Shown here: positions 1 through 36,161 of the stretch, in pieces
How positions within the stretch are numbered: position 1 is the first letter of the stretch
Layout: each line of letters begins with the position of its first letter
DNA from: a virus
IMG/VR virus record: IMGVR_UViG_3300026521_000559
Coordinates: 1-36,161 of that record
Reading direction: 5' to 3' (one strand)
DNA: 36,161 bases
Position numbers and translations under genes: made by a program
The notes under the pieces: model-generated
What the model saw: only the letters and a program-made list of their open reading frames with translations
Told to the model about the DNA's origin: nothing
Database searches by the model: none

Positions 1-2
1 TA

Positions 3-854
3 AGTACTGAACCAACAGCTATTAATTTTAATATCGATACTGGTTTAAGTTATGGTACGAATCCTTCATTTATTTTTGAAAACGAAGATCTATTGGTTGG
101 AGAAAATGTTCAGGAATCATTTAGTACACTCGATTATAATTTTAAATATAAATACGATCCATTAATTTTATTTAGTATTCTTTTTAAATTAAAAGCTATT
201 AATTTTAATCAAGAAGATCAAACACATATTGAACTACGTATAGGATTATCATTAGCGGATTGGAAAAATAAGGATGATTATATTAAAAGATTATCTGAAT
301 TTGAAGTAGATGGTAGAACTTTTAAATTTAATAATATTAAAATTATCCCACAAGGTGCTGGAGCATATATTGATTATATTAGTACTAAACAGATTCCACA
401 TCCAGATACAGCGATGCTTTTAGATATTGGATATAATACGATTAATGTTCTTTATTTTGATAATGGTGTTCCGCAAAGAAATAACTCTAGAAGTTTTCCG
501 GGTCATGGTGTAAGTTCTATTATTAAATCATTCTCTGATTTCTTAGAAAATGAATACGGTATGTCTTTTTCAGATGCGGAAGCTTTACAAATATTCTTAA
601 AAAATAAGTTTATTTATAATGGAGTAGATCAAGAAAAAGTAAAAGCTATTATTTTTGAATTAAAAAATAACTTTCTTAAAAAACTAAAAAACAGTATTTT
701 AGTACGAGAAAGAAAATTATTAAGTACTTCTGAAAAAGTAATATTTGCTGGAGGTGGAGCTAATCTACTTTATGGAACAACATTCCCACCAAATGTGGAT
801 TTTGTAGAACCAGAAAGACTTTATTCAAATTGTCGAGGGTTTATGTTAGCTTAA
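3..854 (+). CDS. ParM-like actin-family ATPase (5' end outside window)
   Basis: This is the 3' part of an actin/Hsp70-fold filament ATPase of the ParM/StbA type. The open frame runs in from the window edge. The first visible residues contain IDTGLSYGTNPSF, which fits the phosphate-1 loop, so the true start lies upstream and a TTG at 93 is not the start. AMLLDIGYNTINVLYFDNG is the phosphate-2 loop and VIFAGGGANLL the adenosine motif. An ELRIGLSLADW segment matches the 'GLP' strand of ParM proteins. Such proteins form dynamic filaments that move plasmids or phage DNA. A small protein follows 66 nt downstream, the place where ParM operons keep their DNA-binding adaptor. The family call is firm; the role in this phage (DNA segregation or positioning) is inference. 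Confidence 0.82.
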   Translation, partial: STEPTAINFNIDTGLSYGTNPSFIFENEDLLVGENVQESFSTLDYNFKYKYDPLILFSILFKLKAINFNQEDQTHIELRIGLSLADWKNKDDYIKRLSEFEVDGRTFKFNNIKIIPQGAGAYIDYISTKQIPHPDTAMLLDIGYNTINVLYFDNGVPQRNNSRSFPGHGVSSIIKSFSDFLENEYGMSFSDAEALQIFLKNKFIYNGVDQEKVKAIIFELKNNFLKKLKNSILVRERKLLSTSEKVIFAGGGANLLYGTTFPPNVDFVEPERLYSNCRGFMLA

Positions 855-920
855 AGCTAACTGAAACCTTTACGCAAATTATTAAATAAAATTATTAATT
901 TAAAAATTTAAGGAAAAAAT

Positions 921-1337
921 ATGATAACACAGGCTTATGAAAACCCAACCCCAAGACCTCAACAGGAACCAGCAACTGCTTATGAACAACCAGAGTATAA
1001 ATTTAATAATGTTGTTCCGCCTCTTTCTGGAACCAGATATACTTTAGAAGTAGATGAAGAAACTAAGGAAATTATATATAGTATTTCTCCTGAATTAAGA
1101 AATGCTTTTGTAATTCTTAGTATTAAAAATCTTAAAAATGATCCACTTTATGGTTCATTTTTTAAAGTAAAAGCTCCAGAAGAAATTAGAGAAGAATTAC
1201 AGGAAGCTGAATCATTAGCTCCTCAAGGTTCGATGATGGGACAACCTTCTCAAAATGCTCAACCAGCGCAAAGTACTGGTATTCCAGCAGCTTCTCCTCA
1301 AACAGAAGCTCTAAACGATACTTTTAGTTCGTGGTAG
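921..1337 (+). CDS. Small Pro/Gln-rich protein; possible ParR-like adaptor
   Basis: 138 aa, with AAGGAA seven nt before the ATG. The N-terminus (residues 1-30) and C-terminus (about 95-138) are Pro/Gln/Ser/Ala-rich and probably disordered. The core (about 38-85, from TRYTLEVDEE to YGSFFKV) looks folded and contains ELRNAFVILSIKNL. The position directly after an actin-like ATPase gene is that of ParR, which binds centromere repeats and the filament end. I see no clear ribbon-helix-helix sequence and no obvious iteron array beside it, so the ParR idea rests on position only. It could equally be an unrelated virion or scaffold protein. Confidence 0.5.
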   Translation: MITQAYENPTPRPQQEPATAYEQPEYKFNNVVPPLSGTRYTLEVDEETKEIIYSISPELRNAFVILSIKNLKNDPLYGSFFKVKAPEEIREELQEAESLAPQGSMMGQPSQNAQPAQSTGIPAASPQTEALNDTFSSW

Positions 1338-1364
1338 AAAAGGGTAAATAATAAAGGAAATTAA

Positions 1365-1730
1365 ATGGCAAATCAAATGATAAAGCAAAAAGAAAAAGTA
1401 CTTAATGGTTTTTTAGAAGAGATTAAAAAAATCTCTTTAGGACCATTGGTAAACACGGATTCGGAAATTAATAATTTGGTCGTAGCAAGTACACCAAATT
1501 TTATCAGAATTAATCCTAATATCACATTAGATGATTTAAATACATTTATTAAAAGTCACGGTGGTTCGAGCAAATATGAAACCTTCGTAGATTTTTTTAT
1601 AGAATTTTATAGTATTAAATCCTCAGAAATTGTAAATAAGTATCTTCCTGAGATGAAGAATAAAAAAATTTCTCTACCGATTATCAGTTTTTCAGAAGCT
1701 GAAGGAAACACAATTTTAATTAATTCGTAA
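1365..1730 (+). CDS. Hypothetical protein, 121 aa
   Basis: 121 aa, with AAAGGAAATTAAATG at the start. I do not recognise the family. It begins with a Lys-rich helix (residues 1-25) and continues as a mixed alpha/beta domain with no cysteines, no membrane segment and no recognisable catalytic motif. It lies between the possible adaptor gene and an Sm-like gene in the same orientation, with a strong AT-rich stem-loop directly after its stop codon. An opposite-strand reading frame over its 3' end is a shadow. Confidence 0.6.
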   Translation: MANQMIKQKEKVLNGFLEEIKKISLGPLVNTDSEINNLVVASTPNFIRINPNITLDDLNTFIKSHGGSSKYETFVDFFIEFYSIKSSEIVNKYLPEMKNKKISLPIISFSEAEGNTILINS

Positions 1731-1768
1731 TCTATATATATCTTTAGGTCGATACCAAGATATATAGA
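1731..1768 (+). other. Intergenic stem-loop after the 121-aa gene
   Basis: Directly after the stop codon, 1731-1744 (TCTATATATATCTT) pairs with 1757-1768 (AAGATATATAGA). The loop contains GGT..ACC, which can extend the stem. No clean T-run follows, so it may be a processing, pausing or mRNA-end hairpin rather than a textbook terminator. Confidence 0.45.
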
Positions 1769-1800
1769 TATTTTAAGATATATAAATTTAAAGGAAAACA

Positions 1801-2157
1801 ATGCAAACTTTAGCAATATTACAACTAGTAAATTCTGAGAATATTATCGGAATGATTTCAAATACATTAGACGAAACAATTACAATCGAGTATCCAATGA
1901 GCCTTATGCTAGACCCTATGTCTGGTGGTCTTGGTATGATGCCTTATTTAGCAATTTATACTGGTACTATTCAAGATGAAAAAATTATTTCTAAAAAACA
2001 TATTTTGGGAATACTTGAAGAAAAAGATTTAACTCCAGAAATAGCTGCTAAATATTTCGAATATAAAGAACAAGTTCTAGATGGAATGAAAGAAGAAGCT
2101 TCTAAAGAAAAGAATCCTTCTTTACCAGGTTTAGATTTAGAAGAGAAGGAAGTATAA
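1801..2157 (+). CDS. Small beta-rich protein, possibly Sm/Hfq-like
   Basis: 118 aa, with AAAGGAAAACA before the ATG; the stop overlaps the next start (ATAATGG). Residues 1-75 follow the pattern of the small Sm-like proteins common in large T4-type marine phages: two short strands around 'NSENIIGMISNTL', a strand ending in 'TIEYPMSLML', a Gly/Met-rich turn (GGLGMMPYLAIY) and a final strand 'IISKKHILGI'. The tail (about 80-118) is charged and probably disordered. If Sm-like, it would form a ring that might bind RNA. The call rests on pattern similarity only and could be wrong. Confidence 0.5.
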   Translation: MQTLAILQLVNSENIIGMISNTLDETITIEYPMSLMLDPMSGGLGMMPYLAIYTGTIQDEKIISKKHILGILEEKDLTPEIAAKYFEYKEQVLDGMKEEASKEKNPSLPGLDLEEKEV

Positions 2158-3062
2158 TGGAAAACTTACAATTAGATATTAATGCTATTTCTGGAGCATC
2201 TGTTCCAGGCGAAAATGGTACTCCAGTGGAAGCAACTCATCAATCTTTAAACGATTTTAAAGCCGAAACCGCTACTCAAAACTTTGGGACTCCAACTTAT
2301 CAAGGAACCCCAGATACAAATGAAATTTATCAAATTGGTAAAATTCAGAGTACTCTTTATGGTGGTCTTATTAAAATTCTTTCTTTTTTAAGTGCAGGGA
2401 CAACATCGCAGGATATTATCCATATTCGAGAAGGTAATCTTAATCTAGTGAAAAGTGCGGGTTATATTTATGCAGATCTTAGTATCTTTTTTGATAACCA
2501 TGATCTAGATATCATTGATCCTGTGAAGAATACTCGCTTACTAAATTTAATTAAAGGTGGCGACGAGGTAATGTTTATCAAAGATAATACAAATTCTAGA
2601 TATTTAATTACTTCATTGGTAAATGATAATCCAAGTACAAGTATTACTTTGCCTCAAGCTGAAAATCAAAACAATCTTCAAATTACGGCTCCAGAACTTG
2701 GAGAATTAAAATTGAGAAGGGAACTTGAAATTGATTTAGTCGAAACTATTCAAAATGCTAGTAAAGCGGTTGAATCAGACTATCTTAAATTTGAATTAGA
2801 TAATGATTTTAATATCGTAAGTATTAGTACATCCGATGATGTATTTAAGCAGGATTTTATGGTAGTTCCAGAAGGAACCGAAACTAAAATTTTTAAAATC
2901 TTTAATCCGTTTGCATTTACCAAACCAGACGAATTCTATATAGAATTTTATCAAAATTCGGATGATATTTGGGTAAAAACTATTTCTGCTATTGGAATGG
3001 TTAATCTCGAGTACAGTGAAAAAATTGAAGAAGTTGGAGAATTCGATACATTCTCCCTTTAA
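2157..3062 (+). CDS. Hypothetical protein, 301 aa (possible virion protein)
   Basis: 301 aa, translationally coupled to the preceding gene by a 1-nt overlap and ending just before a hairpin terminator. Residues 1-55 are low complexity (Gly, Thr, Pro, Asn); the rest is beta-rich with no cysteine cluster, no membrane segment and no catalytic motif that I can recognise. Sitting at the end of the actin-associated gene group and upstream of virion genes, it could be structural or a partner of the preceding small proteins. Function unknown. Confidence 0.6.
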   Translation: MENLQLDINAISGASVPGENGTPVEATHQSLNDFKAETATQNFGTPTYQGTPDTNEIYQIGKIQSTLYGGLIKILSFLSAGTTSQDIIHIREGNLNLVKSAGYIYADLSIFFDNHDLDIIDPVKNTRLLNLIKGGDEVMFIKDNTNSRYLITSLVNDNPSTSITLPQAENQNNLQITAPELGELKLRRELEIDLVETIQNASKAVESDYLKFELDNDFNIVSISTSDDVFKQDFMVVPEGTETKIFKIFNPFAFTKPDEFYIEFYQNSDDIWVKTISAIGMVNLEYSEKIEEVGEFDTFSL

Positions 3063-3080
3063 TTCCCCAGAACTTATAAA

Positions 3081-3120
3081 TCCTAGAAGAATATTCTTCT
3101 AGGATTTTCCTGTCGTTAAA
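3081..3120 (+). terminator. Hairpin terminator followed by TTTTCCTGTCGTTAAA
   Basis: A perfect 24-nt palindrome (3081-3104, arms TCCTAGAAGAAT / ATTCTTCTAGGA) is followed by TTTTCCTGTCGTTAAA. It lies 18 nt after the stop of the 301-aa gene. The sequence after the stem recurs after two other hairpins in the window (12017 and, on the other strand, 34152). Confidence 0.8.
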
Positions 3121-3135
3121 AAAGGAACCAAATTG
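3121..3135 (+). promoter_or_regulatory. SD that sets a TTG start for the homing endonuclease
   Basis: AAAGGAA at 3121-3127 lies 5 nt upstream of TTG at 3133. No ATG or GTG is in frame at a suitable distance, and the first zinc-repeat starts about eight residues later, so the TTG is the likely start. Confidence 0.6.
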
Positions 3136-4446
3136 AAAAGTCAATCAATTATAAAAGAATTTAAAATTACACATAAAGAAAAATATAATTATAGCAAAGT
3201 ACATTTCGTTAATACCAATACTAAAGTAGAAATAATTTGTCCAAAACATGGGAGTTTTTTTCAAACCCCGATGGCACATAAAAGAGGAGCTGGTTGTCCA
3301 AAATGTAATAAAAGTTATAAATTAACTCAAGAAGAAGTTCTAGAACGTTTTAAGAAAGTCCACGGAAATAAATACGATTATAGCAAAGTCCGTTATAATG
3401 GTACCATGTCCAAAGTAGAATTAATTTGTCATAAGGAAAATCATGGAAGTTTTTGGATTAAACCAAACAATATTTTAAGTCGTGGAATTGGTTGTCCAAA
3501 ATGTTCAAAATTTAACTTAGGAAAAAAGAGAATTAAAAGCCAAGAGAAAGTTATAAAAGAATTTAAAATTACTCATAACGAAAAATATGATTATTCGAAA
3601 GTACTATATAAAAATACCAATACTAAAGTAGAAATAATTTGTCCAAAACATGGGAGTTTTTTTCAAACCCCGATGGCACATAAAAGAGGAGCTGGTTGTC
3701 CAAAATGTTCTGGTATGAATAAAACGACGGAAGAAATTTTAAAAGAATTTAAAAAAGCTCATAACAATAAATACAATTATTCAAGAGTCAATTATATCGA
3801 CTCAAGTACCAAAGTAGAAATAATTTGTCCAGAACATGGGAGTTTTTGGCAATTATCGAACAATCATAAAAATGGTCAGGGTTGTCCAAAATGTGGATAT
3901 AAAATTAAAAAAAAGAAAAATTTAAAAGAATACTTAAAAGATTTTAAAGAGATTCATAAAGGTAAATATAATTATTCGAAAGTTAATTATATAAACAGCA
4001 ATACCAAAGTAGAAATTATTTGTCCGGAACATGGGAGTTTTTGGCAAGCACCAACTATTCATAGACTTGGAGTAAGTTGTCCTATTTGTGCTCGAGAAAG
4101 TTCCGAAACTAAAGGGGAAAAAAGAATTAGAGAATTTCTAGAATCTAATAATATATCTTACGAACAAGAAGTTAAACTATTTAAGAATTATAGATTTGAT
4201 TTTTATCTAGAAGAACTGAATACAGTTATTGAATTTGATGGAAGACAGCATTTTGAAAAAGATAATTATTTTGGAGGAGAAGAAGGGTTTATAAAAACTC
4301 AAGAACGTGATAATAAAAAAAATAATTTTTGTGATGAAAACAATATTAATTTAATTAGAATTCCTTATTGGGATTTTAAAAATATAGAAAAAATTTTAAA
4401 AGAAAAGATACTAAAAGAACCAAAAGAACTAAAAGAATTAGAATAA
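3133..4446 (+). CDS. Free-standing homing endonuclease: zinc-binding repeats plus Vsr-like nuclease
   Basis: 437 aa, TTG start. Five repeats of about 60-70 aa (roughly residues 3-60, 66-126, 137-193, 197-256 and 262-320) share the pattern F..xHxxKYxYS.V.Y....KVEIICPxHGSFxQ....H..G.GCPKC, that is a Cys/His pair followed by CPxC, typical of zinc-binding DNA-recognition modules in phage endonucleases. The C-terminus (about 328-430) is a Vsr/DUF559-like nuclease: GEKRIREFLESNNI, FDFYLEELNTVIEFDGRQHF and RIPYWDF, with the conserved D..E.D....H core. Such genes copy themselves into cognate alleles. It sits alone between two structural-gene groups behind a terminator, as mobile endonucleases do. Two repeats are identical at the DNA level over 96 bp, which shows recent internal duplication. 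Confidence 0.88.
   Translation: MKSQSIIKEFKITHKEKYNYSKVHFVNTNTKVEIICPKHGSFFQTPMAHKRGAGCPKCNKSYKLTQEEVLERFKKVHGNKYDYSKVRYNGTMSKVELICHKENHGSFWIKPNNILSRGIGCPKCSKFNLGKKRIKSQEKVIKEFKITHNEKYDYSKVLYKNTNTKVEIICPKHGSFFQTPMAHKRGAGCPKCSGMNKTTEEILKEFKKAHNNKYNYSRVNYIDSSTKVEIICPEHGSFWQLSNNHKNGQGCPKCGYKIKKKKNLKEYLKDFKEIHKGKYNYSKVNYINSNTKVEIICPEHGSFWQAPTIHRLGVSCPICARESSETKGEKRIREFLESNNISYEQEVKLFKNYRFDFYLEELNTVIEFDGRQHFEKDNYFGGEEGFIKTQERDNKKNNFCDENNINLIRIPYWDFKNIEKILKEKILKEPKELKELE
3211..3306 (+). repeat. 96-bp exact direct repeat inside the endonuclease gene, copy 1
   Basis: Identical base for base to 3613-3708, in the same frame. It encodes one zinc module from NTNTKVEIIC to the closing CPKC. The other modules differ at many synonymous sites, so this pair is a recent duplication or gene conversion. 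Confidence 0.92.
3613..3708 (+). repeat. 96-bp exact direct repeat inside the endonuclease gene, copy 2
   Basis: Second copy of 3211-3306, offset 402 bp (134 codons, about two modules), so recombination between the copies would keep the reading frame and delete two modules. Confidence 0.92.
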
Positions 4447-4505
4447 TAGAAACCATTAAAGATAAATCAAACAAAGATAAAATATATTAAAAAAGGAAAT
4501 CTTCT

Positions 4506-7500
4506 ATGGGAGCGAATAGTCAAGAATATAGAAAAAATTTAGTGGATCGTTTAGAAGAGGACCATGAAAAAAGCTATTTGGGTAAAAAATACGATAATTT
4601 ATCAAAACATATCGGACCAATGGGTATTCTTGGTGGTACTTTAGCACCAGCTATCGGTTCTATGGCTGGTTCGGGATTACATAATCTTGGTGAAAGTTCT
4701 CTTGGTGATTATGCGACAATGGGTGGTTCGGCTCTAGGAGCGTTAGCAGCACCTTTAATATACCGAAGTACCCAAAAACGATCAATCGAAGATATTAAAG
4801 CGATGAATTCTAGAAATATTGATATAAAAACCAATAAAAATATTTCAGGAATTCAATCTGTCGACAGTATGTTAAATTCTGGGAAAAGTCTTAGAAATAC
4901 TTTTACTGGTGCAATGGCTGCTTCCTATGGGTATGGTGCTATAACTGGGAACGCCTTAATGGATCCAACGACTATGGTTTTGGCAGGTAAAGCCACAGGT
5001 GCTTTAAGCAATCCAGGATCATTAGCTTATTTAGCTGGTTCTCAAATGGCTGGAGCAAATTATTTAGGTAATGTTGTTGGTAATGAAGCTCCTCAACAAG
5101 CGGCTTTACTAGGTTCTGGTATATCTGGAATAGGGTCATTGACAAAAGGGATTGGATTTAATGATTTAGGAAGTGGTATAGAAAATATCGGTTCTGGTAT
5201 AGGACATATGACCGGAATGGGTGGTTCGGTACTAGGAATGCTTACTTATATGTTGGCCTCTGCTGGAGGAAATAAACTTACAAAAAGTATCCGAAATATG
5301 GCACAGGAGAAGGATAGTAAAAAATACAGTTATCGTATTTCGGATATTGGTAGGAAAGCGAGTGCCGATATTAGCGTAGAAAAATACGATACTATGAAAG
5401 CAGTTTCTCCGCAAATAAATTTATTAACGATTACTGGTAAGTTAAGTCCTTTTGAATCATTGGCTTTGGGTTTTTATCAAAGTATAGACAAACATGTTCT
5501 TCATTTAAATGCGATATACGATATTTTATCGGAATGGAGAAATAATACTAATAATAAATCGGAAGATGTGTTTGCGACACATAACGAAATTTCCGATTTA
5601 TTAAATGAACATAAAGATACTCAATTCACTACCTTAGAAAATTATTCTTCTGGAGTTTCAGATTCTTATTTAGAGAGAACTGGAGAAAGATTATCTGATA
5701 TTTTTAATAACGTTACGAAAACCATACAGAAAAGAAGTACTGATATTTCGGCGGTTGCGGAAATAGGGAATTTTTTAAAAATATTTACTGGGGGTTTATT
5801 TGGAAATACCGCTGTAAAAAATATTAAAGCTCTTTATGGATTAGATGAAGATTCTAAAACGGAATTGGCCCTCTCTAATACCGCATTAGATTTAAATCTT
5901 CCTAGCTCCATGATACAATTTGCCGAAATGGATATTGGCCAAGTTATGAAAATTTCGGACGATATCGAAGGTAAACAATTAGCGGTACAAGCTTTCAGTG
6001 CCGGAATTTTACAAAATATTTTAAAATTACAACTCGAACAACACACCAACTCAAATTATTTTAATTCGTTACAAAAATCGTTAGACGAAATAGAAAAAGA
6101 ATCTTGGTTAACTAGTATAATAGATAAAACGGAAAATGTGGTCGGAAATATACCAATCCTTAATATTATCGCTGGTATTTCTAGTTTAAATAGAGGCCTA
6201 AAAAATAGAGCTAGTTTGGAGGCTGATCCAGAAGAGATTGCCTTATCTCAATATTCATATCCTTATACCGATGGAAATATTAATTCCGAAGATATACAAA
6301 CCGATTTTATTTCTTATCAGTTTCCAAATCTATTCTTAGAAAGCTTATCATTGGATGAGGAACGAAATCAATTATTAAAGAGATTATTGAAATGTCAGAA
6401 CTGTTCTACTGCGGATATTAATAAAAAATCTTTTGGTACATATGATATATTAACCAAACAGATAGTAGACGATAAAAAAGTACAATCTAGTTTTAAAAAT
6501 CATTTTTCAGACGAAAGTGAAAAATTAATAGAAGAATATAAAAGACTTATAGAAAATGATCCAAAAAATAAAAAGAAATATATTTCTAAAAGAGAAGATG
6601 ATTTAAAACTACTAAAAGAAAGTATTTTTGAACAATATAACCAATCAATGGTTCTTGGAAATACCAAAACGAGTGTTGCTAAAACACAAGATGATCAAAA
6701 AAAGGAGAAGTTTAATTCTAAACTTTTAGAAGCTTTCGAAGTTATAGCAGAAGATCATAAAAAAGAAATAAAACCAAAATCTAATTTAATTGACCAAATT
6801 AAAGATACTCCTACCAAATTAACTAAACATTTTGAAAAGCGCGGAGCAATTAAAGGTCTATTTGATTTGGGATTATCTGTTGTAACCAGTCCTTTTAAAC
6901 TTATTGGTTACTCTTTTGAAACTCTTTTAAGTTTTGGAAAGAAACATAAAATATTTGGAACTAAACTTATGGCAGCTGCTGCTTTGGGTTATTTGGCATA
7001 CTCTAATAAAGATGCGTTAATGGATTCAGCCAAATGGGTTAAGAAAACTACAAGTAAAGCCTTAGAATATTTTTCTGGAGCAGATGACTCTAAAGAAGAT
7101 AAAGACGATTGGGAACATTTTACGAAAAAGCAAAAAATGGGTCATGTTTTAGAAGCTCTTGGTTTAGGGTTAATGTCTCTTCCTGGTCCAGCTAAAATAG
7201 CAGGAGCTTTATTATTAGCATCGGGAATAGGGCTCTCGTTAAATTGGGGAAAAATAATTGGGGATATTTATGAAAAGTCGCCATTTTTCGGACACCTGAT
7301 AGAAGGATTATTGGACGATAAGACGAAACAACAAATAGAAGCGACAAAAATAAATAAAAGAATTGAATTAGAAAATAAAGAAAAATTAGATAATTTTTCT
7401 CTTACTCATAACGGTTACAAAGCCCATACCAATACAGAATTAATCAAAAATTTAGAATTAATTAAAGATGATAAAGAAAAAGAAAAAATATCAAAATTAT

Positions 7501-7814
7501 TATCTAAATTGGATACCGATCATAATGGTATAATCGATCAAGCGGATACTAAAAGGAAAAAGGAATATGAAGAAGCCTATAAGGCACTTACAGATGAATT
7601 GACCCATTATAAAAAAGAAATATTGGCTTTACGAACTGAAAATTTGGCTCATGCTCAGGGTAATATAAAAGAAATACAAAACTTAAATAATACTTTTAGT
7701 ATTGCTACTCAACAATTAGCAATGATTTCAAATCAACTGGATTATTCCAAAATTAAATTAAGCGCTTTAATTACGGTCGATGAAGATAAATTAAATCTAA
7801 AAGGTATAAAATAA
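4506..7814 (+). CDS. Large virion-associated protein with glycine-zipper segments and an EF-hand
   Basis: 1102 aa, with AAAGGAAATCTTCT before the ATG. Residues about 35-260 are rich in Gly/Ala/Ser with repeated small-x3-small spacing (for example GILGGTLAPAIGSMAGSG), which favours membrane association or tight helix packing. The middle (about 300-780) is a soluble helical region. Two hydrophobic stretches follow: KLMAAAALGYLAY (near 820) and LMSLPGPAKIAGALLLASG (near 895-915). Residues 1003-1014 (DTDHNGIIDQAD) form a textbook 12-residue EF-hand calcium loop. The C-terminal 60 residues look like coiled coil. Length and position among virion genes fit an ejected or membrane-active virion protein or a tape measure, but I cannot place it in a named family. 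Confidence 0.6.
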   Translation: MGANSQEYRKNLVDRLEEDHEKSYLGKKYDNLSKHIGPMGILGGTLAPAIGSMAGSGLHNLGESSLGDYATMGGSALGALAAPLIYRSTQKRSIEDIKAMNSRNIDIKTNKNISGIQSVDSMLNSGKSLRNTFTGAMAASYGYGAITGNALMDPTTMVLAGKATGALSNPGSLAYLAGSQMAGANYLGNVVGNEAPQQAALLGSGISGIGSLTKGIGFNDLGSGIENIGSGIGHMTGMGGSVLGMLTYMLASAGGNKLTKSIRNMAQEKDSKKYSYRISDIGRKASADISVEKYDTMKAVSPQINLLTITGKLSPFESLALGFYQSIDKHVLHLNAIYDILSEWRNNTNNKSEDVFATHNEISDLLNEHKDTQFTTLENYSSGVSDSYLERTGERLSDIFNNVTKTIQKRSTDISAVAEIGNFLKIFTGGLFGNTAVKNIKALYGLDEDSKTELALSNTALDLNLPSSMIQFAEMDIGQVMKISDDIEGKQLAVQAFSAGILQNILKLQLEQHTNSNYFNSLQKSLDEIEKESWLTSIIDKTENVVGNIPILNIIAGISSLNRGLKNRASLEADPEEIALSQYSYPYTDGNINSEDIQTDFISYQFPNLFLESLSLDEERNQLLKRLLKCQNCSTADINKKSFGTYDILTKQIVDDKKVQSSFKNHFSDESEKLIEEYKRLIENDPKNKKKYISKREDDLKLLKESIFEQYNQSMVLGNTKTSVAKTQDDQKKEKFNSKLLEAFEVIAEDHKKEIKPKSNLIDQIKDTPTKLTKHFEKRGAIKGLFDLGLSVVTSPFKLIGYSFETLLSFGKKHKIFGTKLMAAAALGYLAYSNKDALMDSAKWVKKTTSKALEYFSGADDSKEDKDDWEHFTKKQKMGHVLEALGLGLMSLPGPAKIAGALLLASGIGLSLNWGKIIGDIYEKSPFFGHLIEGLLDDKTKQQIEATKINKRIELENKEKLDNFSLTHNGYKAHTNTELIKNLELIKDDKEKEKISKLLSKLDTDHNGIIDQADTKRKKEYEEAYKALTDELTHYKKEILALRTENLAHAQGNIKEIQNLNNTFSIATQQLAMISNQLDYSKIKLSALITVDEDKLNLKGIK

Positions 7815-7829
7815 ATTAAAGGAAATTAA

Positions 7830-9218
7830 ATGTCGGTTACGAATGTAGCAATAATTGGAAAGATTCCAGGTTATGGAAATGTTTTGGATAATGGAAATGT
7901 TTTTGGAAAAATATTATTAAGGGATATAACATATATTGATTTAATCCCTGCAACCTATTCTATTAATACCGGAATGTTTGGAGTATCCGATGGCAATATT
8001 TCGGATTTTTATAATTATGCCTCTGGTAAAAACGCTGGAAATATTTTAACCATTTATAAAAATATTATTTCTAATTTGGGAGATTATGCTGAAAAGCAGT
8101 TCGGAAATGCATTAAATGGTTTACCTGGGTTATCCGAATCGACAAAAGCTTTTTATATTTTAAAAGCTACCGAAATTACAAAAATTTGGAAAAATACAAG
8201 TTCTGTACGGATATTAGGAGCGAATGATAGTACCTTCACTGAGACTATTTCGAATACATTTATGAATAATGATTCCGGAAGCAATATAGTTAATAATGCT
8301 ACTCGGTTAACAGATAGGGCTTTACCAAGCATAAATAAAGCCCTTGGTACTGACTCAGTAATAGGAAAATTTCAGAATCTTGGTTACGGTAATGCTTTAG
8401 ATGCTTTAACTGCTGCTAGTACTAGTAGTGGTTTGGTATCATTATTGAGTGGGAAAATATTAGGGGTTCAATTCGCTACTCCTAATACATGGACTAGTTC
8501 TTCGTATAACAGTACTTTAAGTATTTTTATAAAATTAGCGAGTCCAAGTGGAGATCCTTTAAGTATTTATAAAAATATAACCCTGCCTATATTAACCATG
8601 ATGTCTACTGGATCTCCAATTACAGTAAATGGGGTCACGTATGCTATGCCATTAATTTGGGATGTTCGCGCTTATGGTATCACTCATTTTAAAATTGGAG
8701 CAGTGGCAGCAATGACCATTTCTAGAGGATCTTACGAAACCGTTTTTAATAGTGCTAAACAACCACTCTTAGTAGACGTTCGGTTAACTATAGTACCATT
8801 GATGCAGGATTTTGCAGTACAATATACTGGAGGAGCAGATAAAGTACTTACCAAATATTTAAATGATGCTGTTAAAACAATTAAGGTTACATCAAAAGAT
8901 ATAAAAACGACTACTTCATCATTAATACCAGATATGATTGCCGACGCATATGATGGACTAACAACTAAATTTGATGAGATATCATCTTCATTGCATAATT
9001 CGATCGCTTCGGTTTCGTATGATAAAAATACTCCTGGGTTATACGGTAGTAATGGTTTAGGAGTTCAATCTCCAGGCGACGAAGTCGATGGTTTAATGGG
9101 TATTTCATACGGTGGACCAGGTAAAGATTCGACTAACGATTTTATGAAATTGGATAAATATTCAAAACCAAATGATTACGTAACTGGTTTTGCTAATAGC
9201 TATACATTTAAGATATAG
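7830..9218 (+). CDS. Probable tail/baseplate structural protein, 462 aa
   Basis: 462 aa, with AAAGGAAATTAAATG. It is soluble, rich in Gly/Ser/Asn/Thr and has no cysteine. Residues about 205-335 hold a beta-rich core: TPNTWTSSSYNSTLSIFIKL, then 'PLIWDVRAYGITHFKIGA' and 'LLVDVRLTIVPLMQDFAVQY'. A 'WxVR..G..Hf.IG....' strand followed by 'VDVxLT..pl.df' resembles the domain found in phage baseplate/tail-tube-cap proteins. The C-terminal 80 residues are Gly/Asp-rich and flexible. It lies between the large 1102-aa virion protein and the portal module. The structural role is likely; the precise position in the tail is inference. Confidence 0.55.
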   Translation: MSVTNVAIIGKIPGYGNVLDNGNVFGKILLRDITYIDLIPATYSINTGMFGVSDGNISDFYNYASGKNAGNILTIYKNIISNLGDYAEKQFGNALNGLPGLSESTKAFYILKATEITKIWKNTSSVRILGANDSTFTETISNTFMNNDSGSNIVNNATRLTDRALPSINKALGTDSVIGKFQNLGYGNALDALTAASTSSGLVSLLSGKILGVQFATPNTWTSSSYNSTLSIFIKLASPSGDPLSIYKNITLPILTMMSTGSPITVNGVTYAMPLIWDVRAYGITHFKIGAVAAMTISRGSYETVFNSAKQPLLVDVRLTIVPLMQDFAVQYTGGADKVLTKYLNDAVKTIKVTSKDIKTTTSSLIPDMIADAYDGLTTKFDEISSSLHNSIASVSYDKNTPGLYGSNGLGVQSPGDEVDGLMGISYGGPGKDSTNDFMKLDKYSKPNDYVTGFANSYTFKI

Positions 9219-9252
9219 ATATGATAAAATATAATATTAAAAGGAAATTTAA

Positions 9253-9762
9253 ATGAATCAAGAATATTTATGGCTGTATCCAATAATTATTGGATCAATA
9301 GTTTTTTTAATTGGTATGTTAATATTTGTAATTGATACTAGGCGGAAAAGCGAATCGGAAAATAAAGATTCAAATGTAAAAACTTTTAAAAATATCGAAC
9401 CTTCTAAAGCGAAATATGTTGTGGAATTTTTAGATGATTTAATTAAAAAAAAGTACGAGTATTATTTATATAAAGATATTCTTCCGGTGTATATTGGAAA
9501 CGAGTACTCAAAAAAAGAAAAATTTTCTAAAGAAAAATTTTTAGAATTAAAGGAATTTTTCTTTAATGATATTTATATGAGTCTTTCTTCGGAAATGAAA
9601 AAAGAAATTGTCATGATATTTAGTAAAAGTGGAATTGAAATTTATATTCATCAACGATTCGCTACGTATTTTAATAAAACGGACGCTAAGTTTCTAAACA
9701 AAGAAGAAGATATAAGAGATAATATGTTTTTCATGTCCGAAATAGAAACGAATAAAAACTAA
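9253..9762 (+). CDS. Small membrane-anchored protein, 169 aa
   Basis: 169 aa, with AAAAGGAAATTTAAATG. One N-terminal membrane segment spans residues 4-27 (LWLYPIIIGSIVFLIGMLIF) and is followed by a basic RRKSESENK stretch, so the bulk is probably cytoplasmic. Residues 45-169 form a charged alpha/beta domain without recognisable motifs. It sits 10 nt upstream of the portal gene. It might anchor head assembly to the membrane, or be an unrelated membrane factor. No family recognised. Confidence 0.6.
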   Translation: MNQEYLWLYPIIIGSIVFLIGMLIFVIDTRRKSESENKDSNVKTFKNIEPSKAKYVVEFLDDLIKKKYEYYLYKDILPVYIGNEYSKKEKFSKEKFLELKEFFFNDIYMSLSSEMKKEIVMIFSKSGIEIYIHQRFATYFNKTDAKFLNKEEDIRDNMFFMSEIETNKN

Positions 9763-9771
9763 GGAGATTAA

Positions 9772-12012
9772 ATGGCAGATGAATACACAGATTGGGGAAT
9801 ACCTGATCCCAGTCAAGATCCTAATCAAATGAATCCAGGACCACAAACACCAGAACAAAATGCGATAGACGTTCTGGATGATTTAGATAATTTAGATCAA
9901 ATGACAAACGAATTTAATAAAATATACTCGGATGTTGTTAACGGTAGTTCTGATATGCAGTTATTTAGTTCCAACGTTCAACGTATAGAAATAAATAATA
10001 TTAATCCAGTTCTTGCTGGAATGGGTAGTACTAAATCAGATAAAGCCGAAAAAGATGAAGAGAATAAAGATTTAGACGATTTACTAAATACTAACTCAGA
10101 TGATATTTTAAAAATATTTAACAATGGTAATATTAGTAATAATAGAAAACAGATTTATGATCTTTATAATGAAATTTCTGAAATTAATCCAATCGCTTAT
10201 AGAATGCTTAGAGTTTATATTGATAATATTCTTATTAAAAATATTCAAAATAAACAATTTATAAATACCATCGAAAATGATAATAACGAAATGATGGTTA
10301 AATTAGACGAAAACGTTAAAAAGAATATTTCTAATTTTATGAAAACCTTTTTAGTTTACTTTGATATTCAAAATAAATTAAAAAATAGTATTATTCATAA
10401 TACTCTTAAGTACGGTGACTTTTATATGGAAGTAATTGATCTTTCTGGCATTTCTAAAATTGCTGAAACTCGTTCGGAATTAATTACAGAAAATATTACT
10501 TTTTATGGAAAAAATAAAAATGTTACCGCTAATTGTAATTTAGGATATCTAGAACTTCCAGTAATTCAAAAAGAAGAAATTCAAGAGAACTACACCGAAG
10601 CTCCTTCCGAACAATTTCTAAATCTTTTAAAATCTAAAGAAAGTATTCAAGAGAACGATATTAATTTATTTAATGATGTTTATATGGATCAGGTTGGAGA
10701 ATTGGAGCAAAGTGGTTTTCAATCGGACTTATTTGATATTAATGATATAAAAGATTTAAATTTTGATATTATTAAAAATATTTATTTAAAATTTATTCAA
10801 CCTACTTCTGTTATTAAATTGGAACAAGATGGAATTAATTTTGGATATTTGGTAATCGAGGAATTAAATAAAGGCGCTGAAGCAGATGAAGTAAATCTTT
10901 ATAAAAGATTTGCAAATGATGATGATAATACCAGTAATAAAGAATCTCTTACTAATAAGAAAACTACAGACGAAGTAATCGATAAATTTAGTAAAGAAAT
11001 TATTTTTAAATTAAAAGAACATTTAGCAGTTTCTAATAATTTCATAGATGATTTACCAGAAGAATTATCATTCAGTCTTAAAGTTATTCTTTATGAAAAA
11101 ATTAAGAAAAGATCTAAATTAAAATTTAGATTAGTAGAACCAAATAATTTAATTAACTTTCATACTAATATTGATAAATTTGCTCCTTATGCTACAAGTG
11201 TATTTGATCCAATAGTACTTCCAGTTAAACTATATACAATTGCTCTTTTAAGTTCGGTTATATCTAGATTAAGTAGAGCTTCCGTAGTTCGTAAATGGAA
11301 TATTGAAGTTGGTAAAAGAAGAAACCATTCTCAAATAGTTCAAAATGTTCAAAAAGAACTTAAGACTAAAAATATTTCATACGATGATTTAGGCTCAATG
11401 AAAAATATTTCCCAGATTATGACAGACTTCCGAGATATTGCTACAGTATCTAAGAATGGTCAAAAGTTTATTGATATGGAAGTTATGCCTATGCATGACA
11501 GAGCATTACCTATTAATGATTTAGGAGATCTTAGAAATGAACTTATTGCAGCCACAGGTATTCCATCGGTATTTTTAAATATCGGAGAGAATATAGAACA
11601 AAGAGAAACATTAGTAAATCTTAATATTACTTTCGCTAATAGTATTACTACTTACCAAGGTTATATCGAAGACGCATTAAATGATTTAATTAACACCGTA
11701 TTTCAGAAAGTACTTAAAGCTAATAATAAAGATTATAAATCTTTTAATATTACTCAGTACATGAAATTTACTTTAAACGCTCCAGTTATTTTACAATTAC
11801 AAAATAGCGAAGCAGTTATTAGTAGTATTGGTAATCTAGTTGGTACGTTAAAACAGGCTGGTATTAATGTAGATCCAGAAGAATTATTCAAACTTTATGC
11901 TCCTAACCTACCGTGGGATAAATTAAAACGTGGTGGCGAAACGGAAATAAAAGAACAGATAAAAGAACAGATTATACAGAACTTGGCTCAACCCCCAGAG
12001 CAAGCTCAATAA
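9772..12012 (+). CDS. Portal protein
   Basis: 746 aa, with AAGGAGATTAAATG. The portal is the dodecameric ring at one capsid vertex through which DNA is packaged and ejected. Typical features are visible: an early helical segment with IYDLYNEISEINPIAYRML; a KYGDFYMEVID strand; a wing/stem region with SLKVILYEKIKKRSKLKFRL; VLPVKLYTIALLSSVISRLS; and the terminal crown part with DLRNELIAATGIPSVFLN followed by ERETLVNLN-like and TYQGYIEDALNDLI helices. It is longer than the ~520-aa portal of T4, mostly from an acidic N-terminus (1-110) and an acidic insert near 290-400. A terminator follows directly. Confidence 0.85.
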   Translation: MADEYTDWGIPDPSQDPNQMNPGPQTPEQNAIDVLDDLDNLDQMTNEFNKIYSDVVNGSSDMQLFSSNVQRIEINNINPVLAGMGSTKSDKAEKDEENKDLDDLLNTNSDDILKIFNNGNISNNRKQIYDLYNEISEINPIAYRMLRVYIDNILIKNIQNKQFINTIENDNNEMMVKLDENVKKNISNFMKTFLVYFDIQNKLKNSIIHNTLKYGDFYMEVIDLSGISKIAETRSELITENITFYGKNKNVTANCNLGYLELPVIQKEEIQENYTEAPSEQFLNLLKSKESIQENDINLFNDVYMDQVGELEQSGFQSDLFDINDIKDLNFDIIKNIYLKFIQPTSVIKLEQDGINFGYLVIEELNKGAEADEVNLYKRFANDDDNTSNKESLTNKKTTDEVIDKFSKEIIFKLKEHLAVSNNFIDDLPEELSFSLKVILYEKIKKRSKLKFRLVEPNNLINFHTNIDKFAPYATSVFDPIVLPVKLYTIALLSSVISRLSRASVVRKWNIEVGKRRNHSQIVQNVQKELKTKNISYDDLGSMKNISQIMTDFRDIATVSKNGQKFIDMEVMPMHDRALPINDLGDLRNELIAATGIPSVFLNIGENIEQRETLVNLNITFANSITTYQGYIEDALNDLINTVFQKVLKANNKDYKSFNITQYMKFTLNAPVILQLQNSEAVISSIGNLVGTLKQAGINVDPEELFKLYAPNLPWDKLKRGGETEIKEQIKEQIIQNLAQPPEQAQ

Positions 12013-12016
12013 TATT

Positions 12017-12053
12017 ATCTTAGGCTTTCGCCTAAGATTTTCCTGTCTTTAAA
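12017..12053 (+). terminator. Hairpin terminator followed by TTTCCTGTCTTTAAA
   Basis: A 9-bp stem (ATCTTAGGC, 12017-12025; GCCTAAGAT, 12030-12038) with a TTTC loop starts 5 nt after the portal stop codon. It is followed by TTTCCTGTCTTTAAA, nearly the same trailing element as at 3105-3120. Confidence 0.82.
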
Positions 12054-12092
12054 TTTAGAACTAATTAAAATAAAAAATAAAATAGGATCAAT

Positions 12093-12704
12093 ATGAAAAA
12101 TTTTACTTATGAACAATATATCAATTCGCCTTGGGATTTTTTATTGGAAGAAGCAAAACAAGAAGTTAATTCGGATGACGAAACTCCAGAAAGCCAAGAA
12201 AGTCAAGAAAACAACGACGCTGGAAACGAGGAGCAAGGAGAAGATGGTCCATTGTTAAGTGAGGAAGAATTACAACAATTGGCTCAAGAATTACAACAAT
12301 CCGATAATATTGATGAAGAAATTAAAAAGTTACTTGACTCAGGAAAAATTAATCAACAAGATATAGAAATTCTTGGGCAGATGCTGCAGGGTGATGAAAT
12401 GTCCCCTGAGGAAGAACAAGCGGTACAAATAAATAACATTCAGGAAATGGTAATTCGATTTAGTATATATGATAAATTAAACGATTTAGAAACAAAGTTA
12501 AATGTTTTTACCGAACATTTTCCAAATATCGATGAAGAATTTTATAAAAAGGTTACGCAAATACACGAATATATAAAAGTAATTAATTCGTTAATTTTTA
12601 ATCTTGAAATTAATTTAGTTTATCAATTGTTTGGTAATTTAGAGATGAGTTTAATTCAAATTTTTAAAGATTATCAAAACCAAAAAATTGGAGAAACGAA
12701 ATGA
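12093..12704 (+). CDS. Acidic Glu/Gln-rich protein, 203 aa
   Basis: 203 aa, with ATAGGATCAAT before the ATG. Residues 18-115 are extremely rich in Glu, Gln and Asp (for example EELQQLAQELQQSD); residues 120-203 form a predicted helical bundle (IQEMVIRFSIYDKLNDLETK). It directly follows the portal gene and its terminator. In T4-like phages this position holds small acidic prohead-core genes, so a scaffold or head-core role is a reasonable guess, but nothing in the sequence proves it. Its stop overlaps the next start by 4 nt (ATGA), so it is translated together with the 947-aa protein. Confidence 0.55.
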   Translation: MKNFTYEQYINSPWDFLLEEAKQEVNSDDETPESQESQENNDAGNEEQGEDGPLLSEEELQQLAQELQQSDNIDEEIKKLLDSGKINQQDIEILGQMLQGDEMSPEEEQAVQINNIQEMVIRFSIYDKLNDLETKLNVFTEHFPNIDEEFYKKVTQIHEYIKVINSLIFNLEINLVYQLFGNLEMSLIQIFKDYQNQKIGETK

Positions 12705-15544
12705 TAGAAATCAAAAATATATATGATTATAAGAAAGTACAGATTTTAGGATTGCAACCAAATGATCGGGCTCCTAATGATTATTTGCGATTTACTTCTA
12801 GGATTTTTAATTCTTTTAAGCCAATAGATCCAACAAAAACAATATCGTCGTATATAAATGGTTTTGAAACAACCGTAATTAAAAACGATGTTGAATTACA
12901 ATTTAATATTTCTAAAGGATCTTGTTTTATCGATGACCAATTTATAGCATTCACCGACGATATGTTATTTAGTGTTCCGATGTCATCGATAGTTGATAAT
13001 GTTAGTTACTACCTAGTTCTTAAATATCAATATACTAATCAAATTGGACCAAATCCGGCAATTTTTGAATTAGTAACTACGTCAACATTCGATGAATCAA
13101 AAATGTTAAATTTATTAGAATTTCAATTATCAAGTGGTGAATTAGTAACAGTTCCTCAGAATCTGGAGGATAAATTTATTCAAAATTATTCAAAATTATT
13201 TGATTTGGTTACTCATAAAGCGGAGGAATTATTTGAAATAAATACTTACCAAGGTATTGATATTACTAAAGATAAGGTTTATAAAAACTTATCCGATGAT
13301 AAATATAGTACTAAATCCGGAGACGTTGTTTTTTTAGATTTGGATGGTTTATATAAACCAGCAAGAGCATGCAATAGACGGATAGATAAAGCAGTTGGGA
13401 TATACATATATAATAATAGAACCGATTCGCATACTGTAGTTACAAACGGATTAATAGAATTTAATCAGGATATAGAAATAGATGAAACTAATAAAATTTT
13501 AATTAATGCTGAACCGGGAAAGACCTATTATCTATTGGATAATTGTTCCGAAACTAGTTATGCATGGGAAAATGGAATAGACAAAATTTCCGGAAAAATA
13601 AGTTCACGTTTTATACCAGGAAATGTTAAAATTGGATTTGCTTTAACTAATAATACGTTTATGGTAGATATAACATTCGCCGATGAATTAAATACAGCAA
13701 ATTTTTTAGAATTGATTGGATTACCTGATCAATTTCAGGAGCGTTTTAATATTATATATTCGTATTGGAATTATTCAAATTCTAAAGATTTTAGAGAACT
13801 TTTTTCTAATGAATTAAGATTATTAAAAGAAAAATTATCTAATCAAAAAAATGATCTTCTTTTAAATAAAGAATCTTTAACTAACGATACCGATTCATTA
13901 TTTGATAGTTATGCCATTGTTTCTAATCCATCGACAAATGATTTAACAACGTTAAAAAATAATTATAGTTTGTATAATAAAGAAATTATAGAAGCCTCTT
14001 CCGAAAAAGAATTAAAAACGTTTAGAACGGAAGACACTTTAAATAATTTGGAAAAAATAAAAATTATCATAGATTCGGATTTGCTTTTATTAAATGATCA
14101 GATAACTTATCTTGATTCATTTATAAATAATTTTAATTCTTTATCGTATTCGGATTTATATTTTTCAGGAGCCTATCAAATACCTTCCTTTTATAGTTCT
14201 ATTGTTGGTTTCGAAGATTTTTCTTCTTTAGCTTTACCAAGAATAAATAGGTTTGATTTGGATACTCAAAGTATTTCCGTACCGACTATAAAAGAATCAT
14301 CTGATGCACCAGATGGAAATTTAGAGGATTCAAGTACTCGGAATATTTCAAGTACCAAATATAATTTAGTACTTAGATCCGCGGTTGGTGAAACGTCTTC
14401 CGGTTCGGTCTCTACGTCTACTACCCAATACTCTAGTAAAAACGAAGTTATTTCTTCGATTGATTCTGTGGCTATATTTAAAAATAATAGTACCGTTTTA
14501 TTAAATATTCTTAAAAATATTCAAATAACTTTAAATAATATTTCGGGTATGTTTGGAGATCTTATTCAAAATGTGGAAAACGACGATATCGAAGGATTAT
14601 CTGATTGTTTGGATCCAAATGGAGATAAGGGTCCATCAATAATACTCTATCGAGATACATTGAAAAATTATATTATTGAAAACAATTTGGTAGAAACTAT
14701 TTCATCTTCTTTTGGAGCAGCAAAATATTTAGATAATATTGGTTATTTTTTAGATCAAGATAATAATATTTTAGATATAAATGAATTTATATCTAAAAAC
14801 GAATATGCTGTATTTAAGGATTACTTCATAATTAATTTTTTAAGTGAATTAATAACGAATCATTTTAACTTTTTAGAAAACTATTCGCCTAGTAATATTA
14901 CCAGTACTTATATAAGTAATGAGTTTGATAAAATCGATTCAAATTATTTAACATATCTTGATGATAAAAACGAAACTTATTTAAATTATCAAAACTCAAT
15001 GAAAAATTTAAATAATATTATAGATGAAATTATAACTATTGACTTGGATACCGAATTTATTAATAATCGTATACTTTCGGAGGATTCTATTATCTCTAAT
15101 TTAATTAATGAAATAACTGCTCTTGATTCTCAGATAGTAAGTAGGATTAAAAATTCTGCCAGCGTAAATAGTATTATAACAATTAGTGAGTTTGAAAGAA
15201 AGGTATATAATTATACGTATCTAACTATACGTATAAGATTAAAACAAAAATTATTGGAATCAATTAATAAAGATATAAAACTCATTAACGAAACATTATT
15301 AGAATTAAAAAACCAAACCGTTCCGGATAAAACATTAATTGCTAAATTACAATTAAATTTGGATTCGTTTATGGCTGTTAAAAATAATTTAGAGCTTGAA
15401 TTAGAAGGTATGGTGTTAGAATATAATAATTTAAGAATTTCGTTTGGTATTGACGATCCTGTTCTTATAACGGATACAGATTTTAATGATTATGGTATAG
15501 CCGATCCAAATTTAGAATGTTTTCAAACTTTAAAAACATTCTAA
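12701..15544 (+). CDS. Large structural protein, probable baseplate or fibre component, 947 aa
   Basis: 947 aa, starting in an ATGA overlap with the preceding gene. The N-terminal 150 residues form a beta-rich attachment-like domain (MIEIKNIYDYKKVQILGLQP; then FETTVIKNDVELQFNISKGS), typical of phage tail appendage proteins. The central and C-terminal thirds are Asn/Ser/Asp/Leu-rich with long heptad-like helical segments (about 365-470 and 740-910), which fits a trimeric coiled-coil stalk. No enzymatic motif seen. It is followed by a small beta protein and by the fibre gene, so it probably belongs to the same tail or baseplate assembly. Exact identity unknown. Confidence 0.6.
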   Translation: MIEIKNIYDYKKVQILGLQPNDRAPNDYLRFTSRIFNSFKPIDPTKTISSYINGFETTVIKNDVELQFNISKGSCFIDDQFIAFTDDMLFSVPMSSIVDNVSYYLVLKYQYTNQIGPNPAIFELVTTSTFDESKMLNLLEFQLSSGELVTVPQNLEDKFIQNYSKLFDLVTHKAEELFEINTYQGIDITKDKVYKNLSDDKYSTKSGDVVFLDLDGLYKPARACNRRIDKAVGIYIYNNRTDSHTVVTNGLIEFNQDIEIDETNKILINAEPGKTYYLLDNCSETSYAWENGIDKISGKISSRFIPGNVKIGFALTNNTFMVDITFADELNTANFLELIGLPDQFQERFNIIYSYWNYSNSKDFRELFSNELRLLKEKLSNQKNDLLLNKESLTNDTDSLFDSYAIVSNPSTNDLTTLKNNYSLYNKEIIEASSEKELKTFRTEDTLNNLEKIKIIIDSDLLLLNDQITYLDSFINNFNSLSYSDLYFSGAYQIPSFYSSIVGFEDFSSLALPRINRFDLDTQSISVPTIKESSDAPDGNLEDSSTRNISSTKYNLVLRSAVGETSSGSVSTSTTQYSSKNEVISSIDSVAIFKNNSTVLLNILKNIQITLNNISGMFGDLIQNVENDDIEGLSDCLDPNGDKGPSIILYRDTLKNYIIENNLVETISSSFGAAKYLDNIGYFLDQDNNILDINEFISKNEYAVFKDYFIINFLSELITNHFNFLENYSPSNITSTYISNEFDKIDSNYLTYLDDKNETYLNYQNSMKNLNNIIDEIITIDLDTEFINNRILSEDSIISNLINEITALDSQIVSRIKNSASVNSIITISEFERKVYNYTYLTIRIRLKQKLLESINKDIKLINETLLELKNQTVPDKTLIAKLQLNLDSFMAVKNNLELELEGMVLEYNNLRISFGIDDPVLITDTDFNDYGIADPNLECFQTLKTF

Positions 15545-15580
15545 AACGACATATTATATAATAAGATTAAAGGAAAATAA

Positions 15581-15850
15581 ATGATAAAAATAACAAAAGT
15601 ACTTGTAAAAAATGTTGAATCTAATCTGGGGACAGTAACAGGTTTATTAAATAGTTATATTATATCTAATAATAATGATACCGAAGCTTCGGTATCATTA
15701 TATACAGATAATATTATTATCTGGAATGATATAGTAGAAGCTAAAAAAAGTGTTAGAATTGATTTGGATGTAATCCTAGATGAAACAGTCTATAGTATAA
15801 GCGACAACGATTCAACAAATATAGTATTAAATATAATTCAAACGAATTAG
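15581..15850 (+). CDS. Small beta-rich protein, 89 aa
   Basis: 89 aa, with AAAGGAAAATAAATG. It appears all-beta (KITKVLVKNVESN; then ASVSLYTDNIIIWND) and lacks cysteine and membrane segments. It lies 36 nt after one tail-type gene and 8 nt before the fibre gene, so it may be a small tail, connector or decoration protein. Its codons 31-40 overlie a perfect 30-nt palindrome. No family recognised. Confidence 0.55.
   Translation: MIKITKVLVKNVESNLGTVTGLLNSYIISNNNDTEASVSLYTDNIIIWNDIVEAKKSVRIDLDVILDETVYSISDNDSTNIVLNIIQTN
15672..15701 (+). repeat. Perfect 30-nt palindrome inside the 89-aa gene
   Basis: 15-bp arms without a spacer, centred on AAGCTT at 15684-15689 (ATAATGATACCGAAG / CTTCGGTATCATTAT). 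It is GC-richer than its surroundings, so the hairpin in mRNA would be stable. It may affect fibre-gene expression, as no T-run follows. Confidence 0.85.
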
Positions 15851-15858
15851 GATAAATT

Positions 15859-17871
15859 ATGGAATTTACTAAAATAAATACTTTTCCAATAGTAGAGGAA
15901 TCCGTTTTTGAAGGAGATTTAATATGCGAAGTAGAGGTAGATGTTGCTGATGATCAAGTGGTACAATACGAACTTCAAAGTTCTTCTTCGGAATATTTTT
16001 CAATTCTTGAAAATAAAATTTATATTACCACCGAAGGAGTACAAGCAATAAACGAAGATTACCCAGAAGATATTTCAAAAGAAATAACTTCTCTGGTATT
16101 TTCGGTAATTGCTATTTCAAATGGTGAATCTATTTCTCAGACAGTTACAGTACCAGTAACCAGAATTATTGATAATCCTCCATATATTACTAACCATTAT
16201 GAAACTCATCTTTATACGGATGATCTTTATCCGGGTATACTGGTATCAAAATTATTTACAATTTATAATGCTTATTGTAATATATTGGGAGAGGCTTCTT
16301 CTTATTTTGAATTAGAAGCTATTCCTGATGATGGAAGTAATAATTTTACCATAAAACTAAACGATACCGGAGTAAATTATTTTACAAATTTTAATTTTGA
16401 TGAAGTAGATACAGAAATAATAGATTCGAAAATTGTTTATAAATTCGAAATTAATTTAGAATTTGTAGATGTTACGAATTCCAAAAGTACCTTATTAACC
16501 ATTTCCTCTTTAATATTTAAAGGTTCTTCCGATACTAGTATTCCTGTAAAAAATAATTTGGAATTACAGGCCGAATCTTTAGCGGAAAAAATTAGCGAAA
16601 TTGTTTCCGAACAGGAAAATATTTTAAATAAAAATAATTTTGATATAGAAAAATTTAAAGAAGATATTAAAAATTTATTAGTTTCTACTCGAAATTCTAA
16701 AAATAATTTTTTAGAATTACAAAATATTATAAATAACATATTTCTATTATTAAAAGAATCGATGAATATTCAAAACGAAAAATTAAATATAGTATCTACT
16801 ATAAATAATGATAGTTATGAGATAATCTATAACTTAATTGGGGATTTTTTAGAAAACGATTATTCCTCAGATAAGGCTGAATTATTTAACGATATTTCTA
16901 ATAATAAATCATTATTATTATCGAATACTTTTACCAATACCGCTATGGATACTTTTTTAATAAATAGAATAAATAAAGAATTTTCTTTAAGATTTGAGAA
17001 TTATTCTCAAAGTATTCAAAGTTATTTAATTGGATTTAGATCTTTAATAAATTCTAATATTATTTCACCATTTACTACGAAGCTAAATGAATTAGCAAGT
17101 GGATTAAATAATTTATTTTCTGAAACGGCTACTATCGGAAATAAGGCATACGAAGCAAATTCGAGAGCACTTAATGCAGATAATAATATTAGCTATTTGG
17201 ATAATCGTCTTCAAACTTTAGAATCTTTTACATTGGAGAACTGGGGAACCACCAGTGGTTGGAAATTTTCAGATGAAATCCTAAAATATGCTGGGGACGA
17301 TATAATTTCGGTTTCTTCTTCAATGGCGACTATCAGACACGAAAACAAAATTGCTTTAGAAACAGAAACTGGTTTTGTTTATTGGGATGGTGAAATTTTA
17401 GAATTAGATAATAATGATGGGGATGATACGACGGTAAAAGCAGATTATTTTACTGGTACAGCTACTTCAGCCAAATATGCCGATGTCGCGGAATATTATA
17501 AAAAAGAAAAAAACCCAAATTATAAATACGAGTCTGGGACAATAGTTTATATAAATAGAAACAAACCATCGATGGATTTCGAAGTGACGGAAGACTCTTT
17601 GTTTAATTGTTATTGTGGAGTAATTACTACTAGTCCAGGATTTATTTTAAATAGTGATAAATCAGAAGATGAGAATTATATCAATATTGCTTTAGTTGGT
17701 AGAGTACCAGTAAAAATTACCGGAGTTGTTAAAAAAGGAATGTTTTTATACCCAAGTGAAAAAAATCCCAATATAGCCGAAGGATCTTATGACGAAAATA
17801 GATCTAATATAATAGGAATTGCTTTAGAAAATAGTAATGGTAAAGACATAGTCCTTTGTAAAGTTAAATAG
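15859..17871 (+). CDS. Tail fibre-like protein with cadherin-like N-terminus
   Basis: 670 aa. Residues 1-105 resemble a cadherin-type beta domain (FEGDLICEVEVDVADDQ; SILENKIYITTEGVQAI). A second beta domain follows to about 215, then a long helical/coiled-coil stalk (about 230-460). The C-terminus (about 470-670) has the arrangement seen in phage fibre tips: GWKFSDEIL, SAKYADVAEYYKKE, then a 'Y..GTIVYI' strand and GRVPVKITGVVKKGMFL. The Asp-X-Ala-Glu-Tyr / GRVP pairing is common to fibre proteins of large marine phages. It is the last clear virion gene; 47 nt later the radical SAM operon begins. It is a candidate substrate for that operon, but this is inference. Confidence 0.7.
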   Translation: MEFTKINTFPIVEESVFEGDLICEVEVDVADDQVVQYELQSSSSEYFSILENKIYITTEGVQAINEDYPEDISKEITSLVFSVIAISNGESISQTVTVPVTRIIDNPPYITNHYETHLYTDDLYPGILVSKLFTIYNAYCNILGEASSYFELEAIPDDGSNNFTIKLNDTGVNYFTNFNFDEVDTEIIDSKIVYKFEINLEFVDVTNSKSTLLTISSLIFKGSSDTSIPVKNNLELQAESLAEKISEIVSEQENILNKNNFDIEKFKEDIKNLLVSTRNSKNNFLELQNIINNIFLLLKESMNIQNEKLNIVSTINNDSYEIIYNLIGDFLENDYSSDKAELFNDISNNKSLLLSNTFTNTAMDTFLINRINKEFSLRFENYSQSIQSYLIGFRSLINSNIISPFTTKLNELASGLNNLFSETATIGNKAYEANSRALNADNNISYLDNRLQTLESFTLENWGTTSGWKFSDEILKYAGDDIISVSSSMATIRHENKIALETETGFVYWDGEILELDNNDGDDTTVKADYFTGTATSAKYADVAEYYKKEKNPNYKYESGTIVYINRNKPSMDFEVTEDSLFNCYCGVITTSPGFILNSDKSEDENYINIALVGRVPVKITGVVKKGMFLYPSEKNPNIAEGSYDENRSNIIGIALENSNGKDIVLCKVK

Positions 17872-17918
17872 ATATTTTACTAAATAACTATTTTTAGTAT
17901 TGAGTAAAGGAATAATAT

Positions 17919-19676
17919 ATGATAAAAACAATAACGGATACTGTGATAGATTGTAGAAATTTATTGCAAAATACGACTACAAATTTACCAGAAGATTTAA
18001 TAAATGAATTAAATAGAATTTTTAATATTTTTGATAAGAGTTCTTCGCCTTCCGAAGAGTTATCTAACTCTTCGGAATATAATTTAATTACAAAGTTGTA
18101 TAAATTAAATGTATTGTTAACTAGATTAACTACAGAAAAAAAATTAAATAACATTTTTTTAAAATCGGTGGATAGAATGCTTCCGATAATAAACGAATCG
18201 ATTCGTTTATTATCATTAAATTATTTTCAAAATTTATATAACCTATCTACCGAGGCAGTTGAAAATAAATTAAAAAGTTTAGATCATTACGAGAAAATAA
18301 TAAATAATGATAAGGAACTAAATAAACTTTATAGAAACATGAGAAGTAAATATAAAAACAAAGACTTAATCACAAAAAGAGAATACTTTTTCAACGATGA
18401 AACCAAACCAAACGAGGATTCGTTTCATATAGTATTTCAAATAAATAAAAATTGTAATTTTAAATGTACTTATTGTTATGAAGGATTAGATAAAGTTACC
18501 GAAATTTTAGATATTAAAGATATCCCAAATATTGTTTTGGGTTTAAAAATATTTCAAGATCAGTTAAAAAAAACTAGTACTAAATATAAATTTTCGTTTA
18601 GTATTTTGGGAGGCGAACCAACAATTCTTCCAAAAAAATTAACTCATGCCTTAACAAAAGAATTAATGGATAAGTTAGAATTAACTTATATTATTTTAAT
18701 TACGAATAATTATTCAGCCGAGAAAACAAATAATTTTTTTCATCCGGAATTTCCAAAGGAAAAAATTAAAATACAAATATCATACGACGGTGGAAAAATT
18801 CAAAATGATTATAGAAAAGATATGTCTGGAAAAGGTACCTTATTATCAGGTAAACGAGAAATAATAAAATTGTTAGAAATATCCGATCCAAAAGTAAGAA
18901 TAGCTTTGAAAGCCACTTTACCTATGGAAGCAATAAAAGACTTAAAAAGTGTGATTTTAGATTATGTCGAATTTGAAAATCTTTTCAATACTCATAATAA
19001 TACTAGAAATTTTTCGTACTATCCAACTTTTGATACTACTTCTATTTTAATGTATAATTTAAGAATGGAAAGTTTATCTGGAAATGAATCACAAAAACAA
19101 AAGCTTCTTTCGGATATACACGAAAGTTTTTCATTTTTATTGGATTTTGAACTAAGTCGTTTAAGTAGTGGTAAAAAAGCATTTACAAGATGGTTTAGGG
19201 AAATAAGCTACACTGCTAATAAAACTCAATGTAGTGCGGGAAAATCCTTATTTGGATTGGATCAAAATGGTGACGGAAGATATTGCCATAGAACCGAATT
19301 TGGGGAAACTCATACCAATATTAAATTCCCATATGCTAAGAATCAATTAAATTCTTTGCTTTATGGTAATATAAAGGATTTAAATTTTTACAAAAAATTT
19401 GATAAAACTAAAAAAATCTTGGAACATACGGAAACCAAAAATTTTAGTCTATGTGAAAGTTGTATGACTCTAACGTGTGTTAAATGTCCTATGGTAAATA
19501 TTTCTCCTGATAGAGTATTGGATACGACCACTTCGTCCGATCTTTATAAAGATATGTATTCTCATGGGTTAACTCTATCATGCGAAATAAATAATATTAT
19601 TAGTAATTATTTATTTATTTTTACACAAATTGTATATAACAATGGAAAAAAAGAAAAGGAAAATTATGGGAATTGA
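17919..19676 (+). CDS. Radical SAM/SPASM enzyme, probable peptide maturase
   Basis: 585 aa, with GTAAAGGAATAATATATG. The radical SAM cluster motif is C179-x3-C183-x2-C186 (NCNFKCTYC), followed by ILGGEPT, the GGE motif that contacts SAM. The N-terminal 170 residues are an extra helical domain, which in peptide maturases often binds a leader peptide. The C-terminus carries SPASM-type cysteines: CSAGKSLFGLDQNGDGRYC, then CESCMTLTCVKCP, enough for auxiliary 4Fe-4S clusters. SPASM enzymes of this length commonly form thioether or carbon-carbon crosslinks in ribosomal peptides. The next gene overlaps by 11 nt and encodes a Cys-rich tail, so it is the natural substrate candidate. The family is certain; the reaction is inferred. 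Confidence 0.85.
   Translation: MIKTITDTVIDCRNLLQNTTTNLPEDLINELNRIFNIFDKSSSPSEELSNSSEYNLITKLYKLNVLLTRLTTEKKLNNIFLKSVDRMLPIINESIRLLSLNYFQNLYNLSTEAVENKLKSLDHYEKIINNDKELNKLYRNMRSKYKNKDLITKREYFFNDETKPNEDSFHIVFQINKNCNFKCTYCYEGLDKVTEILDIKDIPNIVLGLKIFQDQLKKTSTKYKFSFSILGGEPTILPKKLTHALTKELMDKLELTYIILITNNYSAEKTNNFFHPEFPKEKIKIQISYDGGKIQNDYRKDMSGKGTLLSGKREIIKLLEISDPKVRIALKATLPMEAIKDLKSVILDYVEFENLFNTHNNTRNFSYYPTFDTTSILMYNLRMESLSGNESQKQKLLSDIHESFSFLLDFELSRLSSGKKAFTRWFREISYTANKTQCSAGKSLFGLDQNGDGRYCHRTEFGETHTNIKFPYAKNQLNSLLYGNIKDLNFYKKFDKTKKILEHTETKNFSLCESCMTLTCVKCPMVNISPDRVLDTTTSSDLYKDMYSHGLTLSCEINNIISNYLFIFTQIVYNNGKKEKENYGN
18050..18077 (+). repeat. Stem-loop with 13-bp perfect arms in the rSAM gene start
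   Basis: TTCCGAAGAGTTA (18050-18062) and TAACTCTTCGGAA (18065-18077) are separated by 2 nt. It lies inside codons 44-53 of the SPASM gene. Confidence 0.85.
18185..18214 (+). repeat. Perfect 30-nt palindrome in the rSAM gene
   Basis: 15-bp arms without a spacer (GATAATAAACGAATC / GATTCGTTTATTATC), 107 nt after the previous stem-loop and in the same N-terminal coding part. Confidence 0.88.
19656..19668 (+). promoter_or_regulatory. SD choosing ATG 19666 for the Cys-rich protein
   Basis: AAGGA at 19656-19660 lies 5 nt before ATG 19666. A longer in-frame start at 19630 has no SD and would only add 12 basic residues that overlap the upstream gene, so 19666 is preferred. Confidence 0.65.
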
Positions 19677-20244
19677 AACGGAAATTGATAATCAAGTATG
19701 TCGGTTTAATACCACCTTATTCGAAGGAGGGGATAGTATTTATACTACCGGCGGTACAGAAAATACCGAAGATAATGATCCTCCCGAAATGGTAGAAGAT
19801 GTGGATGAAACGTGTCCAAGTTATAAAGCAATGTGTACTGAAAATTTAGCCGACGATATCGAAGATATATTTTCAGGTATATCTTCAAATGGTCCAGAAA
19901 TAGAAGAAAATCATTTAAAAAGCATATATGATATGTCCAAAACTTTATCCCAAGATAGAAATTTTTTAGAAATAGATGAAAGTTTAGTCGAAATTTCAGT
20001 TGGTGAAATAGTAGATCATGACGATTTCAATACTTTAAAAAATTGGACCGATTCTATAACGGCCGCTGAATTAAAGGTCGAATATAGACCAGCCGGAACA
20101 TTAATAGATATGGACGGATTTGTTGAATTAAAAGAAAAATTTAAAGAAATTGCAACATTATGTAATACAAATTCCCAGTGCGAATGTAATTCAATTTGTA
20201 CTTGTAATACCGTATGTACATGTAATTGCGATTCAAATTACTAA
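19666..20244 (+). CDS. Cys-rich protein with CxCN repeats; candidate rSAM-modified (RiPP-like) precursor
   Basis: 192 aa, starting inside the end of the SPASM gene (11-nt overlap). Residues 1-150 are very acidic and might act as leader or carrier. They contain only three cysteines (C12, C50, C57). The last 27 residues hold eight cysteines (C166, 172, 174, 178, 180, 184, 186, 188) in a repeat CECNSI-CTCNTV-CTCNCD and end DSNY. A long acidic leader plus a short Cys-repeat C-terminus next to a SPASM enzyme is the layout of thioether- or crosslink-forming peptide systems. Alternatives: a metal-binding (metallothionein-like) tail, a disulfide-rich virion tip, or a substrate of another rSAM in the operon. 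No protease or exporter gene is visible nearby. Confidence 0.72.
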   Translation: MGIETEIDNQVCRFNTTLFEGGDSIYTTGGTENTEDNDPPEMVEDVDETCPSYKAMCTENLADDIEDIFSGISSNGPEIEENHLKSIYDMSKTLSQDRNFLEIDESLVEISVGEIVDHDDFNTLKNWTDSITAAELKVEYRPAGTLIDMDGFVELKEKFKEIATLCNTNSQCECNSICTCNTVCTCNCDSNY

Positions 20245-20258
20245 ATTAAGGATTTGTA

Positions 20259-20888
20259 ATGCAGGTAGCTATAATAAATAAAATAAAAGACAACTATATA
20301 ATTACCGATATATTGGAAGTTAATTCCGGAGATTTAAAATTTATAGATCTTTGGGCAAAAATTGAAGATAATGTAAAACAATTTTATAATTTTTTAAAAA
20401 ATAGTTATAAAAATATTTATATCGAAGAATCGGCTGTTTTAAAAAAAGAGATTCTTAAAAATGATTTTTTATATGATAAATATAAAAGACCTTCTAAATC
20501 GTCGGATAATGAAGCAACTGTAAGAACAGAGTTGGAAATTAAAAAAATAAAATTTTTAAAAGAACTCGATAACTTTTTACTAAATAATATTTCAAATATA
20601 GGTTTTTTAAAATATATTCAATATTTAAATTATTTTAATTATTTTGCTTCAAATGGTATATTTATTACCGAAGAAAATAAAGAGGAAAAATATATTGAGA
20701 TATTGGATTTGGATGACGAATCAGCAATTGAAAAATTAGAATTATATTTAACGATTCAGGAAGAATTAGAACCATTTTTAAAATTTAATGAAACTATTTC
20801 AAACTTGAAGGAAGAAATTATATATATGGATGAAGATGAATTTGAGTCAGAACGATTAAAATACAATGAATCTTTAAAATTAACGTAA
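20259..20888 (+). CDS. Hypothetical helical protein, 209 aa
   Basis: 209 aa, with AAGGATTTGTAATG; the stop overlaps the next start (TAATG). The N-terminus (1-25) is a small beta unit (VAIINKIKDNYIITDILEV); the remainder is helical and acidic at the end (EEIIYMDEDEFESERLKY). No cysteines, no known motif. The order SPASM enzyme - Cys-rich peptide - this gene suggests a partner such as a recognition or scaffold protein, or a fibre-assembly factor; neither is shown by sequence. Function unknown. Confidence 0.55.
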   Translation: MQVAIINKIKDNYIITDILEVNSGDLKFIDLWAKIEDNVKQFYNFLKNSYKNIYIEESAVLKKEILKNDFLYDKYKRPSKSSDNEATVRTELEIKKIKFLKELDNFLLNNISNIGFLKYIQYLNYFNYFASNGIFITEENKEEKYIEILDLDDESAIEKLELYLTIQEELEPFLKFNETISNLKEEIIYMDEDEFESERLKYNESLKLT

Positions 20889-21727
20889 TGCAATTATTAC
20901 AAGAAATTAAATTCGGATCTCGTAAAAGAGGTTCGAATACTATTCCTGCGAAAATTTTTAGAACGTTTGAAAACTATGAAATTATTACAGATTTAACGAA
21001 TTTAAATCCATCGGAGAAATTTATTAATTTTTATAGAATACCAAAGAAAGAAATTTTTAATGATAATTTATTATTTACATATTCTCAATCAAAAGAGGAA
21101 TTAATACAGAGAGGATTATTTACAAATGCTTTAAATTTATCTTTTTTAAAATATAATTCCAAAATAGTTTCCAATGGTTTTTATTATTCTAAATATTATA
21201 ATATGTTATATTTTCCAACTTATTTTTATTCGATCCATGATATAAATATGGTATATAATATTAAAAAATCGTATAAATATGGTTTTTATAATAGATTGGA
21301 ATGTCCAAACGATAGGGAAATATTAAAAAAATATTCCCCGGAGGAATTATTAATTTTTGGAAATTTTGGAAATGAAAAAAAATTCGATAGTCTTACCGAC
21401 CAAGGACTTTTTTTTAATAGTTTTGAAACTTTAATTGTTAATAACGAACCAAACGATTCGGTTTCGAATACCTTATTAGAAGGTATTTTTCTAAAGAAAA
21501 AAATAAAAATGGAAAATAATTTTAATATAGCTAATGATAATAAGGCATTGTTAGAAGCTCGTTTTAGATTAGGATATGATAATTTATTCAAAGCTCTTGA
21601 TAATTTAAATATTTATTGTTGGTATGATTTAACAGAAGATAATTTTAACGACCGTTTGGATTATATAAATAAATTGATTAAACAATCAGTGACCTTTGAT
21701 CAATTTTTACAAAAAGGATTTTTATGA
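20888..21727 (+). CDS. Unknown protein, possibly glycosyltransferase-related, 279 aa
   Basis: 279 aa, 1-nt overlap upstream and 4-nt overlap downstream. Residues about 60-205 alternate short strands and helices with many aromatic residues. The stretch with SFETLIVNNEPND, then VSNTLLEGIFLKKK (about 175-205), resembles the acidic 'sndp..ntllEg...kk' nucleotide-sugar motif of GT-B glycosyltransferases, and a comparable segment occurs in the 596-aa protein two genes later (FQFDCSPRFIAECQFYNKKV). The N-terminal domain expected in a full GT-B enzyme is not obvious, so the call is weak. Confidence 0.4.
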   Translation: MQLLQEIKFGSRKRGSNTIPAKIFRTFENYEIITDLTNLNPSEKFINFYRIPKKEIFNDNLLFTYSQSKEELIQRGLFTNALNLSFLKYNSKIVSNGFYYSKYYNMLYFPTYFYSIHDINMVYNIKKSYKYGFYNRLECPNDREILKKYSPEELLIFGNFGNEKKFDSLTDQGLFFNSFETLIVNNEPNDSVSNTLLEGIFLKKKIKMENNFNIANDNKALLEARFRLGYDNLFKALDNLNIYCWYDLTEDNFNDRLDYINKLIKQSVTFDQFLQKGFL

Positions 21728-22416
21728 AAATAGAAACAGTATTTTATTTAACAAAAGAGTGCAATTTTAAATGTACATATTGTTATAAAGGGGATCAGAA
21801 AAATAAAGAATTGCTTTCAGAAAAACGAATTGATATAATATTAAAAGAATTTTTAAAAAATTCGCATAATATCGATACTTTTTATTTACGGGTTCGTGGG
21901 GGCGAAATTAGTATTAACGAAGAAACAATCCCATTAATAAAAAAACTTATGGATTTTTTAGAAAAATTATCCTCGCGAGGAATAAAGGTATTATTTGAAT
22001 TTAGTACAAATTTTAAAAATAAAAATTACTTTAAAAAATTAACAAAACTATTTTATAATTACAATATACCAATTAAAACTGATTTTAGTATACATTTTGA
22101 ATACTATAATCATAAAAATAAATATAAAATAATAAATAAAATATTATATATTATAAAACTTTATCCTAAGGCTCTCTATAGAATCGTCTTTGATAATTTT
22201 GATGAAGCTCAACACGAACTATTAAAACTATCTTTTATTGATATTGGAATACCTTTAAAATTTTCAAATACCTATGGCTTATTTTTAGAAAAATCTCGTG
22301 AAAAATATGATTTAAAAATATTAGTGGATAATAAATTATTACCACTTGTTAACGATAAAAGAATATCTATTAAAAAATTCTTAAAATTAACCAATTCGGA
22401 AATATTATGGAAATAA
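21724..22416 (+). CDS. Compact radical SAM protein without SPASM domain
   Basis: 230 aa, with AAAAGGATTTTTATG and an ATGA overlap. C13-x3-C17-x2-C20 (ECNFKCTYC) is followed by RVRGGEIS near residue 58 and EFSTNFKNK, the strand/loop features of the radical SAM barrel. It is shorter than a typical SPASM enzyme and I see no further cysteines, so there is no auxiliary cluster. The last 60 residues are unlike a SPASM tail. It might work on a small molecule or on the product of its neighbours, or be a partial barrel that needs a partner. Overlap with the next gene is 10 nt. Confidence 0.75.
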   Translation: MKIETVFYLTKECNFKCTYCYKGDQKNKELLSEKRIDIILKEFLKNSHNIDTFYLRVRGGEISINEETIPLIKKLMDFLEKLSSRGIKVLFEFSTNFKNKNYFKKLTKLFYNYNIPIKTDFSIHFEYYNHKNKYKIINKILYIIKLYPKALYRIVFDNFDEAQHELLKLSFIDIGIPLKFSNTYGLFLEKSREKYDLKILVDNKLLPLVNDKRISIKKFLKLTNSEILWK

Positions 22417-24197
22417 TTCTTACCTATTGTCCAAGTGATTTTGAAAAAAATAGAATCTGTGGGCACACTTTCGAAGTAATGGATTATTATTTATTGTTTA
22501 CTCAACTTGGGTATAAGGCAAAAATTCTTATTCAGGATAGTATAGAGAAAAATCGGTTGTATAAGGCATGGGAGGATAAATACGATAATGAATATTTGGA
22601 TAAAAACTATAAGATGGATATTATTTTTAAAAAAAGTAAGATAATAAAAGCAGATATTTTAATTTTCGTAGATGGGTTATATAATTATTATATAGATACT
22701 TATATTTTAAAATATAAGTATCTATATATATTTCGATGTAATACGAAAACAAATTATAAAATTCTACTAAAAAATAAAAATGTTTTCTTATTTCAAGATT
22801 ATAGAGTTTATCAGGATTATCATAATTATACAAATGTTATAAACTATGTAAAAAAAATAAAGTTCGATAATTATAAAAAATATTCAAAAACCAAAACAAA
22901 TAAAACTCTAGTATATATAAATTCGAATTTAAGAAAATTAGAAACTCCTTTACCAAAAAATCGTAATTATATATATTTATCTGGAACTAATTTATCAAAA
23001 GATTATATAAAATCCTTGAGTATAGGATTTAAAGATCTTATATATGCTCCAGTAGAAAACCTTTTTGAAAAATTTGACGAATTTTTATATACTAGTACTA
23101 AATTTCAATTTGATTGTAGTCCTAGATTTATCGCGGAATGTCAATTTTATAATAAAAAAGTATCCTTTAATTTCGATATTGAAAAATATTTTGAAATCGA
23201 TACTGGATTAAAGTGGAGATGGTACGATACTATAAATAATTTTAATAATTTAGTATTAAATAAAGAGGATTTAATTATAAAATATTTAAAACGGATATGT
23301 GTCCCAAGTGCTCCAAGTACCTTTCAAGCGGTTAGTAATGAACATACTTCTTATCATATAGAATTTCCAATAACATATAAATGTAATTTCAATTGTGAAT
23401 ATTGTTATGCTAAGGAAGAAATATCTTCAATAAATAAAGATATTTCTTTAAGTTCGATAATATCATCTATTAACCATTTAAAAACTTTTTCGAAAAATTG
23501 TTCGGCTAACATTAAAAAATATCTTTATTTATTGGGAGGCGAGCCAACAATACATAATAATTTTAAAATAATTTTAAAATTATTATTACCCCTGGACGAT
23601 TCTTTTAAAATTCATTTGGTGACAAATTCTAAAAATATTTTAAAATATAAAAATGAATTATTAAAATTTAAAAATTTAAAAATTACGTTATCTTTTCATC
23701 CAACTCAAATGACCACCACTGATTTCTTAAAAATCCTCGAAAAATCTTTTGTCGTTTTTAATAATAAAATATTAATCGAACCAAGCATTCCCGATATAAT
23801 GGATAGTAAAAAATATAAAATGGATTTACAAAGAATATTTAATTTTTGTAAAAAAATAAATATTCCAATAGATTATAATATTATTAATAGTACGGAATGG
23901 TATTCCGCCGAAAAAGAAACAAAATCTTTTAATATTTTTAATAATTTAGAAAGCAATAATGATAAATTTATATTAAATAATATTGTATATTCTTATTCCG
24001 AAATAGTAAAAAATAAGTTGGATAATTTTTTTGGTTGGTATTGTTATTCGAAAGTTTTTAAAGCTACTGATAAAGGTTTAAAGCATGCATGTACTAACCA
24101 AGATATAAAAGACTTAATCGATAAACCAGTAATATGTCCATTTAATAAATGTGAATGTGAATATTATTTAAAAGGTAAAAAAATAAATGACAGATAA
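22407..24197 (+). CDS. Fusion: N-terminal glycosyltransferase-like domain + C-terminal radical SAM/SPASM
   Basis: 596 aa. Residues 1-290 look like a GT-B-type domain: MEIILTYCPSDFEKN.. near an ICGHTFEVMDYYLLF helix, LIFVDGLYNYY, a middle strand YINSNLRKLE, and FDCSPRFIAECQFYNKKV near 235-260. A linker with PSAPSTFQAVSNEHTS leads to a radical SAM part: C326-x3-C330-x2-C333 (KCNFNCEYCYA), LYLLGGEPT near 374, LVTNSKNI, ITLSFHPTQM, and a C-terminal set FGWYCYSKVF, HACTNQDI, CPFNKCECEY. The whole C-terminal half is paralogous to the 314-aa protein at 30194. Fusing the two domains suggests that sugar transfer and radical chemistry act on one substrate. A 40-nt palindrome lies in the GT part. Confidence 0.72.
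   Translation: MEIILTYCPSDFEKNRICGHTFEVMDYYLLFTQLGYKAKILIQDSIEKNRLYKAWEDKYDNEYLDKNYKMDIIFKKSKIIKADILIFVDGLYNYYIDTYILKYKYLYIFRCNTKTNYKILLKNKNVFLFQDYRVYQDYHNYTNVINYVKKIKFDNYKKYSKTKTNKTLVYINSNLRKLETPLPKNRNYIYLSGTNLSKDYIKSLSIGFKDLIYAPVENLFEKFDEFLYTSTKFQFDCSPRFIAECQFYNKKVSFNFDIEKYFEIDTGLKWRWYDTINNFNNLVLNKEDLIIKYLKRICVPSAPSTFQAVSNEHTSYHIEFPITYKCNFNCEYCYAKEEISSINKDISLSSIISSINHLKTFSKNCSANIKKYLYLLGGEPTIHNNFKIILKLLLPLDDSFKIHLVTNSKNILKYKNELLKFKNLKITLSFHPTQMTTTDFLKILEKSFVVFNNKILIEPSIPDIMDSKKYKMDLQRIFNFCKKINIPIDYNIINSTEWYSAEKETKSFNIFNNLESNNDKFILNNIVYSYSEIVKNKLDNFFGWYCYSKVFKATDKGLKHACTNQDIKDLIDKPVICPFNKCECEYYLKGKKINDR
22689..22728 (+). repeat. Perfect 40-nt palindrome inside the GT-rSAM fusion gene
   Basis: 20-bp arms without a spacer, centred at 22708/22709 (TTTT|AAAA). 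Read in the coding frame it gives a tyrosine-rich segment around YIDTYILKYKYLY, and the opposite strand spells the same peptide. Confidence 0.92.
23416..23448 (+). repeat. Stem-loop with 12-bp perfect arms beside the CxxxCxxC motif
   Basis: AAGAAATATCTT (23416-23427) and AAGATATTTCTT (23437-23448) flank a 9-nt loop, just after the Fe-S cysteine codons of the fusion gene. With the other internal palindromes it points to a class of intragenic inverted repeats. Confidence 0.7.
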
Positions 24198-25137
24198 AGA
24201 ATGGTATCGCAATCTAATTAAAGAAAAATTTAAACCTCGTATAGTAGTATTGGATTTAAACGATCCGTGCTATTTAAATTGTAATTTTTGTCCAAAAAAT
24301 AGTATTCATCATAAGTTCATGACTAATTCAAATAATTTAGAAAAAATATTTTATATTATTGATTATTTTATTGAACTTGGTGTTCAATCGTTCGAAATTA
24401 CTCCAACCATAGGTGATTCCATAAATAATAAAAATATAATAGAAATTTTAGACTATATTAAAAGTAAGAATAAAAAAGCATTTATGTTTACATCCTTATT
24501 GGGAAAAGACTCCTCGGATATTATTAAAAAAATTCCTCGGATAATCGATAGGCCAGATTTTTATTTGGTTATAAGTATATATGGATTAACGAAAAAAACT
24601 TTTTTTCAAAAGACAAATTCCAACGATTTTTTAAATTTTAAAAAAAATTTATTTTTCTTATTGGATAATTTTAAAGAATTATCTAGTTCTCTGGATAATT
24701 CTTTTTTAATTCTTCGTAATCGTTTTAATAATTCTGTTTCTTTAGATTATAAATTATTCGAAAGTTTAGAAAAAAAATATTCTAATTCCAGAATATTATT
24801 CGAAAGCTATCATCCAGATATATACAAAACGAATAATAAATACAATAATATATGTTGTAATTTTTTAATTAATTTTGGATGTAATTTAAAAGGCGAGGTA
24901 CGATTTTGCAATTACGCTTATGGAGCGCCAATAATAGGAAATATTTTTGATGGTACATTTAATCAAAATGATTTAAATAAATATTTTGAAAAATATTTAA
25001 ATAACGAATTCTGTAAAAATTGCATACTTTACGAAGAAGTAGAAAATAAACATGATATTATAAACGAAAGTTATAAATTTAAATCTTTTAAAAACGAAGG
25101 TATAGATTTTAATATAGGATTAACAAAGGAAATTTAA
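24187..25137 (+). CDS. Radical SAM protein of the 'TPTxGD' type
   Basis: 316 aa, 11-nt overlap with the fusion gene, 1-nt overlap downstream. C28-x3-C32-x2-C35 (PCYLNCNFCPK). Where other rSAM proteins here have GGE, it has FEITPTIGD, a variant seen in some radical SAM families of surface-glycan clusters. C-terminal cysteines CC (NICCNFLINFGC), VRFCNYAYG and FCKNCILYEE could bind an auxiliary cluster (SPASM-like). The whole protein is paralogous to the C-terminal part of the next gene (561 aa), which shares the TPTxGD and CKNC elements. Reaction unknown. Confidence 0.78.
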   Translation: MTDKEWYRNLIKEKFKPRIVVLDLNDPCYLNCNFCPKNSIHHKFMTNSNNLEKIFYIIDYFIELGVQSFEITPTIGDSINNKNIIEILDYIKSKNKKAFMFTSLLGKDSSDIIKKIPRIIDRPDFYLVISIYGLTKKTFFQKTNSNDFLNFKKNLFFLLDNFKELSSSLDNSFLILRNRFNNSVSLDYKLFESLEKKYSNSRILFESYHPDIYKTNNKYNNICCNFLINFGCNLKGEVRFCNYAYGAPIIGNIFDGTFNQNDLNKYFEKYLNNEFCKNCILYEEVENKHDIINESYKFKSFKNEGIDFNIGLTKEI

Positions 25138-26822
25138 TGGAATTAAATAGTAAAAACACTTCTTTATTTTTCGTAATTGAAAATAAACATAATTTAATAA
25201 TAGAAACCAAGAGAAGTATTTATCATATTATAGAAAATCAAAGTTGGATAAAAACCATAAAAATATATTTGGTTACCCCAACTAATTTATTTTTACCGAA
25301 AAATATTAAAAAAGAATTTTTAGATATTTACGAAAATATAGAATTTATAGAAAAAGATATAGTGAGGTATTCGGATCATGTTTTTTTCAACATGATTTAT
25401 GGGTGTTATTTAGCCGAGGAAAAAATAAAAAGTAATTATTTAATATATCTAGATTGTGATATGTATTTGGTAAATAATTTCCCTTCTTCTTTTAAAGGAG
25501 AATTAATATTAGAATCCGAAGGTTATTATAATGAAGAATCGGATAAATGGCTAATGACTAAAAAAAAGTGGTTAAATATGTTAAAAATAAAAAATTCGGA
25601 AAATATAATATACACAAATACCGAATTTATAATAACCAATACCGAATTAAAAATATTTTCTAAGTGGTTAAATACTTTTGAAAATTTATATCCAAAACTA
25701 AAAAAAATAGAAAATAAATATCCAAAAATAGGTTTTGATATTTCGTGTATGGAAGAAACCAGCTTCGAAATTATGGTTTTAAATAATCATTTTGATCGAA
25801 TTTTATATCTTCCTAATCTTGTTGCAAGATTAGGGAACCCTACAGCGATTCCAGATACACCTAAAGCAAAAAAAGAAATTTTATTTATTAGCCAACATTT
25901 AGAAAAAATAGACGATATTTTATTTGATTATACTAGCGATTTTAAACAGAATACTATAACTATGGAATTAATATATTCGTGTGAATTTGATTGTTTCTTT
26001 TGCGAAAAACCAAATTTGGAAAAACCCATAATTTTAGAATTAGATAAATTTAAAAAGTATTTGGACAAATTAATTATAAATGGTATAACTACTATAGATT
26101 TAACCCCAACTAAAGGAGATATTTTAAATATTCCAAATTTAGTAGAATATTTAAAAATTTTAGAAAATTCGGATATCAATAATTATTACTTCTATACTTC
26201 AATAGCTACCAATAGAAAACTATCTTTAGATAATGAATACGATAAGGAATTAATCAATTTTATTAATACTAGTAAAAAAATATATATTTATTATTCATGT
26301 TATCTTGATAACGATTTCCAAACTTTTTATAAAATAGTTCGAAAAGATAAATCCGTTTATGATCTTAATATCCTAAACAGTAAGTTTTTATTAAAAAATA
26401 TTAATAAAAATAAAATAACATTTATAGATAGGGTAAATAAGTATCCATTTAGGCTTTTAATAAAAAATAATCATTTGGCTCGTTTAGCTCATATTAAACA
26501 GATTCCGATAATTTGTGAAGATGATGATTTAAAACAAAATCGGGATAATTTTTTAAGACATACTGCTTTTTGTGAACAATTTTTATGTTGCAGTACTTTA
26601 AAAATTAATGGAGATTTAGTATATTGTAATTATGGAAAATCGTATTACGATGGAGTAGTTGAACATATTTCGACATTTACAAATAATAATTTATTAACCA
26701 AGGAATTAATTAATAACGATCTATGTAAAAATTGTTTATATAAAATGGAATCTGGTATCTCGGAACTTATCTGGAATAAAGAATCATTTCTTATCAATCA
26801 TTCAAAGGAAACATCATGTTAG
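25137..26822 (+). CDS. Fusion: GT-A glycosyltransferase + 'TPTxGD' radical SAM
   Basis: 561 aa. Residues 1-255 are a GT-A-like nucleotide-sugar transferase: a first strand LFFVIENKHNL, the DxD metal site YLDCDMYLV with D106 and D108, FIITNTELKIFSKWL, and FDISCMEETSFEIMV, the acceptor-loop region. Residues about 270-561 are a radical SAM domain: C282-x3-C286-x2-C289 (SCEFDCFFCEK), IDLTPTKGD, then FCEQFLCCSTLKINGDLVYC and LCKNCLYKME. This half is paralogous to the free-standing 316-aa protein just upstream. It is the second GT-rSAM fusion in the operon but with a different GT fold from the first. Overlaps the next gene by 7 nt. Confidence 0.75.
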   Translation: MELNSKNTSLFFVIENKHNLIIETKRSIYHIIENQSWIKTIKIYLVTPTNLFLPKNIKKEFLDIYENIEFIEKDIVRYSDHVFFNMIYGCYLAEEKIKSNYLIYLDCDMYLVNNFPSSFKGELILESEGYYNEESDKWLMTKKKWLNMLKIKNSENIIYTNTEFIITNTELKIFSKWLNTFENLYPKLKKIENKYPKIGFDISCMEETSFEIMVLNNHFDRILYLPNLVARLGNPTAIPDTPKAKKEILFISQHLEKIDDILFDYTSDFKQNTITMELIYSCEFDCFFCEKPNLEKPIILELDKFKKYLDKLIINGITTIDLTPTKGDILNIPNLVEYLKILENSDINNYYFYTSIATNRKLSLDNEYDKELINFINTSKKIYIYYSCYLDNDFQTFYKIVRKDKSVYDLNILNSKFLLKNINKNKITFIDRVNKYPFRLLIKNNHLARLAHIKQIPIICEDDDLKQNRDNFLRHTAFCEQFLCCSTLKINGDLVYCNYGKSYYDGVVEHISTFTNNNLLTKELINNDLCKNCLYKMESGISELIWNKESFLINHSKETSC

Positions 26823-27844
26823 AAAAATCGGAAAAAATATTTATTGATATAGATTCTGAACTTAGAGAAAGTACTTTACTTTTAGAATTTCAGTTTCATG
26901 ATGTATGTAATATAAAATGTTCGTATTGTAAATTAAATTCGGGGAAAAATATACTTGAAAAAAAGTATTTAGATAATTTAATATTATTTATTAACGATTA
27001 CGAATTACAAAATAAATTTACAAATATTGAAATTATGATTATGGGTGGCGAAACATTTCTAAATTTACCAATTTTAACAGAGTTATTCGATACGATACAT
27101 AACTTAAATAATATTATTCCAGTGTCACAGATACTTTTACTAAGTAATTTTATATTACCAACCGATTTGATAACGGAGCAAATGAGATATTTAAAATCAT
27201 TTGGTATTCCAATAGATTTGGAAATTACCCTCCATGCACAAGAATATTCTTATACTCAATTAAGATTATTCTTAAAAAACTATAAATTATTTAGAAATGA
27301 AATTTCGAGTATTAACGTACTCGAAGGAAATATAAAATATACGAAAGAATCTAAATTTTTAACACTTTATAAAATAATTATAAATACTTTTTTAAAAGAT
27401 AAAAAAATAATAAATAATGTTTATATATGTGATATAAATAAAATAAAAAAGGATGGTTTATCGTTTAAAGAAGAATCTAATATATTATCTAACTACGGGA
27501 TAATTATGTCGAATCTTGGAAATTTATTTATGGAATATAATTCTGATAACTCTAGAAATTCGGAACCAATTACTTTGGGAAAATTAAATAAATTTATTGG
27601 AGATTCAAATTATAGTTGCGAATGCAACGTTAAGAATAATTTAGTTCTTGATGCTACTGGACATTTAAGATGGTGTGGAAATTTTGACCAATTTCAGGAA
27701 GATGTTATACCAAATATAAAAATGATTCCAGAAGATTTTAAAAAAATATATTCTTATTTTTTTACAGATTGTTCTATAAGATGCCCATATTCATTGTGTA
27801 TGGGAGGAGTATTTAATCAATTAAAAATAAAGGAAAAAAAATGA
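26816..27844 (+). CDS. Radical SAM/SPASM-like protein, 342 aa
   Basis: 342 aa, with AAAGGAAACATCATG. C31-x3-C35-x2-C38 (VCNIKCSYCK), IMIMGGETF near 78 and ILLLSNFILP are the core features. The C-terminus has CECNVKNNLVLDATGHLRWC and then DCSIRCPYSLCMGG, which is a SPASM-type auxiliary-cluster arrangement ending like the CxxCxxxxxC of that domain. It does not belong to either of the two paralogous pairs. Translationally coupled on both sides (7 and 4 nt). Confidence 0.8.
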   Translation: MLEKSEKIFIDIDSELRESTLLLEFQFHDVCNIKCSYCKLNSGKNILEKKYLDNLILFINDYELQNKFTNIEIMIMGGETFLNLPILTELFDTIHNLNNIIPVSQILLLSNFILPTDLITEQMRYLKSFGIPIDLEITLHAQEYSYTQLRLFLKNYKLFRNEISSINVLEGNIKYTKESKFLTLYKIIINTFLKDKKIINNVYICDINKIKKDGLSFKEESNILSNYGIIMSNLGNLFMEYNSDNSRNSEPITLGKLNKFIGDSNYSCECNVKNNLVLDATGHLRWCGNFDQFQEDVIPNIKMIPEDFKKIYSYFFTDCSIRCPYSLCMGGVFNQLKIKEKK

Positions 27845-28800
27845 AAAAATATAATAAAACATTACTCAATATATTATCAAATAAAATATTTGATTATCTA
27901 ATAACCAATCTTCCAAAAGCATATCCGGAATTAAATGAACCAGACGTAACAATAAAAATTGATTATATAAAGGATAAAATAGTTCCAAAATTTATAGAAT
28001 ATGGGAATGATATGGATAATCCAGAAATGAAATTATCTAAAGTTTTCCTATGGGATAAATTAGAAATAATTAATAACGGAAAATTGGAAAATTGGTATTT
28101 TAAAGACTCTTTCTTAAATAATATTATTTTTAATACCGAGTACCATGAATACAGAGAATACAGAGAATACATAAATGATTTTAATTTTGCAGAAACGGAA
28201 TCGTTTGTTATTTTAAAAAAATATCCAAAAATAGCCATTAAAAACATTTTAGCATGTTATCCAAAAAATAAAACTTTTGAACATCCAAATTATTTTTTTG
28301 AGTTGGATAATATTTTTTATAAAGTGAGTAAACCAGTCTTTAGTAATATTAGTTGTTTTAAAGATGTCGTATTATTTGGAAATTCTCGGTATAATGATTC
28401 AGGATATAGATTAATTTTATTGGTAACCAACTTAACGGAAGTAGAAAATATAAAAAAATTTTTCAATAAAAATAATTTCATGTTTAAATACGTTACTGTA
28501 ATCTTAGAAAAGGATTTTTTAAATTTACCACTTTCTGAAAAAATGGATATTTTTCAGAAAAAAGATATAACTATCGAAAATATTAAAAAATATGATTTTA
28601 GAATAAATCAACTTAATTTTCATCCGAAATTAGATTATTTTTACGATAATAAAAAGGAGGTTTTTAAGATTATGATAGAAGATATAAAAAAGATATTACT
28701 AAATAATAAACTTAATAAACATAATAAACAAGTAAGTGAATATACACCTGATATAAATACCAAAAATATGGATTACCAAAATGAAATCTATTCAAAATAA
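27841..28800 (+). CDS. Hypothetical protein, 319 aa
   Basis: 319 aa, with AAAGGAAAAAAAATG. I do not recognise it. The N-terminal half is helical; about 170-245 looks like an alpha/beta unit (DVVLFGNSRYNDSGYRLILL, then FKYVTVILEKDF). A short tandem repeat near residue 104 encodes EYREYREY (three 9-nt units at 28147-28173). The C-terminus is Lys/Asn-rich and overlaps the aminotransferase gene by 20 nt. It may bind a nucleotide or a small substrate, but there is no motif to support a function. Confidence 0.5.
   Translation: MKKYNKTLLNILSNKIFDYLITNLPKAYPELNEPDVTIKIDYIKDKIVPKFIEYGNDMDNPEMKLSKVFLWDKLEIINNGKLENWYFKDSFLNNIIFNTEYHEYREYREYINDFNFAETESFVILKKYPKIAIKNILACYPKNKTFEHPNYFFELDNIFYKVSKPVFSNISCFKDVVLFGNSRYNDSGYRLILLVTNLTEVENIKKFFNKNNFMFKYVTVILEKDFLNLPLSEKMDIFQKKDITIENIKKYDFRINQLNFHPKLDYFYDNKKEVFKIMIEDIKKILLNNKLNKHNKQVSEYTPDINTKNMDYQNEIYSK
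28147..28173 (+). repeat. Tandem 9-nt repeat (GAATACAGA), 3 units
   Basis: Units at 28147, 28156 and 28165 (the last ends ATA). Being a multiple of three it inserts Glu-Tyr-Arg steps without a frameshift. Confidence 0.75.
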
Positions 28801-29413
28801 TAATCATTTTTTAAATACGTTTGAAAAACGTATTTCCGAAGTTACTGGAGCACCGTACGTGGTTCTTACGGATAGCTGTAGTAACGCTATTTTTATAACT
28901 ATATGGTATCTAAAAAAAATAAAAAAAATAAAATTTCCAAATAAAATTATTATTCCAAATAGAACGTATATAAGTGTTCCGAATGCTATTTTTCGCAACG
29001 GCTTAAAACCAGTATTTAAAAAAATAAAATGGTTTTCTAGATATCGGATTGGAACTTTGCCTATTTGGGATTGTGCAGTAGGATTTGAAAAAAATATGTA
29101 TATAAAGAAACAATATATGTGTTTAAGTTTTCAACAAAAAAAAGCTATTGGTATTGGAAAAGGTGGAGCAATTTTATTAGATAATAAAAAAGATTATTTA
29201 TTTTTAAAAAGACTTGTTCATGACGGAAGAGATTCTGGAATACCAGTATCCAAGGATACCAATATTATATATGGATTCCATATGAATATGACTCCTGATC
29301 AAGCGGCTAAAGGAATTTTATTATTAAATCAGTATGTATTTGCCGATCGAGATCTTGGTTCATATAAAAATTATCCAAAATTAAGGAAAATTTGTGAAAA
29401 AAATTACAAATAA
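28781..29413 (+). CDS. DegT/DnrJ/EryC1-type PLP aminotransferase, shortened
   Basis: 210 aa, overlapping the previous gene by 20 nt and without a clear SD. DegT-family features: PYVVLTDSCSNAIF for the SGT loop, KIIIPNRTYISVPNAIFRNG for the P..T.....ai...G strand, PIWDCAVGF for the EDaA(h)-type Asp that binds PLP, SFQQKKAIGIGKGGAILL with K121 as the Schiff-base lysine, and RLVHDGRD. These enzymes aminate keto sugars. Family members are about 370 aa; here the C-terminal 150 residues (small domain) are missing. The following 266-aa frame is not that domain. It may be a natural minimal form or a remnant that is still in frame. A 10-bp stem-loop lies at 28813-28835. Confidence 0.75.
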   Translation: MKSIQNNNHFLNTFEKRISEVTGAPYVVLTDSCSNAIFITIWYLKKIKKIKFPNKIIIPNRTYISVPNAIFRNGLKPVFKKIKWFSRYRIGTLPIWDCAVGFEKNMYIKKQYMCLSFQQKKAIGIGKGGAILLDNKKDYLFLKRLVHDGRDSGIPVSKDTNIIYGFHMNMTPDQAAKGILLLNQYVFADRDLGSYKNYPKLRKICEKNYK

Positions 29414-30194
29414 ATCTTTTGATTCTTTACTTAATTTTATAAAACCATATAAAAAACAATTGGATAATATAAAAAATTTGGATATTATTTTAGGACAATC
29501 TGAGAATTGGTATTTATACCATAATCCAAAAAATAAACCGTATTGTTTTTACAGTAGTATAAATAATAAATTATTAAAGGTTATTTTTTTAAAAGAATTG
29601 GAAAAAAATAACTTTTCTAATTCTTTTGATATTTTAAAATTAAAAAAATATTTAAAAACTTTAGAACAACAAGATAAAATAAAATTTATATCGGATGATA
29701 TATTTTTTTTAGAATGTCCGAAATACCCAAAATTAAATATAACCATAAAGGAATACATTGTTTTAATTAATTCGATTAAAAAAAAATTAAAAAAATTTGA
29801 TATTTATTTTGATATAGATTTAAATATTATCGAAATCGATCCAAAGCAATTAAATATTTCTATCCATGAGAACGATCTTTTAATTTTGGATTATAAAATG
29901 TTGCAATTTTATTCGCCGGAAAAATTAATGGATGGAAAATTATTTGAATATAATATAAAAGATGAATTTATTATATATTTTTATTATTTTAAAAATGAAT
30001 TTAAACTCGAATTATTTGATGTTGGTACTACCGAAACTATCCCATTTCAGGAAATATCCGAATTATTAAATAAAAGATTAATTAAAATTTTAAATACCTT
30101 TAAATATAAAAATATTTTAAAATGTTTTAAATTATTGGCAAATGTATTAAGCACATTTAATTATAATAACCATAATATTAAAGGAGTTGATTAA
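29394..30194 (+). CDS. Hypothetical protein, 266 aa (GTG start)
   Basis: 266 aa. GTG at 29394 with AAGGAAAA about 6 nt upstream sets the start, overlapping the aminotransferase gene by 20 nt. It is Lys/Ile/Phe-rich with a helical N-terminus (1-90), a mixed middle (125-185) and a beta-containing C-terminal part (FIIYFYYFKNEFKLELFDV). There are no cysteine pairs or catalytic motifs. I do not recognise it. It is translated together with the rSAM gene that follows (1-nt overlap). A role as a substrate-binding or acceptor-handling protein is only a guess. Confidence 0.5.
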   Translation: MKKITNKSFDSLLNFIKPYKKQLDNIKNLDIILGQSENWYLYHNPKNKPYCFYSSINNKLLKVIFLKELEKNNFSNSFDILKLKKYLKTLEQQDKIKFISDDIFFLECPKYPKLNITIKEYIVLINSIKKKLKKFDIYFDIDLNIIEIDPKQLNISIHENDLLILDYKMLQFYSPEKLMDGKLFEYNIKDEFIIYFYYFKNEFKLELFDVGTTETIPFQEISELLNKRLIKILNTFKYKNILKCFKLLANVLSTFNYNNHNIKGVD

Positions 30195-31138
30195 TGAAAG
30201 CTTTCCAAGGAATCAATCATAAGAAAAACAGATTATATATTCATTGGGATATAACTACCAAATGTAATTATAAATGTAATTATTGTTACGCGGAAAATGA
30301 ATATTCTAAAAAAGAAGAATGGAATTTGGAATCGAATGAAAAAAATATTAAAAGTATTATAACTTCATTAAGATTAAGCGCTCTTCCTATTTTTTTAGGA
30401 TTGCTTGGAGGAGAACCAACTCAATCAAAATATTATTTTAAAATTTTAGAAGAAATTGAAAATAATATTTTACCAAAACATAAAGATAATAGATTATATA
30501 TTACTACAAATCTTAGTAAAGATTTGGATTATTGGAAAGAACATCCAAAAATAAAAAATACTTTTATATTGTGTAGTTTTCATCCGGAATATTTTAAAAT
30601 AAATACAATTAATAAAATTAAGAAATATGTCGAAAAATTAGAATATTTGAATAAATATTTTAGAGTAAAAGTCAATATAATGTTAGATCCAAAATATGAT
30701 AATATTACTCAGGAATGGTTAAAAATTTTACCAAATATTTCCAAAGACATATTAATACACCCACATATTATTTATCCAGATGGAAGTCCACATAACGACT
30801 TACAGATCATGTATGAAACATCTTTTGATAAATATCAAGAAATATATAAATACATGTGTAAAGAATATGAATATATTATAAATGATAAAAAAGAACATTT
30901 AAATGATATAGAAGTTTTTTCTAAGAACTTAAATAAGTTTAAAGGTTGGAAATGTTATCAAAATAATTATGAAATATCTTTTAATGGTTTGGTTAGTTCT
31001 TCCTGTTTTCCAGGAACAGTTTCTTTAGGAACTAACCCAATGTATTTTAAAAAAATTAAAGAGGTACTATCTAAAACATGTCCTCATAATTTTTGTAACT
31101 GCGACGGATTACTAAAATGTCAAAAAATATTAAACTAA
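30194..31138 (+). CDS. Radical SAM protein, 314 aa, paralogue of the fusion's C-terminal half
   Basis: 314 aa, with AAAGGAGTTGATTAATG. C24-x3-C28-x2-C31 (KCNYKCNYCYA), FLGLLGGEPTQ, LYITTNLSKD, FILCSFHPEYF and the end FKGWKCYQNNYE, SSSCFPGT, CPHNFCNCDG. The matching elements of the 596-aa fusion (CNFNCEYCYA, LYLLGGEPT, LSFHPTQM, FGWYCY, CPFNKCEC) occur in the same order, so the two are paralogous modules, here without the glycosyltransferase. Overlaps the GT gene by 22 nt. Confidence 0.8.
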   Translation: MKAFQGINHKKNRLYIHWDITTKCNYKCNYCYAENEYSKKEEWNLESNEKNIKSIITSLRLSALPIFLGLLGGEPTQSKYYFKILEEIENNILPKHKDNRLYITTNLSKDLDYWKEHPKIKNTFILCSFHPEYFKINTINKIKKYVEKLEYLNKYFRVKVNIMLDPKYDNITQEWLKILPNISKDILIHPHIIYPDGSPHNDLQIMYETSFDKYQEIYKYMCKEYEYIINDKKEHLNDIEVFSKNLNKFKGWKCYQNNYEISFNGLVSSSCFPGTVSLGTNPMYFKKIKEVLSKTCPHNFCNCDGLLKCQKILN

Positions 31139-31737
31139 GTATATTAATACCAACTCATGATAGACCAGAACAATTACAGAATTGTTTGTTGAGTATCTGT
31201 AAAGCAGATATACAAATACCTTACGAAATTATTATTAATTGTGATGATAATTCTATTAAAGATATAAACTTTAATAAATATAAATTACCAATTAAGATTT
31301 ATAATAATAAATTTTTTAATTGGGGACAAGTATATAATTTTTTATATAAAAAATCAAATGGAAACTATATTTATTTCTTAGAGGATGATGATTTATTATT
31401 AACATCATTTGATTTTCTCGATTATGATTTTGACTATTATTTTGGAATGTATTATCCAAACAAAAGAGAAAATAATACTCTTAAAAAATTTAGAAATTCT
31501 TTTAAAAGAATATGGAGTTTTACACATACTAAATTATTTTTTAATTATAATATTCCAGAAAAATTTATTCATTTCCAGTTGGGCCAGATAATTATTAAAA
31601 AAGAAATTATTAAAAAATTTCCAAAAACCGATAATAAATATAATGATTATTATTTATTTGCTAAAAATCCAGGAACTATTAAATACATAAATAAACTATT
31701 CTATAAACAAGGAGAATCCCATTACAATGTTTCATAA
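31117..31737 (+). CDS. GT2-family (GT-A) glycosyltransferase
   Basis: 206 aa. KLSILIPTHDRPEQLQNCLL is the opening strand and nucleotide site of the GT2 fold, EIIINCDDNS is the second acidic motif, and YIYFLEDDDLLL carries the metal-binding acidic cluster. It is short for the family (about 250-300), so it may lack an acceptor helix, but the catalytic half is intact. It starts 22 nt inside the end of the rSAM gene. It probably transfers a sugar in the same product pathway. Confidence 0.8.
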   Translation: MSKNIKLSILIPTHDRPEQLQNCLLSICKADIQIPYEIIINCDDNSIKDINFNKYKLPIKIYNNKFFNWGQVYNFLYKKSNGNYIYFLEDDDLLLTSFDFLDYDFDYYFGMYYPNKRENNTLKKFRNSFKRIWSFTHTKLFFNYNIPEKFIHFQLGQIIIKKEIIKKFPKTDNKYNDYYLFAKNPGTIKYINKLFYKQGESHYNVS

Positions 31738-32485
31738 AACAATACAAGAAATATATCAAAAATTAACTATAAAAAAATTACTTCAATATAGTATAGATAA
31801 CAATCTAAAACATATACCAAGTGCTCTCAGTCAATTCAAATATCTTAAATACTTATTACCAAAACTCGATTATGATAATACGAATATAGTAATAGGCAAG
31901 CCCTTTGGTTCTCAGGCTTATTATATGATCTGGAAAGAACTTGGATTAATAGCTAATCAAAAATTATCATATGGTGTTAAACATGACGAAATAGAATTCG
32001 TTAATTACGGTGAAGAAACGCTTGGAAACGCCTTGGGTATAGGATCTGGAATATCGTTAGGAAGTCCCGATAAACTAACCTATGTTAACCTAAGTGATGG
32101 TGCTTTACAGATGGGTCCAACCTTAGAAGCTATACAATTCATAGGAAAGCATCAATTAAATATGATAATTACCGTTGATTTTAATGGTATGCAATTAACG
32201 GATAGTATTCAAAATATTTCTGGAATCAATAGTTTAAATATCGAATCGATATTTAAACTATATAATATAGAAACTTATCTTATAGATACCACAGTTTTAA
32301 ATATTCATGAAATAAATTTAATTATAAATAGCGTTTTACTAAATCAAAAAGAAACTAAGAAACCAACGACCTTGATATTTAAAACTATTAAGGGTCATGG
32401 AGTTAAAGAAATGGAAGAAGATCCAATATTTTGGCACTATAAAGAATTAAAAAATATTGGTGATATAACTATCGTAAATAACTAA
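31727..32485 (+). CDS. Transketolase N-terminal (ThDP-binding) subunit
   Basis: 252 aa, with AAGGAGAATCCCATTACAATG. GEETLGNALGIGSGISLG, then VNLSDGALQMGPTLEAIQF and IITVDFNGMQL form the ThDP/metal motif (DG...14..N form). IFKTIKGHGVKEMEEDP and FWHYKEL match the transketolase KG.GV..ME....WH segment. It carries only the PP domain; the partner with the Pyr domain is the 152-aa gene at 33641. Split transketolases of this kind in sugar clusters move a two-carbon unit onto a sugar. Last gene of the overlapping operon. Confidence 0.85.
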   Translation: MFHKTIQEIYQKLTIKKLLQYSIDNNLKHIPSALSQFKYLKYLLPKLDYDNTNIVIGKPFGSQAYYMIWKELGLIANQKLSYGVKHDEIEFVNYGEETLGNALGIGSGISLGSPDKLTYVNLSDGALQMGPTLEAIQFIGKHQLNMIITVDFNGMQLTDSIQNISGINSLNIESIFKLYNIETYLIDTTVLNIHEINLIINSVLLNQKETKKPTTLIFKTIKGHGVKEMEEDPIFWHYKELKNIGDITIVNN

Positions 32486-32531
32486 CATACGACACTTAGT
32501 TAACTATCAGTACACACACTATGAATAGTTA
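32475..32531 (+). repeat. 57-bp direct repeat, copy 1
   Basis: Identical to 32671-32727. It starts inside the last codons of the transketolase gene (TAAATAACTAACATACGACA) and contains TTAACTAT...ATAGTTA arms of an imperfect palindrome. Confidence 0.93.
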
Positions 32532-32604
32532 TTCGTTTTATAAAATTCCTAGCTAACAGATTTTAAAATAAACTTAAATTCTGTTCTTGGATCCCCTATT
32601 TACC

Positions 32605-32732
32605 GGTGCTATCAGTGTTTGAAAAATTAACTATTTCTTAAATTTTGGTTTTTAAAAATTTTAAAAAAACTAAATAACTAACATACGACACTTAGTTAAC
32701 TATCAGTACACACACTATGAATAGTTAACTAT
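32605..32732 (+). repeat. 128-bp leader repeat, plus-strand copy
   Basis: The same unit recurs in inverted orientation at 36034-36161. The first 99 positions differ at a single base; then a 13-nt loop differs (CAGTACACACACT here), then ATGAATAGTTAACTAT matches again. It ends 28 nt before the SDR start codon. It contains the 57-bp repeat copy 2 and an AACTAA/TTAGTT inverted pair. Its location in front of two different transcription units, in the same orientation to each, fits a promoter/operator leader. No clear -10/-35 pair stands out. Confidence 0.85.
32671..32727 (+). repeat. 57-bp direct repeat, copy 2
   Basis: Second exact copy of 32475-32531, 196 bp downstream, lying within the 128-bp leader unit. 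Confidence 0.93.
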
Positions 32733-32760
32733 TAATAAAATTATATAAATAAGGATTATA

Positions 32761-33342
32761 ATGATATTGGTAACAGGAGAAAAAGGTTATTTGGGAAAAG
32801 CCTTCCTAAATTATAAAATTAATGATTTTATAACTTTAGAAGATTATTTTCTAAATCCTTGTCCAGAAAAATTAACTAAAATTATCCATATTGCTGGAGT
32901 ATCAGATAAAAAAGATTTTAAAAATATTAAAAAAACTACCGAATCGATGATAGTATTAACCCAACAATTGGTAAATTTAGCAAAACAAAATAATATAGAA
33001 TTTATATTTTTTAGCTCGGAAGCCGCTATAAGTGATTTAGATATTTATGGTACTTATAAAAGATCTATGGAATTTTATATAAAAGCTTTTTTAAAAAAAT
33101 ATAAAATATTAAGAATACCTAGAATTTATTCTAGCTGTAGAGAAAAAGGTTTAATCAAATTATTAAAAAATAAAGAAATTCCAAAAAAAGATTATAACAA
33201 TACGGTTGAATTTTTAGATTTAGATGAATTCGTCCCACAAGTTTATCATTATATATTCGAAGAGAAGTCTTCTCGGATATATTATTTTAAAAGGTTAGAG
33301 ACAAAAACAATTAAAGAAATAGAGGAAAGATATGTTAATTAG
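32761..33342 (+). CDS. Short-chain dehydrogenase/epimerase-like protein (NAD(P)-binding)
   Basis: 193 aa, with ATAAGGATTATAATG. VTGEKGYLGKAF is the TGxxGxxG dinucleotide motif; the active-site pair is Y96-x3-K100 in the context FFSSEAAISDLDIYGTYKRS, with the preceding Ser cluster. Extended SDRs that epimerise or reduce nucleotide sugars have about 300 aa; here the substrate-binding domain is only 60-70 aa, so it is a short member. LRIPRIYSS and EFLDLDEFV match typical C-terminal elements. It overlaps the next gene by 11 nt and sits between the two transketolase halves, which suggests work on the transketolase product. Confidence 0.8.
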   Translation: MILVTGEKGYLGKAFLNYKINDFITLEDYFLNPCPEKLTKIIHIAGVSDKKDFKNIKKTTESMIVLTQQLVNLAKQNNIEFIFFSSEAAISDLDIYGTYKRSMEFYIKAFLKKYKILRIPRIYSSCREKGLIKLLKNKEIPKKDYNNTVEFLDLDEFVPQVYHYIFEEKSSRIYYFKRLETKTIKEIEERYVN

Positions 33343-33637
33343 TATAGATAAAAAAATAATTTTAGAAGTCATGGAAGAGGCGACCACAGAACGAAAACTT
33401 ATGAGAATTCCGATTATGGCCGGAGTAGGAGCTGCGCTTCATTCAACCGTTGGTACTGGCGTAGAAGCAGCCCTTGGAAAAGACGATGTGTTAACTTTAG
33501 ATAGTATTGGTGATAAAGCTCTGTTAGGCGCTGGAATTGGGTCTTTATTTGGTGGTATTAATTATTTTAAAAAGGATGGTGGTCTTGGTCCAACGGCTTT
33601 ACTTGGCCAGGTTTTATATCCAATTAAAAAAAGGTAA
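33332..33637 (+). CDS. Glycine-rich small protein, 101 aa
   Basis: 101 aa, with GAGGAAAGAT before the ATG, 11-nt overlap upstream. Residues 25-80 are Gly/Ala/Leu-rich with glycine-zipper spacing (IMAGVGAALHSTVGTGVEAA; then GDKALLGAGIGSLFGG). The layout resembles the N-terminus of the 1102-aa virion protein (SSLGDYATMGGSALGALAAP), so it could be a small membrane-active or virion relative misplaced in a sugar-enzyme operon. A holin-like or packing role is possible. Function unknown. Confidence 0.5.
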   Translation: MLISIDKKIILEVMEEATTERKLMRIPIMAGVGAALHSTVGTGVEAALGKDDVLTLDSIGDKALLGAGIGSLFGGINYFKKDGGLGPTALLGQVLYPIKKR

Positions 33638-33640
33638 ATT

Positions 33641-34099
33641 ATGCGCAAATTAATAGCAAATTATTTAAAAGAGACCGATTATTTATTACATGCCGATATG
33701 TTTAATATTAAAAACTTTCCAACAAAAGCCAATATAATTAATATTGGTCTTGGCGAAAGTAATTTATTAAATATTGCTGGTGGTTTATCTAGTCTTGGTA
33801 ATACCGTATATATTTATGGAGTCGCTGGTTTTATAATACATAGATATGAACAATTAAAATTTAGCTGTAGAGATTTTGGATCTAAGAATGGTAAAATAAT
33901 TATATGTAATGCTGGTAAATTTGGATATGAGAATTTAGGAGATGGACATAAATTAGATGATGATTTAGAAATTATGGAATTATTAAATATTGAATATTTT
34001 CAACCAGAAACTTTAGAACATACGCAAAATATTTTAGAGGATTTAAATAAAAAAGAAAATGGAATATATTATATTCAACTGGGAAAAGATCTTTCGTAG
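33641..34099 (+). CDS. Transketolase C-terminal subunit (pyrimidine-binding domain)
   Basis: 152 aa, 3 nt after the glycine-rich gene. INIGLGESNLLNIAGGL carries the catalytic Glu (GxGESN); AGFIIHRYEQLKFSCRDF is the F...R..EQl strand; GYENLGDGHKLDDDLE is the GdGxTHq..eD region with its His. The terminal transketolase domain (about 120 aa more in the family) is absent, so only the minimal Pyr domain is present. Combined with the 252-aa PP subunit at 31727 it gives a two-part ThDP enzyme. The terminator hairpin follows. Confidence 0.8.
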   Translation: MRKLIANYLKETDYLLHADMFNIKNFPTKANIINIGLGESNLLNIAGGLSSLGNTVYIYGVAGFIIHRYEQLKFSCRDFGSKNGKIIICNAGKFGYENLGDGHKLDDDLEIMELLNIEYFQPETLEHTQNILEDLNKKENGIYYIQLGKDLS

Positions 34100-34100
34100 T

Positions 34101-34152
34101 TTTAACGACAGGAATATTATCATTAAGTATATTTATACTTAATGATAATATT
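34101..34152. terminator. Bidirectional hairpin terminator with trailing CCTGTCGTTAAA element (- strand)
   Basis: 19-bp perfect arms (34113-34131 and 34134-34152) with a 2-nt loop lie between convergent genes. Read on the minus strand the stem is followed by TTCCTGTCGTTAAA (34111-34102 region), the same trailing element as after 3104 and 12038. On the plus strand it is followed by TTTAAAA. It ends the plus-strand transketolase group and the minus-strand operon together. Confidence 0.85.
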
Positions 34153-34153
34153 T

Positions 34154-34432
34154 TTAAAATTCTTTAATATTTAAAATATTTAAATTTGATTTTCGTCTTT
34201 TAAAAGTATCTTGGCCATTAATACGATTATTTATAATATGTTTATCTAAATCTCGATCGGTTACATTTTTTTTATCGGTAATTCTTTTATTCTTAGATAA
34301 CTTTTTAAATAAATACTTAAATAAATACTTAAATAAATAACCAATTAAAATTAAAAAAGTAAATAATAAAAATACTTCATACATATTATCTAATTGAAAT
34401 TCGAAAAGCTTGCTATAATCAAAAGCGATCAT
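34154..34432 (-). CDS. Small membrane protein, 92 aa
   Basis: 92 aa, with a perfect AGGAGG SD (34439-34444) before ATG 34432. Residues 19-37 form one hydrophobic segment (VFLLFTFLILIGYLF), followed by three YLFK-type steps made by a 12-nt tandem repeat and then a Lys/Arg-rich tail of about 50 residues, so the C-terminus is probably cytoplasmic. No family recognised. It is the last gene of the minus-strand operon. Confidence 0.6.
   Translation of the reverse strand: MIAFDYSKLFEFQLDNMYEVFLLFTFLILIGYLFKYLFKYLFKKLSKNKRITDKKNVTDRDLDKHIINNRINGQDTFKRRKSNLNILNIKEF
34305..34340 (-). repeat. 12-nt tandem repeat, 3 units
   Basis: TTAAATAAATAC repeated at 34305, 34317 and 34329 (last unit ends AA). On the minus strand it encodes repeated Tyr-Leu-Phe-Lys steps directly after the membrane segment. 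Confidence 0.75.
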
Positions 34433-34438
34433 AAAATT

Positions 34439-34444
34439 CCTCCT
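34439..34444 (-). promoter_or_regulatory. Strong AGGAGG ribosome binding site
   Basis: CCTCCT on the plus strand, that is AGGAGG on the minus strand, 6 nt before ATG 34432. The plus-strand genes use AAAGGAA-type sites instead. Confidence 0.8.
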
Positions 34445-34471
34445 ATATTAAGAATATTTATTTGTTAATAA

Positions 34472-35494
34472 TTATTTTTTAAATCCATCACATTGGATAT
34501 TCCAAGGACATTTCATACATTTCAATGTTTTATAATATTGAGTTTTTCTTTTATATAATAAATCATTTTTTATTCTTGTTAAATTAAATCCGAAATAATT
34601 CTCTTTTAAAATATCCTCTTTATAAATATAAAAAGGATTCCAATCGTTGGTAAAATAATGATCTAAATAATTATAAATATATTTATGATATTTTTCTGGA
34701 AGATAACAATATTCCAAATACCGAATATTTAATTTTATATTTTTAAGAATTATTTTATCTAATACTTCTTCTAAAAGATTAATATTATCGTGTATAATAG
34801 CTTGAGATTTTTTACCAATTGTTTCGGCATCCACCCATTCATTAATCGGTAAAAAATTAATTTCCTCTATATTAATTACATGGATTGATTTTTGATCCAA
34901 AAGATTTGTTATTATTTTATCTAATTCGAAAATACTTTTATGATTTATTATAATGTTTAGTCTTGATTTTATTTTCCGTTTATAATTTTTAATAATTCTT
35001 AAATTATTAAAAATTGTTTCATAAGCATTTTCTAATTTAACTATATTGTCATGCGTTTCTTTAAAACCATGTATACTAAATAATATTTCGTCTATTCCAT
35101 GATCCAATAATCGTTTGAATTGTTTTGGATTTAAATACCCATTTGTAACTACAGATGTAATTAAACCCAACGATTTGGCGTAACCAACACAATCCAAAAA
35201 ATTTGGATGGATTGTACTTTCCCCTCCACTAAATTCAATACTTTTAAAACCAAATTCATAGGCTTTATCAATTTGATTAATTATAACTTCTTTTGGTAAA
35301 AAATCTTCATTCACTTTAGAAATATAATAACAATATCTGCATTTAGCGTTACATCTAAAACCAGTATCTATTTTTAAACGGGAACTATATTTAGTTTCGT
35401 AATCCCCATATAATTCCGTTAATTTTTCAGAATTTATTTTTAAAATATTTCCTTCTTCTATTTTATTTATAATATTTTTTTCAGAATTTTTCAT
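34472..35494 (-). CDS. Radical SAM/SPASM-like protein, 340 aa (minus strand)
   Basis: 340 aa. C48-x3-C52-x2-C55 (RCNAKCRYCYY), EFSGGESTIHP for the GGE motif, LITSVVTNGY and EILFSIHGFKETHD for later strands of the barrel. The C-terminal CMKCPWNIQCDGF is a SPASM-type ending (one auxiliary cluster, C-x2-C-x5-C). It is the eighth radical SAM gene of the window and the only one on this strand. It sits between dUTPase and a small membrane gene, away from the glycosyltransferases, so it may have an independent role. Confidence 0.85.
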   Translation of the reverse strand: MKNSEKNIINKIEEGNILKINSEKLTELYGDYETKYSSRLKIDTGFRCNAKCRYCYYISKVNEDFLPKEVIINQIDKAYEFGFKSIEFSGGESTIHPNFLDCVGYAKSLGLITSVVTNGYLNPKQFKRLLDHGIDEILFSIHGFKETHDNIVKLENAYETIFNNLRIIKNYKRKIKSRLNIIINHKSIFELDKIITNLLDQKSIHVINIEEINFLPINEWVDAETIGKKSQAIIHDNINLLEEVLDKIILKNIKLNIRYLEYCYLPEKYHKYIYNYLDHYFTNDWNPFYIYKEDILKENYFGFNLTRIKNDLLYKRKTQYYKTLKCMKCPWNIQCDGFKK

Positions 35495-35503
35495 ATTTTA
35501 TAT

Positions 35504-35974
35504 TTATACTCCAGTACTCCCAAAACCACCTTCCCCACGTTCCGTATTTTTTTCATTTTCGAATTCCTCTTTCGTTAATTTTTTAAAATAAACTTTTGGT
35601 ATCTCTTCTAAAATAGCTTGAGCAATTCTGGAACCGGATTCTCTTGGTAATAAGTCTAGTGGTACGTTGCGAGGTACGACCAATTTTATAATTATCTCCC
35701 CTCTATAATCACTATCTATAATTCCAACTGTATTTGCTAAACCCATTTGAAATTTAAAACCTAATCCAGAACGAGGGTAAATTTTTAAAACATAGTTATC
35801 ACTAAACGATGTATATAGTCCGGTATTAACCACGGCAATATGATACTCATGCTGTGTTTTCCAAACAATTTCATTCTTCGACGATATATCAAAAGCCGCG
35901 CTACCACTAGTACCGTATACCGGATATTCCCCAGTTTCGGAATATATTTTAATTACTGTATTTTTTCTTTCCAT
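35504..35974 (-). CDS. dut: dUTP diphosphatase (trimeric dUTPase)
   Basis: 156 aa, with AAGGAG seven nt before the ATG. All five family motifs are present in order: AAFDISS (I), PRSGLGFK (II), GLANTVGIIDSDYRGEI (III, with the catalytic Asp and Tyr), RIAQAILE (IV) and RGEGGFGSTGV (V, the P-loop-like arm). It hydrolyses dUTP to dUMP and pyrophosphate, keeps uracil out of phage DNA and supplies dUMP for dTMP synthesis. It is the first gene of the minus-strand operon behind the inverted 128-bp leader repeat. Confidence 0.95.
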   Translation of the reverse strand: MERKNTVIKIYSETGEYPVYGTSGSAAFDISSKNEIVWKTQHEYHIAVVNTGLYTSFSDNYVLKIYPRSGLGFKFQMGLANTVGIIDSDYRGEIIIKLVVPRNVPLDLLPRESGSRIAQAILEEIPKVYFKKLTKEEFENEKNTERGEGGFGSTGV

Positions 35975-36033
35975 ATTCTTCTCCTTTTAGTTTATATTAT
36001 TATATCTATCGTAAAATACTCAGATAACTATTG

Positions 36034-36161
36034 ATAGTTAACTATTCATACACACACTATGAATAGTTAACTAAGTGTCGTATGTTAGTTATTTAGTTTT
36101 TTAAAAATTTTTAAAAACCAAAATTTAAGAAATAGTTAATTTTTCAAACACTGATAGCACC
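36034..36161 (-). repeat. 128-bp leader repeat, inverted copy (reaches window edge)
   Basis: Reverse complement of 32605-32732. Because it reaches the last base, the repeat may be longer. It points toward the dUTPase gene, 60 nt from its start codon, just as the plus copy points toward the SDR gene. Its hairpin loop is flipped compared with the plus copy. Confidence 0.85.
36035..36073. repeat. Perfect hairpin with 16-bp arms in the leader repeat
   Basis: TAGTTAACTATTCATA (36035-36050), 7-nt loop CACACAC, then TATGAATAGTTAACTA (36058-36073). In the two plus-strand copies the corresponding left arm is changed to TTAACTATCAGTA and pairs only in part. Confidence 0.88.

Follow-up and report, generated by a model that had tools for sequence, protein, structure and literature searches.

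A radical SAM and sugar-enzyme gene cluster associated with a cysteine-array protein behind the fibre gene of an AR9-like jumbo phage

Gene content of the cluster

The window (the whole 36,161-nucleotide stretch of viral DNA analysed, IMG/VR record IMGVR_UViG_3300026521_000559) is a fragment of an AR9-like jumbo phage, in which a cluster of radical SAM (rSAM) and sugar-related genes lies directly after a fibre gene. The following features were assigned (coordinates, strand, description).

15859–17871, plus: fibre-like protein upstream of the cluster; phrog_6427 C-terminus; relatives 40–50% identical
17919–19676, plus: core enzyme of the rSAM/SPASM type, proposed to mature the Cys-array protein; PF04055
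19666–20244, plus: Cys-array protein, proposed substrate, with an N-terminal helical part like that of the CTCNCNY family; three homologues
20161–20241, plus: Cys array CNTNSQCECNSICTCNTVCTCNCDSNY at the extreme C-terminus of the 19666–20244 protein; conserved C-terminus
20259–20888, plus: P209 family (phrog_25260); usually the next gene after the Cys array
20888–21727, plus: 279-aa protein conserved only in the clade of the window; 47–54% identical in L009–L011
21724–22416, plus: short rSAM; PF04055, E 3.7e-7
22407–24197, plus: GT-B domain (22407–23291) fused to rSAM; AF2 fold; rSAM E 1.1e-10
24187–25137, plus: rSAM; weak PF04055; 52% identical homologue in L009
25137–26822, plus: putative GT-A-like domain fused to rSAM; PF04055, E 1.7e-5; 65% identical in L009
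26816–27844, plus: rSAM; PF04055
27841–28800, plus: 319-aa protein; no family matched
28781–29413, plus: short DegT-type PLP enzyme; PF01041, E 1.5e-14; 210 aa
29394–30194, plus: 266-aa protein; no family matched
30194–31138, plus: rSAM of the r30 type; PF04055, E 9.5e-12; adjoins GT2 in distant phages too
31117–31737, plus: family 2 glycosyltransferase (GT2); PF00535; 37% identical to the L017 homologue
31727–32485, plus: transketolase N-half (thiamine-diphosphate domain); PF00456; 12 family members
32761–33342, plus: short SDR/epimerase-like protein; PF01370; weak homologue in CP220
33332–33637, plus: 101-aa protein; no family matched
33641–34099, plus: transketolase pyrimidine-binding half; 41% identical to CP220 CPT_0179
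34472–35494, minus: rSAM of the r34 type; PF04055, E 1.6e-22; 29% identical to L017

All eight rSAM genes proposed in an earlier note, which had been made from the DNA without database searches, were matched by PF04055 in open frames, with the CX3CX2C sites exactly where it had placed them (18453, 21760, 23382, 24268, 25980, 26906, 30263 and minus 35353). Three of the eight matches exceed the Pfam cut-off and the other five are weaker, yet significant in a single-record search; each of the eight proteins carries CX3CX2C within the PF04055 domain, which places it in the radical SAM superfamily. Since control viral records (518 kb in total) contained no rSAM gene, the cluster is far above chance.

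Two of the at least three glycosyltransferases claimed in the note were confirmed. The GT2 protein matched PF00535 with 32.4 bits (cut-off 23.3), and the N-terminal 295 aa of 22407–24197, which have no Pfam match, were modelled by AF2 (pLDDT 92) as a GT-B fold with two Rossmann-like domains as in GT4 enzymes (PimA, Z 17.0, rmsd 3.3 over 259 residues); a GT-B profile searched against PDB sequences returned nothing usable. The family of 22407–24197 is present in 32 loci, and its GT-B and rSAM parts are separate genes in relatives. The third candidate, the N-terminus of 25137–26822, contains a DxD-like 'YLDCDMYL' without HMM support for a glycosyltransferase and is unproven. The proposed SDR and DegT enzymes are real; the latter is short, but not decayed, because its homologues in L034 and L040 are of equal length (204 and 217 aa). 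Both pieces of the split transketolase were verified by Pfam or homologues, so that thiamine-diphosphate and pyrimidine domains are present (Transket_pyr was matched by a family member of 33641–34099, below the curated cut-off), with no third, C-terminal transketolase domain seen. Clusters of relatives add UDP-glucose dehydrogenase, halogenase-like and oxygenase genes. A promoter and terminator scan found no useful structure. An origin as decayed host DNA was rejected, because the frames are open and overlapping and the catalytic residues conserved.

The preceding gene, taken in the note for a tail-fibre gene, indeed encodes a fibre-like protein, whose C-terminal domain ('TFC' family) recurs upstream of rSAM/array genes in many loci.

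The SPASM enzyme and the Cys-array protein

Substrates of SPASM enzymes are mostly ribosomal peptides or proteins. Membership was defined by seven C-terminal Cys residues in the arrangement CX9-15GX4C ... CX2C...C...C ... C, and within the window only the product of 17919–19676 carries the strict signature. It has all seven Cys (438, 456, 512, 515, 520, 523 and 555), but with CX2CX4CX2C in place of CX2CX5CX3C; together with CX3CX2C, they are at least 95% conserved in 28 orthologues. The best NCBIfam match was PapB (NF047865; E 1.2e-11), at 44.5 bits against a cut-off of 340 bits, and assignment to PapB or another named maturase family was rejected, since the scores fall far below the cut-offs. 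As judged by profile matches, the closest named relatives are Cys-directed peptide maturases. PapB forms thioethers between Cys and Asp/Glu (PMC9413430) in substrates with Cx3D/E motifs; the array motifs found here are CTC[N/D]CNY or CxCNxx.

The Cys-rich protein pointed out in the note (19666–20244) belongs, though divergent, to a phage family defined in this analysis (CTCNCNY family), whose members bear CxC arrays, mostly of tandem CTC[N/D]CNY units, and often end in an S74 fibre chaperone. The link was made by a short local comparison with CP220, followed by a motif scan, while tblastn of the window protein against phages gave no match. Homology of the N-terminal part and a C-terminal CxC array are both found in the window protein: profile-profile comparison with the family gave a probability of 97.4% (E 1.3e-11), the CTCNCNY profile matched its homologues in G001 (E 5e-9) and G002 (E 1.4e-6), and an N-terminal-only model found the L010 homologue with E 5.6e-4 (best shuffle 0.21). 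The profile search did not match the window's own copy, so that little weight can be given to array absence in other records. The window protein lacks tandem 7- or 8-residue units; its array is hexad-like (CxCNxx), with CTCNC at one end, and is of a type common to the arrays of L307, L308, L310, L312 and L324. The protein terminates at the array without Peptidase_S74, a domain that directly follows the array in L017. In AF2 modelling, the array came out unfolded (pLDDT <50), with an ordered domain on either side; a structural search with the modelled array protein gave no useful match. Arrays reach 28 repeats (L142). Some are followed by Hint-like domains (L341 and L349, by inspection), and collagen-like fibre contexts were also seen.

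P209 comprises 32 members across 31 of 41 loci, usually within a few hundred bases of the array gene, with phrog_25260 matched in 25 of 27 members. Its profile found nothing usable among PDB sequences; it is possibly a chaperone or partner.

Co-occurrence of array and SPASM enzyme

A DNA scan for the array motif, blind to rSAM, yielded 44 phage records with real in-frame arrays, which form 36 array-protein groups at 80% identity and are not phylogenetically independent. rSAM genes (3–16 each) were present in 43 of these records, the exception being G012 (43.8 kb), and in none of 34 chance-match records (Fisher 2e-21); for records of 10–80 kb, the counts were 28/29 and 0/17 (p 1e-11). The SPASM core (strict signature or >300 bits) was found in 30 of 33 array clusters and in none of 13 array-less rSAM clusters (best 52 bits; p 5.5e-9), and lay on the same strand as the array in all 27 clusters measured. 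Conversely, a search with the SPASM profile alone gave 42 loci of at least 200 bits, 37 of them with a CxC array within ~10 kb, compared with one CxC array among 1,410 control ORFs. In prokaryote genome contigs, both real array genes found (n=2) lie near a core-type rSAM. The pairing of array and SPASM enzyme is near-obligate. Clusters of rSAM and sugar genes were known in phages, whereas no earlier report of the array–maturase pairing was found in the literature.

L296–L298 have a SPASM enzyme with no array in view. L029 and L030, retrieved by array alone, were rejected (no array protein, one rSAM). A VrlC-based lineage control comprised four loci only, too few for a comparison. Because 13 phage loci carry multi-rSAM clusters with neither array nor SPASM core, most rSAMs may serve another pathway; glycan assembly could proceed independently of the array.

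Gene order and related systems

The order fibre, SPASM rSAM, array, P209, GT-B, r34, GT2, r30, transketolase recurs in unrelated phage lineages. The disruption of homologous clusters that would have spoken against a dedicated pathway was not encountered, the order being conserved in three close relatives and many distant phages. The dedicated pathway proposed earlier, and its conservation among phages, are strongly supported. The cysteine-ladder, fibre-like protein occurs in many phages, cultured Campylobacter phages among them, often together with sugar-adding enzymes.

Ranthipeptide and other Cys-rich peptide systems (PapB, TIGR04463, CefB) likewise pair a SPASM rSAM with an adjacent ribosomal protein whose C-terminal stretch is Cys-rich, whereas the proposed phage substrate is fibre-like with up to 28 CxC units, and the phage clusters hold many extra rSAMs and sugar enzymes. 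Phage fibres with an S74 intramolecular chaperone are matched by L017 and others, which end in S74 right after the array; they differ in that the CxC arrays are here paired with rSAM and that the window copy lacks S74. Bacterial surface-polysaccharide glycosylation islands contain glycosyltransferases, SDR, DegT and split transketolases, whereas the sugar genes of the window sit within a phage fibre operon with rSAM and array genes.

The earlier note knew of no described phage system with this set, a statement in need of correction. Campylobacter phages CP220 and CPt10 (Firehammervirus; PMC2853527, PMC3322345) have homologues of the SPASM rSAM (CPT_0184), the array protein (CPT_0180), P209, GT-B, r34 (its L017 counterpart shares 49% identity with a CP220 rSAM) and the transketolase halves, dispersed there but clustered in the window. 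The 2010 report describes 11–12 rSAM genes in an exchangeable module and, apart from these, a 21-bp repeat in CPT_0180, with no connection drawn in the accessible text (PMC2853527). The 11 virion bands identified there for CP220 do not include CPT_0180, which is therefore minor, unseen or not in the virion. In the pelagimyophage 'host recognition clusters' reported in 2020, fibre and glycosyltransferase genes lie together with rSAM cassettes downstream of VrlC, an arrangement shared with L017; these clusters are read as modifying the host O-chain, and the accessible text mentions no Cys-array protein (PMC7029224). Neither report, as far as available, ties rSAMs to a Cys-array substrate (PMC2853527, PMC7029224).

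Proposed function

The nearly constant presence of a SPASM-type rSAM with the array protein, often alongside sugar enzymes, suggests that phages carry the means of chemically rebuilding part of the tail fibre themselves. We consider it probable that the cluster is a phage pathway modifying the Cys-array protein of the phage's own fibre. The Cys array of a virion fibre protein is the most likely target of modification by the SPASM enzyme, with decoration by the other rSAMs and sugar enzymes. The SPASM rSAM would recognise the folded, helical N-terminal part of the array protein and introduce radical-formed links into its unfolded, CxC-rich tail, the likeliest being thioethers that join the sulphur of Cys to a nearby Asn, Asp, Thr or Tyr. 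P209 may assist, while the other rSAMs, glycosyltransferases, transketolase, DegT and SDR would make unusual sugars and add them, or change the array further; in relatives, the S74 chaperone after the array would trimerise the fibre. The outcome would be a stiff, decorated tip for receptor binding. The link between the cluster and a fibre-like Cys-array protein speaks most for two of the options in the earlier note, a crosslinked (glyco)peptide and fibre decoration.

An unmodified array could instead bind metal or Fe-S clusters or be disulphide-linked, like metal-bearing phage spike tips, with rSAMs adjoining it only because fibre loci gather variable cargo. The resemblance of CxC arrays to metallothionein motifs and the unfolded array in ligand-free AF2 models are in keeping with this reading, which we nevertheless regard as unlikely: the array is tied to one SPASM-type rSAM rather than to rSAMs generally (30/33 against 0/13; 37/42 in reverse), a pattern that unlinked cargo would not produce. 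The near-constant pairing and fixed gene order would be left unexplained if the cluster remodelled a host glycan (O-chain or capsule) to exclude phages or release progeny, with rSAMs and transketolase making unusual sugars and the Cys-array protein an unrelated fibre. This is the published reading for pelagimyophages (PMC7029224) and accords with the glycosyltransferases, split transketolase, SDR and DegT and with the additional sugar, halogenase-like and oxygenase genes of relatives; with the sugar genes inside the array operon, we judge it rather improbable, although the enzymes could serve both fibre and host glycan.

It is very doubtful that the rSAMs are auxiliary metabolic genes, non-essential cargo aiding infected cells at low oxygen, given the SPASM signature, the peptide or protein substrates usual for that family, the tight coupling to the array and the fibre-protein operons of aquatic phages far from Campylobacter. 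The idea was put forward for Campylobacter phages (PMC2853527). Least credible is a secreted toxin or signal, with the array protein as precursor and its released Cys tail acting on other cells: the leader-like N-terminus, C-terminal Cys core and occasional Hint-like domains recall such precursors, but no exporter was seen, the array genes lie in fibre operons with S74 and collagen-like contexts, and 28 repeats are unlike a small peptide.

Modification of the phage's own fibre may, more tentatively, represent a general, previously unrecognised strategy, in which fibre CxC arrays are SPASM rSAM substrates that become radical-crosslinked, glycan-decorated receptor-binding tips. Simple versions would use one rSAM, and elaborate ones 8–16 rSAMs with glycosyltransferases, transketolase, halogenase-like and oxygenase genes that build a variable chemical tip. 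Chemically rebuilt fibre tips would then join the known ways of phage host recognition, the long-unexplained rSAM genes of Campylobacter and aquatic phages would gain a role, and a large reservoir of peptide-modifying enzymes would be opened. The idea is directly testable in cultured phages, and similar systems can be sought in any phage genome by the array–maturase pairing, which is a simple signature.

Gene content of the window

The window, a linear fragment of 36,161 bp, is a complete IMG/VR record. It encodes a portal protein with distant homology to the portal proteins of AR9/PBS1-type jumbo phages (24% identity, E 2e-17). Relevant features of the window are:

15859-17871: fibre-like gene
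17919-19676: core radical SAM (rSAM) gene, SPASM type
19666-20244: Cys-rich array protein
20259-20888: P209 family protein (phrog_25260)
20888-21727: 279-aa protein
22407-23291: GT-B domain
30194-31138: r30-type rSAM
31117-31737: glycosyltransferase GT2
34472-35494, minus strand: r34-type rSAM

A run of closely packed or overlapping genes 3' of the fibre-like gene includes seven rSAM genes, and an eighth is encoded on the minus strand, exactly where the earlier note had placed them; the DegT, SDR and split transketolase genes it listed are also real. Of its three glycosyltransferases, 31117-31737 was recovered by Pfam and 22407-23291 by predicted structure (pLDDT 92; GT-B matches with Z up to 17), but the third is unproven. 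The core rSAM gene contains a perfect 12-bp hairpin in its coding sequence, towards the 5' end (18050-18077). Two copies of the direct repeat CTAACATACGACACTTAGTTAACTATCAGTACACACACTATGAATAG (32482-32531 and 32674-32730) lie in the non-coding DNA that separates the transketolase N-half from the SDR gene; no exact copy was reported among the loci retrieved. A 437-aa protein with repeated KVEIICPEHGSFWQ units and a nuclease-like C-terminus, possibly a homing endonuclease, is encoded amid structural genes (3133-4446).

The Cys-array protein family

The order fibre, core rSAM, Cys-rich protein, P209, 279-aa protein is shared by three IMG/VR phages (L009-L011; 8, 12 and 13 rSAM genes in the whole records), which diverge downstream of the 279-aa gene in their numbers of rSAM and glycosyltransferase genes; the cluster thus combines a constant head with a variable tail. 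All four phages conserve the C-terminus of the Cys-rich protein (...LCNTNSQCECNSICTCNTVCTCNCDSNY). In the cultured Campylobacter phage CP220, a comparison brought to light CPT_0180, with six CTC[N/D]CNY-like units, near the core rSAM homologue CPT_0184. In L017, a 202-kb phage of a different lineage retrieved through the core rSAM, a Peptidase_S74 domain comes after four units. When all IMG/VR contigs were scanned with a DNA pattern for CTCNCNY, 81 stretches were obtained; among the 80 first classified, 46 contained real in-frame arrays (44 distinct records searched) and 34 were chance matches, and the remaining one (L126) also carries an array. The consensus is C-T-C-[N/D]-C-N-Y with a period of 7 or 8 (297 units, 41 proteins). 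Profile-profile comparison (probability 97.4%, E 1.3e-11) indicates that the window-clade protein is homologous to this family, and its homologues in G001 and G002 were matched by the CTCNCNY profile. The window's hexad array is of the type seen in L307, L308, L310, L312 and L324 (for example CICNSDCACNSVCTCNTDCRCNYSD), where it lies directly 3' of a SPASM rSAM gene. In an AlphaFold2 model of an array protein, the helical N-terminus and the S74 domain were ordered and the array was unfolded.

Operon order

Maps of 20 kb around some 30 loci gave a common order: fibre, [UDP-glucose dehydrogenase], SPASM rSAM, rSAM, rSAM, array, P209, GT-B, r34 rSAM, GT2, r30 rSAM, further genes and the transketolase halves. 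Some loci add a tryptophan-halogenase-like enzyme, a 2OG-Fe oxygenase and others. In aquatic phages, as at L144, halogenase-like (841-2118) and 2OG-Fe(II) oxygenase (4370-5008) genes lie within the array operon; L144 also encodes, beside the operon, a 396-aa PLP enzyme of aminotransferase class I/II (18513-19703). Matches to r34 (at E 1e-10 or better) and to GT-B were confined to CP220-group Campylobacter phages in a set of 50,697 deposited phage records.

The substrates of SPASM rSAM enzymes are mostly ribosomal peptides and proteins, and the named profiles nearest to the core rSAM are Cys-directed maturases. In the simplest reading, the fibre would carry the installed array, the SPASM enzyme would crosslink it and the remaining cluster enzymes would decorate it further; we infer this chemistry, the virion location and the receptor role. 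Remodelling of a host glycan is one main alternative: fibre-linked glycosyltransferase and rSAM cassettes of pelagimyophages were interpreted as modifying the host O-chain (PMC7029224), but the operon order argues against this being the whole story. The published description of CP220/CPt10 terms their rSAM-rich modules highly unusual and records the 21-bp repeat of CPT_0180 apart from them (PMC2853527). Full-text searches of the open-access literature returned no paper on the motif or on rSAM-modified phage fibres.

Pairing of arrays with SPASM enzymes

In this sample of related metagenomic fragments (36 array groups at 80% identity; tests uncorrected), 43 of 44 array records contained rSAM genes (330 in 4.1 Mb), whereas the 34 chance-match records (0.52 Mb) had none against 42 expected at the array-record rate; for records of 10-80 kb only, the figures were 28/29 and 0/17. 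The strict seven-Cys SPASM signature marked at most one rSAM per cluster. By hand tally, 30 of 33 array clusters were SPASM-positive (strict signature or core score >300 bits), as against none of 13 array-free phage loci with more than one rSAM gene. Enzyme and array shared a strand in all 27 clusters measured and in good part adjoined immediately. A reverse search with the SPASM profile alone, free of array information, gave 78 loci; a CxC array lay within about 10 kb in 37 of the 42 scoring at least 200 bits, and a density of at least three CxC in 45 aa was reached by 1 of 1,410 control ORFs. In prokaryote genome contigs, two real arrays were present among 80 readable of 111 CTCNCNY matches, both near a core-type rSAM in surroundings resembling phage DNA. 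The other main alternative, that the array is a metal-bound fibre tip, is disfavoured by the specificity of this pairing.

The thirteen clusters without arrays (L012-L016, L018-L025), which have 2-15 rSAM genes but lack a SPASM core and any CxC array in view, show that the occurrence of multi-rSAM loci in phages is a broader phenomenon; because the CTCNCNY profile misses the window's own copy, absence of an array from a record is hard to prove. Weaker SPASM relatives from the reverse search accompany other array types (CDCxxRTAV, CTCTCT and ACACDCVCDCACVC); one such array is carried by a collagen-like fibre, and putative Hint domains come after some of them. CDCxxRTAVCDC repeats (L315, 3670-5874) and an CTCTCTCTCT ladder (L348, 5965-7828) each lie beside a related rSAM, and in L341 (8204-9007) and L349 (6706-8127) CxC arrays precede a Hint-like (autoprocessing) domain in place of S74.

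Follow-up and report, generated by a model that had tools for sequence, protein, structure and literature searches.

A cysteine-repeat protein of phage tail-fibre type and its adjoining radical SAM/SPASM enzyme: a conserved pair with a putative role in tail-tip maturation

When a gene for a cysteine-rich protein begins inside the end of a radical SAM (rSAM) enzyme gene, the layout recalls the systems that crosslink small peptides, and the question is what such a pair would do in a phage. We have examined this question for a virus record of 36 kb that contains tail and portal genes (IMG/VR record IMGVR_UViG_3300026521_000559, positions 1 to 36,161, the whole of which is here called the window); its portal-like protein is a distant relative of that of the Bacillus jumbo phages AR9 and PBS1 (23.7% identity). 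A sequence-only reading had described an acidic protein of 192 amino acids (aa) with 8 cysteines in 27 residues, arranged as CxCN repeats, whose gene starts within the end of a SPASM enzyme gene, and the translation agrees with this description. The gene lies at 19666–20244 on the + strand and overlaps the end of the rSAM gene at 17919–19676 by 11 nt; an in-frame TTG at 19630 is an alternative start. The C-terminus of the protein is CNTNSQCECNSICTCNTVCTCNCDSNY, with the repeat units CECNSI, CTCNTV and CTCNC and with cysteines at residues 166, 172, 174, 178, 180, 184, 186 and 188. For this block (residues 166–192; 20161–20241, + strand), the binomial probability of 8 cysteines in 27 residues is ~1e-9 per position at the window Cys frequency of 1.3%, and a scan of all other window ORFs gave at most 6 Cys per 27 residues; conservation, considered below, is a better test of whether the block is real. 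The protein is strongly acidic (pI 4.05; 42 D+E vs 11 K+R), but acidity did not hold up as a trait of its family, in which the median pI is 5.6 and the range 4.05–9.1. In the predicted structure the Cys tail is disordered, and a structure search with the protein gave no confident match to a known fold. As sole query against viral contigs the 192-aa protein found no relative, and its relatives were reached only by way of the rSAM enzyme and then by alignments.

The enzyme (17919–19676, + strand; 585 aa) was identified from a match to PF04055, an alignment of 30 members and an AF2 model. It consists of an all-helical N-terminal extension (residues ~1–145), a CxxxCxxC motif at 179–186 and SPASM cysteines between 438 and 555. 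Invariant in the 30-member alignment were C179, C183, C186, GGEPT, C438, C456, C512, C515, C520, C523 and C555, and the SPASM auxiliary-cluster set is conserved, including C456 with G451. Judged from its motifs and from the model, the protein is both a radical SAM enzyme (CxxxCxxC, TIM-barrel core) and a SPASM protein. The model (pLDDT 78.6) matched rSAM structures with Z up to 25.4, and the nearest PDB relative was CteB, both by profile (6.7e-24) and by structure (5why, Z 25.4); next among the structural matches came anSME, ChlB, TigE and SuiB, which are mostly peptide or protein modifiers, with the scores of anSME and ChlB close to that of CteB. CteB is the maturase that forms thioethers on the Cys-rich SCIFF peptide, a ranthipeptide. 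The window resembles the SCIFF/CteB system in that a Cys-rich predicted substrate adjoins a SPASM enzyme whose closest solved relative is CteB itself. It differs in that the putative substrate is a tail-type protein of 192 aa with a helical domain rather than a peptide of ~45 aa, that the model of the enzyme N-terminus is helical throughout and shows no winged-helix RRE fold, and that the genes lie in a phage tail operon. An RRE is missing from many RiPP enzymes.

Family models were less informative, as the enzyme fell far below all NCBIfam equivalog cut-offs, so that its chemistry cannot be read from family membership. The best NCBIfam match was PapB of the ranthipeptides (NF047865; 44.5 bits vs a cut-off of 340), and the SCIFF maturase model TIGR03974 was absent from the matches. 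The PapA substrate has spaced CxxxD units, which are absent here. There was also a weak match to QhpD (TIGR03906; 36.8 bits vs 453), a known rSAM precedent for Cys crosslinking inside a full structural subunit, that of quinohemoprotein amine dehydrogenase (QHNDH); unlike the QhpD system, the window has no QHNDH subunit at this place.

With the 585-aa enzyme as query we obtained three other phage contigs (L009–L011), whose enzymes are 50–58% identical to it. These contigs share one gene order: a fibre gene of ~670 aa, the rSAM gene, a Cys-repeat protein gene, and genes for proteins of ~205 and ~280 aa. The corresponding window genes, all on the + strand, are those for a tail-fibre-type protein directly 5' of the module (15859–17871, 670 aa; phrog_6427, 1.1e-9, at its C-terminus), a conserved 3' partner of 209 aa (20259–20888; phrog_25260, 2.4e-9), and a 279-aa protein (20888–21727) that keeps its order and is similar in sequence in L009–L011 and had no family match in the profile databases, PHROG included. 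In several other loci, too, the large gene that precedes the module matched PHROGs 6427, 19602 ('tail fiber protein') or 22593. The Cys proteins of L009–L011 are 33–44% identical to that of the window and end in VCTCNC--(N/H)Y. When 34 proteins were aligned, the invariant or near-invariant columns, apart from Met1, were all Cys; the residue after Cys in the repeats is mostly Asn, Thr or Asp, and Tyr makes up 7.7% of the repeat.

Two other parts of the window may be described here. An island of sugar and rSAM genes extends from 21724 to 32485, in which the proteins at 22407–24194 and 25137–26819 appear to be fusions of a glycosyltransferase half with a radical-SAM half, near DegT-like, GT2, transketolase-N-like and epimerase genes. 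Within the structural gene cluster, the gene at 3133–4446 encodes a protein in which the DUF4379 treble-clef zinc finger is repeated and whose C-terminus resembles an endonuclease.

What kind of protein carries the Cys repeat became clearer from a scan for the Cys motif, which found phage proteins with the sequence CICNSDCACNxVCxCNxxCGCNYSDERLK, an rSAM gene adjoining wherever the flank was long enough. From the SD onward, the proteins of the CICNSDCACN type are Peptidase_S74, known as the endosialidase chaperone domain (PF13884; E 1e-6 to 3e-10), and this domain begins directly 3' of CNY (S190 in L056), at the position of the S74 cleavage site. The S74-bearing members matched virion and tail PHROGs. 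A profile built on the rSAMs of the S74 group gave 53 loci, and nearly all of the strong rSAM members are adjoined by a Cys-repeat gene, either of the CNSDCACN type or with CTCNCNY arrays. Among 57 relatives, 20 carry a full S74 domain, 15 a stub of 13 residues that retains the cleavage motif, and 21 end with the Cys block; one ends otherwise. The window protein belongs with the last type but one: it has no S74 domain by Pfam test, unlike the S74 phage fibres and appendages, and it ends at the point where the S74 domain of its relatives starts. Comparisons by hhalign of the window with the S74 family gave, as E-values of single comparisons, 2.9e-17 for the Cys proteins (spanning the helical domain and the repeat), 7.2e-33 for the rSAMs and 1.9e-12 for the third gene. 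By these sequence comparisons, all three genes of the window module belong to an S74-linked phage family. The proposal that the N-terminus of the window enzyme is a fusion of the small helical gene found upstream of the S74-group rSAM failed (hhalign E 0.42).

The S74 connection bears on several claims of the sequence-only reading. The region taken for a long acidic leader turns out to be a helical domain, conserved also in the S74-bearing relatives, and not a RiPP leader. Of the three roles that had been offered, a fibre-tip component is now the best supported, given the full S74 domains and stubs among the relatives, the tail-fibre genes upstream and the virion and tail PHROG matches. A structural family lacking a partner SAM enzyme had been named as an outcome that would speak against a modified product; the family does look structural, but the enzyme accompanies it. 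Neither a Cys repeat nor an rSAM partner is known from ordinary S74 proteins. The window protein belongs to a widespread phage family of tail-fibre type that seems not to have been described.

How specific is the pairing? We ran a family HMM made from 30 enzymes over the ORFs of the collected loci, counting as members those with at least 250 bits. Six window ORFs matched the rSAM family HMM, of which only 17919–19676 is a member (340 bits vs 21–48 for the others), and the window thus contains the pair as defined, a member adjoining a CxCN protein. Among 40 non-redundant members the next gene encodes a Cys-repeat protein in 29, 24 by a strict rule and five (L195, L170, L179, L171 and L010) that miss the strict rule alone and have a Cys-rich next gene by inspection. 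A Cys-repeat gene lies within ~3.6 kb of at least 38 of the 40, the clear exception being L183; in the group with CNCNYC repeats it is ~2.7–3.5 kb downstream of the rSAM gene, with other rSAM genes between. Unrelated rSAMs of the same loci had a Cys-rich next gene in 0 of 60 cases (Fisher 8e-13). As neighbouring loci are relatives of one another, these counts lack full independence. In the reverse direction, starting from the motif CNCNYCTC, an rSAM gene was found within 3 kb upstream in 25 of the 27 loci with sufficient upstream sequence. A scan with a mixed pattern, whose matches are mostly non-coding and which served as control, gave an rSAM in 5 of 93 loci, and in none of the five was the rSAM associated with a coding match to that Cys pattern. 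The human-gut phage MT835472 has an rSAM and no Cys-repeat neighbour.

Weak tblastn matches in E. coli phage proteins (E 0.1–0.5) were taken as chance, because the one region inspected adjoins ribonucleotide reductase genes and has no annotated rSAM. A genome scan for CN(S/T)DCACN gave 8 contigs, with the motif in an open frame in one and no rSAM adjoining, and hence no clear bacterial prophage copy. In a Mu/P2-like tail cluster (L035, 5716–7643; also L036), a CNQVCTC repeat protein containing CTCNQVCTCNQQ and a SPASM enzyme of a different rSAM subfamily lie in that order between the tail fibre and baseplate gene J; this forms a second instance of the pairing, which may be convergent. Two loci (L222, 4721–7282; L229, 7389–9443) have three or four paralogous CNCNY-repeat genes in tandem, which suggests tail-tip duplication and divergence. 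In another (L050, 2762–13343) there are ~8 consecutive Cys-rich ORFs with up to 57 Cys each, in CSCNSRT/CNTRT repeats, and no rSAM was recognised in the 14.7 kb examined around them.

The pair family includes cultured phages, namely the Campylobacter phages CP220, CPt10, CP21 and IBB_35: CPT_0184 is a member of the rSAM family and CPT_0180 of the Cys-repeat family. The Cys-repeat gene (L012, 5156–6718; L251, 5933–7537) is ~2.2 kb upstream of the rSAM gene, bears the annotation 'putative N-acetylneuraminate pyruvate lyase' in WX1 and CP21, and varies in its number of 7-aa units, from 6 in CP220 to 4 in WX1. The 11–12 rSAM proteins of CP220/CPt10 were termed highly unusual in 2010 and interpreted as metabolic, and CPT_0180 was described solely as a gene with 21-bp repeats (PMC2853527), whereas we find that these repeats code for CDCNYCT units and that both genes belong to the families described here. 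CPT_0180 is not among the CP220 virion proteins identified from gel bands in that report. In pelagimyophages, rSAM cassettes have been placed inside a tail-fibre 'host recognition cluster' (PMC7029224).

We suggest, with somewhat better than even confidence, that the window protein is a virion protein of tail-fibre or adhesin type and that a dedicated rSAM/SPASM enzyme matures its Cys-repeat tip, most likely through thioethers. The 192-aa protein would be the mature-length form, an N-terminal helical domain followed by the repeat as C-terminal tip. During assembly in the host cytoplasm, the enzyme would modify the repeat by SAM radical chemistry, most likely joining Cys sulphurs to carbons of nearby residues as thioether crosslinks, and the crosslinked repeat may form a rigid, reduction-proof tip. 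In the relatives, the S74 domain 3' of the repeat would act as an intramolecular chaperone that is removed by autoproteolysis after trimerisation; since S74 stands at its usual cleavage position, the cut would expose the Cys repeat as the C-terminal end of the trimer. The window lineage would have lost the S74 domain, its protein stopping at the same point. The sequence and model data establish the paired occurrence, the homology to S74-bearing phage proteins, the tail-fibre surroundings, the intact motifs of the enzyme and its structural kinship to enzymes that make thioethers on peptides; the repeat as substrate, the thioether chemistry, the place in the virion and the part played at the host-contact tip are inferred. 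That the Cys-repeat family stands nearly always beside its own rSAM suggests a chemical crosslinking, or hardening, of host-recognition tips.

Three other explanations were weighed. It is unlikely that the tip is left unmodified, its Cys repeat binding metal (Zn or Fe-S) or forming disulphides, and that the rSAM acts elsewhere, for example on a sugar of the island. Repeats so dense in Cys, with His replacing Asn in some members (CHSNCHSDC, L186), could bind metal, and the glycosyltransferase/rSAM island downstream holds several more rSAMs and sugar genes. Yet only one rSAM subfamily takes part in the pairing, the remaining rSAMs in these islands show no such link to the Cys protein, and the nearest enzymes act on peptides. 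We consider it rather improbable that the enzyme acts on the repeat by other means, such as epimerisation, C-C cyclophane formation, or the oxidation of a Cys, Asn, Thr or Tyr residue. All of these reactions are known among SPASM enzymes with a comparable fold, the scores of anSME and ChlB come near that of CteB, and Tyr is common in the repeat; on the other side stand the confinement of near-invariance to Cys in the 34 proteins and the rank of a Cys thioether enzyme, CteB, as top profile match. Finally, a secreted RiPP of ranthipeptide or SCIFF-like type, directed against competing phages or cells, would account for a Cys-rich precursor beside a CteB-like SPASM enzyme and for a weak match to a BFVD phage protein named 'SCIFF', but is very improbable, because S74 domains are frequent among the relatives and neither an ABC exporter (PF00005) nor a C39 protease (PF03412) was found in the window and the three related contigs, all of them possible fragments, and because proteins of 150–500 aa in a tail-fibre operon position do not resemble a small secreted peptide. 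The earlier suggestion of a thioether-peptide layout is supported by the conserved CxCN/SPASM pair and by the kinship to CteB; that of a secreted anti-competitor peptide is not supported.

Returning to the maturation of a tail tip by the rSAM enzyme, we put forward more tentatively, at a little under an even chance, that the window exemplifies a general class of virion maturation, in which a dedicated rSAM would lay C-S crosslinks along the Cys-repeat tip of a trimeric, S74-chaperoned adhesin with varying repeat number, and which would extend over many tailed phages, Campylobacter phages and those of varied metagenomes included. The spacing of ~2.2 kb between the Campylobacter genes, the intervening rSAM genes of the CNCNYC group, the absence of CPT_0180 from the listed CP220 virion proteins and the lack of a confident structural match for the window protein count against the tip-maturation reading. 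We found no paper that links rSAM enzymes to phage tail proteins or reports such a modification of the virion among the openly available papers that our search covered, which extended neither to bioRxiv nor to most subscription journals. If the proposal is correct, RiPP-type radical chemistry builds part of the host-contact apparatus of phages, at least one of the 11–12 rSAM genes in each Campylobacter phage genome gains a testable function, and rSAM enzymology gains a large natural set of repeat substrates, some of them from cultured phages.

Follow-up and report, generated by a model that had tools for sequence, protein, structure and literature searches.

The window studied here, the whole 36,161-nt stretch of viral DNA (IMG/VR record IMGVR_UViG_3300026521_000559), raises the question of what a series of radical SAM (rSAM) enzymes, two of them fused to glycosyltransferase (GT)-like domains, is doing downstream of a tail-fibre-like gene. 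The initial annotation had read positions 22407-31138 as two paralogous rSAM pairs, each with one GT-fused and one free member, acting on a substrate during or after two glycosylations. We find the block as a whole to be one form of a fibre-associated cassette that is widespread, a fact which that annotation missed, as it missed a substrate candidate, the Cys-tailed protein at 19675-20244. The genomic association of the cassette with tail-fibre tips is strong, and we consider it somewhat probable, judging from the sequences, that the cassette modifies these tips after translation, by maturation and glycosylation. The genes concerned are the following:

15859..17871, + strand: tail-fibre-like protein (called by eye), final gene ahead of the cassette
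17919..19676, + strand: A585, rSAM/SPASM-like, by its NCBIfam models a candidate maturase of the Cys-rich protein
19675..20244, + strand: Cys-rich 189-aa protein with C-terminus CNTNSQCECNSICTCNTVCTCNCDSNY, proposed fibre tip and substrate
20259..20888, + strand: p209-family protein, tip-gene partner and possible assembly factor, related to CP220 gp015
20888..21727, + strand: 279-aa protein, possibly GT-like, 47-54% identity in three relatives
21724..22416, + strand: rSAM protein B230 (Pfam E 2.6e-5, under cut-off)
22407..24197, + strand: 596-aa fusion (C596), GT-like N-domain (aa 1-298) and rSAM domain (Cys motif from aa 326)
24187..25137, + strand: D316, 316-aa rSAM with TPTIGD, 52% to G3 14306
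25137..26822, + strand: 561-aa fusion (E561), GT-A-like N-domain (DCD 106-108, His254) and rSAM domain (TPTKGD)
26816..27844, + strand: rSAM F342 (Pfam Fer4_12/Radical_SAM; 58% in G3)
28781..29413, + strand: compact DegT/DnrJ/EryC1 aminotransferase, putatively for sugar-donor synthesis (Pfam E 1.5e-14)
30194..31138, + strand: G314, 314-aa rSAM (Pfam E 1.6e-9)
31117..31737, + strand: GT2 glycosyltransferase overlapping its partner G314 (Pfam Glycos_transf_2 E 1.1e-7)
31727..32485, + strand: N-terminal ThDP half of a split transketolase-like enzyme (Pfam Transketolase_N E 7.5e-8)
32761..33342, + strand: NAD-dependent epimerase/dehydratase-like protein (Pfam Epimerase E 4.6e-6)
33641..34099, + strand: pyrimidine-binding, transketolase/DXPS-like half that completes the split enzyme (weak DXPS model match)
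34472..35494, - strand: conserved rSAM H340 on the far border (Pfam E 3.3e-20)

The first of these genes gave no Pfam match; its C-terminal part resembles, by eye, a fibre protein at 3940-5382 of phage contig L134. Pfam likewise matched nothing in the 279-aa protein, which shares motif-level profile similarity with the N-domain of C596 (P 0.0065). In C596 itself the rSAM domain matches Pfam at E 2.9e-8, and no Met lies between it and the GT-like domain. E561 has a full-length homologue in phage G3 (65%), H340 is conserved at 72-73% in relatives and homologous to gp163 of Campylobacter phage CP220, and the GT2 protein scores 32.4 bits, above the Glycos_transf_2 cut-off of 23.3. The transketolase N-half family also occurs in Campylobacter phages and in G2, L129, L142 and L178, in the latter four together with the pyrimidine-binding half.

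All four rSAM domains of the proposed pairs (C596, D316, E561, G314) are present, each with CX3CX2C (CNFNCEYC, CYLNCNFC, CEFDCFFC, CNYKCNYC) and a Pfam Radical_SAM match, under the curated cut-off for D316 and E561. C596 and G314 share CNFNCEYCYA/CNYKCNYCYA, LLGGEPT, SFHP, GWYCY/GWKCY and CPFNKCEC/CPHNFCNC, and E561 and D316 share TPTKGD/TPTIGD and CKNC; one slip concerned the quoted CxNYG, as the motif common to E561 and D316 is CNY(G/A). In chance-tested alignments, the scores within pairs lie far above chance (232, z 23, for C596 and G314; 170, z 10.7, for D316 and E561), whereas those across pairs are about what chance gives (54-65, z ~1), and a single clade of all four domains was rejected (p 0.012). 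The claimed paralogy holds for D316 and E561, which form a clade with CP220 gp087 (99% SH-aLRT) and are a true paralogous pair older than the present phage, but is not supported for C596 and G314. Their clade is missing from the tree (enforcing it is 18.5 log-units worse, with p-AU 0.11, a constraint not rejected), the top match of the C596 rSAM domain comes from a sister phage, and G314 is equalled or surpassed as a match by at least 14 rSAM domains from other phages. Thus, C596 and G314 appear to be two members of a broad group. G314 (78% identity in G2, 59% in G3, 35-39% in many phages) is a member of a widespread family whose genes lie next to a GT2 gene, and since it has its own overlapping GT2 partner at 31117 it is not the free copy it had been taken for; for the same reason we set aside the suggested heterodimer of a fused and a free copy.

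A GT domain in each pair had also been claimed, and for E561 this is plausible, as its N-domain looks GT-A-like, with an invariant DxD (D106xD108) and terminal His (H254) and homology to CP220 gp089 (z 10.9). The CP220 records note SSF53448 for gp089 (0.0065) and gp088 (2.6e-9); Pfam GT models gave no match to the E561 N-domain. For the 596 N-domain the claim comes down to a weak GT4 profile match (P 0.008) at a DCSPRxxxEC motif, with no Pfam GT model matching across 22 members and no PDB relative, and this weakly suggests a GT-B-type enzyme. PDB sequence searches with the GT-like domains, A585 and the D316 and E561 rSAMs returned no convincing relatives.

A working coupling between GT and rSAM is supported, since for each fusion there are phages in which the two parts are neighbouring genes; such separate GT and rSAM genes, which the initial annotation had proposed to look for in other clusters, were found in G3 and in Campylobacter phages, CP220 among them. 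In phage G3 the counterpart of the 596 fusion is split over two overlapping genes, and in Campylobacter phages over two neighbouring ones; that of E561 is CP220 gp087 plus the subsequent GT-A genes gp088/gp089. Furthermore, an rSAM gene directly adjoins the GT gene in 15/15 distinct GT2 cases and in 59/66 distinct 596-type cases, the latter from a scan with the 596 N-domain only. Three relatives have this domain as a free protein (49-57% identity), and it occurs unfused in 66 distinct viral proteins, the fused state being seen in 0/66 of them; the 596 fusion may be an assembly error, a doubt from which the 561 fusion is safer because it is present in a second phage.

Dozens of phage contigs have the same gene order around a Cys-repeat fibre protein, usually with a self-cleaving fibre chaperone immediately following. 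In L134, for instance, the gene set stands behind the tail-fibre genes, and the (CTCNCNY)n Cys protein encoded there leads directly into a Peptidase_S74 chaperone (Pfam, 24.2 versus 22 bits). Among 39 distinct tips from the 596 N-domain scan, a p209-family member stands at most three genes after the tip in 36 and an rSAM gene at most three genes before it in 33, and the S74 signature follows the Cys repeat in 28. Next to (CxCNCNY)n genes, rSAM genes number 3.18 per 10 kb, against 0.03 in control viral loci, the controls being matches of a short Cys pattern, mostly out of frame and due to chance, and so selected by that pattern and not at random. Relatives were retrieved by scans with the portal and with an A585 alignment, whereas the entire 596 fusion as a single query gave no matches. 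Near relatives agree in the portal (97%), and have fibres of 47-48%, tips of 43-45% and swapped cassette genes. Sequences, gene order, conservation, adjacency and variability are directly established, and as the cassette lies beside the fibre tip in dozens of phages, its probable product is an unusual chemical decoration of the host-contacting part.

Within the window, the Cys-rich protein occupies the slot that S74-carrying Cys-repeat fibre proteins hold elsewhere. Its gene follows A585 directly in four phages, as does the Cys-repeat tip gene the A585 homologue in L172; it keeps the same slot in G1, G2 and G3, where its C-terminal Cys motif is among its most constant parts, and the Cys tail is kept in four phages. 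It terminates in ...CNCDSNY, with no Peptidase_S74 domain detected by Pfam, and a profile of it with all Cys masked retrieves other tips weakly (E 0.011 and 0.17), so that its link to these tips lies mainly in gene order and the Cys motif. Its tblastn search against phages gave no convincing matches.

A585 (50-58% identity in three relatives) has mostly peptide maturases as its top NCBIfam models, namely the ranthipeptide maturase PapB (E 1e-11), rSAM_vs_C_rich and CefB, the PapB score of 44.5 bits being far under the curated cut-off of 340; its bacterial matches looked like generic rSAM similarity. For three rSAMs encoded ahead of the tip in L134, and for gp023 of CP220, PapB is likewise the top model, with E values down to 2e-40 and 2e-38, respectively, and 138.8 bits for L134 7264 against the same cut-off. 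The phage arrangement thus resembles ranthipeptide systems in the top-scoring model and in a Cys-rich target encoded nearby, but the phage scores stay under the cut-off, and the putative targets are fibre-type proteins of ~170-530 aa, not small secreted precursors of leader-core type as for PapB; neither a protease nor an exporter or transporter was seen among the cassette's Pfam matches. QhpD, the rSAM maturase of quinohemoprotein amine dehydrogenase, cross-links Cys inside a structural protein subunit. It came up as a second-line NCBIfam match, again under cut-off, although its target is an enzyme subunit and not a virion protein. A further likeness is to fibres with the S74 (endosialidase) chaperone: most related tips terminate in an SDxRLKxxI chaperone, which would make the Cys repeat the C-terminus of the mature protein, whereas the window tip is without chaperone. 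We found no description in the literature of Cys-repeat tips together with rSAM genes.

From this arrangement we infer what is modified, in which order and by what chemistry. The substrate of A585 would be the small fibre-tip protein, whose Cys-rich tail would probably receive Cys thioether cross-links of the kind made by ranthipeptide maturases, and the p209 protein at 20259 may help in folding or assembly. The remaining genes would form exchangeable modules, with every GT paired with an rSAM, either fused (596, 561) or side by side (31117 + 30194), C596/G314 and D316/E561 being parts of such modules. The GT would put a sugar on the fibre, and its rSAM partner would alter this sugar or join it to the protein; aminotransferase, split transketolase and epimerase would provide an unusual sugar donor. 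The broader proposal, that phages widely share an unrecognised system whose rSAMs cross-link a Cys-repeat fibre tip and whose GT-rSAM pairs add radically altered sugars to yield an exchangeable exotic receptor-binding tip, is put forward tentatively, and we would not quite bet on it.

Could the cassette instead remodel the host surface (capsule, LPS or flagellar glycan), for example to block other phages, its fibre neighbourhood merely marking a host-interaction island? Of the alternatives this survives best, and we still regard it as unlikely. The pelagimyophage host recognition cluster is similarly a hypervariable fibre island that contains GTs together with rSAM cassettes, and its GTs were interpreted as modifying host LPS, while the accessible parts of that report name neither a Cys-rich tip nor an rSAM target (PMC7029224). 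The swapping of cassettes between near relatives also fits, and in L142 (147 kb) and L129 (31 kb) the GT-rSAM-transketolase half occurs with neither Cys tip nor p209, although in L142 it still follows an S74-type fibre gene. The tightest linkage is nevertheless to the Cys-repeat fibre protein and p209, and the core rSAMs resemble peptide maturases.

Since L142 and L129 carry this half without the tip, it need not act on the Cys tip, and two systems might share one island, the first (17919-20888) maturing the Cys tip by rSAM chemistry and the second (22407-34099) being a separate GT-rSAM system that decorates another fibre protein. To this we give marginally less credence still. The halves are indeed separable, but the loci found through the 596-type domain alone hold a Cys-dense tip in 34/66 distinct cases and p209 in 44/66, in fixed order.

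Improbable, in our view, is that the Cys tip acts unaided, through metal or Fe-S binding or disulfides, and that the rSAMs are auxiliary metabolic genes for small molecules or for nucleotide or host metabolism. The Cys spacing is compatible with metal binding, and the interchangeable rSAM cassettes of CP220 and CPt10 (Firehammervirus) were interpreted as boosting host metabolism (PMC2853527). These AT-rich phages resemble ours in having several rSAMs along with GT-like and sugar genes, which are exchanged between nearly identical genomes, and phages of this type contain homologues of both pairs (gp087; gp183/gp184; CP21_027); they differ in that the toolkit, as in cultured Campylobacter phages generally, is dispersed and no GT-rSAM fusion was seen there. 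CP220 gp140 carries Cys repeats as annotated 21-bp units, which that study left unconnected to the rSAM cassettes (PMC2853527). Against an unaided tip stand the hundred-fold rSAM enrichment beside tips and the fixed gene order. Finally, synthesis of a hypermodified nucleotide for phage DNA, brought to mind by the 7-deazaguanine-type genes (annotated QueC, QueD, QueE) of these Campylobacter phages, is very improbable, as the cassette lies among fibre genes, includes a GT2 gene and holds no DNA-modification gene detected by Pfam.

Variation of phage fibres is normally thought of as sequence variation. If radical enzymes and sugars give the tips their final form, as we favour, host recognition would gain a chemical layer overlooked by genome annotation, the exchange of cassettes between phages would be an exchange of tip chemistry, and a structural virion protein would become a radical-enzyme substrate. 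This would also explain the many rSAM genes of Campylobacter and marine phages, an oddity noted since 2010, and the reading is testable in phages that are already cultured.

The genomic setting of the radical SAM (rSAM) domains is more interesting than their pairing. The window belongs to a tailed phage (IMG/VR virus record, GC 26%) whose portal protein (9772-12012) has 24% identity to those of AR9/PBS1-type phages, a distant kinship, and 97%, 95% and 76% identity to those of three close relatives, G1, G2 and G3. A partition protein gene (93-854, PHROG 691) lies 5' of the structural genes, and a HNH/homing-type endonuclease gene with zinc-ribbon-like repeats (3133-4446) lies amid them, with a 56% homologue elsewhere in G2. 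Eight rSAM domains are present, all within 17.9-35.5 kb.

Window genes discussed
17919-19676, rSAM protein A585
19675-20244, Cys-tailed protein (proposed tip)
20259-20888, p209, tip-partner family
22407-24197, 596-aa fusion, rSAM half C596
24187-25137, 316-aa rSAM protein D316
25137-26822, 561-aa fusion, rSAM half E561
30194-31138, 314-aa rSAM protein G314
31117-31737, GT2 gene

The initial annotation had described C596/G314 and D316/E561 as two paralogous pairs, each with one member fused to a glycosyltransferase (GT) and the other free. The four domains and their quoted motifs were confirmed in the sequence, and in-pair alignments scored far above shuffles (232, z 23, and 170, z 10.7, respectively), whereas cross-pair alignments showed no excess over them (z about 1). 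In a 40-domain tree, D316 and E561 formed a clade with gp087 of Campylobacter phage CP220 (99% SH-aLRT), but no C596-G314 clade was recovered: C596 grouped weakly with a G3 protein and G314 belonged to a family present in many phages, although the constrained topology was not rejected (p-AU 0.11). All four domains as a single clade were rejected (p 0.012). Trees and alignments thus point to one true pair, plus one sharing just broad subfamily features.

GT-rSAM coupling is well supported, because both fusions have separate, adjacent counterparts in other phages and because an rSAM gene neighbours the GT2 gene of the 31117 family in 15/15 distinct cases (26% for other genes of the same loci); G314 is therefore not a "free" copy. 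In G1, G2 and G3 the 596 N-domain exists as a protein of its own (49-57% identity), and it is unfused in 66/66 distinct viral relatives, 59 of which have an rSAM neighbour, overlapping or at most 10 bases apart in 54; in G3 its gene overlaps, by 25 bases, a separate rSAM gene related to C596, and in Campylobacter phages gp184 adjoins rSAM gene gp183. The 561 fusion is kept full length in G3 (65% identity), and its N-domain aligns with CP220 gp089 (z 10.9), gp088/gp089 following gp087, the rSAM related to this fusion. By sequence, 31117 is firmly assigned as a glycosyltransferase and the 561 N-domain is likely one, while the assignment of the 596 N-domain is weak. Overall, the initial observation was partly confirmed and its interpretation partly supported.

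A scan with A585 recovered L134, a 202-kb phage with the following gene order.

Gene order in L134
After the tail-fibre genes: UDP-glucose dehydrogenase, three rSAM genes, 252-aa (CTCNCNY)n protein
After the (CTCNCNY)n protein and Peptidase_S74 (S74) chaperone: p209 homologue, rSAM, 596-type GT-like protein
After the 596-type protein: H340-like rSAM (H340 being another window rSAM), GT2, G314-type rSAM

The (CTCNCNY)n stretch stands immediately before the S74 chaperone. Since such chaperones self-cleave at the Ser of SDxRLK, the Cys repeat would form the end of the mature fibre. The density of rSAM genes was 3.18 per 10 kb in 32 Cys-repeat loci versus 0.03 in 79 control viral loci, which are not a random sample. 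A second scan, with a 596 N-domain profile and sharing some contigs with the Cys-repeat scan, yielded 77 loci (66 distinct proteins), with a Cys-dense tip in 34 and p209 in 44. Among 39 distinct tips, p209 was within the next three genes in 36, an rSAM within the preceding three in 33, and the S74 signature in 28. Many of these tips share a 6-residue CxCNxx repeat with the window tip (CECNSI CTCNTV CTCNCD), which ties the latter to the Cys-tip family; with Cys masked, its residual similarity to other tips is weak. Cys-tip genes also occur in tandem, four in a row in L164/L286 and three in L167/L281, as though a stock of alternative tips were being kept.

CP220 encodes the same toolkit, with its parts dispersed over the genome.

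Toolkit genes of CP220
gp140 (L024 5933-7537), Cys repeats with CTCDCNY heptads; its annotation is just hypothetical, with 21-bp repeats
gp141, transketolase-like half
gp072, other transketolase half
gp015, p209
gp019, UDP-glucose dehydrogenase
gp023, gp136, gp099, gp163, rSAMs
gp184 and gp183, 596-type protein and adjoining rSAM

Among the close relatives, a conserved core precedes exchangeable modules whose content varies from phage to phage. The core proteins (A585, the Cys-tailed protein, p209 and a 279-aa protein) share 32-60% identity among the window, G1, G2 and G3, in contrast to the portals of the window, G1 and G2, which share 97-98% identity in the part compared; the fibre genes immediately 5' of the cassette (47-48% identity) diverge like the core. 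The D316/E561 set, with the further rSAM F342, is common to the window and G3, and the G314/GT2/transketolase/epimerase set to the window and G2, while G1 modules are mostly other ones. Two cassette proteins (27841-28800 and 29394-30194) had no family match and no homologues in the compared G1-G3 stretches. The transketolase-like enzyme is split in the window (31727-32485 and 33641-34099, with an epimerase-like gene in between); this pair recurs in G2, L129, L142 and L178 and is dispersed in Campylobacter phages.

As to substrate and chemistry, PapB, a ranthipeptide maturase, was the best match of the rSAMs just 5' of the L134 tip (E values down to 2e-40) and of CP220 gp023 (2e-38), and A585 matched it at 1e-11, all under the curated cut-off. 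PapB makes Cys thioethers and, by analogy, cross-linking of the Cys tip by an rSAM is likely the first reaction. GT-rSAM modules would then attach sugars and alter them, with donors supplied by the aminotransferase, split transketolase and epimerase. In this scheme the gene order, conservation, rSAM enrichment and module variability are observed, and the substrate and chemistry are inferred from them.

Other targets have been proposed for comparable genes: the rSAM genes of Campylobacter phages were interpreted as host metabolism (PMC2853527), and the fibre-island GTs of marine phages as altering host LPS (PMC7029224). The cassette halves are separable: the GT-rSAM-transketolase half occurs in L142 (147 kb) and L129 (31 kb) with neither a Cys tip nor p209, and its target may be a different part of the fibre, or the host; in L142 (G010 93-112 kb) this half stands after an S74-type fibre gene. 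In both, LmbE-like and polysaccharide-deacetylase-like genes, judged by eye, follow it. Phage islands of another type (CNLKCRMC, CQLACVMC), in which 7-9 genes per 15-20 kb have an rSAM motif, occur in L136, L138, L140 and L141, where the tail scan gave no Cys-dense protein end.

No report tying rSAM genes to fibre tips was found in the literature, in a search that covered few subscription journals and no preprints. The component enzymes are of known kinds, and the novelty would lie in the whole system, an rSAM/GT finishing of fibre tips; if its substrate were other than the fibre, the system would rank as a variation on something known rather than as a new class.
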